Shown: in pieces, positions 1 to 64,000 of the stretch
Layout of the letters: each line of letters opens with the position of its first letter
Position numbering within the stretch: position 1 is the first letter of the stretch
From: Actinopolyspora biskrensis
Lineage (GTDB): Bacteria > Actinomycetota > Actinomycetes > Mycobacteriales > Pseudonocardiaceae
Reading direction: 5' to 3'
DNA: 64,000 nt
NCBI RefSeq assembly: GCF_013408175.1
Contig: NZ_JACBYW010000001.1
Span: 1,178,001 to 1,242,000 of the forward strand
Made by a program: the position numbers and the translations under genes
Notes under the pieces: model-generated
The model's database searches: none
Told to the model about the DNA's origin: nothing
The model's input: the letters and a program-made list of their open reading frames with translations, nothing else

Positions 1-1639
1 ACTCGGCCAGCTCCCGGTAGCTGCGCCGCCGCAGTGCGGGCCTTTCCCGTGCCATTCCGGTCAGGGACAGCGACACGTACTCGGAGACGGTCAGTACCGC
101 ATCGGCGAAACCCCGTTCCAGGGGAGGCCGACGGTGCAGCGGGGAGAGCACGTACCCGACGACCAGGACGACGACACAGCCGATGAGCGAGTCGACCAGC
201 CGCACCGCGGGAAGCGCGGGAATGGATTCCACCTGGTTCATCTTCAACAGCACCAGACACGTCACGACTCCGGTGAACAGGCCGTAGTGACGGCTCAACG
301 TGTCGGGCACCAAGGCGGCCAGCAGCACCGTGAAGGGCAGCATCCACCATCCGTGGGCGATACCGGCCAACAGCGCGCTCGCCACGATCACCCCCAGCAC
401 GCTTCCGATCCCGCGCAGCACGGTGCGTGCGAACAACGAGCCCGAGTTCGGCTTGAGGACCAGCGCTACCGTCAGCGCGACCCAGTAGGGCTGTTCCAGC
501 GGAAGCAGCAGGCCGATCGTTTCCGCCACGGCCAGGCACAGCGCCATGCGGGCCGCGAGCAACCACCCGGTCCTGCCGACCGCGAGGCCCTCGCGCCACA
601 CCCGGAAGCGTGCGCGTCGATCGCGTCCGGTGTCGAGTTCGCCGGGATCGGCGAGTTTCGCCGTGCGCAGCGAGGCGACCAGTCTGCCGAGGGCGTGGTC
701 CAGGGCGCGCAGGGGAGTCGGGTCGGTGGAGGCGGTGGTCGATGTGTACGGCGGGGGCAGGGCTCCGGAGCGCAGGCACCGGGCCAGCGTGCGCATCGTC
801 TCCATCGGGGGGTCGGGAACTCGCGTGCCGGCGTGGGCGAGTGCGACGGAGGCCTCCACCATCGGAGTGGCCTGGGAGAGTGCCACGTAGAGCCTGTCGT
901 GGACGCGACTGCGCGCCGTGGAGCCCGCCGCCACGCTGATCAGCACGTCGTGGGCCTCGTTCAGCGCCCTGGTCAGTTGCTGCCTGACTTCGGTGCGCGT
1001 TTCCTCGCTCTCGGTGTTCAGCATTCGTGCGGCGGTCTCGAAGACCCGCGCCACGGCATGTCTGGCCGGGGCGGTGCGCCGGAACGGCCACGTCGCCGCG
1101 ATCAACGTGAAGGCGAGCAGTTCTCCGCCGAGGAACCACGCGAGCTGTTGTCCGTCGTGCATGGTTTCCACGGGGTGGCCGGTGGCCACGATGCAGAAAG
1201 TCAGCATCTGGGCGCCGGCCGCGCCCCACAGATCGCCCATTCTGCTGGCCAGAACCGACAGCACAGAAATGATCACGACGACGCACGCGCCCGTCCACGG
1301 CGACGGGGCGGCTATTCCGAGACCGAATCCGACGGCTCCCAGAAGTACGGTCAGCCCGACGCGACGTAACCGGTACCTATAGGAGCTGACCGGGTCCGAG
1401 AAAGCGACGCACAAAGCGCCGAGGGAAATCAGGATCGCTTCCCCGATTCCTCCCGTGGCGAGTCCCACCGCAGGGGGGAGGCCGACGGCCAGTGCCGCCA
1501 CGCCGATACGGCTCCAGTCCACGGGAATGGGGGCCGGGCGCAGCATCCGGCGGAGCCAGGCGGGCAGGGCTGCGCGCAGCAGACGTGGCAACGCGGTCGA
1601 CCACGTGTGTCGAACGGAAAACGTGTCGACGGGAAACAC
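1..1639 (-). CDS. FUSC-family integral membrane protein, 3' end outside the window
   Basis: The reverse strand is open from a GTG at 1639 to the left edge, about 546 residues, so the C-terminus is missing. The predicted protein is rich in Leu, Val, Ala and Ile, with two blocks of hydrophobic helices (about residues 35-130 and 380-500) separated by a polar, mostly helical region. That duplicated layout is typical of FUSC proteins (YccS and fusaric acid or aromatic acid exporter relatives). A GGGAGG ribosome site lies 4 bases upstream of the GTG; an ATG at 1546 is an alternative start. The family is associated with efflux of aromatic acids, but the substrate here is unknown. No partner membrane-fusion gene is visible. 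Confidence 0.78.
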   Translation of the reverse strand, partial: MFPVDTFSVRHTWSTALPRLLRAALPAWLRRMLRPAPIPVDWSRIGVAALAVGLPPAVGLATGGIGEAILISLGALCVAFSDPVSSYRYRLRRVGLTVLLGAVGFGLGIAAPSPWTGACVVVIISVLSVLASRMGDLWGAAGAQMLTFCIVATGHPVETMHDGQQLAWFLGGELLAFTLIAATWPFRRTAPARHAVARVFETAARMLNTESEETRTEVRQQLTRALNEAHDVLISVAAGSTARSRVHDRLYVALSQATPMVEASVALAHAGTRVPDPPMETMRTLARCLRSGALPPPYTSTTASTDPTPLRALDHALGRLVASLRTAKLADPGELDTGRDRRARFRVWREGLAVGRTGWLLAARMALCLAVAETIGLLLPLEQPYWVALTVALVLKPNSGSLFARTVLRGIGSVLGVIVASALLAGIAHGWWMLPFTVLLAALVPDTLSRHYGLFTGVVTCLVLLKMNQVESIPALPAVRLVDSLIGCVVVLVVGYVLSPLHRRPPLERGFADAVLTVSEYVSLSLTGMARERPALRRRSYRELAE

Positions 1640-2100
1640 CCGACCTCCCGGTGATCTCTTCGACGTGCGCAGTGTGCCGCTGTGCGTCGCGGTCCGCCGC
1701 CGTGTTCGCGGCGTGCCGATTCGTCCTGCCCGATCCGTTTCCCCATTATTACTCGGGGATGCGGGGACAAGTCCCGTGCACAACACAGATCACACCTTGT
1801 CGTGTGTCACCTCCAAGTGGGCGATGAATGCCGGGTTAAAATGCGGTGTAGAGATTTTCGTCATGTTTCCGGTGTTTTTCCGAAACGCCGGGCGGAGATC
1901 TTCCGCGTTTTTCCCGTGGGCGAGATCACCTTCTCGTCGCGACCGGTCGGCTGTGCTTTGTCGCACCACTTCGCGCCGAGGGGAGGATGGAACCGGGTGA
2001 AGCCTCCGGGCGGGCCGTGGGAGTCGAACGCACGGTTTTCGGGGCGGTGCGTCGGTGGTCGCGACGTCCGGCGGGGAGGTGAGCGCGTCGTCGCCCCGAG
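1640..2100. other. Intergenic region without a recognised gene
   Basis: Four hundred and sixty bases separate the start of the FUSC gene from the end of the formamidase gene, both read leftwards. Open frames exist on both strands but have low-complexity, Arg/Ser-rich products and no convincing ribosome site. The stretch 1795-1930 is less GC-rich than its surroundings and may hold the FUSC promoter. I could not identify a specific operator or terminator. Confidence 0.5.
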
Positions 2101-3351
2101 TCAGTCCGCGAGGGCGCACTCTCCACGATCGACGGCGACGGGGCCGTCGGCGCCGGGACGGACGTCGAAGTCGAAGATCTCGGTGGGCAGGTACAGGGAG
2201 CAGCAGGCGTTGGGAATGTCGACGATGCCGCTGACCCGGCCCTCGATCGGCGCCGCGCACAGGATCAGGTACGCCTGCCTGCCGGTGTAGCCGAACTGCT
2301 CGAGGTAGGCGATGGCCTGCAGGCAGGCGCGGCGGTAGGCGACCGTGGCGTTCATGTAGTGCTGATCGCCCGATTCGTCGACCGAGATGCCGACGAAGGA
2401 GACGAACTCGTCGTAGCGCGGTTCCTGCCGTCCCGGGCGGAAGATCGGTGTGGTCGCGTTGTACGCGCGCATTCCGCCCTTGACGAGATCGACCCCGATG
2501 TCGACGTGCCCGCCCATCTCCACCGCACCGCAGAAGCTGATCTCACCGTCGCCCTGGGCGAAGTGCAGATCCCCGATGGAGAACTTGGCCCCCGGCACGT
2601 AGACCGGGTAGTAGACGCGCGAGCCGATGCCGAGATTCTTGATGTCGACGTTGCCGCCGTGCTCGCGCGGGGGGACCGTGCGAGCGCCCTCCCGGGCCAC
2701 GCGCTCCCGTTCCGCACCGGTGAGCGAACCGAGCAGGCTGTTCGTCTCCAGCGGCGGCAACGCCAGCGGGGGAACCCGGTGCGGGTCGGTGTCGATCAGC
2801 GCCTGTTCCCGGCGGTTCCACGCGGCCAGCAGCTCCGCCGAGGGGGCGCATCCGGCCAGCCCCGGGTGGATGTTGGAGGCGATGCGCACTCCGGGAAGGT
2901 GTCGGGAGGTCGCGAAGCGGCCGTGGAAGTCCCAGATCGCCTTGCCCGCCTCGGGGTAGTGGTCGGTGAGGAAACCGCCTCCGTTGTCGCGGGCGAAGAT
3001 GCCGGTGTAGCCCCACCCCTGGCCCGCCTGCTCGCCCTTCCCGCGGTCGACGGTGTTCGCGGGTCCGATGTCGAGGTAGTCGACGACGAGCAGATCGCCC
3101 GGCTCGGCTCCGGCCACGGCGATGGGCCCGCTGAGCATGTGGTTGTGGTCGAGGACCATGTCCCTGACGTCGTTGGCCGAGTCGTCGTCGTGGACCTGTC
3201 CGTCGGTCCAGTCCTTGCACTCGACGCGGAACTCGTCGCCGGGCCGGACCTCGGCCACGGCGGGGATGTCCGGGTGCCACCGGTTGTGTCCGGGAGTTGC
3301 CTGGTCGCGCATCGATTTCGCCTGGTCGACGTGGAAGACGGTCCGCGGCAT
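2101..3351 (-). CDS. fmdA: Formamidase / acetamidase (FmdA/AmdA family)
   Basis: The 416-residue product has the usual FmdA/AmdA length and matches the family end to end. It has an N-terminal beta-rich half with the DHNHMLSGP segment (about residues 68-76), a central NIHPGLAGCAPS segment (about 160-171) and a C-terminal PNACCSLYLP segment. These cytoplasmic enzymes hydrolyse short amides such as formamide or acetamide to ammonia and the acid, and serve in nitrogen scavenging. The ATG at 3351 has an AAGGGG ribosome site 7 bases upstream. No FmdB-type zinc-ribbon regulator or amide transporter lies beside it, so it appears to be a single-gene unit. Formamide versus acetamide preference cannot be decided. 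Confidence 0.9.
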   Translation of the reverse strand: MPRTVFHVDQAKSMRDQATPGHNRWHPDIPAVAEVRPGDEFRVECKDWTDGQVHDDDSANDVRDMVLDHNHMLSGPIAVAGAEPGDLLVVDYLDIGPANTVDRGKGEQAGQGWGYTGIFARDNGGGFLTDHYPEAGKAIWDFHGRFATSRHLPGVRIASNIHPGLAGCAPSAELLAAWNRREQALIDTDPHRVPPLALPPLETNSLLGSLTGAERERVAREGARTVPPREHGGNVDIKNLGIGSRVYYPVYVPGAKFSIGDLHFAQGDGEISFCGAVEMGGHVDIGVDLVKGGMRAYNATTPIFRPGRQEPRYDEFVSFVGISVDESGDQHYMNATVAYRRACLQAIAYLEQFGYTGRQAYLILCAAPIEGRVSGIVDIPNACCSLYLPTEIFDFDVRPGADGPVAVDRGECALAD

Positions 3352-3575
3352 GTCGGTCCCCTTTTCGCGTTGGCCCGCGCTCTGCTGGTGTCGCCGTCAT
3401 AGCACCGAACGAGCTCGTGCGCTCGGGCAATGATCGCGAACAGCTCGGCCGGTGGGCGCTCCACGCGGACTTCCCGACCGGGCGTGGCCACCGGGACGTG
3501 GTCTTCGGGAGGGGAACGTGCCGCGACTTCGCGACGCCGTCCTTTCCCGTGCCGATCGCTCGCTGGTTGGGGGGA

Positions 3576-3611
3576 CCGCTGCCGGACTCCCGTCCGGAAG
3601 CCCGGCAGCGG
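3576..3611 (-). terminator. Rho-independent-type hairpin after the beta-helix gene
   Basis: A perfect 10-bp stem (3576-3585 with 3602-3611) with a 16-base loop lies just past the stop of the leftward beta-helix gene at 3634. There is no U-tract, as is usual in actinomycetes. Confidence 0.55.
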
Positions 3612-3633
3612 CAGGCGAACTCGCGACGGGGGA

Positions 3634-4857
3634 TCAGCACACGTCCCGCGAGGTGTTCTCCAACGTGTTGTTCTCGATGGTGATGTTCTCCCCGCAGGGA
3701 CTCTCCACGATTGCCGAGTCGGTGACCGTCAAATTGTGCAGGGTCACGTCCCTGGTCACGGGGAACTCCGAACGAGCGGCGATCCGGACGGTTCCCGGTC
3801 CGCTCACCTCCCCTCCTTCGGAGGCGATTTCCACGTTGTAGCAGTTCTCCACGAGGATGGCGTTGTTGCCGGTGTCGGCGATGTCCACGCGGTCGATCAC
3901 GGCGCCGCCGCTTTCCGAGACGCAGAAGACGCCGCGTCCACCACCGCGTGCGATCACCTCACCGACGTGGACGTTGGTCGGATAGGCACCGTCCACGCGA
4001 CCGTTCCTGTTCGCCATCCGGAAGGCCGCGTAACCGGTCCCCGAGCCCGCGTTCTCGGCGTCCACCGTTCCCACGGTGGCGTTCGTGGTGTTGTTGAGCA
4101 GCAGCCCCGAGTACGCGACGTCGCGCGCCACCACGGTGCCGACCGTCAGCCCGTCCACGCCGTAGGTCTCGACCCCGTGGTTGTCGGTGCCGGACACGTG
4201 GACGTCGTCGATCCGCACATCGGTGGTGGGTTGGTCACGGTCTGCGTGGTTGTCCACGCGGATTCCCAGCCCACCGGAAAGGCGCAGGTCGATCTGGCCG
4301 AGGTGGATGTCACTGGCGTTCCGGAAGAACACCCCGAACCACGGTGATCCGGTCACGCTGAGGTGCTGCACCTCCACGGCGGTCACGTGCCGCCCGCGAA
4401 CCACCGCGTTGTCGCCGGTGGCCTGGCCGGTCACGTCGATGGTGCCGCAGACGTCCAGCACGGTGTAGCTGGGCAGATCCAGCGATCGGTCGGCCCTCAT
4501 GCTTCCGGAACCGCGGACGACGACCCGTTCCTTGCTCTGGCGGCCGGATGTGAGGCTGTCCACGGCGGCCTGTGTAGCCGCTCGCATGTTCGGTCCGGTG
4601 TGGACGACCTCGCTCCCGTTACGCGCCGTCCAGGAGCCGCCGCTCGAGACGACCTCGGCGTCGAACGAGCCGCTTCCGCACTGCTGCGCGGTTCCGGTCG
4701 GGGTGCTCCGCTCGACACCGGGGCCCCGCTCGGTGGGCACGTCGGTGCTGTCCGCGCCGTGGGCGAGCGGTGACAGAGCCAGTGTCGCCAACACGGCCGT
4801 GGACAGCATCGTGAGTGATTTTCGGGAACTCCCGGCAGGAAATAATCGGGTTTTCAT
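3634..4857 (-). CDS. Secreted right-handed parallel beta-helix protein
   Basis: This 407-residue protein begins with a Sec-type signal peptide: KTR at the N-terminus, a hydrophobic core around residues 16-32, and likely cleavage after LAHGA. The rest is a ladder of short Val/Ile/Asn-rich repeats of about 22-25 residues (VTVxxxxV, NNTTNATV, ITIENNTLEN), characteristic of the pectate-lyase-like beta-helix fold. Such proteins are usually polysaccharide lyases or hydrolases, but I cannot assign catalytic residues or a CAZy family. The ATG at 4857 follows GAGGGAA. A perfect LacI-type palindrome lies about 115 bases upstream, suggesting sugar-controlled expression and fitting the pectin-related genes nearby. 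Confidence 0.7.
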   Translation of the reverse strand: MKTRLFPAGSSRKSLTMLSTAVLATLALSPLAHGADSTDVPTERGPGVERSTPTGTAQQCGSGSFDAEVVSSGGSWTARNGSEVVHTGPNMRAATQAAVDSLTSGRQSKERVVVRGSGSMRADRSLDLPSYTVLDVCGTIDVTGQATGDNAVVRGRHVTAVEVQHLSVTGSPWFGVFFRNASDIHLGQIDLRLSGGLGIRVDNHADRDQPTTDVRIDDVHVSGTDNHGVETYGVDGLTVGTVVARDVAYSGLLLNNTTNATVGTVDAENAGSGTGYAAFRMANRNGRVDGAYPTNVHVGEVIARGGGRGVFCVSESGGAVIDRVDIADTGNNAILVENCYNVEIASEGGEVSGPGTVRIAARSEFPVTRDVTLHNLTVTDSAIVESPCGENITIENNTLENTSRDVC

Positions 4858-5232
4858 GGATTCCCTCGTTTTCGCGGAATGGACTGCAGTGTTCTGCCCC
4901 GTCTTTCCGGTGTTGCGGCGCGGAGTGGCACCACCGGGGCATCGCTGATTCGTGAACGGGCAAAAAATTCTCGGTAAGCGCTTACCAAGTGGAGATGGAG
5001 TGTAGCCCTATTCCCTGTGGCACTGTCAAGGGACTCGTCGGGTCGGCAGAATCGTAATTCGTTTTCGAGAATTCGGCGTAAGGGACTGCCCCGGGCGGTC
5101 TATTTGGCGTTCACCGCCGTGCGCCGGTTGGTTTTTCGGGAAGAACTGGTCGAACCTGTTCGGAAAGCGCGGGGAGCGCCCGCCCGGAAGGTGCGCACGG
5201 GCGGGCACGGCTCATCGGAACACGCTCTCCGG
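4858..5232. other. Upstream region of the beta-helix gene, no gene seen
   Basis: This 375-base region holds the presumed promoter of the leftward beta-helix gene and one perfect LacI-type palindrome (listed separately). Its right part is downstream of the DUF5313 gene. No frame with a convincing start and composition was found. Confidence 0.5.
4973..4986. promoter_or_regulatory. LacI-family operator (GGTAAGCGCTTACC)
   Basis: This is a perfect 14-base palindrome with the central CG step typical of LacI/GalR operators. It lies about 115 bases upstream of the start of the secreted beta-helix gene, in a plausible promoter region. Its core, AAGCGCTT, matches the element before the second Gfo/Idh gene. 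Which of the two LacI regulators of the window binds it, if either, is unknown. Confidence 0.65.
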
Positions 5233-5745
5233 TTACTGCTGCTCCGGTCGGTTCCGGTACAGGGCGGCATAGCGGGCTTCCTGCTCGGCCAGCAGCTCCG
5301 CATCGGCCTCGGCCCGCTTCGCCTTTCCCGTGCCGACCGGATAGCCGTGTTTGGCCAGGCGGTGTTCGCAGGTTTCCACCATCGCCGAGACGGAGTACCA
5401 CACCGCCATGATCACTCCTCCGAGCAGCGACATGGCGCTGATCCACAGCGGCCCCGGAAGCAGCAGCAACAACAGACCGGGCGATACCTGGACGAGCGCG
5501 CGGGCGACGTGCCGCAGCGCCCAGGTGCGACACGTGATGTCGTGCAGTACCCACTCCCGGCAACGTGCGGGGAGGCGACCACCGTAGGCGTACCACAGCC
5601 ACTGCAGGGGATTGGGGCGTTCTCGGCTCAAACTCGGCAGGCTCCGTTCCTTCCGGCGTCCGCGTGCGGCCTGCTGAGAAAGATACTGCCCACGGAGAGG
5701 CGTGGGGGAACGGCCGGGGCCGTGCGCGGAGTTGAGCTCCGTCAC
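5233..5745 (-). CDS. DUF5313 family membrane protein
   Basis: The 170-residue product carries the DUF5313 signature RPNPLQWLWYAYGGRLP (about residues 43-59), followed by a conserved W-x-L-x-D-x-T block. Next come two hydrophobic segments (about 85-100 and 104-125) and a charged Glu/Arg-rich tail. The family is restricted to actinobacteria and its role is unknown. The start is a GTG at 5745 with GGGAG about 10 bases upstream. It reads in the same direction as rhamnulokinase but ends independently, and nothing ties it to sugar metabolism. Confidence 0.75.
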   Translation of the reverse strand: MTELNSAHGPGRSPTPLRGQYLSQQAARGRRKERSLPSLSRERPNPLQWLWYAYGGRLPARCREWVLHDITCRTWALRHVARALVQVSPGLLLLLLPGPLWISAMSLLGGVIMAVWYSVSAMVETCEHRLAKHGYPVGTGKAKRAEADAELLAEQEARYAALYRNRPEQQ

Positions 5746-5839
5746 ACGAACGTCGCTCCCCGGTGGAGGGGCACCCGTTCACGAGACGGCAGGATGTTCC
5801 GCCCCGGCGATCCCACGACACGGGGGCGGAGAACACCGG

Positions 5840-7342
5840 TCATCCCGAAGTGGACCGCACACCGTGGTCGCGTTGGCGGTTGCCGTGCACCCGTGCTTCG
5901 ACGGCGCTCCACTCCTGCGCTCCACCGGTGGGTTCGAAGCGCCGCAGGGGCTGGGTTTCGGCCACGAGCTCACGCGCCGCGGCCCGGTCGCCCGCCGCGC
6001 CGTGGGCGCGGGCCTGGACCAGCACGTTGCCCAGTGCGGTGGCCTCGGCGGGACCGGCGACCACGGGAAGTCCGCAGGCATCGGCGGTCAGCTGGCACAG
6101 CAGGTCGTTACGGCTGCCCCCGCCGACCATGTGCACCACCTCGACCTCGTGGTCGGCCAGCCGCGCGGCGTCGCGCACGGTGGTCCGATGGGCCAGGGCC
6201 AGGCTTTCGAGTACGCAGCGAACGGTCTCCTCCGGGGTCTCCGGGACGGGTTCCCCCACGTTCGCGCAGGCCGTGGCTATGGCCGTGGGCATGTCCTGGG
6301 AGGCGATGAAGGCCGGATCGTCGGTGTGCAGCACACTGCGGAAAGCAGGCAGGCGGGCGGCTCCTTCGAGCAGCTCGCCCAGCTCTCGCCGCATCCCCAG
6401 CTCCCGCCAGCGACGCAGGCACTCCTGCAACAGCCACAGGCCCATCGTGTTGCGCAGGTAGCGGGTGGTGCCCTCGACACCGCGTTCGTTGGTGAAGTTC
6501 GCCGCGCGCGATCGCTCGGTGAGCACGGGGGAGTCGAGCTCGAGGCCGACCAGCGACCAGGTTCCGCAGGAGATGTAGGCGAAACGTTCGGTCGCGGCGG
6601 GTACCGCCACGACGGCGGAGGCGGTGTCGTGCGAGGCCACGGAGGTGACCGGTAGTCCCGCGGGCAGTCCGGTGCGGGTTCCTACCTCCGCGAGCAGCGT
6701 GCCCGCGCACCGGCCGGGGGAGTGCGGCGGGGGGAGCAGTCGAGTGGGCAGTCCCAGACGTCGTACGAGGTCGTGCGCCCAGTCGTCGCCCAGAACGTCG
6801 AACAGCTGCGTGGTCGAGGCGTTGGTGATCTCGGCCCCGATGTTTCCGGTGAGCCAGTAGTTCAGCAGGTCGGGAAGCAGCAGCATGGTCCGCGCCGACT
6901 CGAGCTGCCCGCTCTCCTCGGAGGCGAGGAGCTGGTACAGGGTGTTGATGGGCAACCGTTGCAGCCCGGTGACCCGGTAGAGCTCCTCGTCGGTCACCAG
7001 TTCGCGTACCCGTTCCATCATGCCCTCGGTCCTGGTGTCCCGATGGTGGTACGGCTCGGCGAGCAGGTTCCCCGTCTCGTCCAGCAGGCCGTGGTCCACG
7101 GCCCAGCTGTCGATCCCCACCGAGGCCGGGGCGTAGGCGGAGGCGGCATCCAGTCCCGTGAGGACCTCCCGGTGTATCCGGGAGATGTCCCAGCGCAATC
7201 CCGCTTCCGTGCGTGAGGGGCTGTTCGGGAACCGGTGCAGTTCGGTCAGCTCGAGCTTTCCGGCAGCCACCTCACCCGCCACCACGCGCCCGCTCGAGGC
7301 GCCCAGGTCGACGGCCGCGCAGGTGAAATCCGTCCTCGTCAT
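5840..7342 (-). CDS. rhaB: L-rhamnulokinase (FGGY kinase)
   Basis: Rhamnulokinase phosphorylates L-rhamnulose to L-rhamnulose 1-phosphate in the cytoplasm. The 500-residue product has the two FGGY/actin-fold domains. The N-terminal phosphate loop AVDLGASSGRV is near residue 10, GIDSWAVDHGL (catalytic Asp region) near 78-88, a TSVASHDTASA segment sits mid-protein, and HMVGGGSRNDLLCQLTAD marks the C-terminal adenosine-binding domain. I chose the ATG at 7342 because the frame upstream of it is a Pro/Arg-rich extension with no family match. It follows the aldolase gene after 175 bases and probably belongs to the same rhamnose operon, controlled by the LacI operator at 10020. Confidence 0.92.
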   Translation of the reverse strand: MTRTDFTCAAVDLGASSGRVVAGEVAAGKLELTELHRFPNSPSRTEAGLRWDISRIHREVLTGLDAASAYAPASVGIDSWAVDHGLLDETGNLLAEPYHHRDTRTEGMMERVRELVTDEELYRVTGLQRLPINTLYQLLASEESGQLESARTMLLLPDLLNYWLTGNIGAEITNASTTQLFDVLGDDWAHDLVRRLGLPTRLLPPPHSPGRCAGTLLAEVGTRTGLPAGLPVTSVASHDTASAVVAVPAATERFAYISCGTWSLVGLELDSPVLTERSRAANFTNERGVEGTTRYLRNTMGLWLLQECLRRWRELGMRRELGELLEGAARLPAFRSVLHTDDPAFIASQDMPTAIATACANVGEPVPETPEETVRCVLESLALAHRTTVRDAARLADHEVEVVHMVGGGSRNDLLCQLTADACGLPVVAGPAEATALGNVLVQARAHGAAGDRAAARELVAETQPLRRFEPTGGAQEWSAVEARVHGNRQRDHGVRSTSG

Positions 7343-7517
7343 GGCAACCTTGTCCGTGGGTGTCCCGGGACACCGGGTCGGGGACCGGTCTCGCGGCCGG
7401 TCCGGATGGGAAGGACTCGTCGACGGTGGCGGCAGCACCGTCCGTCACCCGGACGGGCCGACCGGCTCCCGTCGGCCGGCCGGTCCGTCCGGGGGCACTG
7501 ACACCTCCTCGGCGGCG

Positions 7518-9566
7518 TCAGCGCAGGAAGGCGGCCGGAACACCGCTGTCGACGGGCACGTGCGTTCCCGTGGTGTGCGTCAGATCGCCACCGACCAGGG
7601 CGAACACCGCGGCGGCCACGTTCTCGGGCAGTACTTCCCGCTTGAGCAGGGTGCGTTGGGCGTAGAACTCGCCGAGCTCGCTTTCCCTGACCCCGTAGTG
7701 GGCCGCTCGCTGGGCTCCCCAGCCCCCCGCGAAGATGCCGGAACCGCGTACCACCCCGTCGGGGTTGACGCCGTTGACCCGGATGCCGTGCTCACCGAGT
7801 TCGGCGGCCAGCAGCCGCACCTGGTGCGCCTGGTCGGCCTTGGCGGACCCGTAGGCCACGTTGTTCTGCCCGGCGAACACGGAGTTCTTGCTGGCGACGT
7901 AGACGATGTCGCCTCCGCGCCCCTCGGAGGTCATGACCCGGGCCGCTTCCCTGGAAACCAGGAAGGACCCCCGGGCCATCACGTCGTGCTGGGCGTCCCA
8001 GTCCGAGGTGCTGGTCTCCAGCAGTGGTTTGGAGACGGACAGCCCGGCGTTGTTGACCACCAGGTCGACCCCGCCGAAGGAGAGCGCGGCCGTGCGGAAC
8101 GCGGCGGAGACGTCGTCCTCGTCGGTGAGGTCGGCGGCGACCGCCACGGCCCTGTCCGAGCCGCCCAGCTCGTCGACGAGCTCCCGGGCGGACTCGACGT
8201 CGCGGTCGACCACCACGACGCAGGCGCCTTCGGCGCAGAGCCTGTGCGCAGTGGCCTTGCCGATTCCCGAGGCACCGCCCGTGACGAGGGCGACGCGCGT
8301 GGCCAGTGGTTTCGGGGCGGGCATGCGGGCGAGTTTGGCCTCTTCGAGGCTCCAGTACTCGATCCGGAACTTCTCGGACTCCTCGATCGGTTGGTAGCGG
8401 GAGACGGACTCCGCCCCGTGCATCACGTTGATCGCGTTGACGTAGAACTCACCCGCGACGCGGGCGGTCTGCTTGTCCTTGCCGAAGGAGAACATCCCCA
8501 CCCCGGGCACGAGCACGATCGTCGGGTCGGCTCCGCGCATGGCGGGGGAGTTCTCGTCCGCGTGGTGCTGGTAGTACTCGCGGTAGCGCTGCCGGTAGGC
8601 GGAGTGCAGTTCCCGCAGCCGTTCGACGACCTCCTCCAGCGGGGCGGTGGGGGGAAGGTCCACCACCAGGGGGCGCACCTTGGTGCGCAGGAAGTGGTCG
8701 GGGCAGGAGGTCCCCAGGTCGGCGAGTTGCGGGTGGTTCTCGCCAGCGAGGAACTCCAGCACCGAGTCCCGGTCGTCGTAGTGGCCCACCTGGGGGTTGT
8801 CGGTCGAGACCAGTCCCCGGATTACCGGGGCGAGCTCCGCCGCGCGCGCGTGCCGCTGTTCCGCGGGCAGTGCCTCGTTCGCGCTCACCGGCGGACCGAA
8901 CGGTTCGGGACGGCCGCGCTCTCGCAGGAATCGCTCGGCGGTGCGGATGATCCACAGCGAGTTCTCCCGGCACCGCTGACTCGTCTCGCCCCAGGCCGTG
9001 ATCCCGTGCCCGCCGAGGACGACTCCGACCGCGTTCGGGTTCTCCCGTCGTGCGGCGGCGATGTCCAGGCCCAGTTGGAAGCCCGGTCGGCGCCACGGGA
9101 CCCACACCACTTCGTCGCCGAAGCACTCCTCGGTCAACTGTGGACCGTCCTCGGCCGCGGCCAGGGCGATTCCCGCGTCGGGGTGCAGGTGGTCGACGTG
9201 TTCGGCCTCTACGAGCCCGTGCATGGCGGTGTCGATCGAGGGTGCGGCCCCGCCCTTGCCGTACAGGCAGTGGTCGAGGGCCTCGACCATCTCGTCCTCG
9301 CGTCCGACTCCCGGATACACCTCGGTCAGGGAGCGCATGCGGTCCAGGCGCAGCACGGCCAGTCCGGACTCCTCGAGCGTTCCGAGGTCCCCGCCGGACC
9401 CCTTGACCCACATCAGACGTTCCGGTCGCGCGGTGACCGGATCGGTTCCGGTGGCCTTGGCGGAGGCGTTGCCTCCCGCGTAGTTGGTGTTGCGTGGATC
9501 GGCCCCGAGCTGGTGTGCACGGTCCAGCAGTTCGGATACCGCCTGTTCGGGGGATAGTTCGTTCAT
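7518..9566 (-). CDS. rhaD: Bifunctional rhamnulose-1-phosphate aldolase / short-chain dehydrogenase
   Basis: The 682-residue fusion has an N-terminal class II aldolase domain (about 1-400) with zinc-binding His residues in the VLGGHGITAWG region and in the earlier DHLHPD segment. A C-terminal SDR domain (about 425-682) has the nucleotide motif TGGASGIGKAT, an NNAG segment and the catalytic YGSAK motif. Known relatives (RhaE / YuxG type) split rhamnulose 1-phosphate into dihydroxyacetone phosphate and L-lactaldehyde, and the SDR domain oxidises lactaldehyde to lactate. The ATG at 9566 has an AAAGG site 9 bases upstream; the longer frame upstream lacks a match. It is transcribed with rhaB, downstream of the operator at 10020. 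Confidence 0.93.
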   Translation of the reverse strand: MNELSPEQAVSELLDRAHQLGADPRNTNYAGGNASAKATGTDPVTARPERLMWVKGSGGDLGTLEESGLAVLRLDRMRSLTEVYPGVGREDEMVEALDHCLYGKGGAAPSIDTAMHGLVEAEHVDHLHPDAGIALAAAEDGPQLTEECFGDEVVWVPWRRPGFQLGLDIAAARRENPNAVGVVLGGHGITAWGETSQRCRENSLWIIRTAERFLRERGRPEPFGPPVSANEALPAEQRHARAAELAPVIRGLVSTDNPQVGHYDDRDSVLEFLAGENHPQLADLGTSCPDHFLRTKVRPLVVDLPPTAPLEEVVERLRELHSAYRQRYREYYQHHADENSPAMRGADPTIVLVPGVGMFSFGKDKQTARVAGEFYVNAINVMHGAESVSRYQPIEESEKFRIEYWSLEEAKLARMPAPKPLATRVALVTGGASGIGKATAHRLCAEGACVVVVDRDVESARELVDELGGSDRAVAVAADLTDEDDVSAAFRTAALSFGGVDLVVNNAGLSVSKPLLETSTSDWDAQHDVMARGSFLVSREAARVMTSEGRGGDIVYVASKNSVFAGQNNVAYGSAKADQAHQVRLLAAELGEHGIRVNGVNPDGVVRGSGIFAGGWGAQRAAHYGVRESELGEFYAQRTLLKREVLPENVAAAVFALVGGDLTHTTGTHVPVDSGVPAAFLR

Positions 9567-9664
9567 GGGGGTGCCTTTCGGTTCCGGGCCGTCTTGCTGA
9601 GGCTTTGCTGTCGCGTTGACGAGTGGTGTGGTGCTGCCGGTACCGACTGGACGGGAAACCTCGA

Positions 9665-9940
9665 TCACGCGTCCCGAGCCGCTCGCGTTCCGCCCTGCCG
9701 TTCGGCGATGAGCTTTTCCCGGTGTCCGGAGACCCGGTGGGCCTCCGGCGGTGCCTCGTCCGGCAGGGCCTCGGCGGTGCTCTCCCGCACGTTGAGCGCC
9801 GAACGGATCGTGACCGGGGTCCCGGGCTCGGTGTCGTGGCACTGGCCGAGCACGAACGCGGCTCCGGAACCCTGGTCGAGCTCGCGCGCCCGTGGAGGGG
9901 TGCTGCTGAGGACCGCCTGGACGGCGTTTTCGTTCGGCAT
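9665..9940 (-). CDS. Small hypothetical protein at the head of the rhamnose operon
   Basis: I do not recognise this 91-residue product. Codon usage supports a real gene: nearly every third position is G or C, and the composition is balanced. The ATG at 9940 has a GGAG about 11 bases upstream. It reads in the same direction as rhaD, 98 bases ahead of it, and would be the first gene after the rhamnose operator at 10020-10031. In related operons this place is often held by rhamnose isomerase or mutarotase, but neither family's motifs are present. It could be a lineage-specific protein or the remnant of a larger gene. Confidence 0.42.
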   Translation of the reverse strand: MPNENAVQAVLSSTPPRARELDQGSGAAFVLGQCHDTEPGTPVTIRSALNVRESTAEALPDEAPPEAHRVSGHREKLIAERQGGTRAARDA

Positions 9941-10019
9941 TGCCTGCGGTCTCCGTTGCGGGGCGTGCGAGCTGTCGCGAAACGACAGCCACCGGCTTCC
10001 GGTGTGGCCGGCGAGTTGT

Positions 10020-10031
10020 TGAAACGTTTTA
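10020..10031. promoter_or_regulatory. LacI-family operator upstream of the rhamnose operon (TGAAACGTTTTA)
   Basis: This near-palindromic 12-mer with a central CG lies between the divergent small gene/rhaD/rhaB operon and the LacI regulator gene. Exactly the same 12 bases occur in inverse orientation at 11311-11322. The AAACGTTT core is the type bound by PurR-like LacI proteins. It probably controls both divergent units. Confidence 0.75.
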
Positions 10032-10076
10032 TTTCCCGGAAGGATAAGATGGGGGTGTATCCGAGTCAAGGGAGGC

Positions 10077-11123
10077 GTGGTGCCAGCCGGGGGAAGCAGT
10101 CGCAACGCGGGAGAGGTCAGCATCAAGGACGTCGCCCATCGGGCCGGCGTGTCGATCGGAACCGTCTCCAACGCGCTGAACCGCCCCGACCGGGTCTCGG
10201 CCGAGACCCGGTCCCGGGTTCGCGCGGTCATCGACGAACTCGGTTACGTGCGTAGCGAGTCGGCCAGACAGCTTCGTTCGGGCAACAGCCGCATGGTCGC
10301 GCTGCTGGTGCTCGACATGGGGAACCCGTTCTTCGTGGACCTGTCCCGCGGAGCCGAGCGCGCCGCGCGGAATCACGGTCTCGGAGTGATGCTGTGCCAC
10401 AGTGCTCAGGACCCCGAGGCCGAATCGCTTTATCTGTCCATGTTCGCCGAACAGCGGGTGCACGGGGTGCTCGTCACTCCCGCGGAGGCCTCGGGCGGCA
10501 ATCTGCTGTCCTTTCGGCGGCACGGGATCCCGTACGTGTTCGTCGACCGGGTGGTCGACAGCGACGACGCCTGTTCCGTGTCGGTGGACGACGTGGCAGG
10601 CGGCGAACTGGCGATGCGGCACCTGCTGGAGAACGGCCACGAGCACGTGGCCTACGTCAGTGGTCCCGTCGAGCTGGCGCAGTGCGCGGACAGGCTCGTC
10701 GGAGCGCGCCGGGCCGTCGCGGAAGCGGGACTGCCCCCGGATGCGGTGGCGGTGCTGGACACGGGGAGGTTGGACGTTCAGTCCGGGCGTGACGCGGGAG
10801 CACGGTTGTTGGGACTGCGCCCGCGGCCCACCGCGGTGTTCTGCGCCAACGACCTCTTGGCGCTCGGCCTGTTGCAGGCCATGTTCGACGCGGGGGTCCG
10901 GGTCCCCGAGGATCTGGCCCTGATCGGTTACGACGACATCGAGTTCGCCGAGGCCGCGGCCGTTCCGTTGACCTCGGTGCGTCAGCCGGCGGCCCGGATG
11001 GGCGCCACCGCCACCGAGCTGTTGTTGCGCGAGACGGAGGGCGAACCGGGCCACGAGCACGAGAGCGTGGTCTACAGCCCGGAACTCATCGTTCGTCGTT
11101 CCACACTGCACCGTCGGGACTGA
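10077..11123 (+). CDS. LacI-family transcriptional regulator of the rhamnose / rhamnogalacturonan genes
   Basis: The 348-residue protein has an N-terminal helix-turn-helix (about residues 14-38, IKDVAHRAGVSIGTVSNALN), a hinge helix around SARQLRSG, and a periplasmic-binding-protein-type sugar domain ending near residue 340. Sites with the AAACGTTT core flank the gene on both sides. Its position between rhamnose catabolic genes and a rhamnogalacturonan lyase-like gene suggests that rhamnose or a derivative is the effector. The start is either GTG at 10077 or GTG at 10080; the GGAGG at 10071-10075 is only 1 base from the first and 4 from the second, so the second is slightly favoured. It is likely autoregulated. 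Confidence 0.88.
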   Translation: MVPAGGSSRNAGEVSIKDVAHRAGVSIGTVSNALNRPDRVSAETRSRVRAVIDELGYVRSESARQLRSGNSRMVALLVLDMGNPFFVDLSRGAERAARNHGLGVMLCHSAQDPEAESLYLSMFAEQRVHGVLVTPAEASGGNLLSFRRHGIPYVFVDRVVDSDDACSVSVDDVAGGELAMRHLLENGHEHVAYVSGPVELAQCADRLVGARRAVAEAGLPPDAVAVLDTGRLDVQSGRDAGARLLGLRPRPTAVFCANDLLALGLLQAMFDAGVRVPEDLALIGYDDIEFAEAAAVPLTSVRQPAARMGATATELLLRETEGEPGHEHESVVYSPELIVRRSTLHRRD

Positions 11124-11139
11124 GCTCGTCGGCGGTCGC

Positions 11140-11200
11140 GCGGCGCGGAATCCGCGCCGCGTCCTCCTCCGCCGGGACTCCCGGCCCGGCGGAGGAGGAC
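11140..11200 (+). terminator. Tandem strong hairpins after the LacI gene
   Basis: Two perfect hairpins follow the stop codon at 11123. The first has 10-bp arms (11140-11149 and 11151-11160, nearly no loop). The second has 16-bp arms (11161-11176 and 11185-11200) and an 8-base loop. They should isolate the regulator gene from the lyase gene downstream. Confidence 0.75.
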
Positions 11201-11881
11201 GCCGAGCCGGGTGCTCCGGCGGCCTCACCGCCGGTCCGGGCGGGGCGTTTTCGCGCGCTGCGACTCCGGGTGTTGACTGGGCCACAGTTCGGCTCTACGG
11301 TCTCGTTTCATAAAACGTTTCATTGAATCGGTTCCACGAAGGCCGCGATGGTTCTTCGTGCCGATTTCTCCCCCCGCGCTCGTTCGACCGGGGGAAACGG
11401 GATCGGAGAGGTCGTGGCGATGACGTCGTCCGAGTCGCAGCTGACGGAGCGTTCGGGAAGCGTCGTTTCCGGACGGTGCCGGAAAGGATCGTTCGGCGCG
11501 CCCATTGTCGGCTGTACAGCTGCCGGGTTCGTCGTGGCCGGTCCGGTGGGGCCGAGTCCGCGGGGCTCCGGCAGCGGGGGACGTCGCCCACGAGATCGAG
11601 GCGTCCGGGCGGGGGCGCTCCCGGTCCTCCGCTCCGGCTCCGAGGGGGTTCCGGGGCCGGAATCCCCACGGGAAACCGATCCCGGAATTTTCGAACGCAC
11701 TTTGCCCGAAGCACCAGAGGGCTCCGCGTGCGGAGCGGAAGTGTTTTCCTCCGCCCGGGTGTACCCGGTTACCGGCTTCCGCGGGCGTCACGTCTGTGCC
11801 GAACCGGAAAACCGGAGCTGAGCACGTCCGGCTGGAAAAAGCCGTGACGGTATTCGACAAGTCACTGTTCGGAGGCCGCCC
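11201..11881. other. Long upstream region of the rhamnogalacturonan lyase gene
   Basis: About 680 bases between the terminator and the lyase start contain one clear operator (11311-11322). The remaining 560 bases have open frames on both strands but none with both a family match and a ribosome site. If transcription starts near the operator, the lyase mRNA has an unusually long leader. Confidence 0.5.
11311..11322. promoter_or_regulatory. LacI-family operator upstream of the lyase gene (TAAAACGTTTCA)
   Basis: It is the exact reverse complement of the site at 10020-10031, placed after the terminator of the LacI gene and before the Tat-exported lyase. This is the direct sequence link between rhamnose catabolism and extracellular rhamnogalacturonan breakdown. 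Confidence 0.75.
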
Positions 11882-14626
11882 ATGCCCTTGGATTCACCGT
11901 TCGGTCGTCGTGGTTTTCTGGCCGGGGCCGGTGCCGCGGCAGCGGTCACTTTCCTCGGCAACGAAGTCGTGACGCCCGCGTCGGCCGCGGGGGAGACCGG
12001 AAAACCGGAGAGAACGGAACTGCACTGGCTGGAGGGCGCTCCGGCGGCCCCTGCCGCTGTCACGTGGGGGGTGCCGTGGCCGCGGGGAACGGTTTCCTCG
12101 GACGCCTCGTTCACCCTCGCCGGTAAGAACGGCGAACCGGTTCCCCTGCAGTCCTGGCCGCTGGCTTACTGGCCGGACGGGACGCTGAAGTGGAGCGGTC
12201 ACGCGATGGCCGCGAGAGCTCCGGCGGATTCCTATTACCTGACCGAGGGAGAACCGGCCGCCCCGGAGAACGCGGTCGGCGTTTCCGAGGAATCCGGCGA
12301 GATCAGGATGAGCAACGGGATCGTGGAGGTCCGCCTGGCCCGGGGCGGTGCCGAGGTGATCGGCTCGGTCGGGCGCGACGGTCGGGCGACCGCGAACGCG
12401 GGAAGGCTGGTGCTGCTGACCCAGGACCAACCGGACGGAGAGGACGCCGAACCCCGGCGGTTCGAGTGGTCGGGGGTGGTGGAGAACGCGGAGATCGAGC
12501 AGCGCGGCCCGGTGCGGGCCGTGGTCAAGCTCTCCGGGCGGTACAAGCAGGACCGCGGTAATCGGCGCGGTGCGGGAGGCAGGGGGATCCTTCCCTGGAC
12601 GCTGCGGGTGTACCTGTCCGCGGGGGACGAGTCCATGAGGATCGTGCACAACTTCGTCTGGGACGCCGAGGTCGACGAGGACCACGTCCGCGGACTGGGG
12701 CTGCGGATGTCGGTTCCTATGTCCGACGAGGCCCACAACCGCCACATCCGCTTCGGCACCGATTCCGGGGGAGTCTGGGGGGAACCGGTTCGGGTGCTGA
12801 CCGGCCTCCGGCGCGATCCGGGGGAGAAGGTCCGGCACGCGCAGTACGCGGGGACGCGGACTCCTGCCCCGGAGGAGTGGTCCGAGGAGGTGCGCGAGGG
12901 CTATCAGGAGCTGGCGCTGTGGAACGACTTCGCGCTGTTCCAGGAGTCCTCCGAGCACTTCTCGGTCCGCAAGCGCACTTCCACCTCCGCGAGCTGGCTC
13001 AAGAACGCGGGCCGGGGGCGCAGGGCCGCCGGATTCGGGTACCTCGGCGGTGTCAGCGGCGGACTCGGAGCGGGATTGCAGGACTTCTGGCGACGTTTCC
13101 CGCGTTCGCTCGACATCAGCGGCGCCGCGACCGACTCCGCGACGGTGACGTTGTGGTCGTACTCCCCGCACGCCGAGGCCATGGACCTGCGGCACTACGA
13201 CACCGAGGCGCACGGGCTCGGCCTGGCCTACGAGGACGTGCAGGAGGGGTTCAGCACCCCGGAGGGCGTTTCGCGCTCCACCGAGATGCGGTTGTGGGCG
13301 CTGCCCTCGACGCCGACGCGGAAGCGCGTGGCCGAGCTGTCCGCGGAGGTGGACGCACCGGCCCAGCTGGTCGCGAAGCCCTCCCGGTACCACGGTGCGG
13401 GGGTGTTCGGCAGGTGGAGTCTGCCGGACCGCAGCACATCGGGTCGTGCCGAGCTGGAGCGTTCCGTCGAACGCGACATCGAGTTCTACAAGGGGCAGAT
13501 CGACCAGCGGGAGTGGTACGGCTTCTGGGACTACGGCGACGTCATGCACACCTACGATTCGGACCGCCACGAGTGGCGCTACGACGTGGGGGGCTACGCC
13601 TGGGACAACGGTGAGCTCGGCACCGACGCGATGCTCTGGTACGTCTTCCTCCGCTCCGGGGACCCGACCGCGTTCCGGCTGGCGCGGGCGATGACGCAGC
13701 ACCTCAGCGAGGTCGACACCCACCACAGTGGCCGCTTCGCCGGACTGGGGGCCCGGCACAACGTCTCGCACTGGGGGGGCGGAGCCAAGGAGGCGCGGGT
13801 CTCCGAGTCCTTCACCAAGCGCTTCTGCTACTACCTCACCGCCGATGAGACCCTCGGCGACTTGATGCGTTCCTCCCTGAAGGCCGACGAGACCATGATG
13901 CGGGTGCCGCCGCTGCGCAACGCGCTGCCCCCGCAGGACGAGGCCCCCACCAGGTTGCGCATCGGTCCCGACTGGTACGCGCTGGTCAGCAACTGGATGA
14001 CCGAGTGGGAACGTACGGGGGACACGCGCTGGCGGGACCGGATCGTCACGGGGATGCGCGACATCGCCGGCTTCCCGGCCGGGTTGTTCACCGGAGAGGC
14101 GGGCGGCGCGGTCGGTTTCGACCCGGAGAGCGCCCATCTGACCGATCTCGGCAAGGGCGACTACGAGAGCAGCTACAATCTGTCGATGGCCTTCTGCGGG
14201 GAGCAGATCCTCTGGGAGACCCTCGAGCTGGTCGACGTCCCCGAGTTCCGCCGGACCTTCCTGGACTTCGCGCGCTACGCGCAGGCCCCGGCCGAGGAGA
14301 AGATCGACAGGTTCGGCTTCGACTTCGATCCCGGTCTGTTCGGCACGATCTACTCGCGGGTGACCGCCTGGGCGGGCGAGGAGCTCGACGACCCCAAGCT
14401 GCGGCGGCGGGGCTGGGAGAAGTTCACTTCGGACCCCAACGGGCGTCCGTGGCCGGACCCGGTCCGCGTCGACGGCACGGCGGTGGCCACTCCGGTCGAC
14501 GAGATCCCCGTCGACCGTTCCAGCAACCAGTCCGGTGACTTCGCGACCTGCGGGACCAACGACGCCGCGCAGCGCACGCTGGCCATCGTGTCGCTGCTGG
14601 CGATAGCCCCGGACGAGGCCCCCTGA
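11882..14626 (+). CDS. Tat-exported exo-rhamnogalacturonan lyase family protein (PL26 / YetA-like)
   Basis: The 914-residue protein starts with a twin-arginine signal (RRGFLAG at residues 9-15, Ala-rich core, likely cleavage near TPASAAGE). It is followed by a RIFT-barrel-like domain beginning TWGVPWPRGTV (about 58-68), a beta-sandwich region with the EDVQEGFSTPEGVSRSTEM segment (about 450), and an (alpha/alpha)6-type domain (about 530-860) containing WYGFWDYGDVMH and GDPTAF repeats. This architecture matches PcRGLX/YetA exo-lyases, which release unsaturated galacturonosyl-rhamnose from the rhamnogalacturonan I backbone. GGAGG lies 6 bases before the ATG. A rhamnose-type operator is upstream. 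The exact bond specificity is inferred from family membership. Confidence 0.82.
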   Translation: MPLDSPFGRRGFLAGAGAAAAVTFLGNEVVTPASAAGETGKPERTELHWLEGAPAAPAAVTWGVPWPRGTVSSDASFTLAGKNGEPVPLQSWPLAYWPDGTLKWSGHAMAARAPADSYYLTEGEPAAPENAVGVSEESGEIRMSNGIVEVRLARGGAEVIGSVGRDGRATANAGRLVLLTQDQPDGEDAEPRRFEWSGVVENAEIEQRGPVRAVVKLSGRYKQDRGNRRGAGGRGILPWTLRVYLSAGDESMRIVHNFVWDAEVDEDHVRGLGLRMSVPMSDEAHNRHIRFGTDSGGVWGEPVRVLTGLRRDPGEKVRHAQYAGTRTPAPEEWSEEVREGYQELALWNDFALFQESSEHFSVRKRTSTSASWLKNAGRGRRAAGFGYLGGVSGGLGAGLQDFWRRFPRSLDISGAATDSATVTLWSYSPHAEAMDLRHYDTEAHGLGLAYEDVQEGFSTPEGVSRSTEMRLWALPSTPTRKRVAELSAEVDAPAQLVAKPSRYHGAGVFGRWSLPDRSTSGRAELERSVERDIEFYKGQIDQREWYGFWDYGDVMHTYDSDRHEWRYDVGGYAWDNGELGTDAMLWYVFLRSGDPTAFRLARAMTQHLSEVDTHHSGRFAGLGARHNVSHWGGGAKEARVSESFTKRFCYYLTADETLGDLMRSSLKADETMMRVPPLRNALPPQDEAPTRLRIGPDWYALVSNWMTEWERTGDTRWRDRIVTGMRDIAGFPAGLFTGEAGGAVGFDPESAHLTDLGKGDYESSYNLSMAFCGEQILWETLELVDVPEFRRTFLDFARYAQAPAEEKIDRFGFDFDPGLFGTIYSRVTAWAGEELDDPKLRRRGWEKFTSDPNGRPWPDPVRVDGTAVATPVDEIPVDRSSNQSGDFATCGTNDAAQRTLAIVSLLAIAPDEAP

Positions 14627-14646
14627 CAACCGGGCCCTGACCAGAG

Positions 14647-14677
14647 GGCGGGGAGGAGCGAGCAGCCCCTCCCCGCC
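14647..14677. terminator. Bidirectional hairpin between convergent genes
   Basis: Perfect 10-bp arms (14647-14656 and 14668-14677) lie between the stop of the lyase gene (14626) and the stop of the leftward glycerate kinase gene (14704). Confidence 0.6.
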
Positions 14678-14703
14678 GCGGGGCGACGCGGTCGGGGGTC
14701 GGA

Positions 14704-15714
14704 TCAGTGTCGCGCCTCGCGGGCCAGGTGTTCGGCGACGCTTTTCCGGACGCACTCGGTGGTGTTCGCGAAGGACTCCGCGGTCCCGAACTCCGCGGAC
14801 AGGTCCCGGACCTCGATCCGTCCCCTCACCTCGGGGGCCGCCGTTCCCACGACGGCGAGCACGTCCACGCCGCGCCTTTCCGCCGCGAGGGTGACACCGC
14901 CGACCACTTTGCCCGTGAAGGACTCCGGGTCGAGCTTGCCCTCCCCGGTGACCACCAGGTCGGCGGAGTCCAGGGCGGTGCGCAGGCCGAGTTCGTCGGC
15001 GATGGTCCCGAAACCGGATACCGGACGGGCGCCCAGCGCGGCGAGACCTCCGGCCAGGCCGCCCGCCGCTCCGCCGCCGGGGAGGCCCGTCACGTCGACG
15101 CCGAATCGGTTCCGGTAGTGCGCGGCGAGTCGTTCCAGGCGCTCGGTCATCCGGTTCCGCTGGAGCGCGCTCGCTCCTTTCTGGGGCCCGAACACCTCGG
15201 CGGCCTCGGTGAACCCGGTGTCCACATCACAGCAGAGGAGCACTTCGGGGCGTCCCGCTCGTCCGTCTAGCGGAGCGAACCCTTCCAGCACCTCGACGGC
15301 GCCGAGCCCTCCGTCGGTGGTGGCGGAACCACCCAGGCCGACCAGGACCCGGGAGGCCCCGGACTCCAGTGCCGCGGCGATCAGTTCGCCCGTTCCCCGG
15401 GTGGTGGCCTCCTCAGGTGTGTTGTGCTCGGGGCCTCCGGCCAGAGCCAGGCCCGATGCGGTGGCCATCTCGACCACGGCACGGCCGTCCGCGGTCAACC
15501 GCCACCCCGCCTCCACGCTCTCGTGGAGCGGTCCGGTGACCGCGGTTCGGCGGTTCGGCCCGCCGAAAGCGTCCAGCGTGCCCTCTCCGCCGTCGGCCAT
15601 CGGCAGCTCGACGCACTCCGCGCCGTGCGCGCTCGCCGCGCTCGCGACCGCCGTGGCGACTTCACGGGCAGTCGCCGAGCCGCGGAACTTGTCCGGGGCG
15701 GCCAGTATTCGCAT
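14704..15714 (-). CDS. glxK: Glycerate 2-kinase (GarK/GlxK family)
   Basis: The 336-residue protein has the type-1 glycerate kinase features: N-terminal APDKFRGSATA (residues 6-16, substrate and lysine region), the MADGGEGTLDA loop (about 39-49), ATASGLALA, the glycine-rich VGLGGSATTDGG (about 125-136), and GEGKLDPESFTGKV near residue 255. It phosphorylates D-glycerate to 2-phosphoglycerate, feeding glycolysis. An AGGAGG site lies 6 bases before the ATG. It follows the TIM-barrel gene by 32 bases and probably forms an operon with it and with DUF993. This suggests that the pathway of that locus releases glycerate or tartronate semialdehyde-like C3 units, but that is inference. Confidence 0.88.
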   Translation of the reverse strand: MRILAAPDKFRGSATAREVATAVASAASAHGAECVELPMADGGEGTLDAFGGPNRRTAVTGPLHESVEAGWRLTADGRAVVEMATASGLALAGGPEHNTPEEATTRGTGELIAAALESGASRVLVGLGGSATTDGGLGAVEVLEGFAPLDGRAGRPEVLLCCDVDTGFTEAAEVFGPQKGASALQRNRMTERLERLAAHYRNRFGVDVTGLPGGGAAGGLAGGLAALGARPVSGFGTIADELGLRTALDSADLVVTGEGKLDPESFTGKVVGGVTLAAERRGVDVLAVVGTAAPEVRGRIEVRDLSAEFGTAESFANTTECVRKSVAEHLAREARH

Positions 15715-15746
15715 CCGTGCCTCCTGCGGGACCTGTCGGAGCCCGG

Positions 15747-16589
15747 TTACCGGGGACGTACCAGACGCCGGTACCTGTCGACGGTCGTTTCAACGACTTC
15801 GCGGGGCGGCCGGGACCACACTTCCTCGTTGAAGATCTCGACCTCCACGTCGCCCGAGTAGCCGGTCTGCCGGACAGCGGTGTCGATCGGGGCGAAGTCG
15901 ATGTGACCGTCGCCCATCATCCCCCGGCCCAGCAGGACGTCGGCGGGCAGCGGGGTCAGCCAGTCGCACACCTGGAAGGAGGCGATGCGCGAACCGGCCC
16001 GCTCGATCTGTTCGAACAGTCGTGGGTCCCACCAGACGTGGAAGGTGTCCACCACGACTCCGACCTGTTCCACGGGAAACGGTTCGGCCAGTTCGAGGGC
16101 CTGGTCGAGCGTGGACAGCACCGCGCGGTCGGCGCAGTACATGGGGTGCAGCGGTTCGAGGGCCAGTCGCACCCCGTGCCGCTCCGCGAGGGGAGCCAGT
16201 TCCGCGAGTACCTCGGCGACCCCCCTGCGTGCCGCCGCCAGGTCCTTCGACCCCGGGGGGAGGCCTCCCACGACCAGCACCAGGCACGGGGCCTCGAGCT
16301 CGGCCGCCTCCTCGAGGGCCCGCCGGTTCTCCGACAGCGACTCGCGTCTGCGCTCGGGCGAGTCGGCGGTGAAGAAACCGCCCCGGCACAGCGAGGAGAC
16401 CCGCAGCCCCGCCGATTTCACCAGTCGGGAGGCTTCGCCCACGCCGATTTCGTGGATCGACTCGCGCCAGAGGCCCACAGCGGGGACGCCCGCTGCCACG
16501 CACTCGTCGACGACTTCGGGCAGCGAGCTGTTGTTCAGCGTCTTCTGGTTGATCGAGAGATCGGCCGGTGTGGTGTCTTCGTCGGTCAA
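15747..16589 (-). CDS. Sugar phosphate isomerase/epimerase-like TIM-barrel protein
   Basis: The 280-residue product belongs to the xylose-isomerase-like TIM-barrel superfamily. Metal-binding positions are visible in LALEPLHP (Glu), VVDTFHVWWD (Asp and His), and VEVEIFNEE (terminal Glu). I place the start at the TTG at 16589, whose TTGA overlaps the stop of the DUF993 gene; the longer frame upstream is antisense-like. Members isomerise, epimerise, eliminate or hydrate sugars and keto-sugars. The tight coupling to DUF993 and glycerate kinase puts it in the same unknown sugar pathway. The specific reaction cannot be read from the sequence. Confidence 0.8.
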   Translation of the reverse strand: MTDEDTTPADLSINQKTLNNSSLPEVVDECVAAGVPAVGLWRESIHEIGVGEASRLVKSAGLRVSSLCRGGFFTADSPERRRESLSENRRALEEAAELEAPCLVLVVGGLPPGSKDLAAARRGVAEVLAELAPLAERHGVRLALEPLHPMYCADRAVLSTLDQALELAEPFPVEQVGVVVDTFHVWWDPRLFEQIERAGSRIASFQVCDWLTPLPADVLLGRGMMGDGHIDFAPIDTAVRQTGYSGDVEVEIFNEEVWSRPPREVVETTVDRYRRLVRPR

Positions 16590-17749
16590 CGAGGCACCCC
16601 CGCAACGTCGAGCAGTTCGCGCATTCGTGTCACGGCCAGCTCCGGGTCGGGGAACAGGCCGGCCAGGTCCGCGAGCCGGAAGGTCTCGGCGAGGTGGACG
16701 ATGCCGCGTCCGCTCTGCAGCCCACCGACCATGGTGAACCCGGGTTGGTGCCCGCTGAGCCACGCCAGGAAGGCGATTCCGGTCTTGTAGTAGTAGGTGG
16801 GGGCGGAGAACAGGTGCCTGGCCAGCGGAACCGTCGGGGCCAGCGCCTCGTCGAAGGTGATCTCGTCCCCGTTGTCCAGCGCGCGCAGCGCGGCGGACGC
16901 CGCGGGGGCGATCGCGGCGAACACCCCGAGCAGCGCGTCGCTGTGGCTCCCGTTCTCCCCCTTGATGAGTCGCGGGTAGTTGAAGTCGTCCCCGGTGTAG
17001 AGGCGCACTCCTTCGGGGAGCCGGGAACGCAGGTGGATCTCGTGCTCGAGGTCCAGCAGCGACACCTTCACTCCCTCGATCCGGTGGGAGTGCGCGTGCA
17101 GGATCTCCAGCAGCGTCTCGGTGGCCTCGGTGATGTCCGTCGATCCCCAGTAGCCTTCCAGCGCGGGGTCGAAGGCCGGCCCGAGCCAGTGCAGGATCGC
17201 CGGGTGCTGCACGTCTTCGAGCAGGCGGTTGTAGACCTCGTGGTAGTCGGCGGCGCCGCGCGCACCCGCGGCGAGTTGCCTGCTCGCCATCAGGATCACC
17301 CGCGCGCCCGCCCGTTGGGTGAACTCGAGCTGCTCCGCGTAGCCCGCGGTGATCTTCTCCGGGTCGGTGACGTCGGGGGGCAGGTGGTCGGTTCCGACAC
17401 CGGCGGCGATGCGTCCGCCGACCTCGTTCGCCTCGGCGGCGCTGCGGTTGATCAACTCGCGGGTGGCGGTCCAGTCCAGTCCCATGCCGCGTTGTGCGGT
17501 GTCCATGGCCTCGGCGACTCCGAGGCCGTGGCCCCAGAGATGCCTACGGAAGGCCATTGTGGACTCCCAGTCGACATCGGCGGGGGCTCCCGGCGCGTTG
17601 TCGCCGAGGGGATTGCCCACGACGTGGGCGGCCGCGTAGGCGACGCGGCTCCGGGGTGGGGCGGGCTCGACCGGCCGGGGGATCGGTTCGTTCAGCCGGT
17701 GGGTGACGAGCGAACCGTCCGCACCGGGCAGTTGGATGGTGTACGACAC
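16586..17749 (-). CDS. DUF993 family protein (dihydrodipicolinate-synthase-like TIM barrel)
   Basis: The 387-residue protein matches DUF993 along its length: N-terminal AAHVVGNP and DWESTMAFRRHLWGHGLGVAEAMDTA (within about 40-90), a central VILMASRQLAAGA strand-loop, an RLYTGDDFNYPRLIKGE segment, and C-terminal YYYKTGIAFLAWLSGHQPGF. The fold resembles class I aldolases and lyases of the DapA type; the Lys in YYKTG or LIKGE could be catalytic, but this is speculative. GTG at 17749 has GAGG 5 bases upstream. A LacI operator sits at 17770-17783, and the gene is divergent from a LacI regulator. Function is not established. Confidence 0.82.
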   Translation of the reverse strand: MSYTIQLPGADGSLVTHRLNEPIPRPVEPAPPRSRVAYAAAHVVGNPLGDNAPGAPADVDWESTMAFRRHLWGHGLGVAEAMDTAQRGMGLDWTATRELINRSAAEANEVGGRIAAGVGTDHLPPDVTDPEKITAGYAEQLEFTQRAGARVILMASRQLAAGARGAADYHEVYNRLLEDVQHPAILHWLGPAFDPALEGYWGSTDITEATETLLEILHAHSHRIEGVKVSLLDLEHEIHLRSRLPEGVRLYTGDDFNYPRLIKGENGSHSDALLGVFAAIAPAASAALRALDNGDEITFDEALAPTVPLARHLFSAPTYYYKTGIAFLAWLSGHQPGFTMVGGLQSGRGIVHLAETFRLADLAGLFPDPELAVTRMRELLDVAGVPR

Positions 17750-17769
17750 GGAAACCTCGAAAGAATTCG

Positions 17770-17783
17770 GAAAGCGTTTTCCG
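17770..17783. promoter_or_regulatory. LacI/CcpA-type operator before the DUF993 operon (GGAAAGCGTTTTCC)
   Basis: This imperfect 14-base palindrome (12 of 14 positions) starts 21 bases upstream of the DUF993 start codon, in the divergent region shared with the LacI gene at 17891. It resembles the perfect version at 28303-28316, which supports one regulon for both operons. Confidence 0.75.
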
Positions 17784-17890
17784 GAGCTTAGGTGGGAGGA
17801 CAGCGTGAACGCAAGAAAACAGCGGGAGCTTTCCCGGGAAGGCTTCTCCCGAGCAGGTAGTATCGGAGCACTTCGAGTTAGGGAGGACTG

Positions 17891-18922
17891 ATGCCGCGCG
17901 GTTCCGGCAAGGTGAATCTGGTCGACGTGGCGCGCCAGGCCGGTGTGTCGCTGGCGACCGCGTCGCGGGTTCTCAACGGAAGCACCCGCAGCGTCGGTAC
18001 CGACCTGCGGGAGCGCGTCCGTCAGGCCGCGGCCAGGTTGGACTACTCTCCTAGCGCGCCCGCGCAGGCCATGGCCCGCGGTGGAACGGATGTCGTGGGG
18101 CTGGTGGTTCCCGACATCGCCGATCCGTACTTCTCGACGATCGCCGCCAGCATCGTCCGCACCGCCGAGCCCCACGGCCTGATCATCAACCTCGCCAGCA
18201 CCGAGCGTCGTTTCGAGCGCGAGGCCGAGTACGTGGCCTCGCTGCGCCGGCAGCAGGCGCGCGGCATCGTCCTCGTCGGGAGCCGCACCACCAGCGACGA
18301 GGAGCTGGAGTCGTTGCGAGCGGAGATCGAGGCCTACACGGCCGCGGGAGGGCGGGCCGCCGCCATCGGACAGCACAAGCTGCCGGCCGACACGGTGGTG
18401 GTGGAGAACCGTGCCGGGGCGTGCGCGCTGGCCGAGAAGCTCGTGGAGCTGGGGTACCGCGAGTTCGCGGTCCTCGCCGGTCCCGCCGACCTGATCACGG
18501 CGCGGGACAGGCTGGCCGGCTTCCGGCAGGGGCTGCGCGAAAGGGGGATCGAGCTGCCCCGCCGGAACGTGATCAACGGTGCTTTCACCCGGGACGGTGG
18601 CCACGAGGCCGCCTGCGAGCTGCTCGACCGGGAAAGCGGTGCGGAGTGCGTGTTCGCGGTCAACGACGTCATGGCGGTGGGCGCCCTGTCCGCGTTCCGC
18701 GAGCGTGGAGTGCGGCTGCCCGAGGACCTGGCCGTGGCCGGTTTCGACGACATCGCCAGCCTGCGGGACGTGTGGCCCTCGTTGACGACGGTGCGCATTC
18801 CGCTGGAACGCCTCGGGGAGGAGGCGCTCGGCTTCCTGCTCGACGAGCCCGCGGACAGGGCGAGGGTGCGTCGTTTCCGGGGAGAGGTGGTCGTGCGGGC
18901 CAGCACCCCGGGGATCGGTTGA
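17891..18922 (+). CDS. LacI-family regulator of the DUF993 / ABC sugar locus
   Basis: The 343-residue protein has a LacI helix-turn-helix (residues 9-31, NLVDVARQAGVSLATASRVLN) and a sugar-binding core with DIADPYFSTIAASI, GAFTRDGG and AGFDDIASL segments. The recognition-helix start, SLATASRVLN, resembles CcpA (SMATVSRVVN), which binds AAAGCGCTTT. This agrees with the two AAAGCG(C/T)TTT sites at 17770 and 28303. GGGAGG lies 5 bases before the ATG. It is divergent from DUF993 and likely represses both that operon and the ABC transporter operon in the absence of an unknown sugar. Confidence 0.88.
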   Translation: MPRGSGKVNLVDVARQAGVSLATASRVLNGSTRSVGTDLRERVRQAAARLDYSPSAPAQAMARGGTDVVGLVVPDIADPYFSTIAASIVRTAEPHGLIINLASTERRFEREAEYVASLRRQQARGIVLVGSRTTSDEELESLRAEIEAYTAAGGRAAAIGQHKLPADTVVVENRAGACALAEKLVELGYREFAVLAGPADLITARDRLAGFRQGLRERGIELPRRNVINGAFTRDGGHEAACELLDRESGAECVFAVNDVMAVGALSAFRERGVRLPEDLAVAGFDDIASLRDVWPSLTTVRIPLERLGEEALGFLLDEPADRARVRRFRGEVVVRASTPGIG

Positions 18923-19106
18923 GGGAGGTCCGCGGACCGCTCGGCGCGCGAGGGCCCGCCGTGGAGCGGGGCCGCCGTCCGACGGTGCGTGGCGGTCTGC
19001 CCCCCAGTGCGGAACCCGGTGGGGGAGAGGCGGGATGCGGGGCCGGGGAGTCCGCCCGGAGTTTCTTCCGGTGCCCGGCCGAAGCCCCTCCCCGCCGTCG
19101 TCGGGA

Positions 19107-20201
19107 TCAGCTCGCCAGCCTTTCCCCGCTTCCGGCGTCGAACAGGTGGATCTCCTCGAGATCACGTACGGCCACGTTCACGGTCTCGCCCGGCGTGGGG
19201 GGAGTGCGTCCGTCCCCACGGATGATCAGCGGATCCCTGTTCGTGCTCGTGAGCGTCCGGCCGTGGATCAGGCAGTCGGCCCCCAGCTCCTCGACGAGTT
19301 CCACCTGCAGCGGCAGGCTGCCCTCCTCGGAGGAGACGAGGTGCAGCGACTCGGGGCGGATACCGATGGTGATCTCGGAGTCGTCGGACCGCCCGGAGGT
19401 CACCGCACGCGGGACCGGGATGGAGACCTCGTCCAGTTCCGCGCCCTCGGGGGTCAGCGGCACCGTTCTGAGGTTCATCGCGGGAGAGCCGATGAACCCG
19501 GCCACGAAGGCGTTGGCCGGGCGCTCGTAGAGCTCACGCGGGGTTTCGCACTGCTGCAGGACACCGTCGGCGAGGACGGCCACCCGGTGCCCCATGGTCA
19601 TGGCTTCCACCTGGTCGTGGGTGACGTAGATGGTCGTGGTCCCGAGACGACGTTGCAGCGAGGCGATGTTGGCCCGGGTCTCCACCCGCAGTTTGGCGTC
19701 CAGGTTGGACAGGGGTTCGTCCATGAGGAACACGGACGGTTCGCGGACGATGGCGCGTCCCATGGCCACGCGTTGACGCTGCCCCCCGGACAGCGCTTTC
19801 GGCTTGCGGTCGAGATAGCTGGTCAGGTCCAGCAGTTCGGCCGCCTCCTCCACCCGACGCCGCACCTCCTGCTTGTGAATGCGCCGCAGTTTCAGGGCGA
19901 AGCCCATGTTCTCGGCCACGGTCATGTGGGGGTATAACGCGTAGGACTGGAACACCATCGCGATGTCCCTGGATTTCGGTGGCATCGTGGTCACGTCCAC
20001 GTCGCCGATCTGCACGCCGCCCTCGTCGATCTCCTCCAGGCCGGCGAGCATGCGCAGCGCCGTCGATTTGCCCGATCCCGAAGGACCGACCAGAACCAGG
20101 AACTCCCCGTCGTCGACCGTCAGGTCCAAACCGTCGACCGCACGCACGGGCGGGGTTCCGCCGAACACCCGTGCGGCCTTGTTGTACGCGACCTGTGCCA
20201 T
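19107..20201 (-). CDS. Sugar ABC transporter ATP-binding protein (UgpC/MsmK type)
   Basis: The 364-residue ATPase has Walker A GPSGSGKST (39-47), a Q-loop in FQSYALYPHMTV, signature LSGGQ (137-141), Walker B FLMDEP (158-163) and the switch His in VTHDQ. The C-terminal OB-type regulatory domain (about 240-364) is typical of shared carbohydrate ATPases (MsiK/UgpC). It energises import through a permease pair such as the one at 22307-24147. The start is set at 20201 because of the strong GGAGGAGG site just upstream. It is 153 bases after the Gfo/Idh gene, so it may have its own promoter; it could also serve other importers. Confidence 0.92.
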   Translation of the reverse strand: MAQVAYNKAARVFGGTPPVRAVDGLDLTVDDGEFLVLVGPSGSGKSTALRMLAGLEEIDEGGVQIGDVDVTTMPPKSRDIAMVFQSYALYPHMTVAENMGFALKLRRIHKQEVRRRVEEAAELLDLTSYLDRKPKALSGGQRQRVAMGRAIVREPSVFLMDEPLSNLDAKLRVETRANIASLQRRLGTTTIYVTHDQVEAMTMGHRVAVLADGVLQQCETPRELYERPANAFVAGFIGSPAMNLRTVPLTPEGAELDEVSIPVPRAVTSGRSDDSEITIGIRPESLHLVSSEEGSLPLQVELVEELGADCLIHGRTLTSTNRDPLIIRGDGRTPPTPGETVNVAVRDLEEIHLFDAGSGERLAS

Positions 20202-20354
20202 CGGTCCTCCTCCTGAAGCTTTTCCGTTCGTTCGGTTGTTCGAGCTCGGGTGTCCTTCGGCGCTGCCCGCCTCGAAGGACACCCGGGCGGTCGGCGTCGC
20301 CGCGGGAGGGTCCGCCGAGCGACCACCTACGGCAACCGAGTCAACGAGTTCCTG

Positions 20355-21506
20355 TTAGCTGTCGAGACGGTCCAGAGGGATCCGCTGCCCGCTCTCGGAG
20401 GAGCGCAGTCCGGCTTCGGCGAGCTGGATTCCCCTGGCTCCGGCGAAGAAGTCGTAGCGGTGCTTCGCATCGCCGACCACGTCCCGCAGGAACTGCTCCC
20501 ACTGGGCCTTGAACCCGTTGTCGAACTCCTCGTTGTCCGGTACCTCGGACCACTGGTCGCGGAAGGGCTCGGTGGCGGGAAGATCCGGGTTCCACACCGG
20601 TTTCGGGGTCATGGTGCGGTGCTGCAACCTGCATCCGCGCAACCCGGCGACCGCGCTTCCCCCGGTGCCGTCGATCTGGAACTCGACCAGCTCGTCGCGG
20701 TTGACCCGCACCGCCCACGAGGAGTTGATCTGGGCTATCGCGCCGCCCTCGAGCTCGAAGATCCCGTAGGCCGCGTCATCGGCGGTGGCCTCGTAGGCGA
20801 GCCCCCGTTCGTCCCAGCGCCGGGGAACGTGCGTGGTGGCCTTGGCCGTGACCGACTCGACCCGTCCGAACAGGTTCTCCAGCACGTAGTGCCAGTGGCA
20901 GAACATGTCGGAGACGATTCCGCCGCCGTCCTCGGAACGGTAGTTCCAGCTGGGACGTTGCGCGGACTGCCAGTCCCCTTCGAAGACCCAGTACCCGAAT
21001 TCGCCGCGCACGGACAGCACTCGACCGAAGAATCCGCCTTCGAGCAGGCGGTGCAGTTTCAGCAGACCGGGCAGGAACAGCTTGTCGTGCACCACCCCGT
21101 GGCACACTCCGGCGTTCTCGGCCAGCCGGGCCAGTTCGAGTGCCTGCTCCGCGGTCTCAGAGACCGGCTTTTCCGAGTAGACGTGCTTGCCCGCCTCCAC
21201 GGCCGAACGAAGTGCTTTCTGCCTGGCAGAGGTTATCTGGGAGTCGAAGTACACGTCCACGGAATCGTCGGACAGCACGGTGTCCAGTTCCGTGCTCCAC
21301 TCGGGGACGTCGTGTTGCCGTGCGATTTCCGCGAGTTTTTCGGGCCTGCGGCCGATCAGCACGGGTTCCACGGTCACCCGTTCGCCGTCGGCGGTTTCGA
21401 TGCCGCCCTGATCCCGGATGGCCAGCACGGACCTGAGCAGGTGTTGGCGGTACCCCATTCGCCCCGTGACGCCGTTGAGCGCGATACGTACCGTTTTCGT
21501 CGTCAT
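20355..21506 (-). CDS. Gfo/Idh/MocA family NAD(P)-dependent oxidoreductase (first copy)
   Basis: The 383-residue protein has an N-terminal Rossmann domain with a variant glycine motif (GVTGRMGYR, residues 11-19), the family YSEKPVSET motif (near residue 110), and a C-terminal alpha/beta domain with the HDKLFLPGL and DMFCHWHYVLENL segments (His as likely acid/base). Such enzymes oxidise or reduce sugars and cyclitols. The ATG at 21506 has GAGG about 9 bases upstream. It reads with the ABC transporter genes, with 145 bases to the YesL-like gene. Together with the second Gfo/Idh gene it suggests an oxidation-reduction pair acting on an imported sugar. Confidence 0.88.
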   Translation of the reverse strand: MTTKTVRIALNGVTGRMGYRQHLLRSVLAIRDQGGIETADGERVTVEPVLIGRRPEKLAEIARQHDVPEWSTELDTVLSDDSVDVYFDSQITSARQKALRSAVEAGKHVYSEKPVSETAEQALELARLAENAGVCHGVVHDKLFLPGLLKLHRLLEGGFFGRVLSVRGEFGYWVFEGDWQSAQRPSWNYRSEDGGGIVSDMFCHWHYVLENLFGRVESVTAKATTHVPRRWDERGLAYEATADDAAYGIFELEGGAIAQINSSWAVRVNRDELVEFQIDGTGGSAVAGLRGCRLQHRTMTPKPVWNPDLPATEPFRDQWSEVPDNEEFDNGFKAQWEQFLRDVVGDAKHRYDFFAGARGIQLAEAGLRSSESGQRIPLDRLDS

Positions 21507-21651
21507 ATGAGCAGTGCCTCGATTTCTGCAGTGCTGTTTCTCGGTCAGCCGGGACCCGCCCGCCGAAGCGTGTTCGTGCGGAGGGGCGTCCGGTGTGCTT
21601 CTCGGTTTTTCCGCGTCCGGCCTTTCCCGGAGCGGGGAATCGTTGTTCGGC

Positions 21652-22296
21652 TCAACCGGTTTCGCGTGGTGAGGTCTCCGAGCCACGGCTAGGCCTGCGT
21701 TCCTCGACGGCCGTGGCGGCCAGGCTGAGCGGTCCCAGGATCAGCACTGCCAGGACGGGCAGCATCCACACGCACAGGGCGGACACGGCCAGGGCCCCGA
21801 GCAGCAGCACACTCCCGCCGGGATCGGTGGCGGTGGTCCGGGCGGCCGTTGTCAGCGCCGCGCGCCAGTCGTGCTCGGACTCGGGCAGTGCCACGGTGCG
21901 CAGCCCGACCGGTACCAGCGTCAACGCCACGAGGAAGAGGATCGCCGTGACGGTTCCCTGCCAGGGGAAACCGCTGCTCGTGCGCGTCAACAACAGGTCG
22001 AGCGCCAGCAGTGCTCCCGTGGCCAGCGCGAGCACCCCGGCGGTGAGGTCGGGGAGTGCGCGTTCGCCGCGCAGTCTCCGGAGGAATTGGCGCGCGTACC
22101 CGAGTCCCCCGGGGCCACGACCTCCTCGGGAGCGTGCCCGCAGTTGTGCACAGGCCGTCGAAACCGCGGCGGGGGCCGTCACCACGGGCAGCGACGCCAG
22201 CGTGGTGGCCACCCCGATGCCCAGCATGTCCGCGAACAGTTCGAAGCCGGGGCCGAACGGGCCGCGGTGCTGCTTCGGCTGTGATGTGGCGGTCAT
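21652..22296 (-). CDS. YesL-like (DUF624-type) membrane protein
   Basis: The 214-residue product has about five hydrophobic helices: about 20-48, 82-103, 113-132 and a pair in 160-200. It starts with a FELFADMLGIGVATTLASLP segment like that of DUF624/YesL proteins, which accompany sugar ABC importers, notably the Bacillus rhamnogalacturonan yes operon. The role of YesL is unknown, possibly an accessory to transport. It lies 10 bases downstream of the permease gene in the same direction, so it is almost certainly cotranscribed. The family match is by pattern only and is moderately certain. Confidence 0.6.
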   Translation of the reverse strand: MTATSQPKQHRGPFGPGFELFADMLGIGVATTLASLPVVTAPAAVSTACAQLRARSRGGRGPGGLGYARQFLRRLRGERALPDLTAGVLALATGALLALDLLLTRTSSGFPWQGTVTAILFLVALTLVPVGLRTVALPESEHDWRAALTTAARTTATDPGGSVLLLGALAVSALCVWMLPVLAVLILGPLSLAATAVEERRPSRGSETSPRETG

Positions 22297-22306
22297 CGAA
22301 AAGAAC

Positions 22307-23173
22307 TCACCCCTTCACACCGGAGCTGGCCATCCCCTGGACGAGGAATCGTTGGAAGGCCATGAAGAACAGCACGATGGGCAGCAGGGCGATCACCGAC
22401 ATGGCGAACATCGGACCGTAGGCCGACTGGCTGGAAGTGTCCACGAAGGAACGCAGTGCCAGGGTGATCGTGAACTTCTCCGGCTCGAACAGGTAGATCA
22501 GTTGCAGGAAGAAGTCGTTCCACGTCCAGATGAAGGTGAAGATGGCCGTGGTGATCAGCGCGGGCCTGCTCAGCGGAAGGATGATCCGGAAGAAGGTTCG
22601 GAAGGGACCGCAGCCGTCGAGCGTGGCGGCCTCGTCGAGCTCCTTGGGGATCCCGCGCATGAACTGGACGGTCAAGAAGACGAAGAACGCGTCGGTGGCG
22701 AGGAACTTCGGCAGGACCAGCGGCCAGAAGGTGTTCACCATCCCGAGCTGGTTGAACACGATGTACTGGGGGATCAGCACCGCGTGCTGCGGGAGCATGA
22801 TCGTGGCCAGCATCAGCGCGAACAACGGTCCCCGCAGCGTGAACCGGAGACGGGCGAACGCGTAGGCGGCGAGGGAACAGCTGAGCACGTTGCCCAGCAC
22901 GGCGCCGACGGAGATGATCAGGGAGTTCCCGATCAGCCTGAGGACGCTCACCCCGCCGACGCCCTCCAGCGCCGTGGCGTAGTTGCCCAGCTCGATCCTG
23001 CTCGGCAGCAGCCGCAGGCTCGATATCACCTCGTCGGCGGGTTTGAACGAGGTCGCGGCCAGCCATGCCAGCGGGTAGAGCATGACCAGCAGGACGGCCA
23101 GGCAGCCGACGTGCAGTCCGATGCGGCCCCAGTCGGGTCCGCGACCGGTGATGGATCCTCTGACGGCTACCAT
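22307..23173 (-). CDS. Carbohydrate ABC transporter permease (MalG/YesQ type)
   Basis: The 288-residue inner-membrane protein has six predicted helices and the EAA loop KELDEAATLDGCGPFRTFFRIILPLSRPA (around 185-215) that contacts the ATPase. It is the MalG-like half of the importer. The ATG at 23173 has AAGGGG 5 bases upstream; a GTG at 23179 overlapping the previous stop is an alternative. It follows the MalF-like permease with almost no gap. Confidence 0.92.
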   Translation of the reverse strand: MVAVRGSITGRGPDWGRIGLHVGCLAVLLVMLYPLAWLAATSFKPADEVISSLRLLPSRIELGNYATALEGVGGVSVLRLIGNSLIISVGAVLGNVLSCSLAAYAFARLRFTLRGPLFALMLATIMLPQHAVLIPQYIVFNQLGMVNTFWPLVLPKFLATDAFFVFLTVQFMRGIPKELDEAATLDGCGPFRTFFRIILPLSRPALITTAIFTFIWTWNDFFLQLIYLFEPEKFTITLALRSFVDTSSQSAYGPMFAMSVIALLPIVLFFMAFQRFLVQGMASSGVKG

Positions 23174-23175
23174 CG

Positions 23176-24147
23176 TCACCCCTTATCGTTGTAGAAGACC
23201 CAGGAGCGTGAACTGCGGAAGAGCAGCGCGGTCACGATGCCGATGACCACGAGCAGCACCCAGGCCATCGCCGAGGCGTATCCCATGTGTGATGCGGTGA
23301 ATCCCCGGTCGTACAGGTAGAGCGTGTAGAACAGCGTCGAGTCCGCGGGGCCGCCGCGTCCCCCGCTGACGGTGAAGGCCGGGGTGAAGACCTGGAAGGC
23401 CTGGATGGTCTGCAGCACCAGGTTGAAGAACAGCACCGGCGAGAGCATCGGCAGCGTCACCGAGCGGAACCGCCGCAACCGTCCCGCGCCGTCCACTTCG
23501 GCCGCTTCGTACAGCTCGCCCGGGATCTGCTGAAGGCCCGCGAGGAAGATGACCATCGGGGCGCCGAACTGCCAGATCGTCAGCAGGGCCACCACCAGCA
23601 GGGCCCACCCCGGCTGGTTCACCCAGCCGCCCATGTTCACCCCGAACGAGGACAGCAGGTCGTCCACGGTGCCGCCGTCGTTGAACAGGGCGCGCCAGAC
23701 CAGCGCGATGCTCATGCTCGCGCCGAGCAGCGAGGGGGCGTAGAAGGCCGAGCGGTAGAAACCCTTGCCGCGTCCGATGGAGTTCAGCGCCAGGGCCGCG
23801 GCCAACGCGGCCGCGAGCTGCAGCGGAACGGCCACCAGCACGTACACCAGGGTGTTCACCGCCGACCGCCAGTAGCGGGGGTCCTCGGTGAACATGTGCA
23901 CGTAGTTGTCCAGGCCCACCCACTCGGGAGCGGTGAACAGGTCGTACTCGGTGAACGACAGGTACAGCGAGACCAGCATCGGGGTCAGCGTCAGCACCGC
24001 GGCACCGAGCAGCCATGGTGAGAGGAACACCCAGGCGGCGCCCTCGCGCTTCCGTTTCCGCCGTGTGCCCTCCGCTTCGGCGGGTTCGGCCGGTTTCTCG
24101 GCCCTCGGCTTCTCGCTCAGCCTCTGGTCAGGAGCTTCGACGTTCAT
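23176..24147 (-). CDS. Carbohydrate ABC transporter permease (MalF/YesP type)
   Basis: The 323-residue protein has a charged Glu/Lys/Arg-rich cytoplasmic N-terminus of about 35 residues, six predicted membrane helices, and the EAA loop GELYEAAEVDGAGRLRRFRSVTLPMLSP (around 220-250). It is the MalF-like partner in a CUT1-class sugar importer. Its ATG overlaps the stop codon of the binding-protein gene (ATGA at 24144-24147), which indicates translational coupling. Confidence 0.92.
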   Translation of the reverse strand: MNVEAPDQRLSEKPRAEKPAEPAEAEGTRRKRKREGAAWVFLSPWLLGAAVLTLTPMLVSLYLSFTEYDLFTAPEWVGLDNYVHMFTEDPRYWRSAVNTLVYVLVAVPLQLAAALAAALALNSIGRGKGFYRSAFYAPSLLGASMSIALVWRALFNDGGTVDDLLSSFGVNMGGWVNQPGWALLVVALLTIWQFGAPMVIFLAGLQQIPGELYEAAEVDGAGRLRRFRSVTLPMLSPVLFFNLVLQTIQAFQVFTPAFTVSGGRGGPADSTLFYTLYLYDRGFTASHMGYASAMAWVLLVVIGIVTALLFRSSRSWVFYNDKG

Positions 24148-25454
24148 TGCTGCAACTCCGATCTCACGCTGGTGAGGAACTGCTCGGCCATCCGCCGCGG
24201 TGTTCGGAGTTCGAAGCCCACGTGGTCGTAGTCGCGTTGGAAGGTCGTCTGCAGTGCGAGATCACCCGAGGGGGGAGCACTCGGCGGGTCGAGCAGCTTG
24301 CCCTCGAGACGTTGCTGGAAGTCGGCGATCCGTTCGTCCAGACCGCTCAGGGAGGGCGTGATGTCCTCGCGGATGTCCTGGTTGACCGGCATCCCGCGAC
24401 TCACCCCGAGAACGTCGCCAGCCTCCGGATCGTTGATCAGGAAGTCGACGAGCTGCGAGGCTTCCTCCGGGTGGGCGCTGTTGGCGGAGACGCCGACGAG
24501 CATCGAGGGTTTGAAGTACTGCCCCGGTGTGCCGTCCGGACCGGAGGGCAGCGGGGCCAGCCGCAGGCTGTCACCGATCAGGGCCTGGAAACCGCCGACA
24601 GCGGAATCCCAGGTGATGCCCGATGCGGCGTTGCCGCGTCCGAAGGGCATGTTCGCCGCCGACCCGTCTATCTGCGTCGTCTGGCGTGCCGGGCTGACCG
24701 CGCCCCGCTGGCTGAGCCCGTTCGTGAAGCTCCAGAACTTCGCGAGATCGCTCTTGTCGAAGCCGAGTTCACCGCTGTCGGTGTAGAGGCTCTTGCCCCT
24801 GCCGCGCAGCCACACCTCGAACCAGTCCTCGCTCCACCCGGGATCGGTGGAGCCCGCTTGGCCCGTGTTCTCGTTCAGTTCGCGCATGGCCGCGCTCCAG
24901 TCCCGCCACGTCCAGTCGAGACGCGGCTCGGACACGCCGACCCGCTGCCACTCGGCGGAGTCGTAGACCAGCACCTGCGAGGTCCGGCCCATCGGGATCG
25001 CGTACTGCGTTCCACGGACCTGGCCGGTGCGCAGCATGCCCGAGCCCACCTTCCCGGTGCCGACCTCGGGGCGGTCCCCGAGCGGGAGCAGCAACCCGGA
25101 GGAGGCGTACTGGCTGATCTGCCGGTAGTCCAGCTGCATCACGTCGGGGGCGTTCCCACCGGCGGCCTGGGTGGCCAGCTTCTGGATGTAGGAGTTGTAA
25201 CTGGAGAACGAGGTCTGCACCTCGATGTTCGGATGGCGCTGTTCGAAGAGGTCGACGGCCTCGTTGGTGGCGGCCGCCCTGTCGGCGTTTCCCCACCAAC
25301 TGAACTGCAACTCGACCTCGCCGCCCGCGGATCCGTTCGTTCCTGCGCCGCAGCCGGCCAGCAGACCGCACAGCGTCAGGACCGCGAAGGTCAGCGCTGA
25401 GGCCTTGATCCCGGTGCGGGGCAGCGTCCGCTGCTTCGGGGACTTGTCCGGCAT
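24144..25454 (-). CDS. Extracellular sugar-binding lipoprotein of the ABC importer
   Basis: The 436-residue protein has a lipoprotein signal with lipobox LAGC (lipidated Cys at residue 35) and a family-1 solute-binding fold starting VELQFSWWGNADRAAATNEAVD. Aromatic residues (WW, YNSY, WTWRDWSAA) could stack against a sugar. It captures substrate outside the membrane for the two permeases. The ATG at 25454 overlaps the stop of the cupin gene (TGATG); a GTG one codon earlier is possible. Substrate is not predictable; operon context suggests an oxidised or unusual glycoside. Confidence 0.9.
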   Translation of the reverse strand: MPDKSPKQRTLPRTGIKASALTFAVLTLCGLLAGCGAGTNGSAGGEVELQFSWWGNADRAAATNEAVDLFEQRHPNIEVQTSFSSYNSYIQKLATQAAGGNAPDVMQLDYRQISQYASSGLLLPLGDRPEVGTGKVGSGMLRTGQVRGTQYAIPMGRTSQVLVYDSAEWQRVGVSEPRLDWTWRDWSAAMRELNENTGQAGSTDPGWSEDWFEVWLRGRGKSLYTDSGELGFDKSDLAKFWSFTNGLSQRGAVSPARQTTQIDGSAANMPFGRGNAASGITWDSAVGGFQALIGDSLRLAPLPSGPDGTPGQYFKPSMLVGVSANSAHPEEASQLVDFLINDPEAGDVLGVSRGMPVNQDIREDITPSLSGLDERIADFQQRLEGKLLDPPSAPPSGDLALQTTFQRDYDHVGFELRTPRRMAEQFLTSVRSELQQ

Positions 25455-26206
25455 CACTCGCCTCCGTAGGGAAGGGTCGTACCGGGGATCTCGTACTCGT
25501 CACGCAGGCCGCACACGCCGTACCCGTCCCGCCGTGACGGGTGGGCCAGACGGACCTCGGAGTTCTCCAGGTCGGCGGGATCGCCCTCGGCGAGTCGGTC
25601 CAGGCGGGCACCGGTGTGCTCGGCGGTGGCCAGCGCGCCGCGCCGCCACAGCTGCCGCCAGCGGTCCACTTCGGGACCCACCAGCCGGACGGCGGCCCGG
25701 TGGAACTCGCGCAGCGGTCCGGCATCGCCCGCGCGCAACGACTCGCGCAGCGCCAGGTACCCGGAGACGGCGAGGTCCCTGCGCCGGTGAGCGGCGGCTC
25801 GCGTCTCCTGCTCGTCCGCATCCCGTGGGATGCTCGCGGCAGCGGAGTAGGAGTCCGGGTCGGCGAGCACCTCGGGTGGGAAGGTGAACACCGCGTCGCC
25901 CGCCTCGGGCAGGCCGCTGTTCTGCATCAGCACCGTGACCCGCAGGTCCTCGTGCTGCACCATCCGGTGCACCGTGCCGGGAGCGAACCAGGCCACGGCA
26001 CCGGGCTCCAGTTCGTGCTCGCGGTATCCGTCCGTGCTCAACGTCTGCACCGCACCGCGGCCGTGGGTGACCACGTAGGCCTCGGTGCAGGCCAGATGCA
26101 TGTGCGGGCTACCGCCGCCGAGTCCGTCCTCGGCGGGCCATTCGTAGGAACGCACGTGTGAGAGCCCGATCGATCCCGGAAGGGGAATGTCGGGGGGTTC
26201 GGTCAT
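25454..26206 (-). CDS. Cupin-domain protein with a helical C-terminal region
   Basis: The 250-residue product has an N-terminal single cupin barrel (about 10-110) with a metal-binding style cluster HMHLACTEAY (His, His, Glu; about 36-45) and a later FAPGTVHR motif with a fourth His. The C-terminal half is Ala/Arg/Glu-rich and helical. Cupins of this kind may isomerise sugars, bind sugar ligands or act as dioxygenases. TAGGAG lies 6 bases before the ATG at 26206. It is tightly packed between the PmoA-like gene (8-base gap) and the binding-protein gene (overlap). No specific reaction can be assigned. Confidence 0.72.
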   Translation of the reverse strand: MTEPPDIPLPGSIGLSHVRSYEWPAEDGLGGGSPHMHLACTEAYVVTHGRGAVQTLSTDGYREHELEPGAVAWFAPGTVHRMVQHEDLRVTVLMQNSGLPEAGDAVFTFPPEVLADPDSYSAAASIPRDADEQETRAAAHRRRDLAVSGYLALRESLRAGDAGPLREFHRAAVRLVGPEVDRWRQLWRRGALATAEHTGARLDRLAEGDPADLENSEVRLAHPSRRDGYGVCGLRDEYEIPGTTLPYGGE

Positions 26207-26214
26207 GACGTCTC

Positions 26215-27132
26215 CTACCAGGGATGTTCGTCGAGAGTTCTGTCGATTCGCTCGTGGTTCAGAGCGCCGTCGGCGATCAGGATTCGGTAGGTGTACTCGA
26301 AGCTTTCCCCGCCGGGAAGCTCGAACTCCTCGAAAAAGGCCCAGGAAATCGCCACGGCCGGTGTGGGGTCCGAACGCACGAACCAGTGCGATTCGTGCAC
26401 GGACTCGGAGTTGCTCGGGCAGTGCTCGAACACGACCGTGGAATGCCCGTCGACCTCGTCGTGTTCGCCCGTGAAGGCCAACCAGCGGCCCTGCGTGCCC
26501 ATCATCGCGTCGGCCCCGGTGGTGCCGGGGCCGCGCACCGCGCCGCCCGTGAACTCCCGCGGGCCACGCCAGTGCAGTCCCGTGTAGCCGGCCATCTCGC
26601 GGCCCTCGGTCGTGGGGCTTCCGAAGCGCAGCGGCGCGTCGCACGTGTTGGTCAGCCGGATGGACCAGTCCAGCGCCCAGGTGCCGTTCGCGGGGTCGAC
26701 GGAGTGCGCGCGCAGCTCGCGACGTTCGAGGGCCCACGGGTCCCCGCCGTTGTTCAGCCAGCGCAGGTTCTCGACGAAACGCAGTTCGTCCGGGTGCGCC
26801 TCGAAGGCCTCGAAACCCTCGTGGCGCATGGAGCCGACCCGCTCGGGCAGTGCGAGATACCCCTCACCGCGCACGTAGGTGTTTCCGCCCCAGAAGTTCT
26901 GTCCGGAAACGTGGCTGGCGGTCATCTGCAGCCCCTTGTGCCAGCGGTGGTCGTTCGGCCGGTATCCGGTCACCGTGTTTCCGGCAAGGGTGCGCAGGGG
27001 GTGCACGTAGGGCTTCTGGGACTCGAACTCGCCCGGGTCCGGTTTGTACACGTAGGTCATGAGCTCGGTCCGGCCGGATTCGACGGTGATGCTCTCGCCG
27101 TGCCGGTGCGTCACCGTGATGGGGTGACTCAT
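26215..27132 (-). CDS. PmoA-like protein (DUF6807 family)
   Basis: The 305-residue protein matches PmoA/DUF6807 proteins: PYVHPLRTLAGNTVTGYRPNDHRWHKGLQ near residues 41-70, HVSGQNFWGGNTYV, and C-terminal FEEFELPGGESFEYTYRILIADG. The fold is galactose-mutarotase-like. Despite the historical name it is not a methane monooxygenase subunit. These proteins accompany Gfo/Idh oxidoreductases in sugar loci; a role in sugar mutarotation or a lyase/hydratase step is plausible but unproven. The ATG at 27132 overlaps the stop of the upstream Gfo/Idh gene (ATGA). Confidence 0.8.
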   Translation of the reverse strand: MSHPITVTHRHGESITVESGRTELMTYVYKPDPGEFESQKPYVHPLRTLAGNTVTGYRPNDHRWHKGLQMTASHVSGQNFWGGNTYVRGEGYLALPERVGSMRHEGFEAFEAHPDELRFVENLRWLNNGGDPWALERRELRAHSVDPANGTWALDWSIRLTNTCDAPLRFGSPTTEGREMAGYTGLHWRGPREFTGGAVRGPGTTGADAMMGTQGRWLAFTGEHDEVDGHSTVVFEHCPSNSESVHESHWFVRSDPTPAVAISWAFFEEFELPGGESFEYTYRILIADGALNHERIDRTLDEHPW

Positions 27133-28199
27133 GTGGTGCTCGCCTTTCCCCGCTGGATCAGTTTCTCCGGGCTCCCGCCGTGGATCACCGTGTAGTAGGG
27201 GTCGTCCGGGTCGATCTCCGTGGCGGAGACCGCGCGGCCGGTGGCCGCCGACTTGTAGAGCGCGGTGAGCAGTTCCAGGACGAGGCGTCCGTCCCGTCCG
27301 CTGCAGGGGGGGCGCTTTCCCGTCCGCATCGCCGTGACCAGTTCGCGCAGCATCCCGCGGTGGGAACTCGGCTCGTCGCGTTCGGGGGTGCGCCAGCGGG
27401 CGATCCGGGTCTCGTCGGTGACGTGCGGTGCCGGGGTGTAGTGCCAGTTCTCGTTGCCGTGCCCGTAGAGGTGGATCAGTTCGAGCGTGGCTTCCGAGCA
27501 GTCCAGGCGGATCCGGCTCGTCTCGTCCGGGGAGAGCACGCTGTTGACGATCGTGGCCAGTGTCCCGGAGGAGAACCGCACCAGCGCGGTGGAGACGTCC
27601 TCGGTGTCGATGTCGTGCCGCAGACGTCCGGTCATCGCCTGCACTTCCGTCCACGGCCCGAGCAGGTGCAGCAGCAGGTCGAGCTGGTGGATGCCGTGTC
27701 CCATCGCCGGGCCACCGCCCTCGGTTTCCCACTTGCCGCGCCAGGGCACGGAGAAGTACCGGGAGTCGCGGTACCAGGTGGTCTGGCAGTGCGCGACCAG
27801 CGGAGTGCCGAGTTCGCCGCTGGACAGCAGCGTGCCGGCGTGTTCGGTTCCCGAGCCGAAGCGCTGTTGGAAGACGAAGGAGGCGTACGGACCGTTCGTT
27901 CCTTCCGCGTCGACCATCTCGTCGTAGCCGGCCAGGGAGAGGCAGGGAGGCTTCTCGCACCACACCCAGGCGCCGGCCCGCAGTGCCTGTTTGACCTGTT
28001 CCACGTGGAGGGCAGGCGGGGTGCAGATGGACACGAGGTCCGGTTTTTCGGCGCTGAGCATCTCGTGCGGGTCGGTGTAGCCCCGCATCGTCCGGTTCTC
28101 CGCGCGGAAGGTCTCCAGTCGGGCGGGGTCGACGTCGACCGCGGCGACGAGGTCGATCTCGTCGTGCTCGGACAGTGCGGACAGGTGGTGTGTCGCCAC
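27129..28199 (-). CDS. Gfo/Idh/MocA family oxidoreductase (second copy), start codon problematic
   Basis: From the GTG at 28199 the product is 356 residues with the CEKP motif (WCEKPPCLS, near residue 80), a GHGIHQLDLLLHLLGPW segment with the likely catalytic His, and a C-terminal domain of normal length. However, the frame continues upstream as RFRAAVIGTGAVATHH, the missing first strand and nucleotide-binding GxGxxA motif. So translation should start about 18 codons earlier, near 28253, where an AGAGGAG ribosome site (28257-28263) precedes GTC-ACG but no ATG, GTG or TTG exists. It is the first gene of the ABC-transporter operon and has a LacI operator upstream. Confidence 0.85.
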   Translation of the reverse strand: MATHHLSALSEHDEIDLVAAVDVDPARLETFRAENRTMRGYTDPHEMLSAEKPDLVSICTPPALHVEQVKQALRAGAWVWCEKPPCLSLAGYDEMVDAEGTNGPYASFVFQQRFGSGTEHAGTLLSSGELGTPLVAHCQTTWYRDSRYFSVPWRGKWETEGGGPAMGHGIHQLDLLLHLLGPWTEVQAMTGRLRHDIDTEDVSTALVRFSSGTLATIVNSVLSPDETSRIRLDCSEATLELIHLYGHGNENWHYTPAPHVTDETRIARWRTPERDEPSSHRGMLRELVTAMRTGKRPPCSGRDGRLVLELLTALYKSAATGRAVSATEIDPDDPYYTVIHGGSPEKLIQRGKASTT

Positions 28200-28302
28200 G
28201 GCGCCGGTGCCGATGACGGCGGCGCGGAAGCGAGTGTTCGCGGGGGACGTGACTTTCTCCTCTCGTGGGCGTCGAGACGCCGCTCGCCTCGAACGAAAAG
28301 TT

Positions 28303-28316
28303 GGAAAGCGCTTTCT
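28303..28316. promoter_or_regulatory. LacI/CcpA-type operator before the ABC sugar operon (GGAAAGCGCTTTCT)
   Basis: Its inner 12 bases, 28304-28315, form a perfect palindrome with central GCGC, the classic CcpA/LacI-type site. It lies about 50 bases upstream of the probable start of the second Gfo/Idh gene, within the presumed promoter of the nine-gene leftward operon. It matches the element at 17770-17783. Confidence 0.8.
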
Positions 28317-28565
28317 AGTGCGGGAGACATTAACCCGCTTGTAACGCTTGCCACAAGAGGAGCGTGCGGGTTCCTTCGGGCCGGGTGGGAGGTGCTCGTC
28401 AGCGTGTTCGAGTCAGTGCTGGTGAGAGGCTCGCCGGGCGAGGTGCCCTGCGCCGGTCCCGCCGGTGCTCCGGAGGGGAAGGGTTCGGTTGCGGTGGGGT
28501 TGCCCGGGCGGGTGTGGCAGGGCGAGCGCGGTTTCCGGTCGCACCGTCAGCGGGGTGTCAGTGAC

Positions 28566-29986
28566 ATGTCCGTCTCCGTGTCCCGGTTCGGTTCCCTGCT
28601 CGACTCGTCGGGGCCGATCGGTGCGGGCGAGCGGAAGGCCGCGGGGGTTTTCGCCGCTGACGAGACCTTTTTCTTCCTCAACGGCAGTTCCGGGGCCAAT
28701 CGTACGATCATGCACGGTTGCGTTGCTCGAGGCGAGAAGATCCTGGTGGACCGCAATTGCCACAAGTGCGTGTGCGACGGGATCACGCTGACCGGTGCTC
28801 GGCCGGAATACCTTCCCGCTCAGCGCAACGGGTACGGGTTGCCCGGCCCCGTTCTCCCGGGGGCGCTTTCCCGTGAGACCGGGAGAACGGAGGGGGCGAC
28901 CTACGCCGTCGTCACGAATTCCACCTACGACGGGTTCTGTTACGACACGAACCGGGCGGCGGACTCGTTCGCCGCCTCGGTACGGGACCTGCACTTCGAC
29001 GAGGCCTGGTTCGGCCACGCCGCTTTCCTCCCCCTGTACAGGGGGAGGTATGCCATGGCGGTTTCCCGCGGAGAGGACGATCAGCTGATCTGCTCAGCTC
29101 AGTCCGCCCACAAGGTGCTCGCCGCGCTCTCACAGAGCTCCATGATCCATGTTCGTGCTCGTCGTGGTCGTGTCGACCGGCATCGTTTCAACCTCACCTA
29201 CGCGATGCACGCCTCCACCTCCTCGTCGTATCCGATGCTCGCCGGGCTCGACGTCGCGGCGACTATGTTGGAGGGGGGGTCGGGCCCCGTGCTGATCGAC
29301 GACGTCGTGCGCGAAGCTGTCCGGTTCCGGCAGGGCGTTTCCGCGAAAGCGGAGACGGCTCGACGGGAGGACGACTGGTTCTTCGACATCTGGCAACCAC
29401 CCGAGGTGGCCGACCCCGTGGACGGGAAGCGGTACTCGTTCGGCAACGCGCCCGCTGAGCTGTTACGCACGGTCCCCGATTGCTGGGTGCTGGATCCTGC
29501 GGAGGACTGGCACGGCTTCTCCGGGGTGGAGATCTGCTCTCAGAGGTGGTGTCCGGACTGGTGGACGAGTACCCGGACCACTACCGTGGTGTCACTCTGC
29601 CCGGCCTCGCGGCCCGGACGCAGGATCACTTGAGGCAGTGGGATCTACCGGGACGGTTGAAGGATGCCTGTTCCTGTCTTCCACGGCGGTGCCGCACCCC
29701 CGCCGAGGCGCATGATGAGCTGGTGCGCGACAGGCTGCGTCGGGTACCGCTGGAAAAGCTGCACCACTCCGTGGCGGCCAGCATGGTGGTTCCCGTGCCG
29801 CCGGGGGCGCCGATTCTGATGCCCGGCGAGGCCACCGGACCGCGCCGCGGTGCGTTCACCGGCTACCTGTTCGGACTGCGTGATTTCGATCGGAGTTTTC
29901 CGGGGTTCGAACACGACGTGCGCGGTTTGACGAGGGATCGCTCGGGGGAGTACTGGATCGACTGCCTTCGGGATGCGTCCGGGTGA
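28566..29986 (+). pseudogene. Decayed Orn/Lys/Arg decarboxylase (PLP fold type I)
   Basis: Frame one (from ATG 28566 to a stop at 29633) carries the family core: SVSVSRFGSLLDSSGPIG, LNGSSGANRTIMHG, LVDRNCHKCVCDG and the PLP-lysine motif SAQSAHKVLAALSQ. Frame two (from about 29520 to 29986) carries the C-terminal domain: MVVPVPPGAPILMPGE, FDRSFPGFEHDVRGL and GEYWIDCL. The junction near 29520 combines a frameshift with loss of roughly 90 residues, because WHGF jumps directly to the segment before EYPDHYRG. The N-terminal wing domain is also missing. Intact family members decarboxylate lysine, arginine or ornithine and are around 700-750 residues. This copy should be non-functional. Confidence 0.85.
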
Positions 29987-30033
29987 TTCCGGGATATCTC
30001 GGAGAGGGAATCGAGAACGCGTGTGGGCGAGCC

Positions 30034-30062
30034 GTTCGGATCCGCTCGGCGCGGATCCGAAC
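30034..30062. terminator. Hairpin between convergent pseudogene and DUF2690 gene
   Basis: Perfect 12-bp arms (30034-30045 and 30051-30062) with a 5-base loop lie between the pseudogene stop at 29986 and the DUF2690 stop at 30074. The hairpin can serve both directions. Confidence 0.7.
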
Positions 30063-30073
30063 GTGGCAGTTGT

Positions 30074-30532
30074 TCAGCAGCCGCTCGAGTTCACCACGGC
30101 GTCCCAGTCGCCGTAGTTCCAGTCGGCGGCGCCGATCCCGCAGTTGTCGCCGGGGGAGTAGATCATGTTGCTCCAGTGCGTTCCTGCCGCCGAGGAGGCG
30201 TAGTAGGAGAATCCCTCGGATCGGTCGTGGTCCTCGACGCGCATTTCCAGTTTGCCGTCGGAGCGACTGCTTCCTCCCGCGTAGTTGCCGACGTAGAGCC
30301 AGTTGGTCTTGCAGGTGGTGGAGTAGCGCAGCTTGAAGGTGCCCTTCGAGGAGCTGACGGTGTCGACGGTGATGGCGCTGTCGTCACAGCCCGTTCGAGC
30401 CGGGTCGAGATCGTCGCAGCCCGCGCCGCCGCAGGTGGCCGGGGTGGAAGCAGCTTGGGCCGAAGTCGCCGGTGCGGCCAGCGGAACGAGGAGGACGGCG
30501 AGAGGCAACGCCGGGAGGGCGAATTTGCGCAT
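30074..30532 (-). CDS. Secreted DUF2690 domain protein
   Basis: The 152-residue protein has a Sec signal peptide (MRKFALP, hydrophobic core to residue 22, Ala-rich cleavage near SAQAAS). It has the DUF2690 pattern: Cys-Gly pairs in CGGAGCDDLDPARTGC, then KLRYSTTCKTNW, and three further Cys. DUF2690 proteins are small actinobacterial extracellular proteins without known activity. I start at the ATG at 30532, which has GGGAG about 10 bases upstream, because the longer frame adds a charged stretch ahead of the signal peptide. It stands alone. Confidence 0.8.
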   Translation of the reverse strand: MRKFALPALPLAVLLVPLAAPATSAQAASTPATCGGAGCDDLDPARTGCDDSAITVDTVSSSKGTFKLRYSTTCKTNWLYVGNYAGGSSRSDGKLEMRVEDHDRSEGFSYYASSAAGTHWSNMIYSPGDNCGIGAADWNYGDWDAVVNSSGC

Positions 30533-30784
30533 GACTACCAACTCCCGAGATTTCGAGGAACCGGAATGGGGCGAGCGTTCTCGCGGGGAGCACATCGATT
30601 CGGATCTCCCGTGTCCCGGTGAGGACGTTCCGGATCATCATGCGCCCGAATCTCGGGGGGTTCCAGGGCGGTTTCCGTTCTGAACCCGTTCGGAGCAGGA
30701 AATTCAACCTTTTAGTTCCCGCCCCGAACGAGGTGTTGCGGGAATTCTCCCGCCGGTGACCGTGTTTCGGTTTTCCCGGGGCGT

Positions 30785-31492
30785 TCATTCCTCCGGGGCG
30801 GCCGCGGCGTAGTAGCCCCTGATGTGGTCGGCCACGCGCTCACCGGCCAGGCCGGCGGCGCCGTCGCGCACGGCGGCGGTGATCGCCCTGTGCTCCGCGC
30901 GCAGCCGGTTCGCGGTGTCCTCCCAGGAGCCCAGGGCGTCCGCGATCCGCCCGGTGTAGGTCTCGATCGAGTCCCGCAGTCCGCTCATCATCGCGGTCAC
31001 CACCTGGTTTCCCGCCGCCCGCGTCAGCGTGAGGTGGAACTGCGCGTCGAGCGCGAGGAAGTCCTGCCGGGACAGTTCGGGATCGTCCATCGCGTCGAGC
31101 AGTTCTTCGGCCTCGGACAGGTCCACCGGCTCCGGGCGGGCGGCCAGCTCGGACACCGAGGAGGTCTCCAGGACCACCCGGGTGCGGACCACGTCCGGCA
31201 CCGGGAAGCCCTGCCCCGCCACCTGCAGCCGCATCAGGGCGCTCATTCCGCCGGTCGGGCGGGTGAGGATGATCGCTCCCGCATCCGGGCCGGATCCGGT
31301 CTGCGCGCGCAGCACCCCCAGCGCCTCCAGCACGCGCATCGCCTCGCGCACCGAGGAACGCCCGACGTTGAGCTCGCCGGCCAGGGCGCGTTCGCCCGGG
31401 ACTCGCTGTCCGGGGGTGAGCCTGCCGTTGAGCAGGTCGGACTCGATGTGTGCGAGTACTCGTTCCCAAGCGCGCGGAGCAGCGGTGGTCAT
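30785..31492 (-). CDS. lldR: FadR/GntR-family regulator of the L-lactate operon (LldR-like)
   Basis: The 235-residue protein has an N-terminal winged helix (about 8-75; VPGERALAGELNVGRSSVREAMRVLEALGVL) and an all-helical FCD ligand-binding domain with metal-binding residues in DFLALDAQFHLTLT (Asp and His) and RAEHRAITAAV. It is divergent from lutABC, which fits an LldR-type L-lactate-responsive repressor. A 13-base palindrome of GntR/FadR type sits in the 155-base divergent region. The start ATG at 31492 was chosen because the winged-helix domain begins right after it. Confidence 0.85.
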   Translation of the reverse strand: MTTAAPRAWERVLAHIESDLLNGRLTPGQRVPGERALAGELNVGRSSVREAMRVLEALGVLRAQTGSGPDAGAIILTRPTGGMSALMRLQVAGQGFPVPDVVRTRVVLETSSVSELAARPEPVDLSEAEELLDAMDDPELSRQDFLALDAQFHLTLTRAAGNQVVTAMMSGLRDSIETYTGRIADALGSWEDTANRLRAEHRAITAAVRDGAAGLAGERVADHIRGYYAAAAPEE

Positions 31493-31618
31493 GCGGCCGA
31501 GTCTATCGGCGTCGCCGCGTGGTCTCCCGCTGCTCGCGTCCGTTCGAGCGAGCACACTCGGAGAACGGGTGATCGTTCTCCCGACGGGGACTTCACGGTC
31601 GGTCGAAGGTGGCCTAGT

Positions 31619-31631
31619 GTGGTCAGACCAC
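31619..31631. promoter_or_regulatory. FadR-type operator upstream of lutA (GTGGTCAGACCAC)
   Basis: This perfect odd palindrome carries the TGGTCnGACCA pattern of FadR/LldR/PdhR regulators and lies 17 bases before the lutA start codon. It probably overlaps the transcription start or lies just downstream, so bound LldR would block lutABC transcription. Confidence 0.82.
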
Positions 31632-31647
31632 AGAGGGAAGGAAGGAA

Positions 31648-32415
31648 ATGCGCGTCGCACTGTTCGCCACGTGTCTGGGCGACACCCTGTTCCCGGACGC
31701 GGTCAAGGCCACGGCCGTCCTGCTCACCAGGCTCGGGCAGGAAGTGGTGTTCCCGCCCGGCCAGACGTGCTGCGGGCAGATGCACGTCAACACCGGCTAC
31801 CAGGCCGACGCGTTGCCGCTGGTGCGCAACTACACCGCGGACTTCGCCGACGAGTCGATCGACGCCGTGGTCGCGCCCTCCGGCTCCTGCGTGGGCTCGA
31901 TCCGCCACCAGCACGCGATCGTGGCCGAGCGCTACGGGGACCGGTCCCTGCGCGAACGGGTGGAGCGGGCCGGCGCCAAGACCTACGAGCTGTCCGAGTT
32001 CCTCGTCGACGTGCTGGGGGTCACCGACGTCGGCGCGTACTTCCCCCACCGGGTGACCTACCACCCGACGTGCCACTCGCTGCGGATGCTGCGGGTCGGG
32101 GACAAACCGCTGCGGCTGCTGAAGCAGGTGCGCGAGATCGACCTGGTCGAACTGCCCGGTGCCGAGGAGTGCTGCGGTTTCGGGGGGACCTTCGCGCTCA
32201 AGAACTCCGAGACCTCCACGGCGATGCTCTCGGACAAGATGCGCGCGGTGACCACGACCGGCGCGGAGTTCTGCAGCGCGGGCGATTCCTCCTGCCTGAT
32301 GCACATCGGCGGTGGGCTCTCCCGGCTGCGCACCGGGATCGGCACGGTGCACCTGGCAGAGGTACTCGCTTCCACCGAGCAGCGGGTCCGTCCGGAAGAG
32401 GAGGTTTCCGCATGA
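31648..32415 (+). CDS. lutA: L-lactate oxidation complex subunit LutA (CCG-domain Fe-S protein)
   Basis: The 255-residue protein has two cysteine-rich CCG domains, with TCCGQMHVNTGY near residue 40 and EECCGFGGTFALK near 173, and conserved HPTCHSLRML. LutA/LldE works with LutB and LutC to oxidise L-lactate to pyruvate, passing electrons to the membrane. An extended purine-rich AGGGAAGGAAGGAA precedes the ATG. Its stop overlaps the lutB start (ATGA). Confidence 0.93.
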   Translation: MRVALFATCLGDTLFPDAVKATAVLLTRLGQEVVFPPGQTCCGQMHVNTGYQADALPLVRNYTADFADESIDAVVAPSGSCVGSIRHQHAIVAERYGDRSLRERVERAGAKTYELSEFLVDVLGVTDVGAYFPHRVTYHPTCHSLRMLRVGDKPLRLLKQVREIDLVELPGAEECCGFGGTFALKNSETSTAMLSDKMRAVTTTGAEFCSAGDSSCLMHIGGGLSRLRTGIGTVHLAEVLASTEQRVRPEEEVSA

Positions 32416-33938
32416 GCAGCGCGTTCCTCGGGATTCCCACCCCGCCGCCCCGGGCCCCGTACGCGACCGGGCACCTGCGCGGTGACCAGTCCTTCCCGGA
32501 CGCGGCGCACACCGCGCTGGACAACACGCAGCAGCGGCGCAACCTGGGCAAGGCCACCGCGACGATCCGGGGCAAGCGCGACCGGATGGCCGACGAGCTG
32601 CCCGACTGGGAGGAGCTGCGTTCGGCGGGGGCGGCGCTCAAGGCGGATGTGCTGGCCCGGCTTCCCGAGCTGCTCGAGCGGTTCGAACGCGAGGTGACCG
32701 AGCGCGGGGGAGTGGTGCACTGGGCCCGCGACGCCGACGAGGCCAACGAGATCGTCACCCGCCTGGTGGCGGAGAAGGGCTCGGACGAGGTCCTGAAGGT
32801 GAAGTCGATGGCCACCCAGGAGATCGGGCTCAACGAGCACCTGGAGTCCGCGGGGATAGCGCCCGTGGAGACCGATCTGGCCGAGTTGATCGTCCAGCTG
32901 GGAGCCGATCGGCCCTCGCACATCCTCGTTCCGGCCATCCACCGCAACCGCGCGGAGATCCGGGACATCTTCCTGCGCGAGATGCCGGGGGTGGATCCGA
33001 ACCTGGACGACGATCCGGTGCGGCTGGCCGAGGAGGCCCGCAAGTACCTGCGTTCCAAGTTCATGAGCACGCGGGTGGCGATCTCGGGGGCGAACTTCGG
33101 CGTGGCCGACACGGGCACGCTGAGCGTGGTCGAGTCCGAGGGCAACGGTCGGATGTGTCTGACCATGCCGGAAACGCTCATCACGGTGATGGGCATCGAG
33201 AAGCTCGTCCCGAGCTTCACCGATCTCGAGGTTTTCCTCCAGCTGCTGCCGCGTTCCTCCACGGGGGAGCGGATGAACCCCTACACCTCGATGTGGACGG
33301 GGGTGACAGAGGGGGACGGTCCGGGTGAGTTCCACCTGGTGCTGCTGGACAACGGGCGCAGCGCCACCCTGGCCGACGGTGTGGGGCGGGAGGCGTTGCA
33401 GTGCATCCGCTGCTCGGCCTGCCTGAACGTGTGCCCGGTGTACGAGCGCACCGGGGGCAAGGCCTACGGGTCGACCTATCCGGGGCCGATCGGCGCGGTG
33501 CTCACCCCGCAGCTGGCGGGGATGCACGAGTCGCGGGACGATCCGAACGCCTCGCTGCCGTACGCGTCGAGCCTGTGCGGGGCGTGCTACGACGTGTGCC
33601 CGGTCAAGATCGACATTCCTTCGCTGCTGGTGGAGCTGCGCCACCAGCACGTGGAGCAGAGCCGCTACACCGCCGAGGCCGCGATGATGCGGGCCTCCTC
33701 GCTGGCCATGTCCTCGGCCAAGCGTTTCACCAAGGCGCAGCGCGCGTCCCGGCTGGGCCGGGTGCTCGGGGGCGCGGACGGGCGGATCAGCGCTCTTCCG
33801 CCGCCGTTGAACGCCTGGACCTCCGCGCGGGATCTTCCCGCGCCCCCGAAGCGGACGTTCCGCGAGTGGTGGGACTCGGAGGACGGCCGGGAAGCGGTCC
33901 GGGCTGCCCGTCGCGAGGCGGAGCGAGGTGAGTCGTGA
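32412..33938 (+). CDS. lutB: L-lactate oxidation complex iron-sulfur subunit LutB
   Basis: The 508-residue protein has an N-terminal LUD domain (KSMATQEIGLNEHLESAG; ISGANFGVADTGTLSVVESEGN) and a C-terminal ferredoxin-like domain with two 4Fe-4S motifs: CIRCSACLNVCP near residue 330, and CGACYDVCP near 392. The tail contains KRTFREWW, typical of the family. It is the electron-transfer subunit of the LutABC/LldEFG complex. The ATG at 32412 overlaps the lutA stop. The start was fixed there because the frame upstream runs antisense to the regulator and through lutA out of register. Confidence 0.93.
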   Translation: MSSAFLGIPTPPPRAPYATGHLRGDQSFPDAAHTALDNTQQRRNLGKATATIRGKRDRMADELPDWEELRSAGAALKADVLARLPELLERFEREVTERGGVVHWARDADEANEIVTRLVAEKGSDEVLKVKSMATQEIGLNEHLESAGIAPVETDLAELIVQLGADRPSHILVPAIHRNRAEIRDIFLREMPGVDPNLDDDPVRLAEEARKYLRSKFMSTRVAISGANFGVADTGTLSVVESEGNGRMCLTMPETLITVMGIEKLVPSFTDLEVFLQLLPRSSTGERMNPYTSMWTGVTEGDGPGEFHLVLLDNGRSATLADGVGREALQCIRCSACLNVCPVYERTGGKAYGSTYPGPIGAVLTPQLAGMHESRDDPNASLPYASSLCGACYDVCPVKIDIPSLLVELRHQHVEQSRYTAEAAMMRASSLAMSSAKRFTKAQRASRLGRVLGGADGRISALPPPLNAWTSARDLPAPPKRTFREWWDSEDGREAVRAARREAERGES

Positions 33939-34558
33939 ACGCGCGTGATGTCGTGTTGGGACGGGTGCGGGACGCGCTGGCCGCCGCGCCCCCGGAGCCG
34001 GTCACCGTTCCCCGCGATTACCGGGGGCGACGTGAGCTGCCCGACGAGCAGCGGATGGAGCTGCTCGTGGACCGGCTCGGCGAGTACCGGGCGGATGTGT
34101 ACCGGTGTTCGGTGGCGGAGACTGCGGCCACGGTCGCCGAGGCTCTCGGGGACGTGCGGCTGGTCGCCGTGCCCGGCGGGCTGGACGGCTCCTGGACGGA
34201 GGAGCTCACCGGCCGGGTCGAGGTCGACTCGGCGGAGTTGCCCGTCCGGTGGTTGGAGGACGTGGACGGGGTGGTGACCTCCTCGGCGGTGACGTGCGCC
34301 GAGACCGGGACCGTCTTCCTGGACGCGTCGGCCGATCAGGGCAGGCGGGCGCTGACCCTGGTGCCGGATCTGCACGTGTGCGTGGTGGATCTGTCCTCCG
34401 TGGTCGTCGGTGTGCCCGAGGCGGTGGGCAGGCTCGACCCCGTGCGCCCGACGACCATGATCAGTGGCCCTTCGGCGACCTCGGACATCGAGCTGGACCG
34501 GGTCGAGGGGGTGCACGGTCCGCGCACGCTGCGCGTGGTGGTGCGAGTGGACGGCTGA
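33935..34558 (+). CDS. lutC: L-lactate oxidation complex subunit LutC (LUD domain)
   Basis: The 207-residue protein is a stand-alone LUD/YkgG domain. It has TCAETGTVFLDASADQGRRALTLVPDLHVCVV in the core and the C-terminal hallmark ISGPSATSDIELDRVEGVHGPRTL. It completes lutABC. The GTG start at 33935 overlaps the lutB stop (GTGA), so the three genes are translationally coupled. Confidence 0.92.
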   Translation: MNARDVVLGRVRDALAAAPPEPVTVPRDYRGRRELPDEQRMELLVDRLGEYRADVYRCSVAETAATVAEALGDVRLVAVPGGLDGSWTEELTGRVEVDSAELPVRWLEDVDGVVTSSAVTCAETGTVFLDASADQGRRALTLVPDLHVCVVDLSSVVVGVPEAVGRLDPVRPTTMISGPSATSDIELDRVEGVHGPRTLRVVVRVDG

Positions 34559-34589
34559 GGTAGGAGGGCGGAGGAGTCGGCCCGCCAGC

Positions 34590-36815
34590 TCAGTCTCGCG
34601 GCGGTTCGCCGGGGGTGGTGTCACCGGGATGTTCACGGGCGAGGCTGTCCAGCCGCGCGCGCACCCGGTTCGCGCGCGGGTGGGAGGCCAGGCGGTACAA
34701 CCGCTCGGCCTCCCTCCAGTGCCGCAGGGCCGTGGTGAGTTCGCCGCGCCGTGTCGCGAGCTCGCCGAGCTCGCCGAGGACGTCGGCCTGGTAGGTGGGC
34801 GAACCGGATTCGCGCATCACCGCCAGCGCCTCGGTCAGGCAGGTCTCGGCCGCGGCGAGCTCCCCGCGGCGGATGTGGAGATCGCCCCGGTCGGTCAGTG
34901 CTCTGGCGCGTCCACGGTGGTCGGAGAGCTCGGTCAGCAGCCCGAGCGCCCGGTCGAGGTTGACCGCGGCTTCGCCGTGGTTGCCCGTTTCCGCGAGCAG
35001 GGTGCCGATACGTCGGCAGCGCAGGGCGATGCCGCGCCGGTTGCCGGTGTTCTCGTCCAGCCGCAGGGCTCGCCGGAAGTAGCGCAGGGAGAGCTCGTGG
35101 TCGCCCCGGCCACGGGCCGCCTTCGCGAGTTGGGACAGCGCCGTGGAGATTCCGGAGCGGTCGAGGGAGGCTTCGGCCAGCCGCAGCGCCGGGGTGCAGA
35201 GTTCGATCACCGCGTCGAAGTGCTCCAGGTCGAGGTGGGCGAAGCCGAGCTGGCAGCGCAGGCGTGCTTCGGCGCGGTGGTGGCCGAGGCGGCGGGCCGC
35301 TTCGATGCCGAGGTGGTGCGAGTCGATCCAGTCGCGGTAGTGCTTGCGGTACAGGAAGAAGCTCCACATGGCTTCGCACAGCTGCCAGACCACCTCGTCC
35401 TGCCCGGTCCGGTGGGCCTCGGTGAGCACGGCCGCGAGGTTGGCGCGTTCGCGGTCGAACCAGTCGAGCGCCTCGGTAGCGCCGGACCAGGTGGGGCGGT
35501 GCGCGGCCTGCCGCGCGTGGTGCGGGCCGAGTCGTTGGCGTTGCGGCGTGATGACCAGGTCGGCCGCGGCGGCGCGGGTGAGGTACCAGTGGAGCGCGTG
35601 CCGCAGGGTCTCCGCGCGCGACTCGGGAGTGTCGGCGTGCTCGCCGGTCGTTCGCGCGTGGGCGCGGACGAGGTCGTGGAACCAGTAACGCCGGTCGGTT
35701 TCCTGGAGCAGGTGGGCTTCGCGGAGTTCGGCCAGGGTGGTGGTGTGGTCGGCGTCGTCGGGTTCGGCCAGGTGTCGCGCCAGTTCGTGGGGCAGGTCGG
35801 GGCCCGGGTGCTGGGCCAGGCGCCGGTAGAGCGTCGCCGCCCGGGCGGACAGACCGCGGTAGCAGGAATCGAAGACGGTGGACACCGACAGGTCCTCGGT
35901 GAGGGCGAGGGCGGCGAACCTGCTCTGCCGGTCGCGCAGCCGCGCGACCGTGTGCTCCAGCGTCCACTGCGGATGAGCGGCCAGGCGTGCGGAGGACACC
36001 GCCAGGGCCAGGGGGAAGCCGTTGCACAGTCTCACCAGGGCACGCGCGTTGTCGGGTTCCGCTTCCGTGCGCCGGCTGCCGAGGAGCCCGGAGATCACGC
36101 GCAGGCCGCTTCGCTCGTCGAGCGGGGGGACTTCCAGGAAGTGCGCCCCGTCCAGGGCCAGGCTGACCGGGCGTGTCCGGCTGGTGATCAGCAGGGCGCC
36201 CGTGGGGGAGTTCGGCAGCAGTGGGCGCACCTGCGCGGCGGAGACGGCGTTGTCCACGAAGACGACCAGGGACTTTCCCGAGGTCAGCGAGCGGTACCAG
36301 CTCAGCCGTTCGCCGACGTCCAGCGGGATCTCCTCCGCGGGCGCGCCCAGGGAGCGCAGCAGGTGCCCGAGGATGTCGGCCGCCGAGCGCGGGGTGTCCG
36401 CGGAGGGTGAGCTGCCTTCGACGAAGAGCTGTCCGCCGGGGAAGCGGGCGCGCTGCCGGTGCAGCCAGTGCAGCGCCAGGGTGGTCTTGCCGACCCCTCC
36501 GGGACCGCTGACGGAGATGAGCACGGGGTGTTCGGCCGTGTCCCGCAACCGGTCGTCCAGTTCGGCCTCTTCCGCTTCCCTGCCCACGAGCAGGTGTGGT
36601 TTCGGGGGAAGCTGCTGGGGCGCGGGCGGCGTGCCGGGGGAGTGGTCGTGCAGGTGCAGCCCGCCGTGGACGGTTCCGGCCTGGATCACGTTTCCCGACA
36701 CCGGGCCGGAGAGCCCGTTGTCCGTGGTGGAGGGTGCGGGGCCGGTGGTGTGATTGTCGCGGTGAGCCGGTGTGTTCTCCCCTGGCACTGCTGCTGTCCC
36801 CCGAGTTCGCGGCAC
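34590..36815 (-). CDS. NB-ARC STAND ATPase with TPR repeats and an N-terminal RHIM/BASS-like motif
   Basis: The 741-residue protein has four parts. A disordered head (1-70) contains NVIQAGTVHGGLHLH (42-56). An NB-ARC ATPase follows (about 73-330; Walker A GPGGVGKTT at 104-112, Walker B LVVFVDN, sensor TSRTRP). Then come a winged-helix linker (about 335-420) and Arg/Leu/Ala-rich TPR repeats (about 430-725). It resembles AfsR without its SARP DNA-binding domain. STAND proteins oligomerise on ligand sensing. The head motif, with its IQAG core, resembles the short amyloid-signalling motifs of bacterial NLR-like receptors. The GTG start at 36815 has GGGAG 6 bases upstream. No SARP or effector gene is adjacent. 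Confidence 0.85.
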   Translation of the reverse strand: MPRTRGTAAVPGENTPAHRDNHTTGPAPSTTDNGLSGPVSGNVIQAGTVHGGLHLHDHSPGTPPAPQQLPPKPHLLVGREAEEAELDDRLRDTAEHPVLISVSGPGGVGKTTLALHWLHRQRARFPGGQLFVEGSSPSADTPRSAADILGHLLRSLGAPAEEIPLDVGERLSWYRSLTSGKSLVVFVDNAVSAAQVRPLLPNSPTGALLITSRTRPVSLALDGAHFLEVPPLDERSGLRVISGLLGSRRTEAEPDNARALVRLCNGFPLALAVSSARLAAHPQWTLEHTVARLRDRQSRFAALALTEDLSVSTVFDSCYRGLSARAATLYRRLAQHPGPDLPHELARHLAEPDDADHTTTLAELREAHLLQETDRRYWFHDLVRAHARTTGEHADTPESRAETLRHALHWYLTRAAAADLVITPQRQRLGPHHARQAAHRPTWSGATEALDWFDRERANLAAVLTEAHRTGQDEVVWQLCEAMWSFFLYRKHYRDWIDSHHLGIEAARRLGHHRAEARLRCQLGFAHLDLEHFDAVIELCTPALRLAEASLDRSGISTALSQLAKAARGRGDHELSLRYFRRALRLDENTGNRRGIALRCRRIGTLLAETGNHGEAAVNLDRALGLLTELSDHRGRARALTDRGDLHIRRGELAAAETCLTEALAVMRESGSPTYQADVLGELGELATRRGELTTALRHWREAERLYRLASHPRANRVRARLDSLAREHPGDTTPGEPPRD

Positions 36816-37196
36816 TACCGACTCCCGCCATGCAATCAGTGGAACGTTCCCGACGGATCCGCCATTCGCCTTGTTCGTGGGTAGTACTGGTCTCTCGACC
36901 GGACAAGCACTTCGCCCGGCGAGTCCGGAATTCGGGAGTTGCCGTGGTCATCGCCGCGGTCACGGGGCGGTGGGTTCGGTCGAGCGGTACCGCCGTGGCG
37001 GTGATGGGGGGCGGTGCCGGAATCGCTGTCGTCGGTGGACGCTCCACGGGTTTTCCCCGTCGAGGCGGTTGCGCGGGAACGCGGACGCGCGAGTCGGCCT
37101 GACCGGCTGCTCCTTTCGGGGGCGCAGTCTTGTTGTGCGCCGGCGCGGAGTGTTGGAATGCGCTTTCCAGAATTTGGCTCCCACCAGAGGGGAATC
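36816..37196. other. Divergent region between the STAND ATPase and the SGNH esterase
   Basis: This 381-base region should hold two divergent promoters. It contains one LacI-like dyad close to the esterase start (listed separately). No gene was supported. Confidence 0.5.
37155..37168. promoter_or_regulatory. Possible LacI-type operator before the SGNH esterase (GGAATGCGCTTTCC)
   Basis: The site matches the palindrome GGAAAGCGCTTTCC at 13 of 14 positions and lies 28 bases upstream of the esterase ATG. It resembles the operators at 17770 and 28303. One mismatch in the left half makes it less certain. Confidence 0.5.
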
Positions 37197-38576
37197 ATGG
37201 CGCGAGCGCGGGAACCACGATCCACCAGAGGGCACCGGTCGTCGATCCTCCGGGCGGGCAGGTGCACCGAACGACCGAACGAGGACCTCGCGGAAACCTC
37301 CCCGCCCCGACGGGGCGGGCGGTTCTCCCGGCCGTTGCGCGCGGTGCTCGGCCTGGGCGCGGCGCTGGCTCTCGCGCTGCCGCTGCTGCCCGGAGCGGCA
37401 GCGGCGGGAGAGGACCACCACGGACATCGTCCGGAGTGGACGGCGAGCTGGGCGGCGAGCCCGGTGCGCGGCAGCGAGGTCCCCGGCTTCGAGTGCCCCG
37501 CGGGAGGGGGACTGCGGGGGCAGACCGTGCGCAACGTCGTGTTCCTCAGCACCGGTGGCCCCGGGGTGCGGATCCGCCTGACCAACGCCTTCGGTCAGGA
37601 TCCCCTGCGAGTGGGTCGGGCCACGGTGGCCGTGCAGGGATCGGGGGCCCGAGCGGTCGAGGGGACGATGCGTGCGCTGACCTTCGACGGGCGCGAGCAC
37701 ACCACCGTCCCCGCGGGCGAGGAGGTGTTCAGCGACCCGGTCGCCCTGGACGTCGAGGCGCTGTCCACGCTGCTGGTCAGCGTCTACTACCCCGGATCGA
37801 CCGGTCCGCTGACCCAGCACCCGTTCACCGCGCAGACCAACTACGTCGCCCAGGGCAACCGCAGCCACGAGCCCACGGGCGGTCACTACGGCACCACCAC
37901 CTGCTGGATGGGAGTGAGCGGGGTCGACGTCGCCGCGGAACCACGTTCCGGGGGCGCGGTGGTCGCCTTCGGCGACTCCATCACCGACGGGGTCGACACC
38001 ACCGTCGACGCGAACCACCGCTGGCCCGACTACCTCTCCAGGAGACTGCGCGCGGCCGAGGGAGGAACGGGGCTCTCGGTGGTCAACGCGGGGATCAGCG
38101 GAAACCGGCTGCTGGCCGAACGCCCCGGCAAGCCCTATTCCGGGGCCGCCGGACTCGACCGGCTCGAGCGGGACGCGTTCGGGCAGAGCGGGGCGGGGAC
38201 GGTGATCCTGCTGGAGGGGATCAACGACATCTCCGACGACGCCACCGCCGCCCAGCTCATCGACGGCTACGAGCAGCTCGTGCGGCGAGCGCACCGCAAC
38301 GGGATGCGGGTGCTCGGCGGCACGCTCACCCAGTTCAAGGGCTCTGTGGTGTGGACGCCCGAGCGGGAGCGCACCCGGCAGCGGGTCAACGAGTGGATCC
38401 GCGGCACCGAGCTCTTCGACGGCGTGGTGGACTTCGCCGCCGCCACCGCCCACCCCGAGGCCCCGCTGCGGCTGCGTCCCGAGTACGACAGCGGGGACGG
38501 GCTGCACCCCAACGACGCGGGATCCAGGGCCATGGCCGCAGCGGTGGAGCTGTCCGCACTGCACCAGCGGAACTGA
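37197..38576 (+). CDS. Secreted SGNH/GDSL-family esterase
   Basis: The 459-residue product has a long positively charged N-terminus followed by a signal core (about 47-70, LRAVLGLGAALALALPLLPGAAAA). It carries SGNH block I FGDSITDG (nucleophile Ser about 261), block II Gly in VVNAGISGNR, block III GINDI (Asn), and block V DGLHPND (Asp and His near 437). A beta-sandwich-like domain of about 150 residues precedes the hydrolase domain. Relatives include extracellular carbohydrate acetylesterases and lipases; rhamnogalacturonan acetylesterase is a plausible but unproven role in this neighbourhood. AGGGG precedes the ATG at 37197; an in-frame ATG 11 codons or so upstream is possible. Confidence 0.83.
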   Translation: MARAREPRSTRGHRSSILRAGRCTERPNEDLAETSPPRRGGRFSRPLRAVLGLGAALALALPLLPGAAAAGEDHHGHRPEWTASWAASPVRGSEVPGFECPAGGGLRGQTVRNVVFLSTGGPGVRIRLTNAFGQDPLRVGRATVAVQGSGARAVEGTMRALTFDGREHTTVPAGEEVFSDPVALDVEALSTLLVSVYYPGSTGPLTQHPFTAQTNYVAQGNRSHEPTGGHYGTTTCWMGVSGVDVAAEPRSGGAVVAFGDSITDGVDTTVDANHRWPDYLSRRLRAAEGGTGLSVVNAGISGNRLLAERPGKPYSGAAGLDRLERDAFGQSGAGTVILLEGINDISDDATAAQLIDGYEQLVRRAHRNGMRVLGGTLTQFKGSVVWTPERERTRQRVNEWIRGTELFDGVVDFAAATAHPEAPLRLRPEYDSGDGLHPNDAGSRAMAAAVELSALHQRN

Positions 38577-38613
38577 GCACCCGCGCGGACCGCCCGGTGA
38601 CCGCGCCGGGCAC

Positions 38614-38653
38614 GCCGGTGTGGACGGTGCGGAACAGCTCCGTCCACACCGGC
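38614..38653 (+). terminator. Hairpin terminator of the SGNH esterase gene
   Basis: Perfect 14-bp arms (38614-38627 and 38640-38653) with a 12-base loop lie about 40 bases past the stop codon at 38576. Confidence 0.75.
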
Positions 38654-38766
38654 TCCGCGATCGCCGAGCGGAGCGGCGGGGTCTTCGAAGGCAGCGGTTC
38701 CGCGGGCGGGGATACACTGGCGCGGGCAGTGGTGACCACCCGACGAGGAGGGCGGCGAACCGGCCC

Positions 38767-39470
38767 ATGAACGAGCACGAGCGAGCGGAGCCCGACACCG
38801 CCCCGGAGTCCCCGCGGCCGCGGGAGCGCACCGGCTGGCGGGGCAGGTTCTTCGAGGACTTCGACGTGGGCGACGTCTACCGCCACCCGCTGGGGCGCAC
38901 GGTCACCGAGACGGACAACTCCTGGCTCACCCTGCTCACCCAGAACACGGCTCCGGTGCACTTCGGCCGGCACTACGCGGCCCGGACGGAGTTCGGCCGC
39001 CCGCTGGTGGACTCCACCTTCACCCTGGCGCTGGTGACCGGGCAGAGCGTCACCGACGTGTCCCAGAACGTGATGGCCAACCTGGGGACCGGATGCGGTT
39101 GCCCAACCCGGTGTTCGAGGGCGACACCGTGTACTCCGAGTCCGAGGTCCTGGAAGCGCGCCTCTCCGAGTCCAGGGAAGATGTGGGGGTGGTGCGGGTG
39201 CGCACCGTCGGGTTCAACCAGGACGGTGTCGTGGTCATCACCTTCGAGCGCACCCTGCTCGTCCACCGCAGAGGGCACGGCCCCGAGATGCGCTCGGTGC
39301 GGCCGGTGTGGACGAACGGGCGCGCAGGGCCGTCGCACCCGAGCAGTGAGAAAGCGCGGCGGTGCGTCGCCGCCCGAGGTGGGGGCACCCGCTCGCGGGC
39401 CTCTCCGGAGGTTCCGCTCAACGAGCACCTGCGACCGGGGAGAGCGGAGGACCTCGGTCAGGTGGAGTGA
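38767..39470 (+). pseudogene. MaoC-family dehydratase, frameshifted
   Basis: The first frame (ATG 38767) encodes a MaoC-type hydratase: GRFFEDFDVGDVYRHPLGRTVTE, then HFGRHYAARTEFGRPLVDSTF with the hot-dog-fold catalytic region, and SQNVMANLG. At about 39090 the family continues only in another frame as RLPNPVFEGDTVYSESEVLEAR and GFNQDGVVVITFERTLLVHRRGHGPEM, running to a stop at 39470. A few bases encoding the usual residues between NLG and VRLPNP appear to be missing. Intact relatives hydrate enoyl-CoAs such as mesaconyl- or itaconyl-CoA. Either the gene is broken or the sequence has an error. The last 40 residues overlap a dispersed repeat. Confidence 0.75.
39411..39461 (+). repeat. Dispersed inverted-repeat element, copy A
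   Basis: About 51 bases match the element at 48172-48221 at most positions. Both copies share GTTCCGCTC at the left, CGAGCAC next, GGAGAGCGGA and TCGGTCAG at the right, with the variable part in the loop. TCCGCTC and GAGCGGA pair as a stem. It overlaps the 3' end of the MaoC pseudogene. Confidence 0.5.
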
Positions 39471-39535
39471 TTCACAACACCGCCGGGCGGTGGCAGGCTG
39501 GCCGGTGACAGCGCGTCGTCCTCCGTGGAGGCCCG

Positions 39536-40819
39536 ATGACCGGCACCCTGTCCGAACCGCCCGACGTCTTCGACCCCGGGGGCTACGCCCACGGCATCCC
39601 GCATCAGGCCTTCGGCTGGCTGCGGGAGAACCAGCCGGTGAGCTGGCAGCGTGAGCACGCGGTCGGCGACTGGCCCGCAGGCCCCGGGTTCTGGGCCGTC
39701 ACCCGGCACGACGACGTGGTGCGGGTGCTGAAGTCCCCGGCGGAGTTCTCCTCCTGGCTGGGTGCCACCCAGATCCGCGACCCCGACCCGGCCGACCTGC
39801 CGTTCATCCGCCGCATGATGCTCAACCTGGACCCGCCGGAGCACAACAAGCTGCGCAGGGTAGTCAGCCGGGCTTTCACACCCCGCCGGGTCGAACGGCT
39901 GAAGGCCGACGTGGCCGCGCGGGCCCGCGACCTGGTCGACGGGGTGATCGAACGCGGCGAGTGCGACCTTCCTGCCGAGGTCACCGACGACTTCCCGCTG
40001 CTCAACCTGGCGGACCTGCTCGGGGTGCCCGAGTCGGACCGCGGAATGCTGCTGGAGTGGACCAACCGGATCATCGGTTACCAGGACCCGGAACACGCCG
40101 CGTCCGCGGTGGACTCCGCGGGCGAACCGGTCAACCCGCGCTCGCCGGAGCAGCTGGCCGACATGTTCGGTTACGCGCGCGAGCTCGCCGAGTACAAGCG
40201 TCGCCGGCCGGACGACGACCTGATGAGCGTGCTGGCCACCGCCGAAGTGGACGGGCGGGGGCTGTCCGAGGCCGAGCTGGAGATGTTCTTCTTCCTGCTG
40301 TCGGTGGCGGGCAACGACACCGTGCGCAGCGCGCTGCCCGGTGGGATGCGTGCCTTCGCCGAGAATCCCGCCCAGCGCAGAGCCCTGCTGGACGATCCGG
40401 GGCTGCTCGGTTCTGCCGTGGAGGAGACCCTGCGCTACCACCCGCCGGTGCTGAGCTTCCGCCGCACGGCCACCACCGATGTCGAACTCGCCGGGGTTCC
40501 CGTGCGGGAGGGGGAGAAAGTCGTGGTGTTCCACTGCTCGGCCCACTTCGATCCGCGGAAGTTCCCCCGGCCGCACGAGTTCGACATCCGGCGCGACCCC
40601 AACGAGCACCTGGCGTTCGGCGACGGGCCACACGTGTGCCTGGGGGCGCACTTCGCCCGGTTGCAGCTGCGCGTCTTCTACGGTGAAGCGCTGTGGCGGA
40701 TGTCCGATCTCGAACTCTCCGGTCCGGCGCGCCGGTTGGTGTCGAACTTCATCAACGGGATCAAACACCTGCCGGTGCGATTCACCCCGGCGGCGAAGCG
40801 TTCGGGGGAGGCTGGGTGA
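39536..40819 (+). CDS. Cytochrome P450
   Basis: The 427-residue soluble P450 has the I-helix SVAGNDTVRSA (about 256-266; Asn replaces the common acidic residue before the Thr), the ExxR motif EETLR (296-300), and the haem-binding FGDGPHVCLGAH (Cys ligand about 368). The length and the substitution in the I-helix resemble actinobacterial sterol or lipid hydroxylases such as CYP124/125/142, but the subfamily is not certain. GGAGG lies 5 bases before the ATG. No ferredoxin gene is adjacent. It follows the broken MaoC gene by 65 bases; both could once have served an acyl-CoA or lipid pathway. Confidence 0.9.
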   Translation: MTGTLSEPPDVFDPGGYAHGIPHQAFGWLRENQPVSWQREHAVGDWPAGPGFWAVTRHDDVVRVLKSPAEFSSWLGATQIRDPDPADLPFIRRMMLNLDPPEHNKLRRVVSRAFTPRRVERLKADVAARARDLVDGVIERGECDLPAEVTDDFPLLNLADLLGVPESDRGMLLEWTNRIIGYQDPEHAASAVDSAGEPVNPRSPEQLADMFGYARELAEYKRRRPDDDLMSVLATAEVDGRGLSEAELEMFFFLLSVAGNDTVRSALPGGMRAFAENPAQRRALLDDPGLLGSAVEETLRYHPPVLSFRRTATTDVELAGVPVREGEKVVVFHCSAHFDPRKFPRPHEFDIRRDPNEHLAFGDGPHVCLGAHFARLQLRVFYGEALWRMSDLELSGPARRLVSNFINGIKHLPVRFTPAAKRSGEAG

Positions 40820-40981
40820 CAGTGTCACCCGTCCGCGGAATTGACCCCGTCGCGGCGGGAGAACAGGCTCGCGTGCGGACAACTCGAGAGCTCCTGACGG
40901 CGTGGTTCGTTCGGCACGGCGGTCCGCCCTCGGTGCTCCGCGCGAGACCCTGTTGCGAGTTCTGAACACTCGGGAGGCGAA

Positions 40982-41746
40982 ATGGCGCACGCACTGCCCC
41001 ACGACCGGGTCGGTTCCGGTGAGCACGCGGTGCTGGTGGTGCACAACTGGTTCGGCGACCGGAGTACCTTCGCCGGGTTGCACCCCTACCTGGACACATC
41101 CGAGTTCTCCTACGTGTTCGTGGACCTGCGCGGATACGGGCGGGCCCTCGAGCACGCGGGCGAGTACACGGTTTCCGAGGCGGCCGAGGACGTGCTGGCC
41201 ACCGCCGACGCGTTGGAACTGCCCGAGTTCTCCGTGCTCGGGCACTCCATGGGCGGCATGATCGCCCAGCACGTGTTGATCAAGGCACCGAACAGACTGC
41301 GTTCCCTGGTCGGCGTCTCCCCCGTACCCGCCTCGGGTGTTCCGTTGGACGAGGAGAGCCGGGAACTGTTCACCGGGGCGGCGGAGAACCCGGTGAACCG
41401 CAAAGCCATCATCGACATGACCTCGGGAAACCGTCTCCCCGAGGCCTGGCTGGAGGCGGCCGTGCGCCGCTCGGTGGAACGCAGCGACAAGCGCGCCTTC
41501 CGCCGCTATCTCGACTCGTGGGCGGGAACCGACATCCACGAGCGGATCGAGGGCAGCGAAATCCCGGTGCTGGTGTGTGCGGGCGCGCACGACAAGGCGC
41601 TCTCGCCGGAGGTCATGCGGGAGACCTGGTTGCGCTGGTACCCGAACGCGGAGCTGGAGGTGTTCACCGACGCCGGGCACTACGCGCCGGAGGAGGTGCC
41701 GTTGGCGCTGATCGCCCGCATGGAGGACTTCCTCTCCCGTTCGTGA
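40982..41746 (+). CDS. Alpha/beta hydrolase
   Basis: The 254-residue protein has the alpha/beta-hydrolase fold with oxyanion VVHNWFGD (about 20-27), nucleophile elbow GHSMGG (Ser about 88), acid VCAGAHDKALSP and base DAGHYAPEE (His near the C-terminus). No signal peptide is present, so it is cytoplasmic. Close relatives are annotated as esterases, lactonases or haloperoxidase-like hydrolases; the substrate cannot be read. GGGAGG lies 5 bases before the ATG. It is 162 bases after the P450 gene and may be cotranscribed. Confidence 0.87.
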   Translation: MAHALPHDRVGSGEHAVLVVHNWFGDRSTFAGLHPYLDTSEFSYVFVDLRGYGRALEHAGEYTVSEAAEDVLATADALELPEFSVLGHSMGGMIAQHVLIKAPNRLRSLVGVSPVPASGVPLDEESRELFTGAAENPVNRKAIIDMTSGNRLPEAWLEAAVRRSVERSDKRAFRRYLDSWAGTDIHERIEGSEIPVLVCAGAHDKALSPEVMRETWLRWYPNAELEVFTDAGHYAPEEVPLALIARMEDFLSRS

Positions 41747-41862
41747 CAGTCCGGGGCTTGTCGCGGTGAACGCCGCCGTCCCGAGCGGGGAACAGCGGCG
41801 GGAGACGGGGGAGACTCCACCACGGAACGCTCCCCGTGGAGCGGGAAGGCGAAGTCCCGGTA

Positions 41863-42436
41863 CTAGTCGATGCCCGCCTGCAACACCGCCCGGGTGATCT
41901 CCAGGTGGCCAATCTGGATTTTCGGTGCGGTGCGGGTCAGGCAGGTGCTGTGCTGTTGGCTGCCGGGGGCGGCGCCCGCGCATTTCTGCTTCCAGTGGTC
42001 CAGCGCGTCGAGCACTTTCCGTGATTCAGCCACGGCCTCCGAGTACGCGGGTTCGCCCCCGATGTCGCCCAGCAGGTCCTCGACGGCGGTGGCCCGCTCC
42101 TCACCGAAGGAGTCCGCCAGGCACGACTCCGCGACGTGCGTGGCCCGCAGCTTCGGCCCCCACTTCCACCGGGTTCGGGGCCGGGCGGTTCACCGGTGCG
42201 CTCGTGCCGGGCGCGGTGCTCGTCTCCGTCGTGGAGGGTGCTTGCCGGGTTTCCACGGCTTCGGGGGCCTCCACCACGCGGAGGGCCCCGGAAACCGCGA
42301 GCACTCCCGAACCGGTCAGTACGGCCACACGAGCACGACCCCGGGAGATCAACGGTCTTCGTCCCGTGCCCGGGGCATCGTGGTCGCACGTGTGGTCCGT
42401 CAACCGAACAACGTGATCGCTTTCATGGCGCGTCAC
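41863..42436 (-). pseudogene. Membrane-anchored or secreted hypothetical protein, frameshifted at a G5 tract
   Basis: From ATG 42436 the frame encodes a charged N-terminus, a hydrophobic segment (about 35-55, VAVLTGSGVLAVSGALRVV) and a Thr/Pro/Ser linker ending NPVEVG. It then reads into a short out-of-frame tail ending at 42101. Removing one base from the five-C run at 42157-42161 (five G on the coding strand) joins NPVEVG to PKLRATHVAESCLADSFGEE in the next frame, which continues to a stop at 41863 and contains several Cys. The joined protein would be about 190 residues. Family is unknown. It could be a genuine frameshift, phase variation or a sequencing error. Confidence 0.5.
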
Positions 42437-42511
42437 ACAGCGGGAGACTGCTGCACCACGCTGCTCCGAAGGGACCTGTCGGCTGGGTCGTGCGGCGTGA
42501 AAACCGCCGAC

Positions 42512-42566
42512 TGAATCGATTCCTGTCTTGATCGGTCAACCGGGCGCGGCGCACAGTATCGATTCA
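42512..42566. promoter_or_regulatory. Inverted pair TGAATCGAT / ATCGATTCA upstream of the GH16 gene
   Basis: TGAATCGAT at 42512-42520 is repeated in reverse complement at 42558-42566, about 45-95 bases before the GH16 start codon. The spacing suggests two half-sites or two operators for a regulator. No regulator gene is adjacent. Confidence 0.35.
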
Positions 42567-42607
42567 CCGGGGGGATGTCCGTGTTGGACCCCACGAGAGG
42601 AAGGACC

Positions 42608-43513
42608 ATGCCCGTACGATCGAAGACGGCGGCCACCGCCGCTGCATTGACGCTGGCCGCGTTGATGTCCTCTTCCGCGATGGCCGCTCCACAGCAGGAC
42701 ACCGCGGCGGACACCCAGGTCTTCTTCGACGACTTCTCCGGCGGTTCGCTCGACCGGTCGAAGTGGAACGTCGAGGTCACCGGGGAGAACTTCGGTACGG
42801 TCAACAACGAGCAGCAGGCCTATGTGGACTCGCCGGAGACGATCTACATCGACCAGGGCGCGGCTGGTTCCAGCAACGGTGCCCTGGCGCTGCACCCGCG
42901 CTACAGACCGGGTTACCAGGCACCCGATGGCAGGACCTACGATTTCGTGTCCGGTCGGGTCAACACCCAGGACAAGTTCGAGTTCACCTACGGAAGCTAC
43001 GCGGCACGCGTGAAACTGCCCTCGGGTGGGAACGCGTCCGGGCTGTGGCCCGCCTGGTGGTCGCTCGGCGCGAAGATCGACGAGGGTGAACCGTGGCCGA
43101 ACAACGGTGAGGTCGACGTGATGGAGCACGTCGGTGAACCGTGGACCAGCAGCGCCCTGCACGGGCCGGAGTACCACGGTGACACGCCGGTCACCGCCGA
43201 CCAGCACTTCGAGGGCACGGACCCGGGCGGTTGGCACGTCTACCGCGCCGACTGGAGCCCCGACGGGATCAGCTTCTACGTCGACGACCAGCGGATCTAC
43301 CGGATCACCAAGCAGGAGATCCAGAACAACGGCTGGACCTGGGTCTACGACGATCCGCAGTTCATGATCCTCAACTTCGCCCTCGGCGGTGGTTACCCGC
43401 AGGGAGTCAACGGCGTCACCGAGCCCTACCCGGGGCTTCCGCAGTCCACCGTGGACGAGGTGGCCGCGGACTCCGCCCGCTACCTGATCGACTGGGTACG
43501 GGTCCGGCAGTGA
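42608..43513 (+). CDS. Secreted GH16 family glycoside hydrolase (beta-glucanase/laminarinase type)
   Basis: The 301-residue protein has a Sec signal peptide (to about residue 27, SSAMAAP) followed by one GH16 jelly-roll domain. The catalytic motif GEVDVMEHVG (nucleophile Glu 168, Asp 170, acid/base Glu 173) and the conserved GLWPAWWSLG cleft segment are present. These enzymes cut beta-1,3 or mixed beta-1,3/1,4 glucans outside the cell. GGAAGG lies 4 bases before the ATG at 42608. The small size without a carbohydrate-binding module is normal for the simplest members. Confidence 0.9.
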   Translation: MPVRSKTAATAAALTLAALMSSSAMAAPQQDTAADTQVFFDDFSGGSLDRSKWNVEVTGENFGTVNNEQQAYVDSPETIYIDQGAAGSSNGALALHPRYRPGYQAPDGRTYDFVSGRVNTQDKFEFTYGSYAARVKLPSGGNASGLWPAWWSLGAKIDEGEPWPNNGEVDVMEHVGEPWTSSALHGPEYHGDTPVTADQHFEGTDPGGWHVYRADWSPDGISFYVDDQRIYRITKQEIQNNGWTWVYDDPQFMILNFALGGGYPQGVNGVTEPYPGLPQSTVDEVAADSARYLIDWVRVRQ

Positions 43514-43555
43514 CGCCGGACCGGAACACCGCGTCCGGTTGAGAACCAGTGCGAT

Positions 43556-43589
43556 GCCCGCCCGGTGGGGCCGTTCCCGCCGGGCGGGC
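43556..43589 (+). terminator. Hairpin after the GH16 gene
   Basis: Perfect 10-bp GC-only arms (43556-43565 and 43580-43589) lie 43 bases past the stop codon. Confidence 0.6.
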
Positions 43590-43715
43590 GCGGCTCCGGG
43601 GGGAATCGGTGCCGCCGCAGCCCTGACGCCGAACCACACCGCCGGTTAGGCTGCCGAGCGACAAGAGCCCCAGGGGGCTTTCGTCACCACCCGGTGTTCG
43701 GAAGGGAAGACGAGG

Positions 43716-44876
43716 ATGACGCGCTACGGTGATTACCAGACCGAGATCTACGCGGGCGGGCTCGCCGGGCACCTGCCGGCCCAGCCGGTGGACTTCGCCT
43801 CCCTCGAACGCAAGGCCGCCGAAGTTCTTCCCTCGTGGATCCACTCCTACGTCGCCGGCGGTGCCGGTGACGAGCACACCCAGCGCGTCAACGTCACCGA
43901 GTTCCAGCGGTGGGGCCTGGTGCCGCGCATGCTCAACGGTGCCCGCGATCGCGACCTGTCGACCGAGCTGTTCGGCCTGACCCTGCCGCACCCGCTGTTC
44001 CTCGCGCCTATCGGGGTGCTCGGCCTCTGCGCCCAGGACTTCCACGGCGACCTGGCCACGGCACGTGCCTGCGCCCGCACCGGTGTGCCGATGGCCGTCT
44101 CCACCCTCACGCAGGACCCGCTGGAGGACGTCGCCGCCGAGCTCGGTGACACGCCGGGCTTCTTCCAGCTCTACACCCCGGACGACCGCGACCTGGCGCT
44201 GAGCCTGATCCACCGCGCCGAGAACGCCGGGTACCGCGCACTGATCGTCACCGTCGACACCTGGGTGACCGGCTGGCGCCCCAGGGACCTGAACACGGCC
44301 AACTTCCCGCAGCTGCGCGGCTACTGCCTGGCCAACTACACCAGCGACGAAGCCTTCCTCCGTCGGCTGCCCGCGAATCCGGCCGAGAACCCCTCGGCGG
44401 TGGTCGGCGAGTGGGTCAACGTCTTCGGCAGGTCCCTGGGATGGCAGGACCTCGACTGGATACGCGAAGCCACCGACCTGCCGATCCTGCTCAAGGGCAT
44501 CCAGCATCCCGACGACGTGCGCCGCGCGAAGGACCACGGTGTCGACGGGATCCACTGTTCCAACCACGGCGGACGGCAGGCCAACGGCGGGGTCCCCGCG
44601 CTGCGGATGCTTCCCGAGGTCGTCGAAGCGGCCGGGGAGCTGCCCGTGCTGTTCGACTCCGGAGTCCGGAGTGGAACGGACGCGGTCAAGGCCCTCGCCC
44701 TCGGAGCCGCCGCCGTCGGCGTCGGCAGGCCCTACGCCTACGCCCTGGCCGCGGGCGGTGAGCACGCCGTGGCGCACCAGCTGCGTTCCCTGCTGGCCGA
44801 GGCCGACCTGCTCATGGCCGTCGACGGCTACCCGGACCTCGCCGCGCTGCGGCAGGCGGATCTGCGGCAGCTCTGA
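43716..44876 (+). CDS. Lactate 2-monooxygenase-like FMN-dependent alpha-hydroxyacid oxidase
   Basis: The 386-residue TIM barrel has FMN- and substrate-binding features of the family: LAPIGVLGL (about 96-104), QLYTPDDRD, TVDTWVTGWRPRDLN (about 179-193), the FMN lysine K260 (ILLKGI), the catalytic pair H284/R287 in CSNHGGRQANG, and FDSGVRSGTDAVKALALGA. A long insertion around 195-240 is typical of lactate 2-monooxygenase, which converts L-lactate and O2 to acetate, CO2 and water. Related 2-hydroxyacid oxidases remain possible. It is a single-gene unit with its own terminator. Confidence 0.87.
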   Translation: MTRYGDYQTEIYAGGLAGHLPAQPVDFASLERKAAEVLPSWIHSYVAGGAGDEHTQRVNVTEFQRWGLVPRMLNGARDRDLSTELFGLTLPHPLFLAPIGVLGLCAQDFHGDLATARACARTGVPMAVSTLTQDPLEDVAAELGDTPGFFQLYTPDDRDLALSLIHRAENAGYRALIVTVDTWVTGWRPRDLNTANFPQLRGYCLANYTSDEAFLRRLPANPAENPSAVVGEWVNVFGRSLGWQDLDWIREATDLPILLKGIQHPDDVRRAKDHGVDGIHCSNHGGRQANGGVPALRMLPEVVEAAGELPVLFDSGVRSGTDAVKALALGAAAVGVGRPYAYALAAGGEHAVAHQLRSLLAEADLLMAVDGYPDLAALRQADLRQL

Positions 44877-44914
44877 ACGACCGCCGGTGCTCACCCGAGC
44901 CGGTCGGCTCCGGA

Positions 44915-44940
44915 AGTGCTGCCCCGGTCGGGGCAGCACT
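44915..44940. terminator. Strong hairpin between convergent genes
   Basis: Perfect 11-bp arms (44915-44925 and 44930-44940) and a 4-base loop lie 38 bases past the lactate monooxygenase stop and before the stop of the leftward beta-helix gene at 45022. Confidence 0.8.
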
Positions 44941-45021
44941 GTGGACGGATTCATGGGGAGGGGCGGGACGGCCCCCGTCGCTTCCGGAGCCGCGCGGTGG
45001 TCTCCGTCCCCGGCGGGACGC

Positions 45022-46278
45022 TCAGCGCGGGTGTCCGACGTCCGAGCCGGGCTCCCCGGGGCCGAAGTGGTTGCCCGACGCCCACACGTGCATCCACTTC
45101 TCGTTCTCCTGCCGGTAGGCGTTGCCCTGCTTGTTGACCTCGGTGGGCTTGGACCCGTGGTAGAACCAGTTGTTGTCGATGTCGCACCGGTCGGCGGGGA
45201 CGCCGCGGATCGCGATGGCCTCCTGGGCCCGGTTGTCGGGATGAACGTCGTGGGTGAACCGGAAGGTGTTGTGGTGGATGTTGATGGTTCCACCAGCGAC
45301 CTCGCCGTCACCGTTGTTCTGATTCAACCCGTGCATGTCGAAGGCGTGGCTGATCGGGTGCGCCCCGACGAGGTTGTAGCGGGCCGTGTAGCCGTTCTCC
45401 TCGTAGCCGAATCCGGCGATCGAGTGCCTGTTGTAGTCGAAGTAGTTCCACTCGATCACCGATTCCCCGTTGTAGAGGTTCACCCCGTAACCGAAGTGCT
45501 CCATGGGGTTGTTGTGGATGCTGGAGTGGTCCACCCGTGCGGAGACCGGGTACCCCTTGGCGCCGACGGAGATGGCCGCGTGGGTGAAGCCGTACAGCTG
45601 GCAGTTGTCCACCCGGCAGTTCTCGCCGAGGAAGTGGATCCCGCCGATCAGGTAGTTCTTGTATTCCTGGTGTTCGGAGGGGTCGCCCTCGTTGCCCTCG
45701 GGGTCCCAGTAGTCGGCGAGTCTGGGCCCCTGGATCCGCAGCCCGGTGAACCGCACCCGGTCACCGCGGGTTTTGAACATGGGCAGGGGAGTGTCGGAAA
45801 CCGGGTTCTTGTCCCGAGTGGTGTACAGCAGCCCACCCAGGCTGCCGTTGTTGCCCCGTCCACCGGAAAGGATCACCCCGGACGCGATGGACAGGGTGTT
45901 CTCCCGGCCCGTCAGGTCGATCCGCGCGTCGTCCCCGACCCGGATGATGTCGCCGTCACCGGCCTGCTCCAACGCGTCTCTCAACCCGTCGAAGTCGTTC
46001 ACGTGGAAGGAGGGCGCGTCCCCCGGGCTGGAGTGGTAGGTCTTTCCGCCGCCCTGCTTCAGGTCGACCGGTGCCGGGTCGGGCATCGTGTTCACCGCGA
46101 GCGGAGCGGACCCCGCAGGCCGGTGCGGACCGGAACCGGTGCGGCCCGCGGCCGTACCGGCCGAGAACCCGGCCACCGCGAGACCGGCCGCGCCCGCCGT
46201 GCCGAGCTTCAGGAAGTTCCTCCGGGCGAGGGAGCCGTCATCGGGTCTTTCGGAATCGTTCCGCGCGCCGAATCTCAT
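45022..46278 (-). CDS. Tat-exported right-handed beta-helix protein (pectate-lyase-like)
   Basis: The 418-residue protein has a twin-arginine signal (RRNFLKLGTAGAAGLAVAGF, about 19-38). It is followed by a beta-helix domain with ladder repeats such as SGVILSGGRGNNGSLGGLLY, FTGLRIQGPR, CRVDNCQLYGFTHAAISVGAKGY, VDHSSIHNNPM and IHHNTFRFTHDVHP. The His/Asn/Asp-rich turns are typical of pectate-lyase-superfold enzymes. The family and catalytic Arg/Lys cannot be fixed, so lyase activity is inferred. AAAGG lies 7 bases before the ATG at 46278. It may join the lyase-like and esterase genes in extracellular polysaccharide breakdown. Confidence 0.75.
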   Translation of the reverse strand: MRFGARNDSERPDDGSLARRNFLKLGTAGAAGLAVAGFSAGTAAGRTGSGPHRPAGSAPLAVNTMPDPAPVDLKQGGGKTYHSSPGDAPSFHVNDFDGLRDALEQAGDGDIIRVGDDARIDLTGRENTLSIASGVILSGGRGNNGSLGGLLYTTRDKNPVSDTPLPMFKTRGDRVRFTGLRIQGPRLADYWDPEGNEGDPSEHQEYKNYLIGGIHFLGENCRVDNCQLYGFTHAAISVGAKGYPVSARVDHSSIHNNPMEHFGYGVNLYNGESVIEWNYFDYNRHSIAGFGYEENGYTARYNLVGAHPISHAFDMHGLNQNNGDGEVAGGTINIHHNTFRFTHDVHPDNRAQEAIAIRGVPADRCDIDNNWFYHGSKPTEVNKQGNAYRQENEKWMHVWASGNHFGPGEPGSDVGHPR

Positions 46279-46638
46279 GAGTCAACCTTTCCGTCTCGAA
46301 CTTGGCTGGTGTTTTCCTCTCGTGGATTTCGCGGGGATCCTCGTTCAGAGCGGGACAAGGCGTCAACAGCGTGGCGGGACGGGGAAATCGAATTCATCGT
46401 TGCGCCCGTCCTGGTCCGAACGGAGTTGCTTCCGGTTGCTGCTTTCGGGGGATTCTCGTCATCGTGGAGCGCTTTTTGATCAATTGTCTTCGGCGAAGAT
46501 TTTTCGGCGTGACCGGAGGTGCATTTCGGCGAGCGGGTTTCCGTGCGCTCCGTACGCGGGCGGTAGCGGTGGCCGCCCGCGCGAGTGCCGCGGACGGTGG
46601 AGCGCTCGCCGGGGAGTCGCGGAGGCAGCTCGGTAACG
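46279..46638. other. Divergent upstream region, no gene seen
   Basis: The 360 bases between the Tat-exported beta-helix gene and a small rightward gene include a stretch (46440-46510) that is less GC-rich and probably contains promoters. A partial GGAGCGCTTTTT element near 46466-46477 is only half of a LacI-type site and is not called as an operator. Confidence 0.45.
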
Positions 46639-46941
46639 ATGCGGAAACACTGGGGGTTTATGGGCGTGCCGCTTCCGGGCAGCGGGCTGTTCGAGCGAGC
46701 GAACGGGGCCGAGCTCGGGGACACTGGCTCGGGTCAGGGGAACCGGGGGAAGGGGGAGCTTCTGAAGGGGCTTCTTTCACTGGTAGCAGTCGCGTTGCTG
46801 GTGTGGTGGGTCGCCGACTCGCCGCAGGAGGCCGCGGCGGCCGCACAGCAAGGTCTGACGATGCTGCGTCAGGCGGCCGAGTCGTTGAAGACGTTCCTCG
46901 ACACGGTGGCCTGGTCGGGATTCCTGTTCGGCTTGTCGTAG
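46639..46941 (+). CDS. Small hypothetical protein with one membrane helix
   Basis: The product of about 100 residues has a polar, Gly-rich N-terminus, one hydrophobic segment (LLSLVAVALLVWWVA, about 46-60) and an Ala/Gln-rich helical C-terminal half ending in a second hydrophobic patch (WSGFLFGLS). Start choice is uncertain: ATG 46639 has GGAGG 13 bases upstream, while ATG 46660 has GGGGG 3 bases upstream. No family was recognised. It is flanked by unrelated genes on the other strand. Confidence 0.5.
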   Translation: MRKHWGFMGVPLPGSGLFERANGAELGDTGSGQGNRGKGELLKGLLSLVAVALLVWWVADSPQEAAAAAQQGLTMLRQAAESLKTFLDTVAWSGFLFGLS

Positions 46942-47144
46942 GTGGTCGCTGAACGAAACCTCCTGCGGTGGTGCCGTCTGCTCGGATCGAGAGCTCGGCG
47001 CTGCCGGTGCCGAAAGCACCGCGCCAGTCGTCAGCACGATCGGAGAACATCAGTGAGCGCGGTCCGTCCCGCGGTCGCTCGTGCGCTTCCGTCGGCACGA
47101 GGCCGCCGGACGGAAAGCAGGCCGAGGGGAGGTTCGGACTCGGA

Positions 47145-48035
47145 TCAGATGTCGAGCGGGATGCGTCCGCCGGCCGCGCTCAGCATGGCCAACGCCGCGT
47201 CGGCGAGATCGAAGTCGTGACCGCGGTTCTCGGCGTGCGCGCGGCGCAGGTTGACCGCGTGACGTTCCGCGTCCTGCCACTCCGGCCAGTGTTCACGGGC
47301 ACGCTGCTGCAGCGTGCTGTGCTCGGGTTCGGGGTCCGTGGTGACGGCGAGCAGCCACCGCAGGTAAGCGGACTGCCGCTCGAGCACGTCCTCGGCCGGA
47401 GTGGTGACCGGACCGTGTCCGGGAACGAGCGTGCTCGCCCCGAACCTTTTCACCCATTCGAGCGCTTCGATCCATCCGCCTATGCTGCCGTGCAACGCCA
47501 GCGGAGTGACTCCGGAGAACAGCAGGTCGCCGGTGAACAGCACACTGTCGGCCGGGTGGTGAACGACCAGGTCCCCACCGGTGTGCGCCCGGACGGGAAC
47601 GGGATGGATCTCGATCCGGGTCTCACCCAGATCCATCTCGGTCGGTTCCGGGACGGGAGTGATCAGCTCGGGAGGGGATATCTCCCCCCAGGGGACCTCT
47701 CCGAAGATCTCGGGATGGGTGTGCGGTCCGCCGCGTATCTCCTCGGCCGCGGCAGGCGTGGCGCGCACGGTTCCACCGGCCAGCTCCACGTGTCCTGCTC
47801 CGTTGGCGTGATCACCGTGGGCGTGGGTCAGCACCGCGCTGATCCCCCGGTCCCGGTTGCCGCTCCGTGCCTGCTCGATCAGGCGGCGACTGCGCTGTTC
47901 TGTGGCGCAGGTGTCCACCAGCACCAGGTGCTCGGCGCCGCAGATCCAGCCCGCGTTGTTGAGAAACCACCCGCCGGGTGGTTGCAGGTACGCGGTGGTG
48001 CGCGGGCCGACCGGCCGGGTTTCGGGGACCGACAT
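47145..48035 (-). CDS. MBL-fold metallo-hydrolase
   Basis: The 296-residue protein has the metallo-beta-lactamase motif THAHGDH (His71, His73, Asp75, His76), a further His in PVRAHTGGDLVVHH, the bridging Asp in VLFTGDLLF, and the C-terminal VPGHGPV. The N-terminus lacks a signal peptide. Such enzymes hydrolyse thioesters, lactones, beta-lactams or phosphoesters. The C-terminal helical extension (about 215-290, Leu/Arg/Glu-rich) is as in cyclase- and SoxH-like members. Its substrate is unknown. It is not clearly in an operon. Confidence 0.85.
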   Translation of the reverse strand: MSVPETRPVGPRTTAYLQPPGGWFLNNAGWICGAEHLVLVDTCATEQRSRRLIEQARSGNRDRGISAVLTHAHGDHANGAGHVELAGGTVRATPAAAEEIRGGPHTHPEIFGEVPWGEISPPELITPVPEPTEMDLGETRIEIHPVPVRAHTGGDLVVHHPADSVLFTGDLLFSGVTPLALHGSIGGWIEALEWVKRFGASTLVPGHGPVTTPAEDVLERQSAYLRWLLAVTTDPEPEHSTLQQRAREHWPEWQDAERHAVNLRRAHAENRGHDFDLADAALAMLSAAGGRIPLDI

Positions 48036-48171
48036 CGTTCAGGAATCCTCACGGTACGGCTTGCTCGGATGGTCGGGTGGCGGGCACGTGAGTCGGCGTC
48101 TCGGGAGGTTCGCCGGGTGGGGCGCCCGTGGTTACCCGGTGCCGGGGCGCCCACTCACGAACCCGCGGGAA

Positions 48172-48221
48172 GTTCCGCTCGGCGAGCACTCACGACGTGG
48201 AGAGCGGAAGACATCGGTCAG
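48172..48221 (+). repeat. Dispersed inverted-repeat element, copy B
   Basis: About 50 bases are similar to 39411-39461. TTCCGCTC and GAGCGGAA form an 8-bp stem here, one base longer than in copy A. It lies between the MBL-fold gene and the S4 gene and overlaps the last bases of the S4 gene. Confidence 0.5.
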
Positions 48222-48430
48222 CCGGTGCTGACCCGCAGTGTCTGCTCGCCCACGGAGACCTCGTCGCCGGGGACGAGCTGCCTCCCCCTGCGGGTCTCGA
48301 CCTCCTGATTGACCCGCACCTCGCCCGCCTGTACGAGGCTCTTGGCCTCGGCGCCGTGCTCGACCACTCCCGCCAGTTTGAGCAGTTGCCCGAGTCGGAT
48401 GGTCTCGTCCCGGATCTCCACGTCCTCCAT
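48218..48430 (-). CDS. Small S4-domain RNA-binding protein (YbcJ-like)
   Basis: The 70-residue protein is essentially one S4 domain: IRLGQLLKLAGVVEHGAEAKSLVQAG followed by EVRVNQEVETRRGRQLVPGDEV. It should bind structured RNA in the cytoplasm. Starts at ATG 48430 (GGGGAG about 10 bases upstream) or ATG 48439 are possible; the former gives the normal family length. Confidence 0.85.
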   Translation of the reverse strand: MEDVEIRDETIRLGQLLKLAGVVEHGAEAKSLVQAGEVRVNQEVETRRGRQLVPGDEVSVGEQTLRVSTG

Positions 48431-48896
48431 GGGTACCATTCTCCCCGCGGGGTGCCGGGGTGGTTCGAGGGTGTGCGACCGTCGCCGGCCCGGAGCTCGT
48501 CGCGGGGGCTGCACGGGCGGGTGATGTCGCAAGACGGACACCCGGGCAGCACTTGAAAATATTTCGTTTTGGCCGTTCCTTCTTTCGGGGAAAGGGATTC
48601 ACTCGGTTTCGTGTTCTCCTTTCGGGGTGTTCACTGTCGATTGCTTCGAGGCACTGTGATACTCACCCGTCGGAATGAAATTATTCAAAAATCTTGCAGA
48701 AGGTGGCTAATAACCTTTGGGTCACGCTACGGTTACAAGTGTGGATCAGTTCGGGTCGACCGTGCGTGGTTTCGGGAAATGGCTTTCCGTCGGAACCGAA
48801 GTATCGCCGTCCCGCGCGGAACGCGTGATCGACTCGGATGCGGCCGTTACTCCGAACTCCCCGTAAAGCTGATCGTTCCGAAGGAGAGATGTCATC
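48431..48896. other. AT-richer upstream region of the subtilase gene
   Basis: The 466 bases include the least GC-rich stretch of the window (about 48550-48760, with runs such as AAATTATTCAAAAAT). This is a likely promoter or leader for the protease gene. I could not fix a -35/-10 pair with confidence, and no coding frame with a family match was found. Confidence 0.5.
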
Positions 48897-50237
48897 ATGG
48901 CCGGTTCCAATCCGTCCCCGGGAAGCCCGTCTTCGGGAAATGGCGACTCGAAACGAGCCCACGGCGCCCCGGCTGAGGGGTCGGACGCCTCCACCGGGCG
49001 CTATGTGGTGGTACTGAGCGACGAGGTCTTCGCCCGGGAAGCCGACGGGATCGAAACACTGCGCTCGTTGAGCGGGACGAGCGACATCGTCAGCACGAGC
49101 GACTTCGAATTCGGCGCGCTGGACGTCGACCAGGCGGCGAGCGCCGGCGCGACGATGTTCGGCGATCTGGGGCTCGGCGTGTTCAGCGCTGATCCGGACA
49201 GAGCCGAGGCGATCGCCGAGGCCGCCGCGCAGGACTCCCGGATCGTTTCCGTGGAGCCCGAGCAGCTCATGTACGCGCTGGGAGACTCCGGACGGGCGTC
49301 CGAAGCGGATGGAGGAACCGCCGAGCGGATCTCAGCGGCCCCCACCTGGTCGGTGGCGAGCCCCTCCCAGCAGTTCGCCGACACGGATCAGGCCACCTGG
49401 GGGCTGCAGGCCACGGATACGACGAAGTCGCCGCTGGCCGGTGCGGGCATCAGCGTGGCCGTACTGGACACCGGATTCGACACGCAGCACCCGGACTTCG
49501 AGGGACGCGAGCTGAGCACCCGGTCGTTCGTGCCCGGCCAACCGGGCCAGGACGGCAACGGGCACGGTACGCACTGCGTGGGCACCTCCTGCGGACCGCA
49601 GAACCCACCCGAACCCCCGGGCAGCCGTCGTTACGGTGTCGCGGCGGAGGCCGAAATCCTGGTGGGCAAAGTCCTCGGGGACCAGGGGTCGGGTTCGGAC
49701 ACCGAGATCCTCGCCGCGATCAACTGGGCCATCAAGAACGACTGCCGAGTGATCTCCATGTCGCTGGGCGCCAACAGTCGCCAGGTCTCGAAACGCTACG
49801 AGACCGTCGGGCAGCGTGCGTTGAACCGAGGATCGCTGATCATCGCCGCGGCGGGCAACAACGCGGAACGCAGCGCGGGCGACCCCGGATTCGTCGGCGT
49901 CCCGGCCAACAGCCCCTCCATCATGGCCGTTGCCGCCTTGGACTCCAAGCTCGGCATCGCCGACTTCTCGGCACGCAGCAGTTCCGTGGAGGGAGGACAG
50001 GTCGACATCGCAGCACCGGGAGTGGAGGTCTACTCGAGCTGGCCCATGGACCAGCGTTACAACACGATCTCCGGGACGAGCATGGCGACCCCGCACGTGT
50101 CGGGTATCGCCGCGTTGTGGGCCGAGCGCAGCGGCGCGCGCGGGGAGGCCCTGTGGTCGACACTGGTTCGTGCGGCGCAACGTCTGGAGTTGCCCGCGGC
50201 CGACGTGGGGGCAGGCCTGGTCAAGGCCCCGTTGTGA
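48897..50237 (+). CDS. Subtilisin-like S8 serine protease without a signal peptide
   Basis: The 446-residue protein begins with a Ser/Gly/Pro-rich polar head (1-32). An I9-propeptide-like domain follows (about 35-127; RYVVVLSDE start, RIVSVEPEQLMYAL end), then the S8 catalytic domain with Asp191 (AVLDTGFD), His223 (GNGHGTH), oxyanion Asn321 (AAGNN) and Ser395 (GTSMATPH). No hydrophobic signal precedes the prodomain, so cytoplasmic location or non-classical release is implied. AAGGAGAG lies 8 bases before the ATG. A small I9-like gene follows after 54 bases. The protein is acidic. It could act as an intracellular protease or within a toxin-immunity-like pair. Confidence 0.9.
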   Translation: MAGSNPSPGSPSSGNGDSKRAHGAPAEGSDASTGRYVVVLSDEVFAREADGIETLRSLSGTSDIVSTSDFEFGALDVDQAASAGATMFGDLGLGVFSADPDRAEAIAEAAAQDSRIVSVEPEQLMYALGDSGRASEADGGTAERISAAPTWSVASPSQQFADTDQATWGLQATDTTKSPLAGAGISVAVLDTGFDTQHPDFEGRELSTRSFVPGQPGQDGNGHGTHCVGTSCGPQNPPEPPGSRRYGVAAEAEILVGKVLGDQGSGSDTEILAAINWAIKNDCRVISMSLGANSRQVSKRYETVGQRALNRGSLIIAAAGNNAERSAGDPGFVGVPANSPSIMAVAALDSKLGIADFSARSSSVEGGQVDIAAPGVEVYSSWPMDQRYNTISGTSMATPHVSGIAALWAERSGARGEALWSTLVRAAQRLELPAADVGAGLVKAPL

Positions 50238-50291
50238 CGGTGTGCGTGCGGTCTTTTCCGCACCGGGCGATGGTTCTCGAAGGGACGGTGG

Positions 50292-50507
50292 ATGTCCGAG
50301 AGAGTGGTGATCACCCTCGGTGAGGAGTGGATGAACGACCCCGAGACCGCCGCGGAGGAGCTGCGGCGGTCCGGGATGCACGTGGAGCAGGTGCTCGACC
50401 AGCTGGGCGTGGTCATCGGATCGTTGTCCTCGGCCGACGCCGAGGAAGTGCGCGGCTTGTCCGGAGTGGCCGCCGTGGAGGTCGAGGACACTTTCGGAAT
50501 TCCCTGA
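50292..50507 (+). CDS. Small stand-alone I9-inhibitor-like protein
   Basis: The 71-residue protein starts SERVVITLGEEW and ends GVAAVEVEDTFGIP. It alternates strand-helix-strand (VVITL; DPETAAEELRRSG; VEQVLDQLGVVIGSL; ADAEEVRGL; VAAVEVED), the ferredoxin-like pattern of I9 subtilisin propeptides, in which the last strand enters the protease active site. It follows the S8 protease gene by 54 bases in the same direction. I infer a dedicated inhibitor or folding chaperone in trans. There is no signal peptide, in agreement with the protease. Sequence identity to known I9 members could not be tested. Confidence 0.65.
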   Translation: MSERVVITLGEEWMNDPETAAEELRRSGMHVEQVLDQLGVVIGSLSSADAEEVRGLSGVAAVEVEDTFGIP

Positions 50508-50751
50508 GCAAGTCGCTCATCCCTCGCCGCCGCTGTGCCGATCCGGGTGTTCGGGAGGCAGTGCTTGGTTGATCACGCTTCTGTCGACCGAAGGAGATCA
50601 CCCCGAGGGCTGCCCGGGACACCGCGCACGAGGGGATCGGGCGGCCGGGACCGAGCACACCGGACCGCCCAAGTCGCGTGACCCGCGCGCCGATCACTGG
50701 ACCCGGCCGCTCGGAGAGCTCGCCGCAGAACTCGGACGACGCCCGCGCGAC

Positions 50752-50794
50752 GAGGCGGCCCCGCTGATCAACGGGAGCCCAGCGGGGCCGCCTC
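50752..50794. terminator. Strong hairpin between the protease cassette and the acid phosphatase gene
   Basis: Perfect 15-bp arms (50752-50766 and 50780-50794) with a 13-base loop lie just beyond the stop of the leftward phosphatase gene at 50807. The rest of the 299 bases from 50508 to 50806 holds no supported gene. Confidence 0.8.
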
Positions 50795-50806
50795 GAATCG
50801 TTACTG

Positions 50807-51607
50807 TCAGGGGATGTAGTACATCGGGTTCGGCAGCTTGAAGGTCTTGTCCGCGTAGCCGCCCTTCAAATCGCTGTACTGATCACCGACGTTGGCGAGG
50901 ATGTCGTACCCCCGGGACTCGATGTGCTTGCGAGTCCCCGACTTGTACTCGACCGTCGTGCACTCGCTGCCGCACTCCAAGTACGGCGGCGGGTTGTTGG
51001 TGTTGTCCAAGAAGAAGTGCTCCTTGTCGACCGGCACGTCGTACCCTGCTTTCTTCAGGTTCCGCACGCTCCAGTCGCGCTGGTACTCCTCGCGGCCGGT
51101 CACGAAGAAGACTGCGATGTCCTTGTCGTGTGCCCGGTTCACGAGGGCGGGCATGCCGAAGACGGGGTTCGCATCGGTCGATTCGAGATACTTGTCCTGG
51201 GCTCGGCCGGTGAAGTCGTAGCCTATCCGCCGCTCGAAGTTGTACATGAGCAGGGTGGTGTCGTCGACATCGACGACGAGGGCCGGTTTGCCGTCGGCCT
51301 CGTTCACGGCGGCCTGGTTCAGGCTTCTCCGGATCTGGTCCTCGATACGGCGCACCTGTTTGGCGTAGCTGCTGTCCGGTGAGGCGTAATGCTCGCCGTT
51401 CTCGGTCTCGACGTCGCCGTAATACGCCTCGATCTCGGTCTTGACCTGATCGAGGTTGGGGATGTTCCGGTCGGTTTGCGGAGTGCTGCTCCCCGCGGTT
51501 CCCTCGCCGGTGTTGAACAACGCAGCACCGGCGAGAGCAACGGCCGTGGCGGTCGCCGTGAGAACGCGACGAGCGCGCGGCGAAGTGACCAGCGGTTGAC
51601 GAGACAC
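50807..51607 (-). CDS. Secreted HAD-family acid phosphatase (class B/IIIB)
   Basis: The 266-residue protein has a signal peptide (Arg-rich start, hydrophobic 16-32) and the HAD subfamily IIIB acid-phosphatase domain. The nucleophile motif VVDVDDT is visible (Asp113 and Asp115), as are the conserved tyrosine-rich MYNFERRIGYDF, motif II in FFVTGREEY, and a Lys/Asp cap in the C-terminal half (GDQYSDLKGGYA). It removes phosphate from nucleotides or other organic phosphates outside the cell. The GTG start at 51607 has AAGGAG 7 bases upstream. It reads in the same direction as the MFS gene upstream (122-base gap); nucleoside release followed by uptake would make sense. Confidence 0.85.
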   Translation of the reverse strand: MSRQPLVTSPRARRVLTATATAVALAGAALFNTGEGTAGSSTPQTDRNIPNLDQVKTEIEAYYGDVETENGEHYASPDSSYAKQVRRIEDQIRRSLNQAAVNEADGKPALVVDVDDTTLLMYNFERRIGYDFTGRAQDKYLESTDANPVFGMPALVNRAHDKDIAVFFVTGREEYQRDWSVRNLKKAGYDVPVDKEHFFLDNTNNPPPYLECGSECTTVEYKSGTRKHIESRGYDILANVGDQYSDLKGGYADKTFKLPNPMYYIP

Positions 51608-51729
51608 GCTCTACTCCTTCAATGGTTGGAGGGCAGTAAACGACAGGATCGTTCGGGGATCGACGTCGGCGCTCTCCGGCGGGTACGCCCCGGATGAGCC
51701 GGAAGTGCTGTTCGGCACCTCGTCATCCC

Positions 51730-53160
51730 TCATCGGGCGGTGGCCACTTCCTGCGCGCCGGTTTCCGGGGTGGGTTTGATGAGCAGAGCGGCCAGCAGGG
51801 CCAGCACGACGAGTCCCGCCGATGCCCACAGTGCCGTGTGCAGCGCCTCGAATGTCGGAGGCCCGCCCGACGTGATACCGGTGACGACACTGGAGACGAC
51901 GGCGATGCCGAGCGAGGAGCCGATGCCGAAGCAAGCTCCGTTGATCCCGGGCAACGAGCCGGGTTTGTCCGGGGGCGCGGATTCGACCGCTAGCCCGGTC
52001 AGCGCGGTCAGGCTGTAGCCGGTGTAGGTGACGCCCAATATCGCCAGCGCGGCGAACAGGACCCACGGCACCCGGGGCGCCAGCGCGAGCGGAAGGAACG
52101 CGGCGGCCGTACCCAGGAGGCCGATCAGGATCGAGCGTCGCCAGCCGATTCGAGGTGCGAAGTGTCCGGCGATCGGGGCCGCGACGATCCCGAGAGCCGA
52201 GGCCGGGGTCAAAAACAGGAGCGCCGAAAGGGTGGCCGACATCCCGTATCCGCTCTCGGAGCTCTGGGTCAGCAACGGGATGGTGAAGTTGAGCATTCCG
52301 AACACTCCGGCCAGGGTGAACACGGTGGTCAGCAACAGCGGCCACACTCGGCGAGAGGCCAGTGTCGCGGTGTCGATGAGCGCGTCACGGGTCCTGCCTT
52401 CCACCCGGGAGAACAGCACCAGAGCCGAAAGACCGCCGAGCAGCAGCCCAAGCGTTCCGGGAGAACCCCACCCCCAGCTGCTGCCTTCGTTGAGGGCGAG
52501 CAGTACGCCGGTCAGTCCGAGACCGAGCAGGAGAGCGCCTTTCCAGTCCATCTTGCCGGTTGACGGAGCGCTCGTGGACGGAACCCAGATGAACACCGCT
52601 GCGGTGGCCCCGGCGGTGATTAGCAGACTGGCAAGAAAGATGCCGCGGAAACCGACGGTGTCGGCGACCATGCCACCGAGCACCGCGTCGATGCCCGCGA
52701 TGCCGCCGTTGACCGCGGTGACGATTCCGAGAGCACGCCCGAACCTTCGGGGCGGTAGGGACTCGTGCAGGATCAGGTACGCCAGGGAGAAGGTCCCCGA
52801 GGACACCCCTTGCAACATCCGGCCGATGACGAATATCCCGATGTTCGGCGCGAGGGCGCAGACCGCTTCACCGGCGATGAGCGTCCCCAGCGTCGCCAGC
52901 AGCATGCGCTGTCGCCCCACGTGGTCGCTGAGCCGCGCGATCGTGACCTGTCCGATCGCGGCGAACAGGAAGAACAGCGTCTGGGCCAGTCCGGCCGGTC
53001 CGCTGGTGGTGTCCAAACGTTCGATCACGTCCGGTAGCGCCGGGGCGAGCATGGTGGCGTTGATCTGGTATCCGGCCACCGCGAGTACCAACGTGCTCAG
53101 CAACCCGGTATGGCGGGACGGAGACACCGCGCTCGGTGACGGATCTCGGAGCGTCGTCAT
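51730..53160 (-). CDS. MFS transporter, possibly for nucleosides
   Basis: The 476-residue protein has about 14 predicted helices and major-facilitator motifs: DHVGRQRMLL between helices 2 and 3, GRMLQGVSSGTFSLAY, and GFRGIFLASLL. Sequence style is that of the DHA2-like drug/proton antiporters. Context argues for a catabolic role: it is divergent from nucleoside hydrolase and ribokinase genes, and both sides carry the same TGTCTGACA element. The ATG at 53160 has GGAAG 7 bases upstream. Substrate is inferred only from neighbours; export of a toxic compound is the alternative. Confidence 0.85.
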   Translation of the reverse strand: MTTLRDPSPSAVSPSRHTGLLSTLVLAVAGYQINATMLAPALPDVIERLDTTSGPAGLAQTLFFLFAAIGQVTIARLSDHVGRQRMLLATLGTLIAGEAVCALAPNIGIFVIGRMLQGVSSGTFSLAYLILHESLPPRRFGRALGIVTAVNGGIAGIDAVLGGMVADTVGFRGIFLASLLITAGATAAVFIWVPSTSAPSTGKMDWKGALLLGLGLTGVLLALNEGSSWGWGSPGTLGLLLGGLSALVLFSRVEGRTRDALIDTATLASRRVWPLLLTTVFTLAGVFGMLNFTIPLLTQSSESGYGMSATLSALLFLTPASALGIVAAPIAGHFAPRIGWRRSILIGLLGTAAAFLPLALAPRVPWVLFAALAILGVTYTGYSLTALTGLAVESAPPDKPGSLPGINGACFGIGSSLGIAVVSSVVTGITSGGPPTFEALHTALWASAGLVVLALLAALLIKPTPETGAQEVATAR

Positions 53161-53260
53161 AAGAACTTCCACCTCTACCGAGGTTGGGAGCGGGGGGGAG
53201 CCACATGTGGGGGTGCGGGTGGCGTGGACGAGCCCGGTTGGGTGCAACCGAACTCACTCA

Positions 53261-53269
53261 TGTCTGACA
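53261..53269. promoter_or_regulatory. GntR-like operator on the MFS side (TGTCTGACA)
   Basis: This odd palindrome, TGTC-T-GACA, lies 101 bases upstream of the MFS start. The same nine bases recur at 53390-53398. The pattern fits FadR/GntR-type regulators; no such gene is adjacent in this window. Confidence 0.6.
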
Positions 53270-53360
53270 AGTTCTGCTTGTTGACGGAAGGGTTTACCGG
53301 CTCAGTCTCAACGAAGTCAAGCTTTGACTAGTATTTATCTCGATCCGAGGTGACGAAGTG

Positions 53361-53398
53361 TTGACGAAACGAGAGAACTCTTTCTATGTTGTCTGACA
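53361..53398 (+). promoter_or_regulatory. Promoter overlapping a GntR-like operator before the nucleoside hydrolase gene
   Basis: TTGACG (53361-53366), an 18-base spacer and TATGTT (53385-53390) form a good sigma-70-type promoter. The operator TGTCTGACA (53390-53398) overlaps the last base of the -10 element and covers the expected start site, so a bound repressor would block initiation. Confidence 0.65.
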
Positions 53399-53670
53399 TC
53401 AGAAGGTGTTCAGGAAGCGGACCGTGATGGGGTGGTCAACCGCTGCGACGTCCGCCCGTGGATCTCGACGGGCGACACGTCGACTCCCCCCCGCGCTCCG
53501 GAGGAAGCTCTGCCGTAGCGCGCCCACCACCCCGGGCCGAGCGGATCCGCTCGACGAACACGCCCCTGCCTGCCGTCGAACAGCCACTCCGGGCAGCGCG
53601 TCGGACCACCACGTACCAGATCCGTAAAACACCTCGACACCGAGTGACCGAGCAGGAAGGCACCCCACAG

Positions 53671-54654
53671 ATGGCCACGGAGGAACCCCTGATCGTCGAC
53701 TGCGACACCGGCATCGACGACGCGCTGGCGCTGCTGTACCTACTCGGTGACCCCGCCGTCGATCTCCGAGCCGTCACGAGCGTGTTCGGCAACACCGACG
53801 CCGTCACGGCCGCGGACAACACACTGCGCGTGCTCGAACTGGTGGGACGTCAGGACGTTCCCGTGACGATCGGCGCCCGCGTCAACTGGCGGGGAACTTT
53901 CCACCCCGCGCCGTTCGTGCACGGCGAGGACGGCCTGGCCAACGCGGGGTTGCCCGCGCCGGCATCGGCGCCGCGGGAGGAGCCTGCACCGGAAACGATC
54001 GTGCGCCTGGCACGGCAGCACCCCGGCCGGCTGCGGCTGCTCGCGCTCGGTCCCCTGACCAATCTGGCCACAGCGCTGCTGCTCGAACCGAAACTGCCCG
54101 AACTGGTCGAACACGTAACGGTCATGGGCGGAGCGATCCATCATCCGGGCAACGTCACCGCTGCCGCCGAAGCCAACATCCACAACGATCCCGAAGCGGC
54201 CCGGATCGTCCTTCGCGCGGGGTGGGACATCACGCTGGTGCCGCTGGACGTCACCATGACGGAACTCCTCACCGAGGAGCACCACAACCGACTTGAGCGA
54301 ACCGGCCGTGCGGTGCCCTCCTTCGCTGCCTCGATCCTGGGGCACTACCTCGACTTCTACGAGCGGGACGTGTTCGGGGCCCGCAGCGCCGCCTGCCACG
54401 ATCCCCTCGCGGCGGCCGTCGCCGTCGGCGACATCCCCTGTCACCGGGCACCTGGTTTGGCGGTCGATGTGGACACCGGAGACGGCCCGGCCCGCGGCGC
54501 GACCATCGCCGACACCCGCGGGAGCTACAGCGACTTCCCGAACCGGGAAGACACCAGTGCGCGCGTCGTGCTGCGCACCGAACGAAGCTTTCCCCAGCAA
54601 CTGACCGAACGACTGTGCGGCTTTTTCGACGCCGACTCCCACCACGCCGCGTAA
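53671..54654 (+). CDS. Nucleoside hydrolase (inosine-uridine preferring type)
   Basis: The 327-residue protein has the calcium-binding N-terminal motif VDCDTGIDDALAL (about 9-21), TSVFGNTDAVTAADN, the LALGPLTNLATAL segment (about 127-139), VMGGAIHHPGNVTAAAEANIHNDPEAA (about 152-178; Asn and Asp in the active site) and a C-terminal CHDPLAAAVAV Asp/His region. It splits ribonucleosides to base plus ribose. GGAAGG lies 11 bases before the ATG at 53671; a GTG nine codons upstream is possible. The ribokinase gene follows after 30 bases. Confidence 0.92.
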   Translation: MATEEPLIVDCDTGIDDALALLYLLGDPAVDLRAVTSVFGNTDAVTAADNTLRVLELVGRQDVPVTIGARVNWRGTFHPAPFVHGEDGLANAGLPAPASAPREEPAPETIVRLARQHPGRLRLLALGPLTNLATALLLEPKLPELVEHVTVMGGAIHHPGNVTAAAEANIHNDPEAARIVLRAGWDITLVPLDVTMTELLTEEHHNRLERTGRAVPSFAASILGHYLDFYERDVFGARSAACHDPLAAAVAVGDIPCHRAPGLAVDVDTGDGPARGATIADTRGSYSDFPNREDTSARVVLRTERSFPQQLTERLCGFFDADSHHAA

Positions 54655-54684
54655 CGCTCGTGGCCCTGCGAGAAAGGACCTGCG

Positions 54685-55632
54685 ATGTCGCACGCCATCG
54701 ACCTCGTCGTGGTGGGCTCCCTCAACGCCGATCTGACCGCGCGGGTGCAGCGTCATCCGTCGCCGGGCGAAACGCTGCGGGCGACCGAGCTGAACACGAG
54801 CGCGGGTGGCAAGGGATCGAACCAGGCGGTGGCCGCCGCCCGCTTGGGAGCACGCACAGCCATGGTCGGCCGAGTGGGCACCGACGCGCATGCCGATGTA
54901 CTGCTGAACGCTCTGCGCGCGGACGGAGTCGACGTCACACGCACCCTTCGTGACGGTGACGCCCCCACGGGAACAGCACTGATCGCGGTCGCTGAGTCCG
55001 GGGAGAACACCGTCCTCGTCGCAGGCGGCGCCAACGCGCGGCTGTCGGCCGCCGACCTCGATGCCGCGCACTCGGTGCTCGTCGAGGCGTCCGTCGTCTC
55101 GCTCGTTCTCGAGGTTCCGGTCGCCACCGTCGTCGCGGCCGCTCGGGCCGCGCACGAGTCCGCCGCCCGCGTGGTGCTGAACCTGTCTCCGGTCGTTGAG
55201 CTTCCCCCGGACGTGGTGGCACTGGCCGATCCGCTGATCGTCAACGAACACGAGGCCCGCGAGATCCTGCACCGGAACGGAGAACACCCGCCCGGTGCTT
55301 CCGTCACCGACCACGCCGAGGCGCTGTGCCGTCTCGGAGCTCGCTCGGCCGTGGTCACCCTCGGCGCGGCGGGAGCGGTCGTCTCCGAGAACGGCCACAC
55401 CCGACATTTCCCCGGACCGGCGGTGGAGGTGCTCGAAACCACCGGTGCCGGAGATGCCTTCGCCGCGACCGTGGCCTGGCGGCTCAGCCTCGGAGACACA
55501 CTCGCCACCGCGACCCGCTGGGGCGTGCGGGTGGGTGCGTACAGCGTGCGATATCCCGGCACACATCCGTCCTATCCCACGTGCGACGCGCTGTCGGCGG
55601 ACTTTCCCGCGGCCACGTCCGAGGACCCGTAG
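54685..55632 (+). CDS. rbsK: Ribokinase
   Basis: The 315-residue PfkB-family kinase has the ribokinase N-terminus VVGSLNADLTARV, substrate motif SAGGKGSNQAVAAARLG (about 39-55), the NEHEAREIL segment, and the catalytic ETTGAGDAFAA (Asp in GAGD, near 255). It phosphorylates the ribose released by the nucleoside hydrolase to ribose 5-phosphate. AAAGGA precedes the ATG. It is cotranscribed with the hydrolase gene. Confidence 0.92.
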   Translation: MSHAIDLVVVGSLNADLTARVQRHPSPGETLRATELNTSAGGKGSNQAVAAARLGARTAMVGRVGTDAHADVLLNALRADGVDVTRTLRDGDAPTGTALIAVAESGENTVLVAGGANARLSAADLDAAHSVLVEASVVSLVLEVPVATVVAAARAAHESAARVVLNLSPVVELPPDVVALADPLIVNEHEAREILHRNGEHPPGASVTDHAEALCRLGARSAVVTLGAAGAVVSENGHTRHFPGPAVEVLETTGAGDAFAATVAWRLSLGDTLATATRWGVRVGAYSVRYPGTHPSYPTCDALSADFPAATSEDP

Positions 55633-55736
55633 CGGAGTTTCATCCGGGGGCGGCCACCGGCACACGAGTCGGAGCCCTGCTGCTTTGCGGGGCACATCGA
55701 GCAGCGGTTACCCCGTGCTCGGGACTTCGAACGGGT

Positions 55737-56945
55737 TCAACGGCGGCGTCCCTGCCCCGGATACCACCAGTCCGCGGGCGGTTCCGCCCCGGGAGGAGCC
55801 CCCGTCTCTCCCGGGGCGGTCCGGGTGCGCGGTCTCGTCATCCTGTCGGTGACGATCCTGTTGAGCTCCGTGCCGAGAACCATTCCCACGGGACGATCGT
55901 TCTCGAGAACCAGAATCGAAGTGTTACCGGGGGCCCGGAGCCGGGGGAGCACGGTCGTCAGGGCTTCGCCCGCGGTGGCGGACTCGAACGCGGAGACGGG
56001 CCGGGCGATTTGTCGTACCGTTGTGCGCTCCTGATCCGGGACCGGAACCGCGCGTAGCTGTTCGGGGGCGACCACCCCCTCCGTACGTCCGGCCGTGTCC
56101 GTGACGGCGAGGGCGGCGTTTCCGTGCATGCCGGAGACGGTCAGCGCGGTACGCACCGGTGACTCCGCACCGATCGGCGCCAGACCGATACCGATGACGT
56201 CCTCGATCCGGACTCCCGCGAGCGCCGCGCTCACCTGGGCCTGCTGCTTCTCCGCCCCGGCCGCCTGGATGACGAAAAGCCCGATCAGCACCGCCCAGAT
56301 CCCCTCGAAACCGCGGGTCACCAGGTTGTAGAAGCCGTAGGCGATGAGCAGGAAGCCCAACGCCGCCCCGGTGCGCGTGGCCCACACGGCGGCTTTGAAG
56401 CGGTCCCCGGTTCGGGACCAGATCGCGGCGCGCAGGATCCGGCCCCCGTCCAACGGGGCCGCGGGCAGCAGGTTGAACACGGCCACGACCAGGTTCAGCG
56501 CGCTCAGGTACCCTGCGACGGCCACGCTCAGTTGTCCCGCCTGCAACGCGGCCAGCACCCAGGCGAGACCGGCGAAGACCCCGGCGAGCAGGCCGCTGGC
56601 CACCGGTCCGACCACTGCTATGAGCAGGTCGACCCGCGGGTTGGACGCCTCACCGCGCAGCCGGGAGACGCCGCCCAGCAGCCACAGGGTGATCCCGTCC
56701 ACCGGCACACCGCGCCGGACGGCCACGAGCGCGTGAGCCAGTTCGTGCACCAGCACCGAGGTGACCAGCAGCAGAGCGGCTACTCCCCCGGACAGCCAGT
56801 AGAGGAAGGCGGCGTGGCCGGGAAAGGTGCTCGGCAGCCAATAGGAGCCGAGCACGAAAACGATCAGCCCGACGATACCGGCCACGCTCCAGTGCAGTCC
56901 GAGGCGAATCCCCGCTACGCGGCCCAGCGGAATCGTGCCTGTCAT
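55737..56945 (-). CDS. M50 site-2 protease family metalloprotease with CBS domains
   Basis: The 402-residue membrane protein has helices around 20-36, 50-66, 106-130, 145-160 and 185-230. The zinc motif HELAHA (His67, Glu68, His71) and the third ligand in NLLPAAPLDGGR (Asp166) are present. Two CBS-like repeats form the C-terminal part (about 245-375), and a Pro/Gly-rich tail ends the protein. It resembles Rip3-like intramembrane proteases, with CBS domains sensing adenine nucleotides. Such enzymes cleave anti-sigma factors or membrane proteins; the target here is unknown. It is transcribed alone. Confidence 0.88.
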   Translation of the reverse strand: MTGTIPLGRVAGIRLGLHWSVAGIVGLIVFVLGSYWLPSTFPGHAAFLYWLSGGVAALLLVTSVLVHELAHALVAVRRGVPVDGITLWLLGGVSRLRGEASNPRVDLLIAVVGPVASGLLAGVFAGLAWVLAALQAGQLSVAVAGYLSALNLVVAVFNLLPAAPLDGGRILRAAIWSRTGDRFKAAVWATRTGAALGFLLIAYGFYNLVTRGFEGIWAVLIGLFVIQAAGAEKQQAQVSAALAGVRIEDVIGIGLAPIGAESPVRTALTVSGMHGNAALAVTDTAGRTEGVVAPEQLRAVPVPDQERTTVRQIARPVSAFESATAGEALTTVLPRLRAPGNTSILVLENDRPVGMVLGTELNRIVTDRMTRPRTRTAPGETGAPPGAEPPADWWYPGQGRRR

Positions 56946-57111
56946 AACCGATCTGCCAACCCGATCGGAGGTCTCGTGCCGGAAGGCCCGGTCCTGCTCC
57001 GTTCGACCCTTCCACGACCAGCGTCACAGCGTTTCCTCCCACGGGCAAGTATTCCGTTGCGGCGGGTCCGAGGAGGTTCCGAGAGGGCAGAGGCCCGTGA
57101 GGTCGGTGTTT

Positions 57112-57444
57112 TCAACCGGCCAGCACGTAGAGCGCGCCCAGTGCGGCCACCAGGACCGCCAGCAGCGTGATTCCGGCGGGCAGCGTCCCGTCGACCAGCG
57201 GCCGCGGTTCGTGCTCCCGGTTCCCGGAGTGGTGCCGCAGTACGGCCAGGCCGCTGACCACTCCCGCCACCGGCAGCAGCACGCAGGCCGCGCCGACCGC
57301 GAGCCGCGGGCGGGTGTGCGCGACGAGTTTGAGCAGCACCAGAGCGCCCACGAGGAACGTCAGGGCGGTGCGCAGCCAGGCCAGTGTGGTGCGCTCGGTC
57401 TGCAGCCCGGGCGGGGGCTCGGGGGGCTCACCGGGGTGGCCCAT
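57112..57444 (-). CDS. DUF202 family small membrane protein
   Basis: The 110-residue protein has the DUF202 start QTERTTLAWLRTALTFLVGALVLLK and three hydrophobic helices (about 24-44, 48-68, 88-108). It forms a pair with the next DUF202 gene upstream on the same strand (117-base gap). Function of the family is unknown. Confidence 0.8.
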   Translation of the reverse strand: MGHPGEPPEPPPGLQTERTTLAWLRTALTFLVGALVLLKLVAHTRPRLAVGAACVLLPVAGVVSGLAVLRHHSGNREHEPRPLVDGTLPAGITLLAVLVAALGALYVLAG

Positions 57445-57561
57445 CTCGATCAGCTCCGTTCGCTTGGGTCTCCTTGCGGGGCGGAGCGCTCCGCGGGCGG
57501 GGGCTTCTCGGTCGTCGCCGGGCCGTTGAGGCCGGTCCAGCGGTTCCGGTGCGGAACGGGC

Positions 57562-57954
57562 TCAGAAGCCGAGCAGTACCAGCAGCACCGCGACGGCCAC
57601 CCCGACGGCCGCGAGCCCGTAGCCGAGAAAAGCACCCATTCGCGGGGGAGGCAGCGGCCTTCCGGTGCGCAGCGCCTTTTCCGTGGTGGCCCAGCGGGTG
57701 AACGACACCGCGCTGATGAGCACGCCGCCGATCAGCAGCAGCACGGCGAGCGCCGTGACGAGCGGGGCGTGCAACAGGGCCGTGGTGGTGTTCACCGCCT
57801 CGATGCCCACCCCCGCGGCCATCAGCGCCATCGCTGTGCGCAGCCACGCGAGGAAAGTCCGCTCGTTGGCCAGGGAGAAGCGGGGATCCGGGTCGGTGCC
57901 CTCCCGGTAGACCCGGTGCGGCCTGCGGCGGGTTTCGTGGCTCGGCGCGGACAT
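57562..57954 (-). CDS. YidH/DUF202 family small membrane protein
   Basis: The 130-residue protein has the characteristic RFSLANERTFLAWLRTAMALMAAGVGIE motif (about 25-52) and three membrane helices. YidH-type and shorter DUF202 genes are often adjacent, as here (57112-57444). The ATG at 57954 lies close to a divergent DUF4383 gene. Function is unknown. Confidence 0.85.
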   Translation of the reverse strand: MSAPSHETRRRPHRVYREGTDPDPRFSLANERTFLAWLRTAMALMAAGVGIEAVNTTTALLHAPLVTALAVLLLIGGVLISAVSFTRWATTEKALRTGRPLPPPRMGAFLGYGLAAVGVAVAVLLVLLGF

Positions 57955-58078
57955 GGCGCCATCCTAACGGGGGCGCGGGAGCGGTTGATCGCGTGGAACT
58001 CGCCGGGGAGTGTTTCGGATCTCGCGGCAGTGGGCAGTCCGTTGTCGAACGAACTCTCGGGTTCTCGGAGGTCCGACC

Positions 58079-58735
58079 ATGGCGCTGGGTCCTCGCATGG
58101 TGCACTGGATACACCGCTCGGGCGCGGCCGTTATCGGACTCGCCCTGCTCGTGTTCGCGGTCACGGGGCTGATCCGAGGGCTTTCCTGGTTCAGGACGGA
58201 AGGCCAGTGGGTGTACGGGCTGTCCAGCAACGGTGCGCTGGCCGTCATCTCCGTGGTGGCCGGTGCGCTCCTGGTGGGAGCGGCCCTGTGGGGGCCGAAG
58301 GCCTCCTCCACGACGAGTGTCGTGTTCGCTGCGCTGTTCCTGCTGTCGGGGATCGTGCACCTGGCGATCCTGCACACGTCGTTCAACATCCTGGCGTTCC
58401 GGTTGCCGAACGTGTTCTTCAGCCTGGTCGTCGGTGTCTTCCTGCTCGTGCTCGGTTTCTACGGCAGGGTCTCGGGAGGGCTGCCGCCCGACAACCCCTA
58501 CCGGCGCGCGCATCCGATGCGTTCCCGCCGCCCGGATCCGGAGGAGCAACTGAGCGCGGAGGAGCCGGACGAGCAGGAGCGGCGACTGCTGGAAGCCGAG
58601 GTCGCCATGGGGGAGGGCAAAGCGACCGTCGACCAGGTCCTGTCCGTGCGGCGGGACCACGCGCGCCGGAGGGCTTCGGAGCACGCGAGGGCCCACCGTC
58701 AAGCCGCGCGTCGTGGCTCCTCGGGCAGGTCCTGA
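58079..58735 (+). CDS. DUF4383 family membrane protein
   Basis: The 218-residue protein has four hydrophobic helices (about 12-32, 48-68, 75-95, 105-128). The DUF4383 features HTSFNILAFRLPNVFFSLVVG and NPYRRA are followed by a highly charged Glu/Arg C-terminal tail. GGAGG lies 7 bases before the ATG at 58079. The family is actinobacterial and of unknown function. Confidence 0.8.
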   Translation: MALGPRMVHWIHRSGAAVIGLALLVFAVTGLIRGLSWFRTEGQWVYGLSSNGALAVISVVAGALLVGAALWGPKASSTTSVVFAALFLLSGIVHLAILHTSFNILAFRLPNVFFSLVVGVFLLVLGFYGRVSGGLPPDNPYRRAHPMRSRRPDPEEQLSAEEPDEQERRLLEAEVAMGEGKATVDQVLSVRRDHARRRASEHARAHRQAARRGSSGRS

Positions 58736-58837
58736 GCGGATTTCTCCGGCGGCGCCCGGTCGGGCCCGGTGAGTCCGGCCCGGGCTCCCCCGCGTCGAGA
58801 TCGCCACGGCCACGAGGCGAGACCGCTTCCCGGCCGG

Positions 58838-59410
58838 TCAACGTTGTCTGCCGAATAGCGCGTCCCGCACGCGGTCGACGAGGCCCATCCCCGGATCCAG
58901 GAGCATGTTGGCGGGCGGATGGCTCGGTGCCGCCGGATGCGGCCGTGTCGGGGCGACGGAGCGCACCATCGTGATCTTGCTGCCCAGGGCCAGCAGTTGC
59001 CGGGCGCTGCACGCGGAGTACAGGCGCGGGAGCAGTTCCCGTTCCTCGCCGCGCATGTGCTCCCGGAACCCCCGGAACAGCGCACGGGTGCGCCGGTCGA
59101 ACTCCTCCTGCTCGGAGGTGATGCCCTCCAGGGCTTTCAGCTCCCGCTCGAACCGGGCGTGCTCGGAGAGCTCCCGCTCGGTGGTGGAGCGGAGCTCGTC
59201 CAGCTTCTCCCGTACCGCCGGGTAGAGGTACTCCTCCTCGGCCACCATGTGGCGGATCATTTCGGCGGTGATGTACTCGACCAGATCACGTCGGTTCCGC
59301 GAGTCACCTGACCCGCCCTCGTACTCCTCGAAAGCACGTTCCAGAGTGCGGTGATCGTTGTCCACGATGTCGATCAGATCGCCCTCGTTGGTGACCAGTT
59401 CCCGCGGCAT
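58838..59410 (-). CDS. Hemerythrin-domain protein
   Basis: The 190-residue protein has a hemerythrin HHE domain with likely di-iron ligands His20, His54 and Glu58/59, His84, His118 and Glu122, in the pattern DNDH, RHMVAEEEYLYP, EHARFE and EHMRGEERELLP. The C-terminal 40 residues are Pro-rich and uncharacterised. Hemerythrin-like proteins bind oxygen, nitric oxide or iron. CAGGAGAA lies 6 bases before the ATG. No partner gene is evident. Confidence 0.87.
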   Translation of the reverse strand: MPRELVTNEGDLIDIVDNDHRTLERAFEEYEGGSGDSRNRRDLVEYITAEMIRHMVAEEEYLYPAVREKLDELRSTTERELSEHARFERELKALEGITSEQEEFDRRTRALFRGFREHMRGEERELLPRLYSACSARQLLALGSKITMVRSVAPTRPHPAAPSHPPANMLLDPGMGLVDRVRDALFGRQR

Positions 59411-59655
59411 GGTGTTCTCCTGCGGCGTCGATGCGCACGCGTTCGAGTGTTCGGGCGGGGGTGCCCGGGACTTCGGTGTCCGGCTCGTTCCGGGGACACG
59501 CTTACTCGCGGATATCCCGGATGAGCCGGGGTGAAACCTCCCGCGGCAGCGCGCTCCCGCTCGGGTGGGAGTTTGCCGCCGGGATCACCGTGGAACCTTC
59601 CCGGTGGAACCCGCGCAGGAACACGGGCTCGCGATCCGGGGAGGTGACAGCGCCG

Positions 59656-60810
59656 TTGAACGCGGAGTCGGGGGAGGACAGGACCGCACCGACGGCCACG
59701 GTGGGGCTGCTGTCCGATCCGGGAAGGCCGACCGACATCGCTCAGAAGCTGAGCGCGGAGTTGCCCGGCGTGTTGGCGGACCGGGTGAACAGCGAGGTCG
59801 TCTGGCGGGTGTGCGTTCGTTCCGAACAGGTTCCACTGGACGAGCAGGGCCGTATTCCCCTGGACGAGGCGGCGGAGAAGATGCCCGCCGAGCAGTGGGA
59901 CCTCATGGTCTGCATCACCGAGCTGCCCCGCAGTGACGGGAGCCGTCCCGTGGTGGCCGACGTCGACGTGAAGCGTGGTGTCGGGCTGGCCTCACTGCCC
60001 GCGATCGGCTGGTTGCGCCCCCGCGCCCACGCGCGCAACACCGTGGCGCACGTGGTCGGTGTGCTCAGCAAGGAGAAGCTGGGAGCGAGCGGCAGTCGTG
60101 CGGTCAGCCGCAGTCACCATCACATACGCAGGCGCCCCACCGAGTTCGCGTCTCCGGTGCGTCAGGTTCCCTCCGATCAGGAGAACATCGATCTGCACCT
60201 GGCGCTGACCGGTGCGCGGGGCAGGCTGCGGTTGTTGTTCGGGATGGTGCGGGACAACCGCCCGTGGAGACTGGTGCCCAGCCTGTCCAGGGCGATCGCC
60301 GCTTCGGCCGCCGCGGCCGCGTTCGGGATCTTCTACCCGTCGATCTGGGGTATGGCCGATGCGCTGAGCGTGCAGCGGCTGGTGGCGATCTCCTGCTTCG
60401 CCGTGGTGGTGATGGCCGTCTGGATCACCGTGCACAACAGCCTGTGGGAGCACCCCGCGCGGCACGTGGACGCGAAACGGGCCGCACTGTACAACGCGGC
60501 CACCGTGCTGACCCTGCTGATCGGTGTGCTGTGCATGTACGTGCTGCTGTTCGCCGTGACGCTGCTGGCCGCGGCGGCCGTCATCTCCGCCTCCTACATG
60601 GAGGCCCAGCTCGGGCACTCGGTGGGGTTCTTCGAGTACGTGAAGTTGGTGTGGTTGGCCAGTTCGATGGGCACCATCGCCGGCGCGCTGGGATCCAGTC
60701 TGGAGAGCGAGGCCGCGGTGCGGCGGGCGACTTACAGCAGGCGGGAGCAGGAACGCCGAGCGCGCCGTCGCAGGCGGGAAGGCGTCGGGGAGGAGAAGGG
60801 CACGGACTGA
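59656..60810 (+). CDS. Hypothetical actinobacterial membrane protein
   Basis: Counting from a TTG at 59656 the product is 384 residues. A soluble N-terminal region (about 10-200) includes VGLLSDPGRPTDIAQKLSAELP and LMVCITELPR. About four membrane helices follow (about 222-246, 252-275, 290-320, 332-352), and the tail is Arg-rich. I do not recognise a named family. Start is uncertain: GTG 59644 lies directly on a GGGGAG, and an ATG at 59521 or 59431 would give longer N-termini without conserved look. It is followed after about 100 bases by the DUF2267 gene. Confidence 0.65.
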   Translation: MNAESGEDRTAPTATVGLLSDPGRPTDIAQKLSAELPGVLADRVNSEVVWRVCVRSEQVPLDEQGRIPLDEAAEKMPAEQWDLMVCITELPRSDGSRPVVADVDVKRGVGLASLPAIGWLRPRAHARNTVAHVVGVLSKEKLGASGSRAVSRSHHHIRRRPTEFASPVRQVPSDQENIDLHLALTGARGRLRLLFGMVRDNRPWRLVPSLSRAIAASAAAAAFGIFYPSIWGMADALSVQRLVAISCFAVVVMAVWITVHNSLWEHPARHVDAKRAALYNAATVLTLLIGVLCMYVLLFAVTLLAAAAVISASYMEAQLGHSVGFFEYVKLVWLASSMGTIAGALGSSLESEAAVRRATYSRREQERRARRRRREGVGEEKGTD

Positions 60811-60912
60811 CCGCCGTCGACTCCCGGTGGGAGGTTGCACAGCCGCGCGTTATGGGTAACCCCCTGCTGAAGCACAGCGTCGATCGAAGTACGGCGTCGA
60901 TTGGGGAGGATC

Positions 60913-61329
60913 ATGCAACACGACACTTTCATCGGCCAGGTGCAGGACCGTGCCAAGCTGCCGAGCCGGGGGGCGGCCGAGGCGGTCACACGGGCGACGC
61001 TGGAAACGCTCGGCGAGCGGATCCCGGAACAGCTCGCCGACCACGTGGCCGCCCAGCTTCCGCGGGAGATCGGCGAGCACCTGCGGCGCACCGAGGTGTT
61101 CAGCGGCGCGGGAAGCGGCGAGCGCTTCGACCTGAAGGAGTTCCTCGATCGGGTGGGTGCCCGTGGCGGGCTGGACGAGCCCCAGGCCGTGTACTCCAGC
61201 CGGGTGGTCATGGAGGTGCTGCGCGAGGCCACCCAGGGCGGTCAGATGGACAAGGTGCGGGACGCGTTGCCGGAGCGGCTCCGGGAGCTCCTCGACTCCG
61301 GAAGCACCGGCGAGATGCACACGACCTGA
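60913..61329 (+). CDS. DUF2267 family protein
   Basis: The 138-residue all-helical protein has the DUF2267 arrangement of two similar helical halves: AEAVTRATLETLGERIPEQLADHVAAQLPREIGEHL (about 23-58) and AVYSSRVVMEVLREAT...LPERLRELL (about 92-128). The family is often linked to stress responses and found near hemerythrin or metabolic genes, but its role is unknown. GGGGAGG lies 4 bases before the ATG at 60913. Confidence 0.85.
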   Translation: MQHDTFIGQVQDRAKLPSRGAAEAVTRATLETLGERIPEQLADHVAAQLPREIGEHLRRTEVFSGAGSGERFDLKEFLDRVGARGGLDEPQAVYSSRVVMEVLREATQGGQMDKVRDALPERLRELLDSGSTGEMHTT

Positions 61330-61370
61330 CCTCGTCCCCGTGGACACGGGACCGCGTCCGCGGTCAGGTC
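61323..61370 (+). terminator. Nested hairpin at the end of the DUF2267 gene
   Basis: Outer 9-bp arms (61323-61331 and 61362-61370) enclose a smaller CCCGTG/CACGGG hairpin. The left arm spans the stop codon of the DUF2267 gene. Confidence 0.5.
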
Positions 61371-61424
61371 GGGTGAGTTCGGTGCAGAACACGCAAGTGC
61401 CCGTACGAGACGGGGGTCTCCTGG

Positions 61425-63860
61425 ATGCGGACCGTTCCCGCGGCGTCGCTCGCGGACGGCGAGTACGAGCGAGTGGACGCCTTCTGGCGAGCCGCGAACT
61501 ACCTGGCCGTCGGCCAGCTCTACCTGACGGCGAATCCGCTGCTGCGCGAGCCGTTGCGCGCCGAGCACATCAAACCGAGGTTGCTCGGCCACTGGGGCAC
61601 GGTGCCCGGGCTCACGCTCGTCTACGCCCACCTCAACAGGTTGATCCGCCACGGTGATCTCGACGTGCTGTACGTGACCGGGCCGGGGCACGGCGGCCCG
61701 GCCGTGCAGGCCGCCACCTGGCTGGAAGGCTCCTACAGCGAGATGTACCCGGCCGTGGGCAGGGACGAGGACGGGATGGCCGAGCTGTTCCGGAACTTCT
61801 CCTTCCCGCGGGGGATGCCCAGTCACAGCGGTCCCGAAGTCCCCGGTTCGATCAACGAGGGCGGGGAACTGGGCTATTCCCTGGCGCACGCCTACGGCGC
61901 GGTGTTCGACGCCCCGGAACGCATCGCGGTCTGCGTGGTCGGGGACGGCGAGGCGGAGACGGGGCCGTTGGCCACGGCCTGGCACGGCAACAAGTTCCTC
62001 GATCCCGTCCACGACGGCGCGGTGCTTCCGGTGCTGCACCTGAACGGGTACAAGATCGCCAACCCGACCCTGCTGGACCGCATCGGCGACGAGGAGCTCT
62101 CCGCGCTGCTGAGCGGGTACGGGCACGTTCCCTACCTGGTCGAGGGCGATGACCCGGAGCGGGTGCACCGGGAGCTCGCCGGGGCCCTGGACCGCGCGGT
62201 CGACGACATTCGGGAGATCCGCCGGTCCGCACGGGAGCACGGCACGAGAACCAGGCCGCGGTGGCCGATGGTCGTGCTGCGCACACCGAAGGGGTGGACG
62301 GGCCCTGGCGAGCTCGGTGGTGAGCCCGTGGAGGGAACCTGGCGGGCCCACCAGATCCCGCTGGAGTCCCCCGCGGAGGATCCGGAGCGGCTCGGGCTGC
62401 TGGAGCGGTGGATGCGCGAGTACGCCCCGGAGGAGCTGTTCGACGAACGGGGCCGGCCCCGTTCGGTGGTCACCGACGCGATTCCGGAGGGGCGCAGGAG
62501 AATGGGGGCCAATCCGGCTGCCAACGGGGGCGTGGCGGTCGCGCTGAGGCTTCCGGACGTCCGCGGGTACGCGGTGGACGTCCCCCGACGTGGTGGCGGG
62601 GTCGGATCGCCCATGGCCGCGCTCGGGGAGTACCTGCGTGACGTGTTCTCCGCGAACGCGCGGCGGCGCGGCTTCCGGATCTTCTGCCCCGACGAACTGG
62701 ACTCGAACAAACTGGGCGCCGTCCACGCCGCGACCTCGCGGGCCTGGCAGGCGGACACGGAGTCGGTGGACGTCGGGTTGGCTCCCGGCGGCAGGGTCAT
62801 GGAGGTGCTCAGCGAGCACACCCTCCAGGGCTGGCTGGAGGGCTACCTGCTGACGGGCAGGCACGGGTTGCTGGTCAGCTACGAGGCGTTCGTGCACATC
62901 GTCGACTCGATGTTCAACCAGTTCGCCAAATGGTTGAAGGTCAGCGGCGAACTGTCGTGGCGCGGGCCGGTCCCCTCGTTGACCTATCTGCTGAGCTCGC
63001 ACGTCTGGCAGCAGGACCACAACGGTTTCTCGCACCAGGACCCCGGCTTCCTCGACCACGTCACGCACAAGAAGCCGGAGTTGGTCCGGGTGTATCTGCC
63101 TCCGGACGCGAACACGCTGCTCTGCGTCGTCGACACCTGCCTGCGCGGCGAGAACGGAATCAACGTGGTCGTTTCCGGTAAGCAGCCCCAGCCGAACTGG
63201 TTGGCGATGGACGAGGCTCGGCGTCACGTAGTGCGGGGGATCGGAACGTGGGAGTGGGCGGGAACCGCCGAGGGGGAACCGGACGTGGTGCTCGCCTGCG
63301 CCGGCGACGTGCCCACCAGGGAGACCCTCGCCGCGGTGGACCTGCTGCGGCACCGGCTCCCGCGGCTGGGGGTGCGGGTGGTCAACGTGATCGACCTGCT
63401 GCGTCTGCAGGGCGGGCACGAGAACCCGCACGGCATCCCGGACACCGAGTTCGAATCGCTGTTCACGGCCGACAAGCCGGTGGTGTTCGTCTACCACGGT
63501 TATCCGTGGTTGATCCACCGGCTCACGCACGGGAGGCCGAACCGGAACCTGCACGTGCGCGGCTACCGCGAGGAAGGGGCCACCACCACGCCCTTCGACA
63601 TGGCTGTGCGCAACGGGATAGACCGCTACGCGCTGGTCGTCGACGTGATCGACCACGTCGCCGGGCTGGGGGCGGGAGCCGCGGACGTGCGGCAGGCGAT
63701 GATCGACAAACGCACCGAGCACGATCTCCACACCCGCGAGCACGGCCGGGACCTTCCCGAGGTCGCGGAGTGGACCTGGCAGGGCCCCGGTTCCGAGGAA
63801 CGCTCCGGCGAGGGAGCGGGGAGCGCGGAAGCGGGCGACGAGCACGGGATCGGAGGATGA
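61425..63860 (+). CDS. xfp: Phosphoketolase (xylulose-5-phosphate/fructose-6-phosphate)
   Basis: The 811-residue protein has family length and motifs. The N-terminal RAANYLAVGQLYL and HWGTVPGLTLVYAHLNRLI are followed by TGPGHGGPA (His loop), the thiamine-diphosphate motif VVGDGEAETGPLATAWHGNKFL, GRVMEVLSEHTLQGWLEGYLLTGRHGLLVSYEAF in the middle domain, and QQDHNGFSHQDPGF in the active site. It cleaves xylulose 5-phosphate or fructose 6-phosphate with phosphate to acetyl phosphate plus glyceraldehyde 3-phosphate or erythrose 4-phosphate. The acetate kinase gene starts one base after its stop codon, so acetyl phosphate can yield ATP. The C-terminal tail is Gly/Ser/Glu-rich. Confidence 0.94.
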   Translation: MRTVPAASLADGEYERVDAFWRAANYLAVGQLYLTANPLLREPLRAEHIKPRLLGHWGTVPGLTLVYAHLNRLIRHGDLDVLYVTGPGHGGPAVQAATWLEGSYSEMYPAVGRDEDGMAELFRNFSFPRGMPSHSGPEVPGSINEGGELGYSLAHAYGAVFDAPERIAVCVVGDGEAETGPLATAWHGNKFLDPVHDGAVLPVLHLNGYKIANPTLLDRIGDEELSALLSGYGHVPYLVEGDDPERVHRELAGALDRAVDDIREIRRSAREHGTRTRPRWPMVVLRTPKGWTGPGELGGEPVEGTWRAHQIPLESPAEDPERLGLLERWMREYAPEELFDERGRPRSVVTDAIPEGRRRMGANPAANGGVAVALRLPDVRGYAVDVPRRGGGVGSPMAALGEYLRDVFSANARRRGFRIFCPDELDSNKLGAVHAATSRAWQADTESVDVGLAPGGRVMEVLSEHTLQGWLEGYLLTGRHGLLVSYEAFVHIVDSMFNQFAKWLKVSGELSWRGPVPSLTYLLSSHVWQQDHNGFSHQDPGFLDHVTHKKPELVRVYLPPDANTLLCVVDTCLRGENGINVVVSGKQPQPNWLAMDEARRHVVRGIGTWEWAGTAEGEPDVVLACAGDVPTRETLAAVDLLRHRLPRLGVRVVNVIDLLRLQGGHENPHGIPDTEFESLFTADKPVVFVYHGYPWLIHRLTHGRPNRNLHVRGYREEGATTTPFDMAVRNGIDRYALVVDVIDHVAGLGAGAADVRQAMIDKRTEHDLHTREHGRDLPEVAEWTWQGPGSEERSGEGAGSAEAGDEHGIGG

Positions 63861-63861
63861 C

Positions 63862-64000
63862 GTGAATACCGGTGTTCTGACGGTGAACCCGGGGTCGAAC
63901 AGCCTGCGGCTCGATGCGGTCGAGGTCACGGCGGACTTCTCGCCCCGGTTGCTGGACTCCCGCCACACGGGTGAGCCACCCACCTCGGGGGAGTCGTTGC
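63862..64000 (+). CDS. ackA: Acetate/propionate kinase, N-terminal fragment at the window edge
   Basis: The GTG start at 63862 follows CGGAGGATGAC and one base after the phosphoketolase stop. The first 46 residues contain VLTVNPGSNSLRL, the acetate-kinase N-terminal phosphate motif (consensus NxGSSS; here NPGSNS). The rest lies beyond the window. Acetate kinase converts acetyl phosphate and ADP to acetate and ATP, which completes the phosphoketolase shunt. The Asn in the motif is a minor deviation from the usual Ser. Confidence 0.8.
   Translation, partial: MNTGVLTVNPGSNSLRLDAVEVTADFSPRLLDSRHTGEPPTSGESL

Follow-up and report, generated by a model that had tools for sequence, protein, structure and literature searches.

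Disaccharides imported from rhamnogalacturonan-I (RG-I) are usually split inside the cell by hydrolases of GH88/105. In Bacillus subtilis, within a wider yes/yte gene make-up, the hydrolase YesR bears the family label GH105 and the lyases YesW and YesX the label PL11; the eliminase and hydratase genes of the levoglucosan pathway are of the TIM-barrel type. The B. subtilis RG-I system is described as comprising the YesOPQ importer, the YesW/X lyases and YesR, which splits the unsaturated RG-I disaccharide in the cell (PMC7596534). The locus described here likewise combines a secreted RG lyase, a YesO-type binding protein and two permeases with a DUF624/MusI-like membrane protein, a GDSL esterase, and rhamnose and Kdu routes. 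In contrast to B. subtilis, its genome lacks a GH88/105 match (see below), the regulon is built on a LacI-type operator, PL26 takes the place of PL11, and two gene sets are added, GfoA–DUF6807–cupin and GfoB–DUF993–TIM–glycerate kinase. The actinomycete RhaR regulon with the RhiLFG importer (PMC3870299) shares LacI-family control, a rhamnose-oligosaccharide ABC importer and RhaEW with our locus, whereas the portion of that report drawn on here makes no mention of DUF993, DUF6807 or an oxidative split. The levoglucosan route LgdA–LgdB1–LgdB2–LgdC (PMC7676230) resembles it in a possible oxidation followed by elimination and hydration, but family scores fall far below cut-off, a second TIM barrel is lacking and the partners differ. 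By analogy, the OGE/CGE 3-keto-glycoside β-eliminases, in which metal-dependent elimination follows C3 oxidation (PMC10628242), resemble what may be expected of DUF6807 and the cupin.

We propose, with a probability of roughly 55%, that the locus is an RG-I utilization regulon with oxidative bond splitting, to which a second sugar-acid module has been joined. A secreted lyase would release unsaturated galacturonyl-rhamnose (dGalA-Rha), which would enter through the YesO-like importer. Inside the cell, GfoA would oxidize a sugar hydroxyl in place of GH105 hydrolysis of the glycosidic bond, and the metal-type cupin and DUF6807 would aid bond breakage by oxidation–elimination–hydration–reduction, a sequence familiar from the breakdown of levoglucosan and of C/O-glycosides. 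The rhamnose half would pass to the neighboring rha genes, and the uronate half could use KduI and the KduD-like, KDG-kinase-like and KDPG aldolase enzymes encoded elsewhere in the genome.

Gene content and regulation of the locus

The window, i.e., the whole 64-kb stretch of DNA analyzed, harbors the features collected in Table 1. Profile scans recovered every gene named in the original prediction, including the importer; the MusI/DUF624-like protein was missing from that prediction, and the end point proposed for the locus proved too narrow, leaving out the PL26 lyase, the rhamnose genes, the secreted protein at 3634–4809 and the GDSL esterase. Pfam and NCBIfam scans of the 3634–4809 protein matched no family. 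The GfoA start is a GTG at 28253 chosen by hand, and the gene caller begins this gene at 28199.

Table 1. Genes and operator sites of the proposed regulon (positions in the window)
Feature	Position	Strand	Evidence
Secreted protein, possible pectin-active enzyme	3634-4809	-	right-handed β-helix look, by impression only
Operator-like site GGTAAGCGCTTACC	4973-4986		perfect palindrome, 2 mismatches; 164 bp upstream of 3634-4809 gene
Rhamnulokinase-like FGGY kinase	5840-7342	-	TIGR02627 461.5 bits (cut-off 527.95)
RhaD-ADH (RhaEW type) rhamnulose-1-phosphate aldolase/short-chain dehydrogenase fusion	7518-9566	-	TIGR02632 1031.9 bits (cut-off 567.75)
Second LacI-family regulator	10077-11123	+	Pfam
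Secreted PcRGLX-type (PL26, exo) rhamnogalacturonan lyase	11882-14626	+	three PcRGLX Pfam domains; PDB 5xq3 1.2e-170
Glycerate kinase	14704-15714	-	PF02595 269.6 bits; TIGR00045 232.7 (cut-off 168.45)
AP_endonuc_2 TIM barrel	15747-16589	-	Pfam 140.6 bits; close relative of SMc04130 (PDB 3ju2)
DUF993	16586-17749	-	PF06187 590.1 bits (cut-off 24); close relative of PDB 4dnh
Operator GGAAAGCGTTTTCC between operon 1 and LacI	17769-17782		20 bp upstream of DUF993 start
LacI-family regulator, divergent from operon 1	17891-18922	+	Pfam
ABC importer ATPase, UgpC/MalK type	19107-20201	-	NF008653 453.1 bits (cut-off 432)
Gfo/Idh B (GfoB)	20355-21506	-	close relative of PDB 3oqb, 9.3e-148
Small MusI/DUF624-like membrane protein of importer	21652-22296	-	NF052431 47.5 bits (below cut-off 160)
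Importer permease B	22307-23179	-	Pfam
Importer permease A	23176-24147	-	Pfam
Sugar-binding protein, YesO relative	24144-25454	-	PDB 5z6b 2.2e-43
Cupin	25454-26206	-	Cupin_2 24.2 bits (under 27.2 cut-off)
DUF6807 ("PmoA-like")	26215-27132	-	PF14100 267 bits (cut-off 27)
Gfo/Idh A (GfoA)	27129-28253	-	weakly IolG-like, 100 bits (cut-off 355)
Operator GGAAAGCGCTTTCT of operon 2	28303-28316		50 bp upstream of GfoA start
Operator GGAATGCGCTTTCC	37155-37168		167 bp upstream of GDSL esterase
Secreted GDSL/SGNH esterase, candidate regulon member	37335-38576	+	PF13472; PDB 9kr0 1.7e-67, 7tog 2.2e-65

The two operator sites noted previously, before operons 1 and 2, are real in that they exceed chance against a reversed-pattern control. 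A genome-wide scan with GGAAAGCGYTTTCY returned three matches in 4,949,786 bases (zero for the control), which precede operon 1, operon 2 and, at a distance of 75 bp, the gene for a secreted protein with a pectate lyase domain (PF03211, 256.9 bits). With at most one mismatch, GGAAAGCGCTTTCC occurs in four places in 4.95 Mb, three of them inside the window; with at most two, it occurs in 37 places versus 10 in the control. CcpA-type global control would be expected to give many genomic sites and was rejected; four places with at most one mismatch point instead to a narrow regulon, of which we infer that the LacI at 17891–18922 is probably the master. Across related loci, an operator (≤2 mismatches) lies ≤300 bp upstream of GfoB in 42 of 91 relatives versus 23 of 754 other genes of the same loci, and is distributed unevenly: 19/19 in loci L099–L118, 20/30 in other loci and 3/42 in Streptomyces-type loci (39 of the 42 lacking it). 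A LacI homologue is found ≤6 kb from DUF993 in 60 of 80 loci.

RG-I as the probable substrate

The substrate of the locus is very probably RG-I/pectin, as judged from four features: the PcRGLX-type lyase, which abuts operon 1, the rhamnose genes, the YesO-like binding protein and the operator before the pectate lyase. The labels "exo" and "PL26" for PcRGLX derive from the title of reference 33 in PMC7596534. YesO of B. subtilis, which binds RG-I fragments (PMC7596534), is the nearest PDB relative of the binding protein with a known name; PDB 4ovj scores higher (2.3e-64) and has no named ligand. With residue numbering placed by counting along the alignment, 6 of the 11 YesO contacts to dGalUA are identical in the binding protein (W20, R25, D75, K284, S286 and M287), among them the carboxylate-binding Arg; the five that differ include N127 and N254, which belong to the four contacts termed highly conserved (PMC7596534).

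Among the rhamnose genes, RhaD-ADH scores above its family cut-off and the kinase at 5840–7342 below its own, and no rhamnose isomerase was seen among the window genes. The GDSL esterase, whose nearest PDB entries bear the name SGNH hydrolase, is a candidate rhamnogalacturonan acetylesterase; DUF624-like proteins (21–22 bits, cut-off 24.2) also lie beside permeases in two other loci (L112 and L126). A route from unsaturated galacturonate via KDG to pyruvate is represented elsewhere in the genome by KduI (390.9 bits, cut-off 250), a KduD-like SDR (332.8 bits, just under the 338.85 cut-off), a KDG-kinase-like enzyme (210 bits, under the 400 cut-off) and two KDPG aldolases (Eda; 234.7 and 163.6 bits, cut-off 156).

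The original prediction of an imported "sugar or glycoside" thus holds as to a dedicated uptake and catabolism regulon, while the substrate is not open-ended, the context being RG-I pectin. Its own version, in which the imported monosaccharide or glycoside has nothing to do with pectin and is cleaved by DUF993 and drained via glycerate, is improbable: glycerate kinase is annotated ≤10 kb from DUF993 in 8 of 17 plasmid neighborhoods (picked for annotation and diversity out of 147 records) and has a homologue in 6 of 80 DUF993 genome loci, but the PcRGLX-type lyase, the YesO-like binding protein, the rha genes and the operator before the pectate lyase all speak against this version.

Proposed splitting of the imported disaccharide

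GfoA, DUF6807 and the cupin may together replace GH105 in splitting the imported disaccharide, which on present sequence comparisons we put at slightly under even odds. A search of the 15-contig assembly with PF07470, the one profile on which the absence of GH88/105 rests, gave no match, and none of the window genes scanned between 2101 and 40819 carries a glycosidase domain. In the cupin, H35, H37, E42 and H80 are invariant in 11 of 11 aligned sequences (our own counted). We sampled 246 genomes (our own counted; GH88/105 called at E ≤1e-3), in which, by counts that ignore phylogeny, PL26 occurs in 26 and DUF6807 in 59, all 26 PL26 genomes having DUF6807 (Fisher 4e-19), 24 DUF993 and 9 GH88/105. 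Within one genus (g22), the single test that does not ignore phylogeny, 21 DUF993-positive genomes carry DUF6807 in 13/13 cases with PL26 and in 1/8 without (p 7e-5). Of the 44 genomes with PL26 or PL11, 38 harbor DUF6807, 38 DUF993 and 10 GH88/105, leaving 34 without a GH88/105 match; the six that lack DUF6807 also lack GH88/105, so a third solution must exist. Neighborhoods elsewhere include PL26 with GfoA and DUF1961 (L124), PL11 adjoining the triad (GfoB–DUF993–TIM) in L107 and L129, PL11 5 kb from GfoA–DUF6807 with the importer present (L134), and GH42 in L107 and L114 (Pfam) and in L125 and L126 (BLAST). Other DUF6807 copies adjoin GH43 and an IlvD/EDD dehydratase (L133), which argues that DUF6807 is not specific to RG-I. 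The literature searched yielded no activity or assigned role for DUF993 or DUF6807.

An ordinary RG-I locus, in which a hydrolase outside GH88/105 splits dGalA-Rha and the Gfo, DUF6807 and cupin proteins act on arabinose or galactose side chains or on rare modified sugars, is unlikely. GH42, GH43 or GH51 is nearby in L107, L108, L112, L114, L126 and L133; the reliance on one profile for GH88/105 and a Verrucomicrobia cosmid in which a PF14100 gene shares a putative operon with two β-galactosidases and an enolase-superfamily gene (PMC5342196) point the same way. Against it stand the lack of glycosidase domains in the window genes scanned, where the 3634–4809 protein has no family, and the tracking of PL26 by DUF6807 within g22. 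Far less probable is one of the known four-enzyme pathways, for levoglucosan/anhydrosugars or C-glycosides, as would be suggested by two Gfo/Idh proteins, one TIM barrel and weak matches to levoglucosan dehydrogenase: these matches (61.2 bits for GfoB, 40.2 for GfoA) are far below the cut-off of 650, the scanned locus genes include one AP_endonuc_2 gene, against two separate enzymes in LgdB1 and LgdB2, and DUF993, DUF6807 and glycerate kinase would be left unexplained. If DUF6807 and Gfo/Idh do substitute for GH105, pectin use would be annotated differently in soil actinobacteria, and PF14100 and PF06187 could be tested with substrate made from RG-I by a lyase.

A proposed GfoB–DUF993–TIM–glycerate kinase module

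GfoB, DUF993, the TIM barrel and glycerate kinase would form a second, separately mobile module for a keto-sugar or sugar acid. Its predicted course, in which the compound would be oxidized, isomerized and cleaved (DUF993 acting via a Schiff-base lysine) and one C3 piece would go to glycerate, is put forward tentatively, as less likely than not. The glycerate kinase counts given above for DUF993 neighborhoods and the DHDPS-type lysine kept in DUF993 support a lyase role and the glycerate branch indirectly. GfoB and TIM both lie ≤2.5 kb from DUF993 in 78 of 80 loci, and the co-occurrence of DUF993 with PmoA-like genes, proposed originally as a neighborhood check, holds: DUF993 is present in 57 of 59 genomes with DUF6807 and ≤20 kb from it in 17 of the 57 (our own counted; at most about 1.2 expected). 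Gene co-occurrence in other genomes supports a dedicated regulon with DUF993, the two Gfo/Idh proteins, the TIM barrel, DUF6807 and the cupin at its core. One linear pathway for the whole locus is doubtful, as the triad is found far outside pectin users. It is common without RG-I genes nearby in Streptomyces, Nocardia, Rhodococcus and Proteobacteria, and is therefore not RG-I-specific; nor is it needed for the uronate half, given KduI, the KduD-like SDR and two KDPG aldolases in the genome. PL26 is seldom near DUF993 outside our genome.

A reading we consider rather doubtful is that of two pathways under one regulator, importer–GfoA–DUF6807–cupin for RG-I and GfoB–DUF993–TIM–glycerate kinase for a plant-wall hexuronate or aldonate; it shares the lyase, import, split, rhamnose and uronate steps with the best explanation, and the odds of the two overlap. 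In its favor, the triad occurs without pectin genes and is accompanied by many transporter types (NMT1-type, TTT, TRAP or MFS in Proteobacteria; TTT or TRAP adjoining it in L090, L092 and L095) and by an aldarate/uronate set, with a KdgD-type gene in 12 loci (for L103, PRK03620 420.8 bits, cut-off 278) and, likewise in 12 loci, an enolase-superfamily dehydratase, several of these genes sharing an operon with the triad. Two arrangements argue instead that the modules are interlocked: GfoB is inside the importer operon here, DUF993 and TIM being in the other, and L010, L055 and L058 have a cupin homologue on the upstream side of the triad.

In a fuller scheme, which we consider unlikely, many actinobacteria would have GfoA oxidize the uronyl ring of the unsaturated disaccharide. 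Rhamnose would then be freed by DUF6807 and the cupin, TIM would isomerize the oxidized C6 acid and DUF993 would cleave it as a Schiff-base aldolase without a pyruvate handle, the carbon going to glycerate. If this scheme is true, PF14100 and PF06187 would gain their first functions, a new oxidative glycoside-cleaving system would join the few known, and DUF993 would be unusual as a Schiff-base TIM barrel from which its superfamily's pyruvate-binding motif has been lost. DUF993 aligns with the DHDPS/NAL aldolases, its K228 falling on the DHDPS-type Schiff-base lysine (GxK; E 4.3e-5, probability 69%) and being invariant in 34/34 sequences; unlike them, it has no PF00701 match in a Pfam scan and an equally invariant DTAQR (34/34) in place of the GTTGE pyruvate motif, a pairing that appears in a permissive alignment only. 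H187, also invariant, occupies the place expected for the catalytic tyrosine, in a region that hhalign leaves uncertain. The metal ligands of the TIM barrel line up with those of IolI, and the metal site is kept.

Gene content of the locus and its pectin-related neighbors

Family profile matches and gene calling recovered the complete gene set named by the original prediction, which had proposed an undescribed sugar pathway at 14704–28253. Gene order and spacing suggest that the genes form two operons, each inferred to be a single transcript.

Features of the locus and its surroundings (window coordinates)
Feature	Position	Strand	Remarks
Weaker palindrome	4973		164 bp upstream of a secreted protein without a known family
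PcRGLX-type lyase	11882–14626		914 residues; three PcRGLX domains; adjoins glycerate kinase
Operon 1 (inferred)	17749 to 14704	−	DUF993, AP_endonuc_2 TIM barrel, glycerate kinase
LacI gene	17891	+	Divergent to operon 1
Operon 2 (inferred)	28253 to 19107	−	Gfo/Idh A, DUF6807, cupin, sugar-binding protein, two permeases, MusI-like membrane protein, Gfo/Idh B, ABC ATPase
Third window operator site	37155		167 bp upstream of a secreted GDSL esterase

The domains of the PcRGLX-type lyase score 516.5, 425, and 100.8 bits, and the protein matches PDB 5xq3 at 1.2e-170; to judge from the title of a reference cited in PMC7596534, the latter holds a Penicillium chrysogenum enzyme, the exo-rhamnogalacturonan lyase of family PL26. 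Past the lyase gene lie a RhaD-ADH fusion that scores well over its family threshold and a rhamnulokinase-like gene that falls short of its own. The top PDB match of the binding protein is 4ovj, which has no named function, and its closest named PDB relative is Bacillus subtilis YesO (2.2e-43). PMC7596534 describes a crystal structure of YesO with dGalUA-Rha-Gal and impaired use of rhamnogalacturonan I (RG-I) upon deletion of yesOPQ. Aligned against the YesO contact table of that paper, the binding protein keeps six of the 11 dGalUA-contacting residues (W20, R25, D75, K284, S286, and M287) and differs at five (W52 to Y, N127 to T, Y252 in a gap, N254 to S, and Q255 to A). This pattern points to a uronate-bearing pectin fragment as the likely ligand, not necessarily the one bound by YesO. 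Judged from sequence, the assignment of the locus to the pectin (RG-I) substrate class is well supported.

A nearly private operator

The original prediction had also pointed to matching LacI/CcpA-type sites before the two operons. Both palindromes are real, and the motif is almost confined to the window, on which ground CcpA-type global regulation was rejected. The sequence GGAAAGCGYTTTCY occurs three times in the 4.95-Mb assembly. One copy precedes each operon; the third, on contig 8, lies 75 bp ahead of a secreted-protein gene (L120:6801–7538) whose product matches pectate lyase PF03211 at 256.9 bits. Allowing one mismatch yields four places in the assembly, three of them inside the window. 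Among relatives, the operator (≤2 mismatches, within 300 bp) precedes Gfo/Idh B (GfoB) in 42 of 91 cases, compared with 23 of 754 control genes, some of which are themselves likely regulon members. It is found in 19/19 of the neighborhoods L099–L118, in 20/30 of the other named loci, and in just 3/42 of a set that we grouped as Streptomyces-type, so the operator in Streptomyces is changed or absent. The regulon listing covers L108–L117 in part. A further site, at C6:355903 and 125 bp ahead of a gene that we took to be iron-uptake-like, may be a chance match.

DUF6807 accompanies rhamnogalacturonan lyases

We then considered 246 genomes from the class, including that of A. biskrensis, three of which fail the quality line. 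PL26 (PF21345) is present in 26 of these, DUF6807 (PF14100, the PmoA-like protein of the original prediction) in 59, DUF993 (PF06187) in 81, PL11, also an RG lyase family, in 37, and GH88/105 in 37, the last counted at E up to 1e-3 with several weak matches. All 26 PL26 genomes harbor DUF6807 (p 4e-19, kinship ignored), 24 harbor DUF993, and nine harbor GH88/105. Among the 44 genomes with PL26 or PL11, DUF6807 and DUF993 are each found in 38, GH88/105 in 10, and DUF6807 without GH88/105 in 28. The association holds within genus g22, where, among 21 DUF993-positive genomes, DUF6807 is found in 13/13 of those with PL26 versus 1/8 of those without (p 7e-5). In 17 of the 57 genomes that have both DUF6807 and DUF993, no more than 20 kb separates the two (positions compared by eye), against at most 1.2 expected by chance. 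The link between DUF6807 and RG lyases is strong. Six PL11 genomes of the 246 (G014, G062, G074, G123, G141, and G245; genera g20 and g46) have a match to neither DUF6807 nor GH88/105, which argues against DUF6807 as a universal rule. PL26 itself is mostly not a neighbor of DUF993 elsewhere; the two are close on the same contig in only two of the 26 PL26 genomes, A. biskrensis and G130 (35 kb), and their relationship elsewhere is thus one of co-occurrence rather than linkage.

Neighborhoods of relatives

From at least 588 related loci, the 80 best were kept. In 78 of them, GfoB and the TIM barrel lie within 2.5 kb of DUF993, forming a triad with it, and a LacI homolog lies within 6 kb in 60 of these 80, counts that favor close relatives given this selection. 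A further 20 stretches, whose species may overlap with those 80 loci, show arrangement rather than frequency, since 16 were picked for DUF993 close to DUF6807. Homologs of Gfo/Idh A (GfoA), DUF6807, and the cupin are adjacent in L107, L112, L113, L114, L132 (cupin called at only 147 residues), and L137; in L134, GfoA and DUF6807 are together with the cupin some kb away. Within 20 kb, L107 combines a PL11 lyase, GH42, operator sites, the triad, permeases, and GfoA-DUF6807-cupin, and one 20-kb stretch of L114 unites GfoA-DUF6807-cupin with GH42, a RhaD-type fusion, a RhaA-like isomerase, and the triad. L129 has an operator before a PL11 gene that adjoins the triad, L124 has PL26, GfoA, and DUF1961, and L126 has GfoA-DUF6807, binding proteins, permeases, a DUF624-like protein, GH42, and a GDSL gene.

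Other partners of the triad are sugar-acid enzymes: a KdgD-type gene in 12 loci and an enolase-superfamily dehydratase in 12, often inside the triad operon; an Epimerase-family SDR in 10 (our label "UDH-like" rests on Pfam Epimerase only); an aldehyde dehydrogenase in six (our label "KGSADH-like"; every equivalog score is under cut-off); and, in L110, KDG kinase-like and KDPG aldolase-like genes. A cluster at L133:7375–15778, in which DUF6807 and a second Gfo/Idh occur with GH43, permeases, an IlvD/EDD dehydratase, and a KdgD-like gene (31%), may be a pentoside counterpart of this scheme.

A candidate for the bond-breaking step

YesR of B. subtilis is labeled GH105, in agreement with a title cited in PMC7596534. 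In the B. subtilis RG-I system, this cytosolic hydrolase splits the unsaturated RG-I disaccharide (PMC7596534), whereas a profile search of the A. biskrensis assembly found no match to GH88/105 (PF07470). The genome does encode KduI (390.9 bits; cut-off 250), a KduD-like SDR (332.8 bits, under the cut-off of 338.85), a KDG-kinase-like gene (210 bits, under the cut-off of 400), and two KDPG aldolases, both over cut-off, one of which adjoins the KDG-kinase-like gene; both halves of the disaccharide thus have a plausible downstream route after cleavage. The gap in the RG-I route is the bond-breaking step. Most economically, GfoA, DUF6807, and the cupin would carry out the missing split, on the model of the levoglucosan route (PMC7676230) and the keto-glycoside route (PMC10628242). 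Candidate active-site residues are invariant in all three families: EKP, H186, and H189 of GfoA (12/12); H44, D61, H62, H65, H104, E136, R138, R178, R189, and R253 of DUF6807 (22/22); and H35, H37, E42, and H80 of the cupin (11/11 aligned).

Three other assignments were considered. The levoglucosan pathway itself was rejected on family scores. Replacement of KduI and KduD by the TIM barrel and GfoB is weakened by the presence of both KduI and the KduD-like gene, and a role for DUF993 as the KDG aldolase downstream of KduI/KduD is weakened by the two KDPG aldolase genes.

In DUF993, K228 falls on the DHDPS lysine in an alignment with an E value of 4.3e-5 but a probability of 69%, and DTAQR, invariant in 34/34 sequences, takes the position of GTTGE. 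Plain membership in the DHDPS family was set aside for lack of this motif; with the lysine kept, DUF993 may form a Schiff base with a substrate lacking a pyruvate end. A search at E up to 1 found one solved relative of DUF993, PDB 4dnh. At the metal-ligand positions of IolI, the TIM barrel keeps E, D, and E and has Q at the third of the four positions, which is H in 7vpf and 3ju2.

The triad beyond pectin loci

The strongest argument against one linear pathway is that the triad also occurs outside RG-I loci. Of 147 plasmid records, 17 neighborhoods, mostly from Proteobacteria, were compared, and they fall into three builds: Gfo/Idh with DUF993 in eight, seven of which also have the TIM barrel; SDR-DUF993-TIM with acyl-CoA-type genes in six, plus the related L089; and GMC-Dabb-DUF993-LacI-glycerate kinase in two. 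Glycerate kinase is annotated in 8/17, and the transporters beside DUF993 vary widely. This variety suggests that a common small intermediate is produced or consumed by the triad, which the RG-I regulon has only recruited. A recurrent cluster in L086, L088, L094, L096, L097, and L098, one of them S. meliloti pSymA, joins DUF993-TIM to an SDR, a CoA-transferase, and an enoyl-CoA hydratase, in most cases also with acyl-CoA dehydrogenase, ETF, GMC, and aldehyde dehydrogenase genes; this is a different pathway sharing the DUF993-TIM pair. In 11 loci (L033, L047, L053, L058, L061, L066, L077, L079, L082, L117, and L118), the triad occurs with an NMT1/THI5-type ABC importer, as labeled by Pfam on one member (L077) and BLAST clustering, which is unusual for a plain sugar.

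Literature and further observations

None of the open-license titles and abstract openings listed describes this system; we found no open-license paper on DUF993, and DUF6807 was mentioned there once, as a number. Of two open-license papers with PF14100, one places such a gene in a beta-galactosidase operon (PMC5342196) and the other uses PF14100 as a PmoA profile in a metatranscriptome (PMC10291797). Since the family occurs here in sugar loci, PmoA counts by PF14100 may be wrong. A PhaR study (PMC12542648) tabulates negative values for S. meliloti SMc04132 (−1.69) and SMc04133 (−3.65), and SMc04134 appears in a network paper (PMC11387232).

Elsewhere in the window, an Orn/Lys/Arg decarboxylase-like gene at about 28560–29986 (+) has its main and C-terminal domains in different reading frames, owing to gene disruption or to an error in the sequence. 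At 30785–34558, CCG and LUD-domain genes together with a GntR regulator make up a lactate-utilization (Lut) type cluster. The 97-base tRNA-Val called by ARAGORN at 44658–44754 (−) lies within a 386-aa open reading frame and is probably a false positive.
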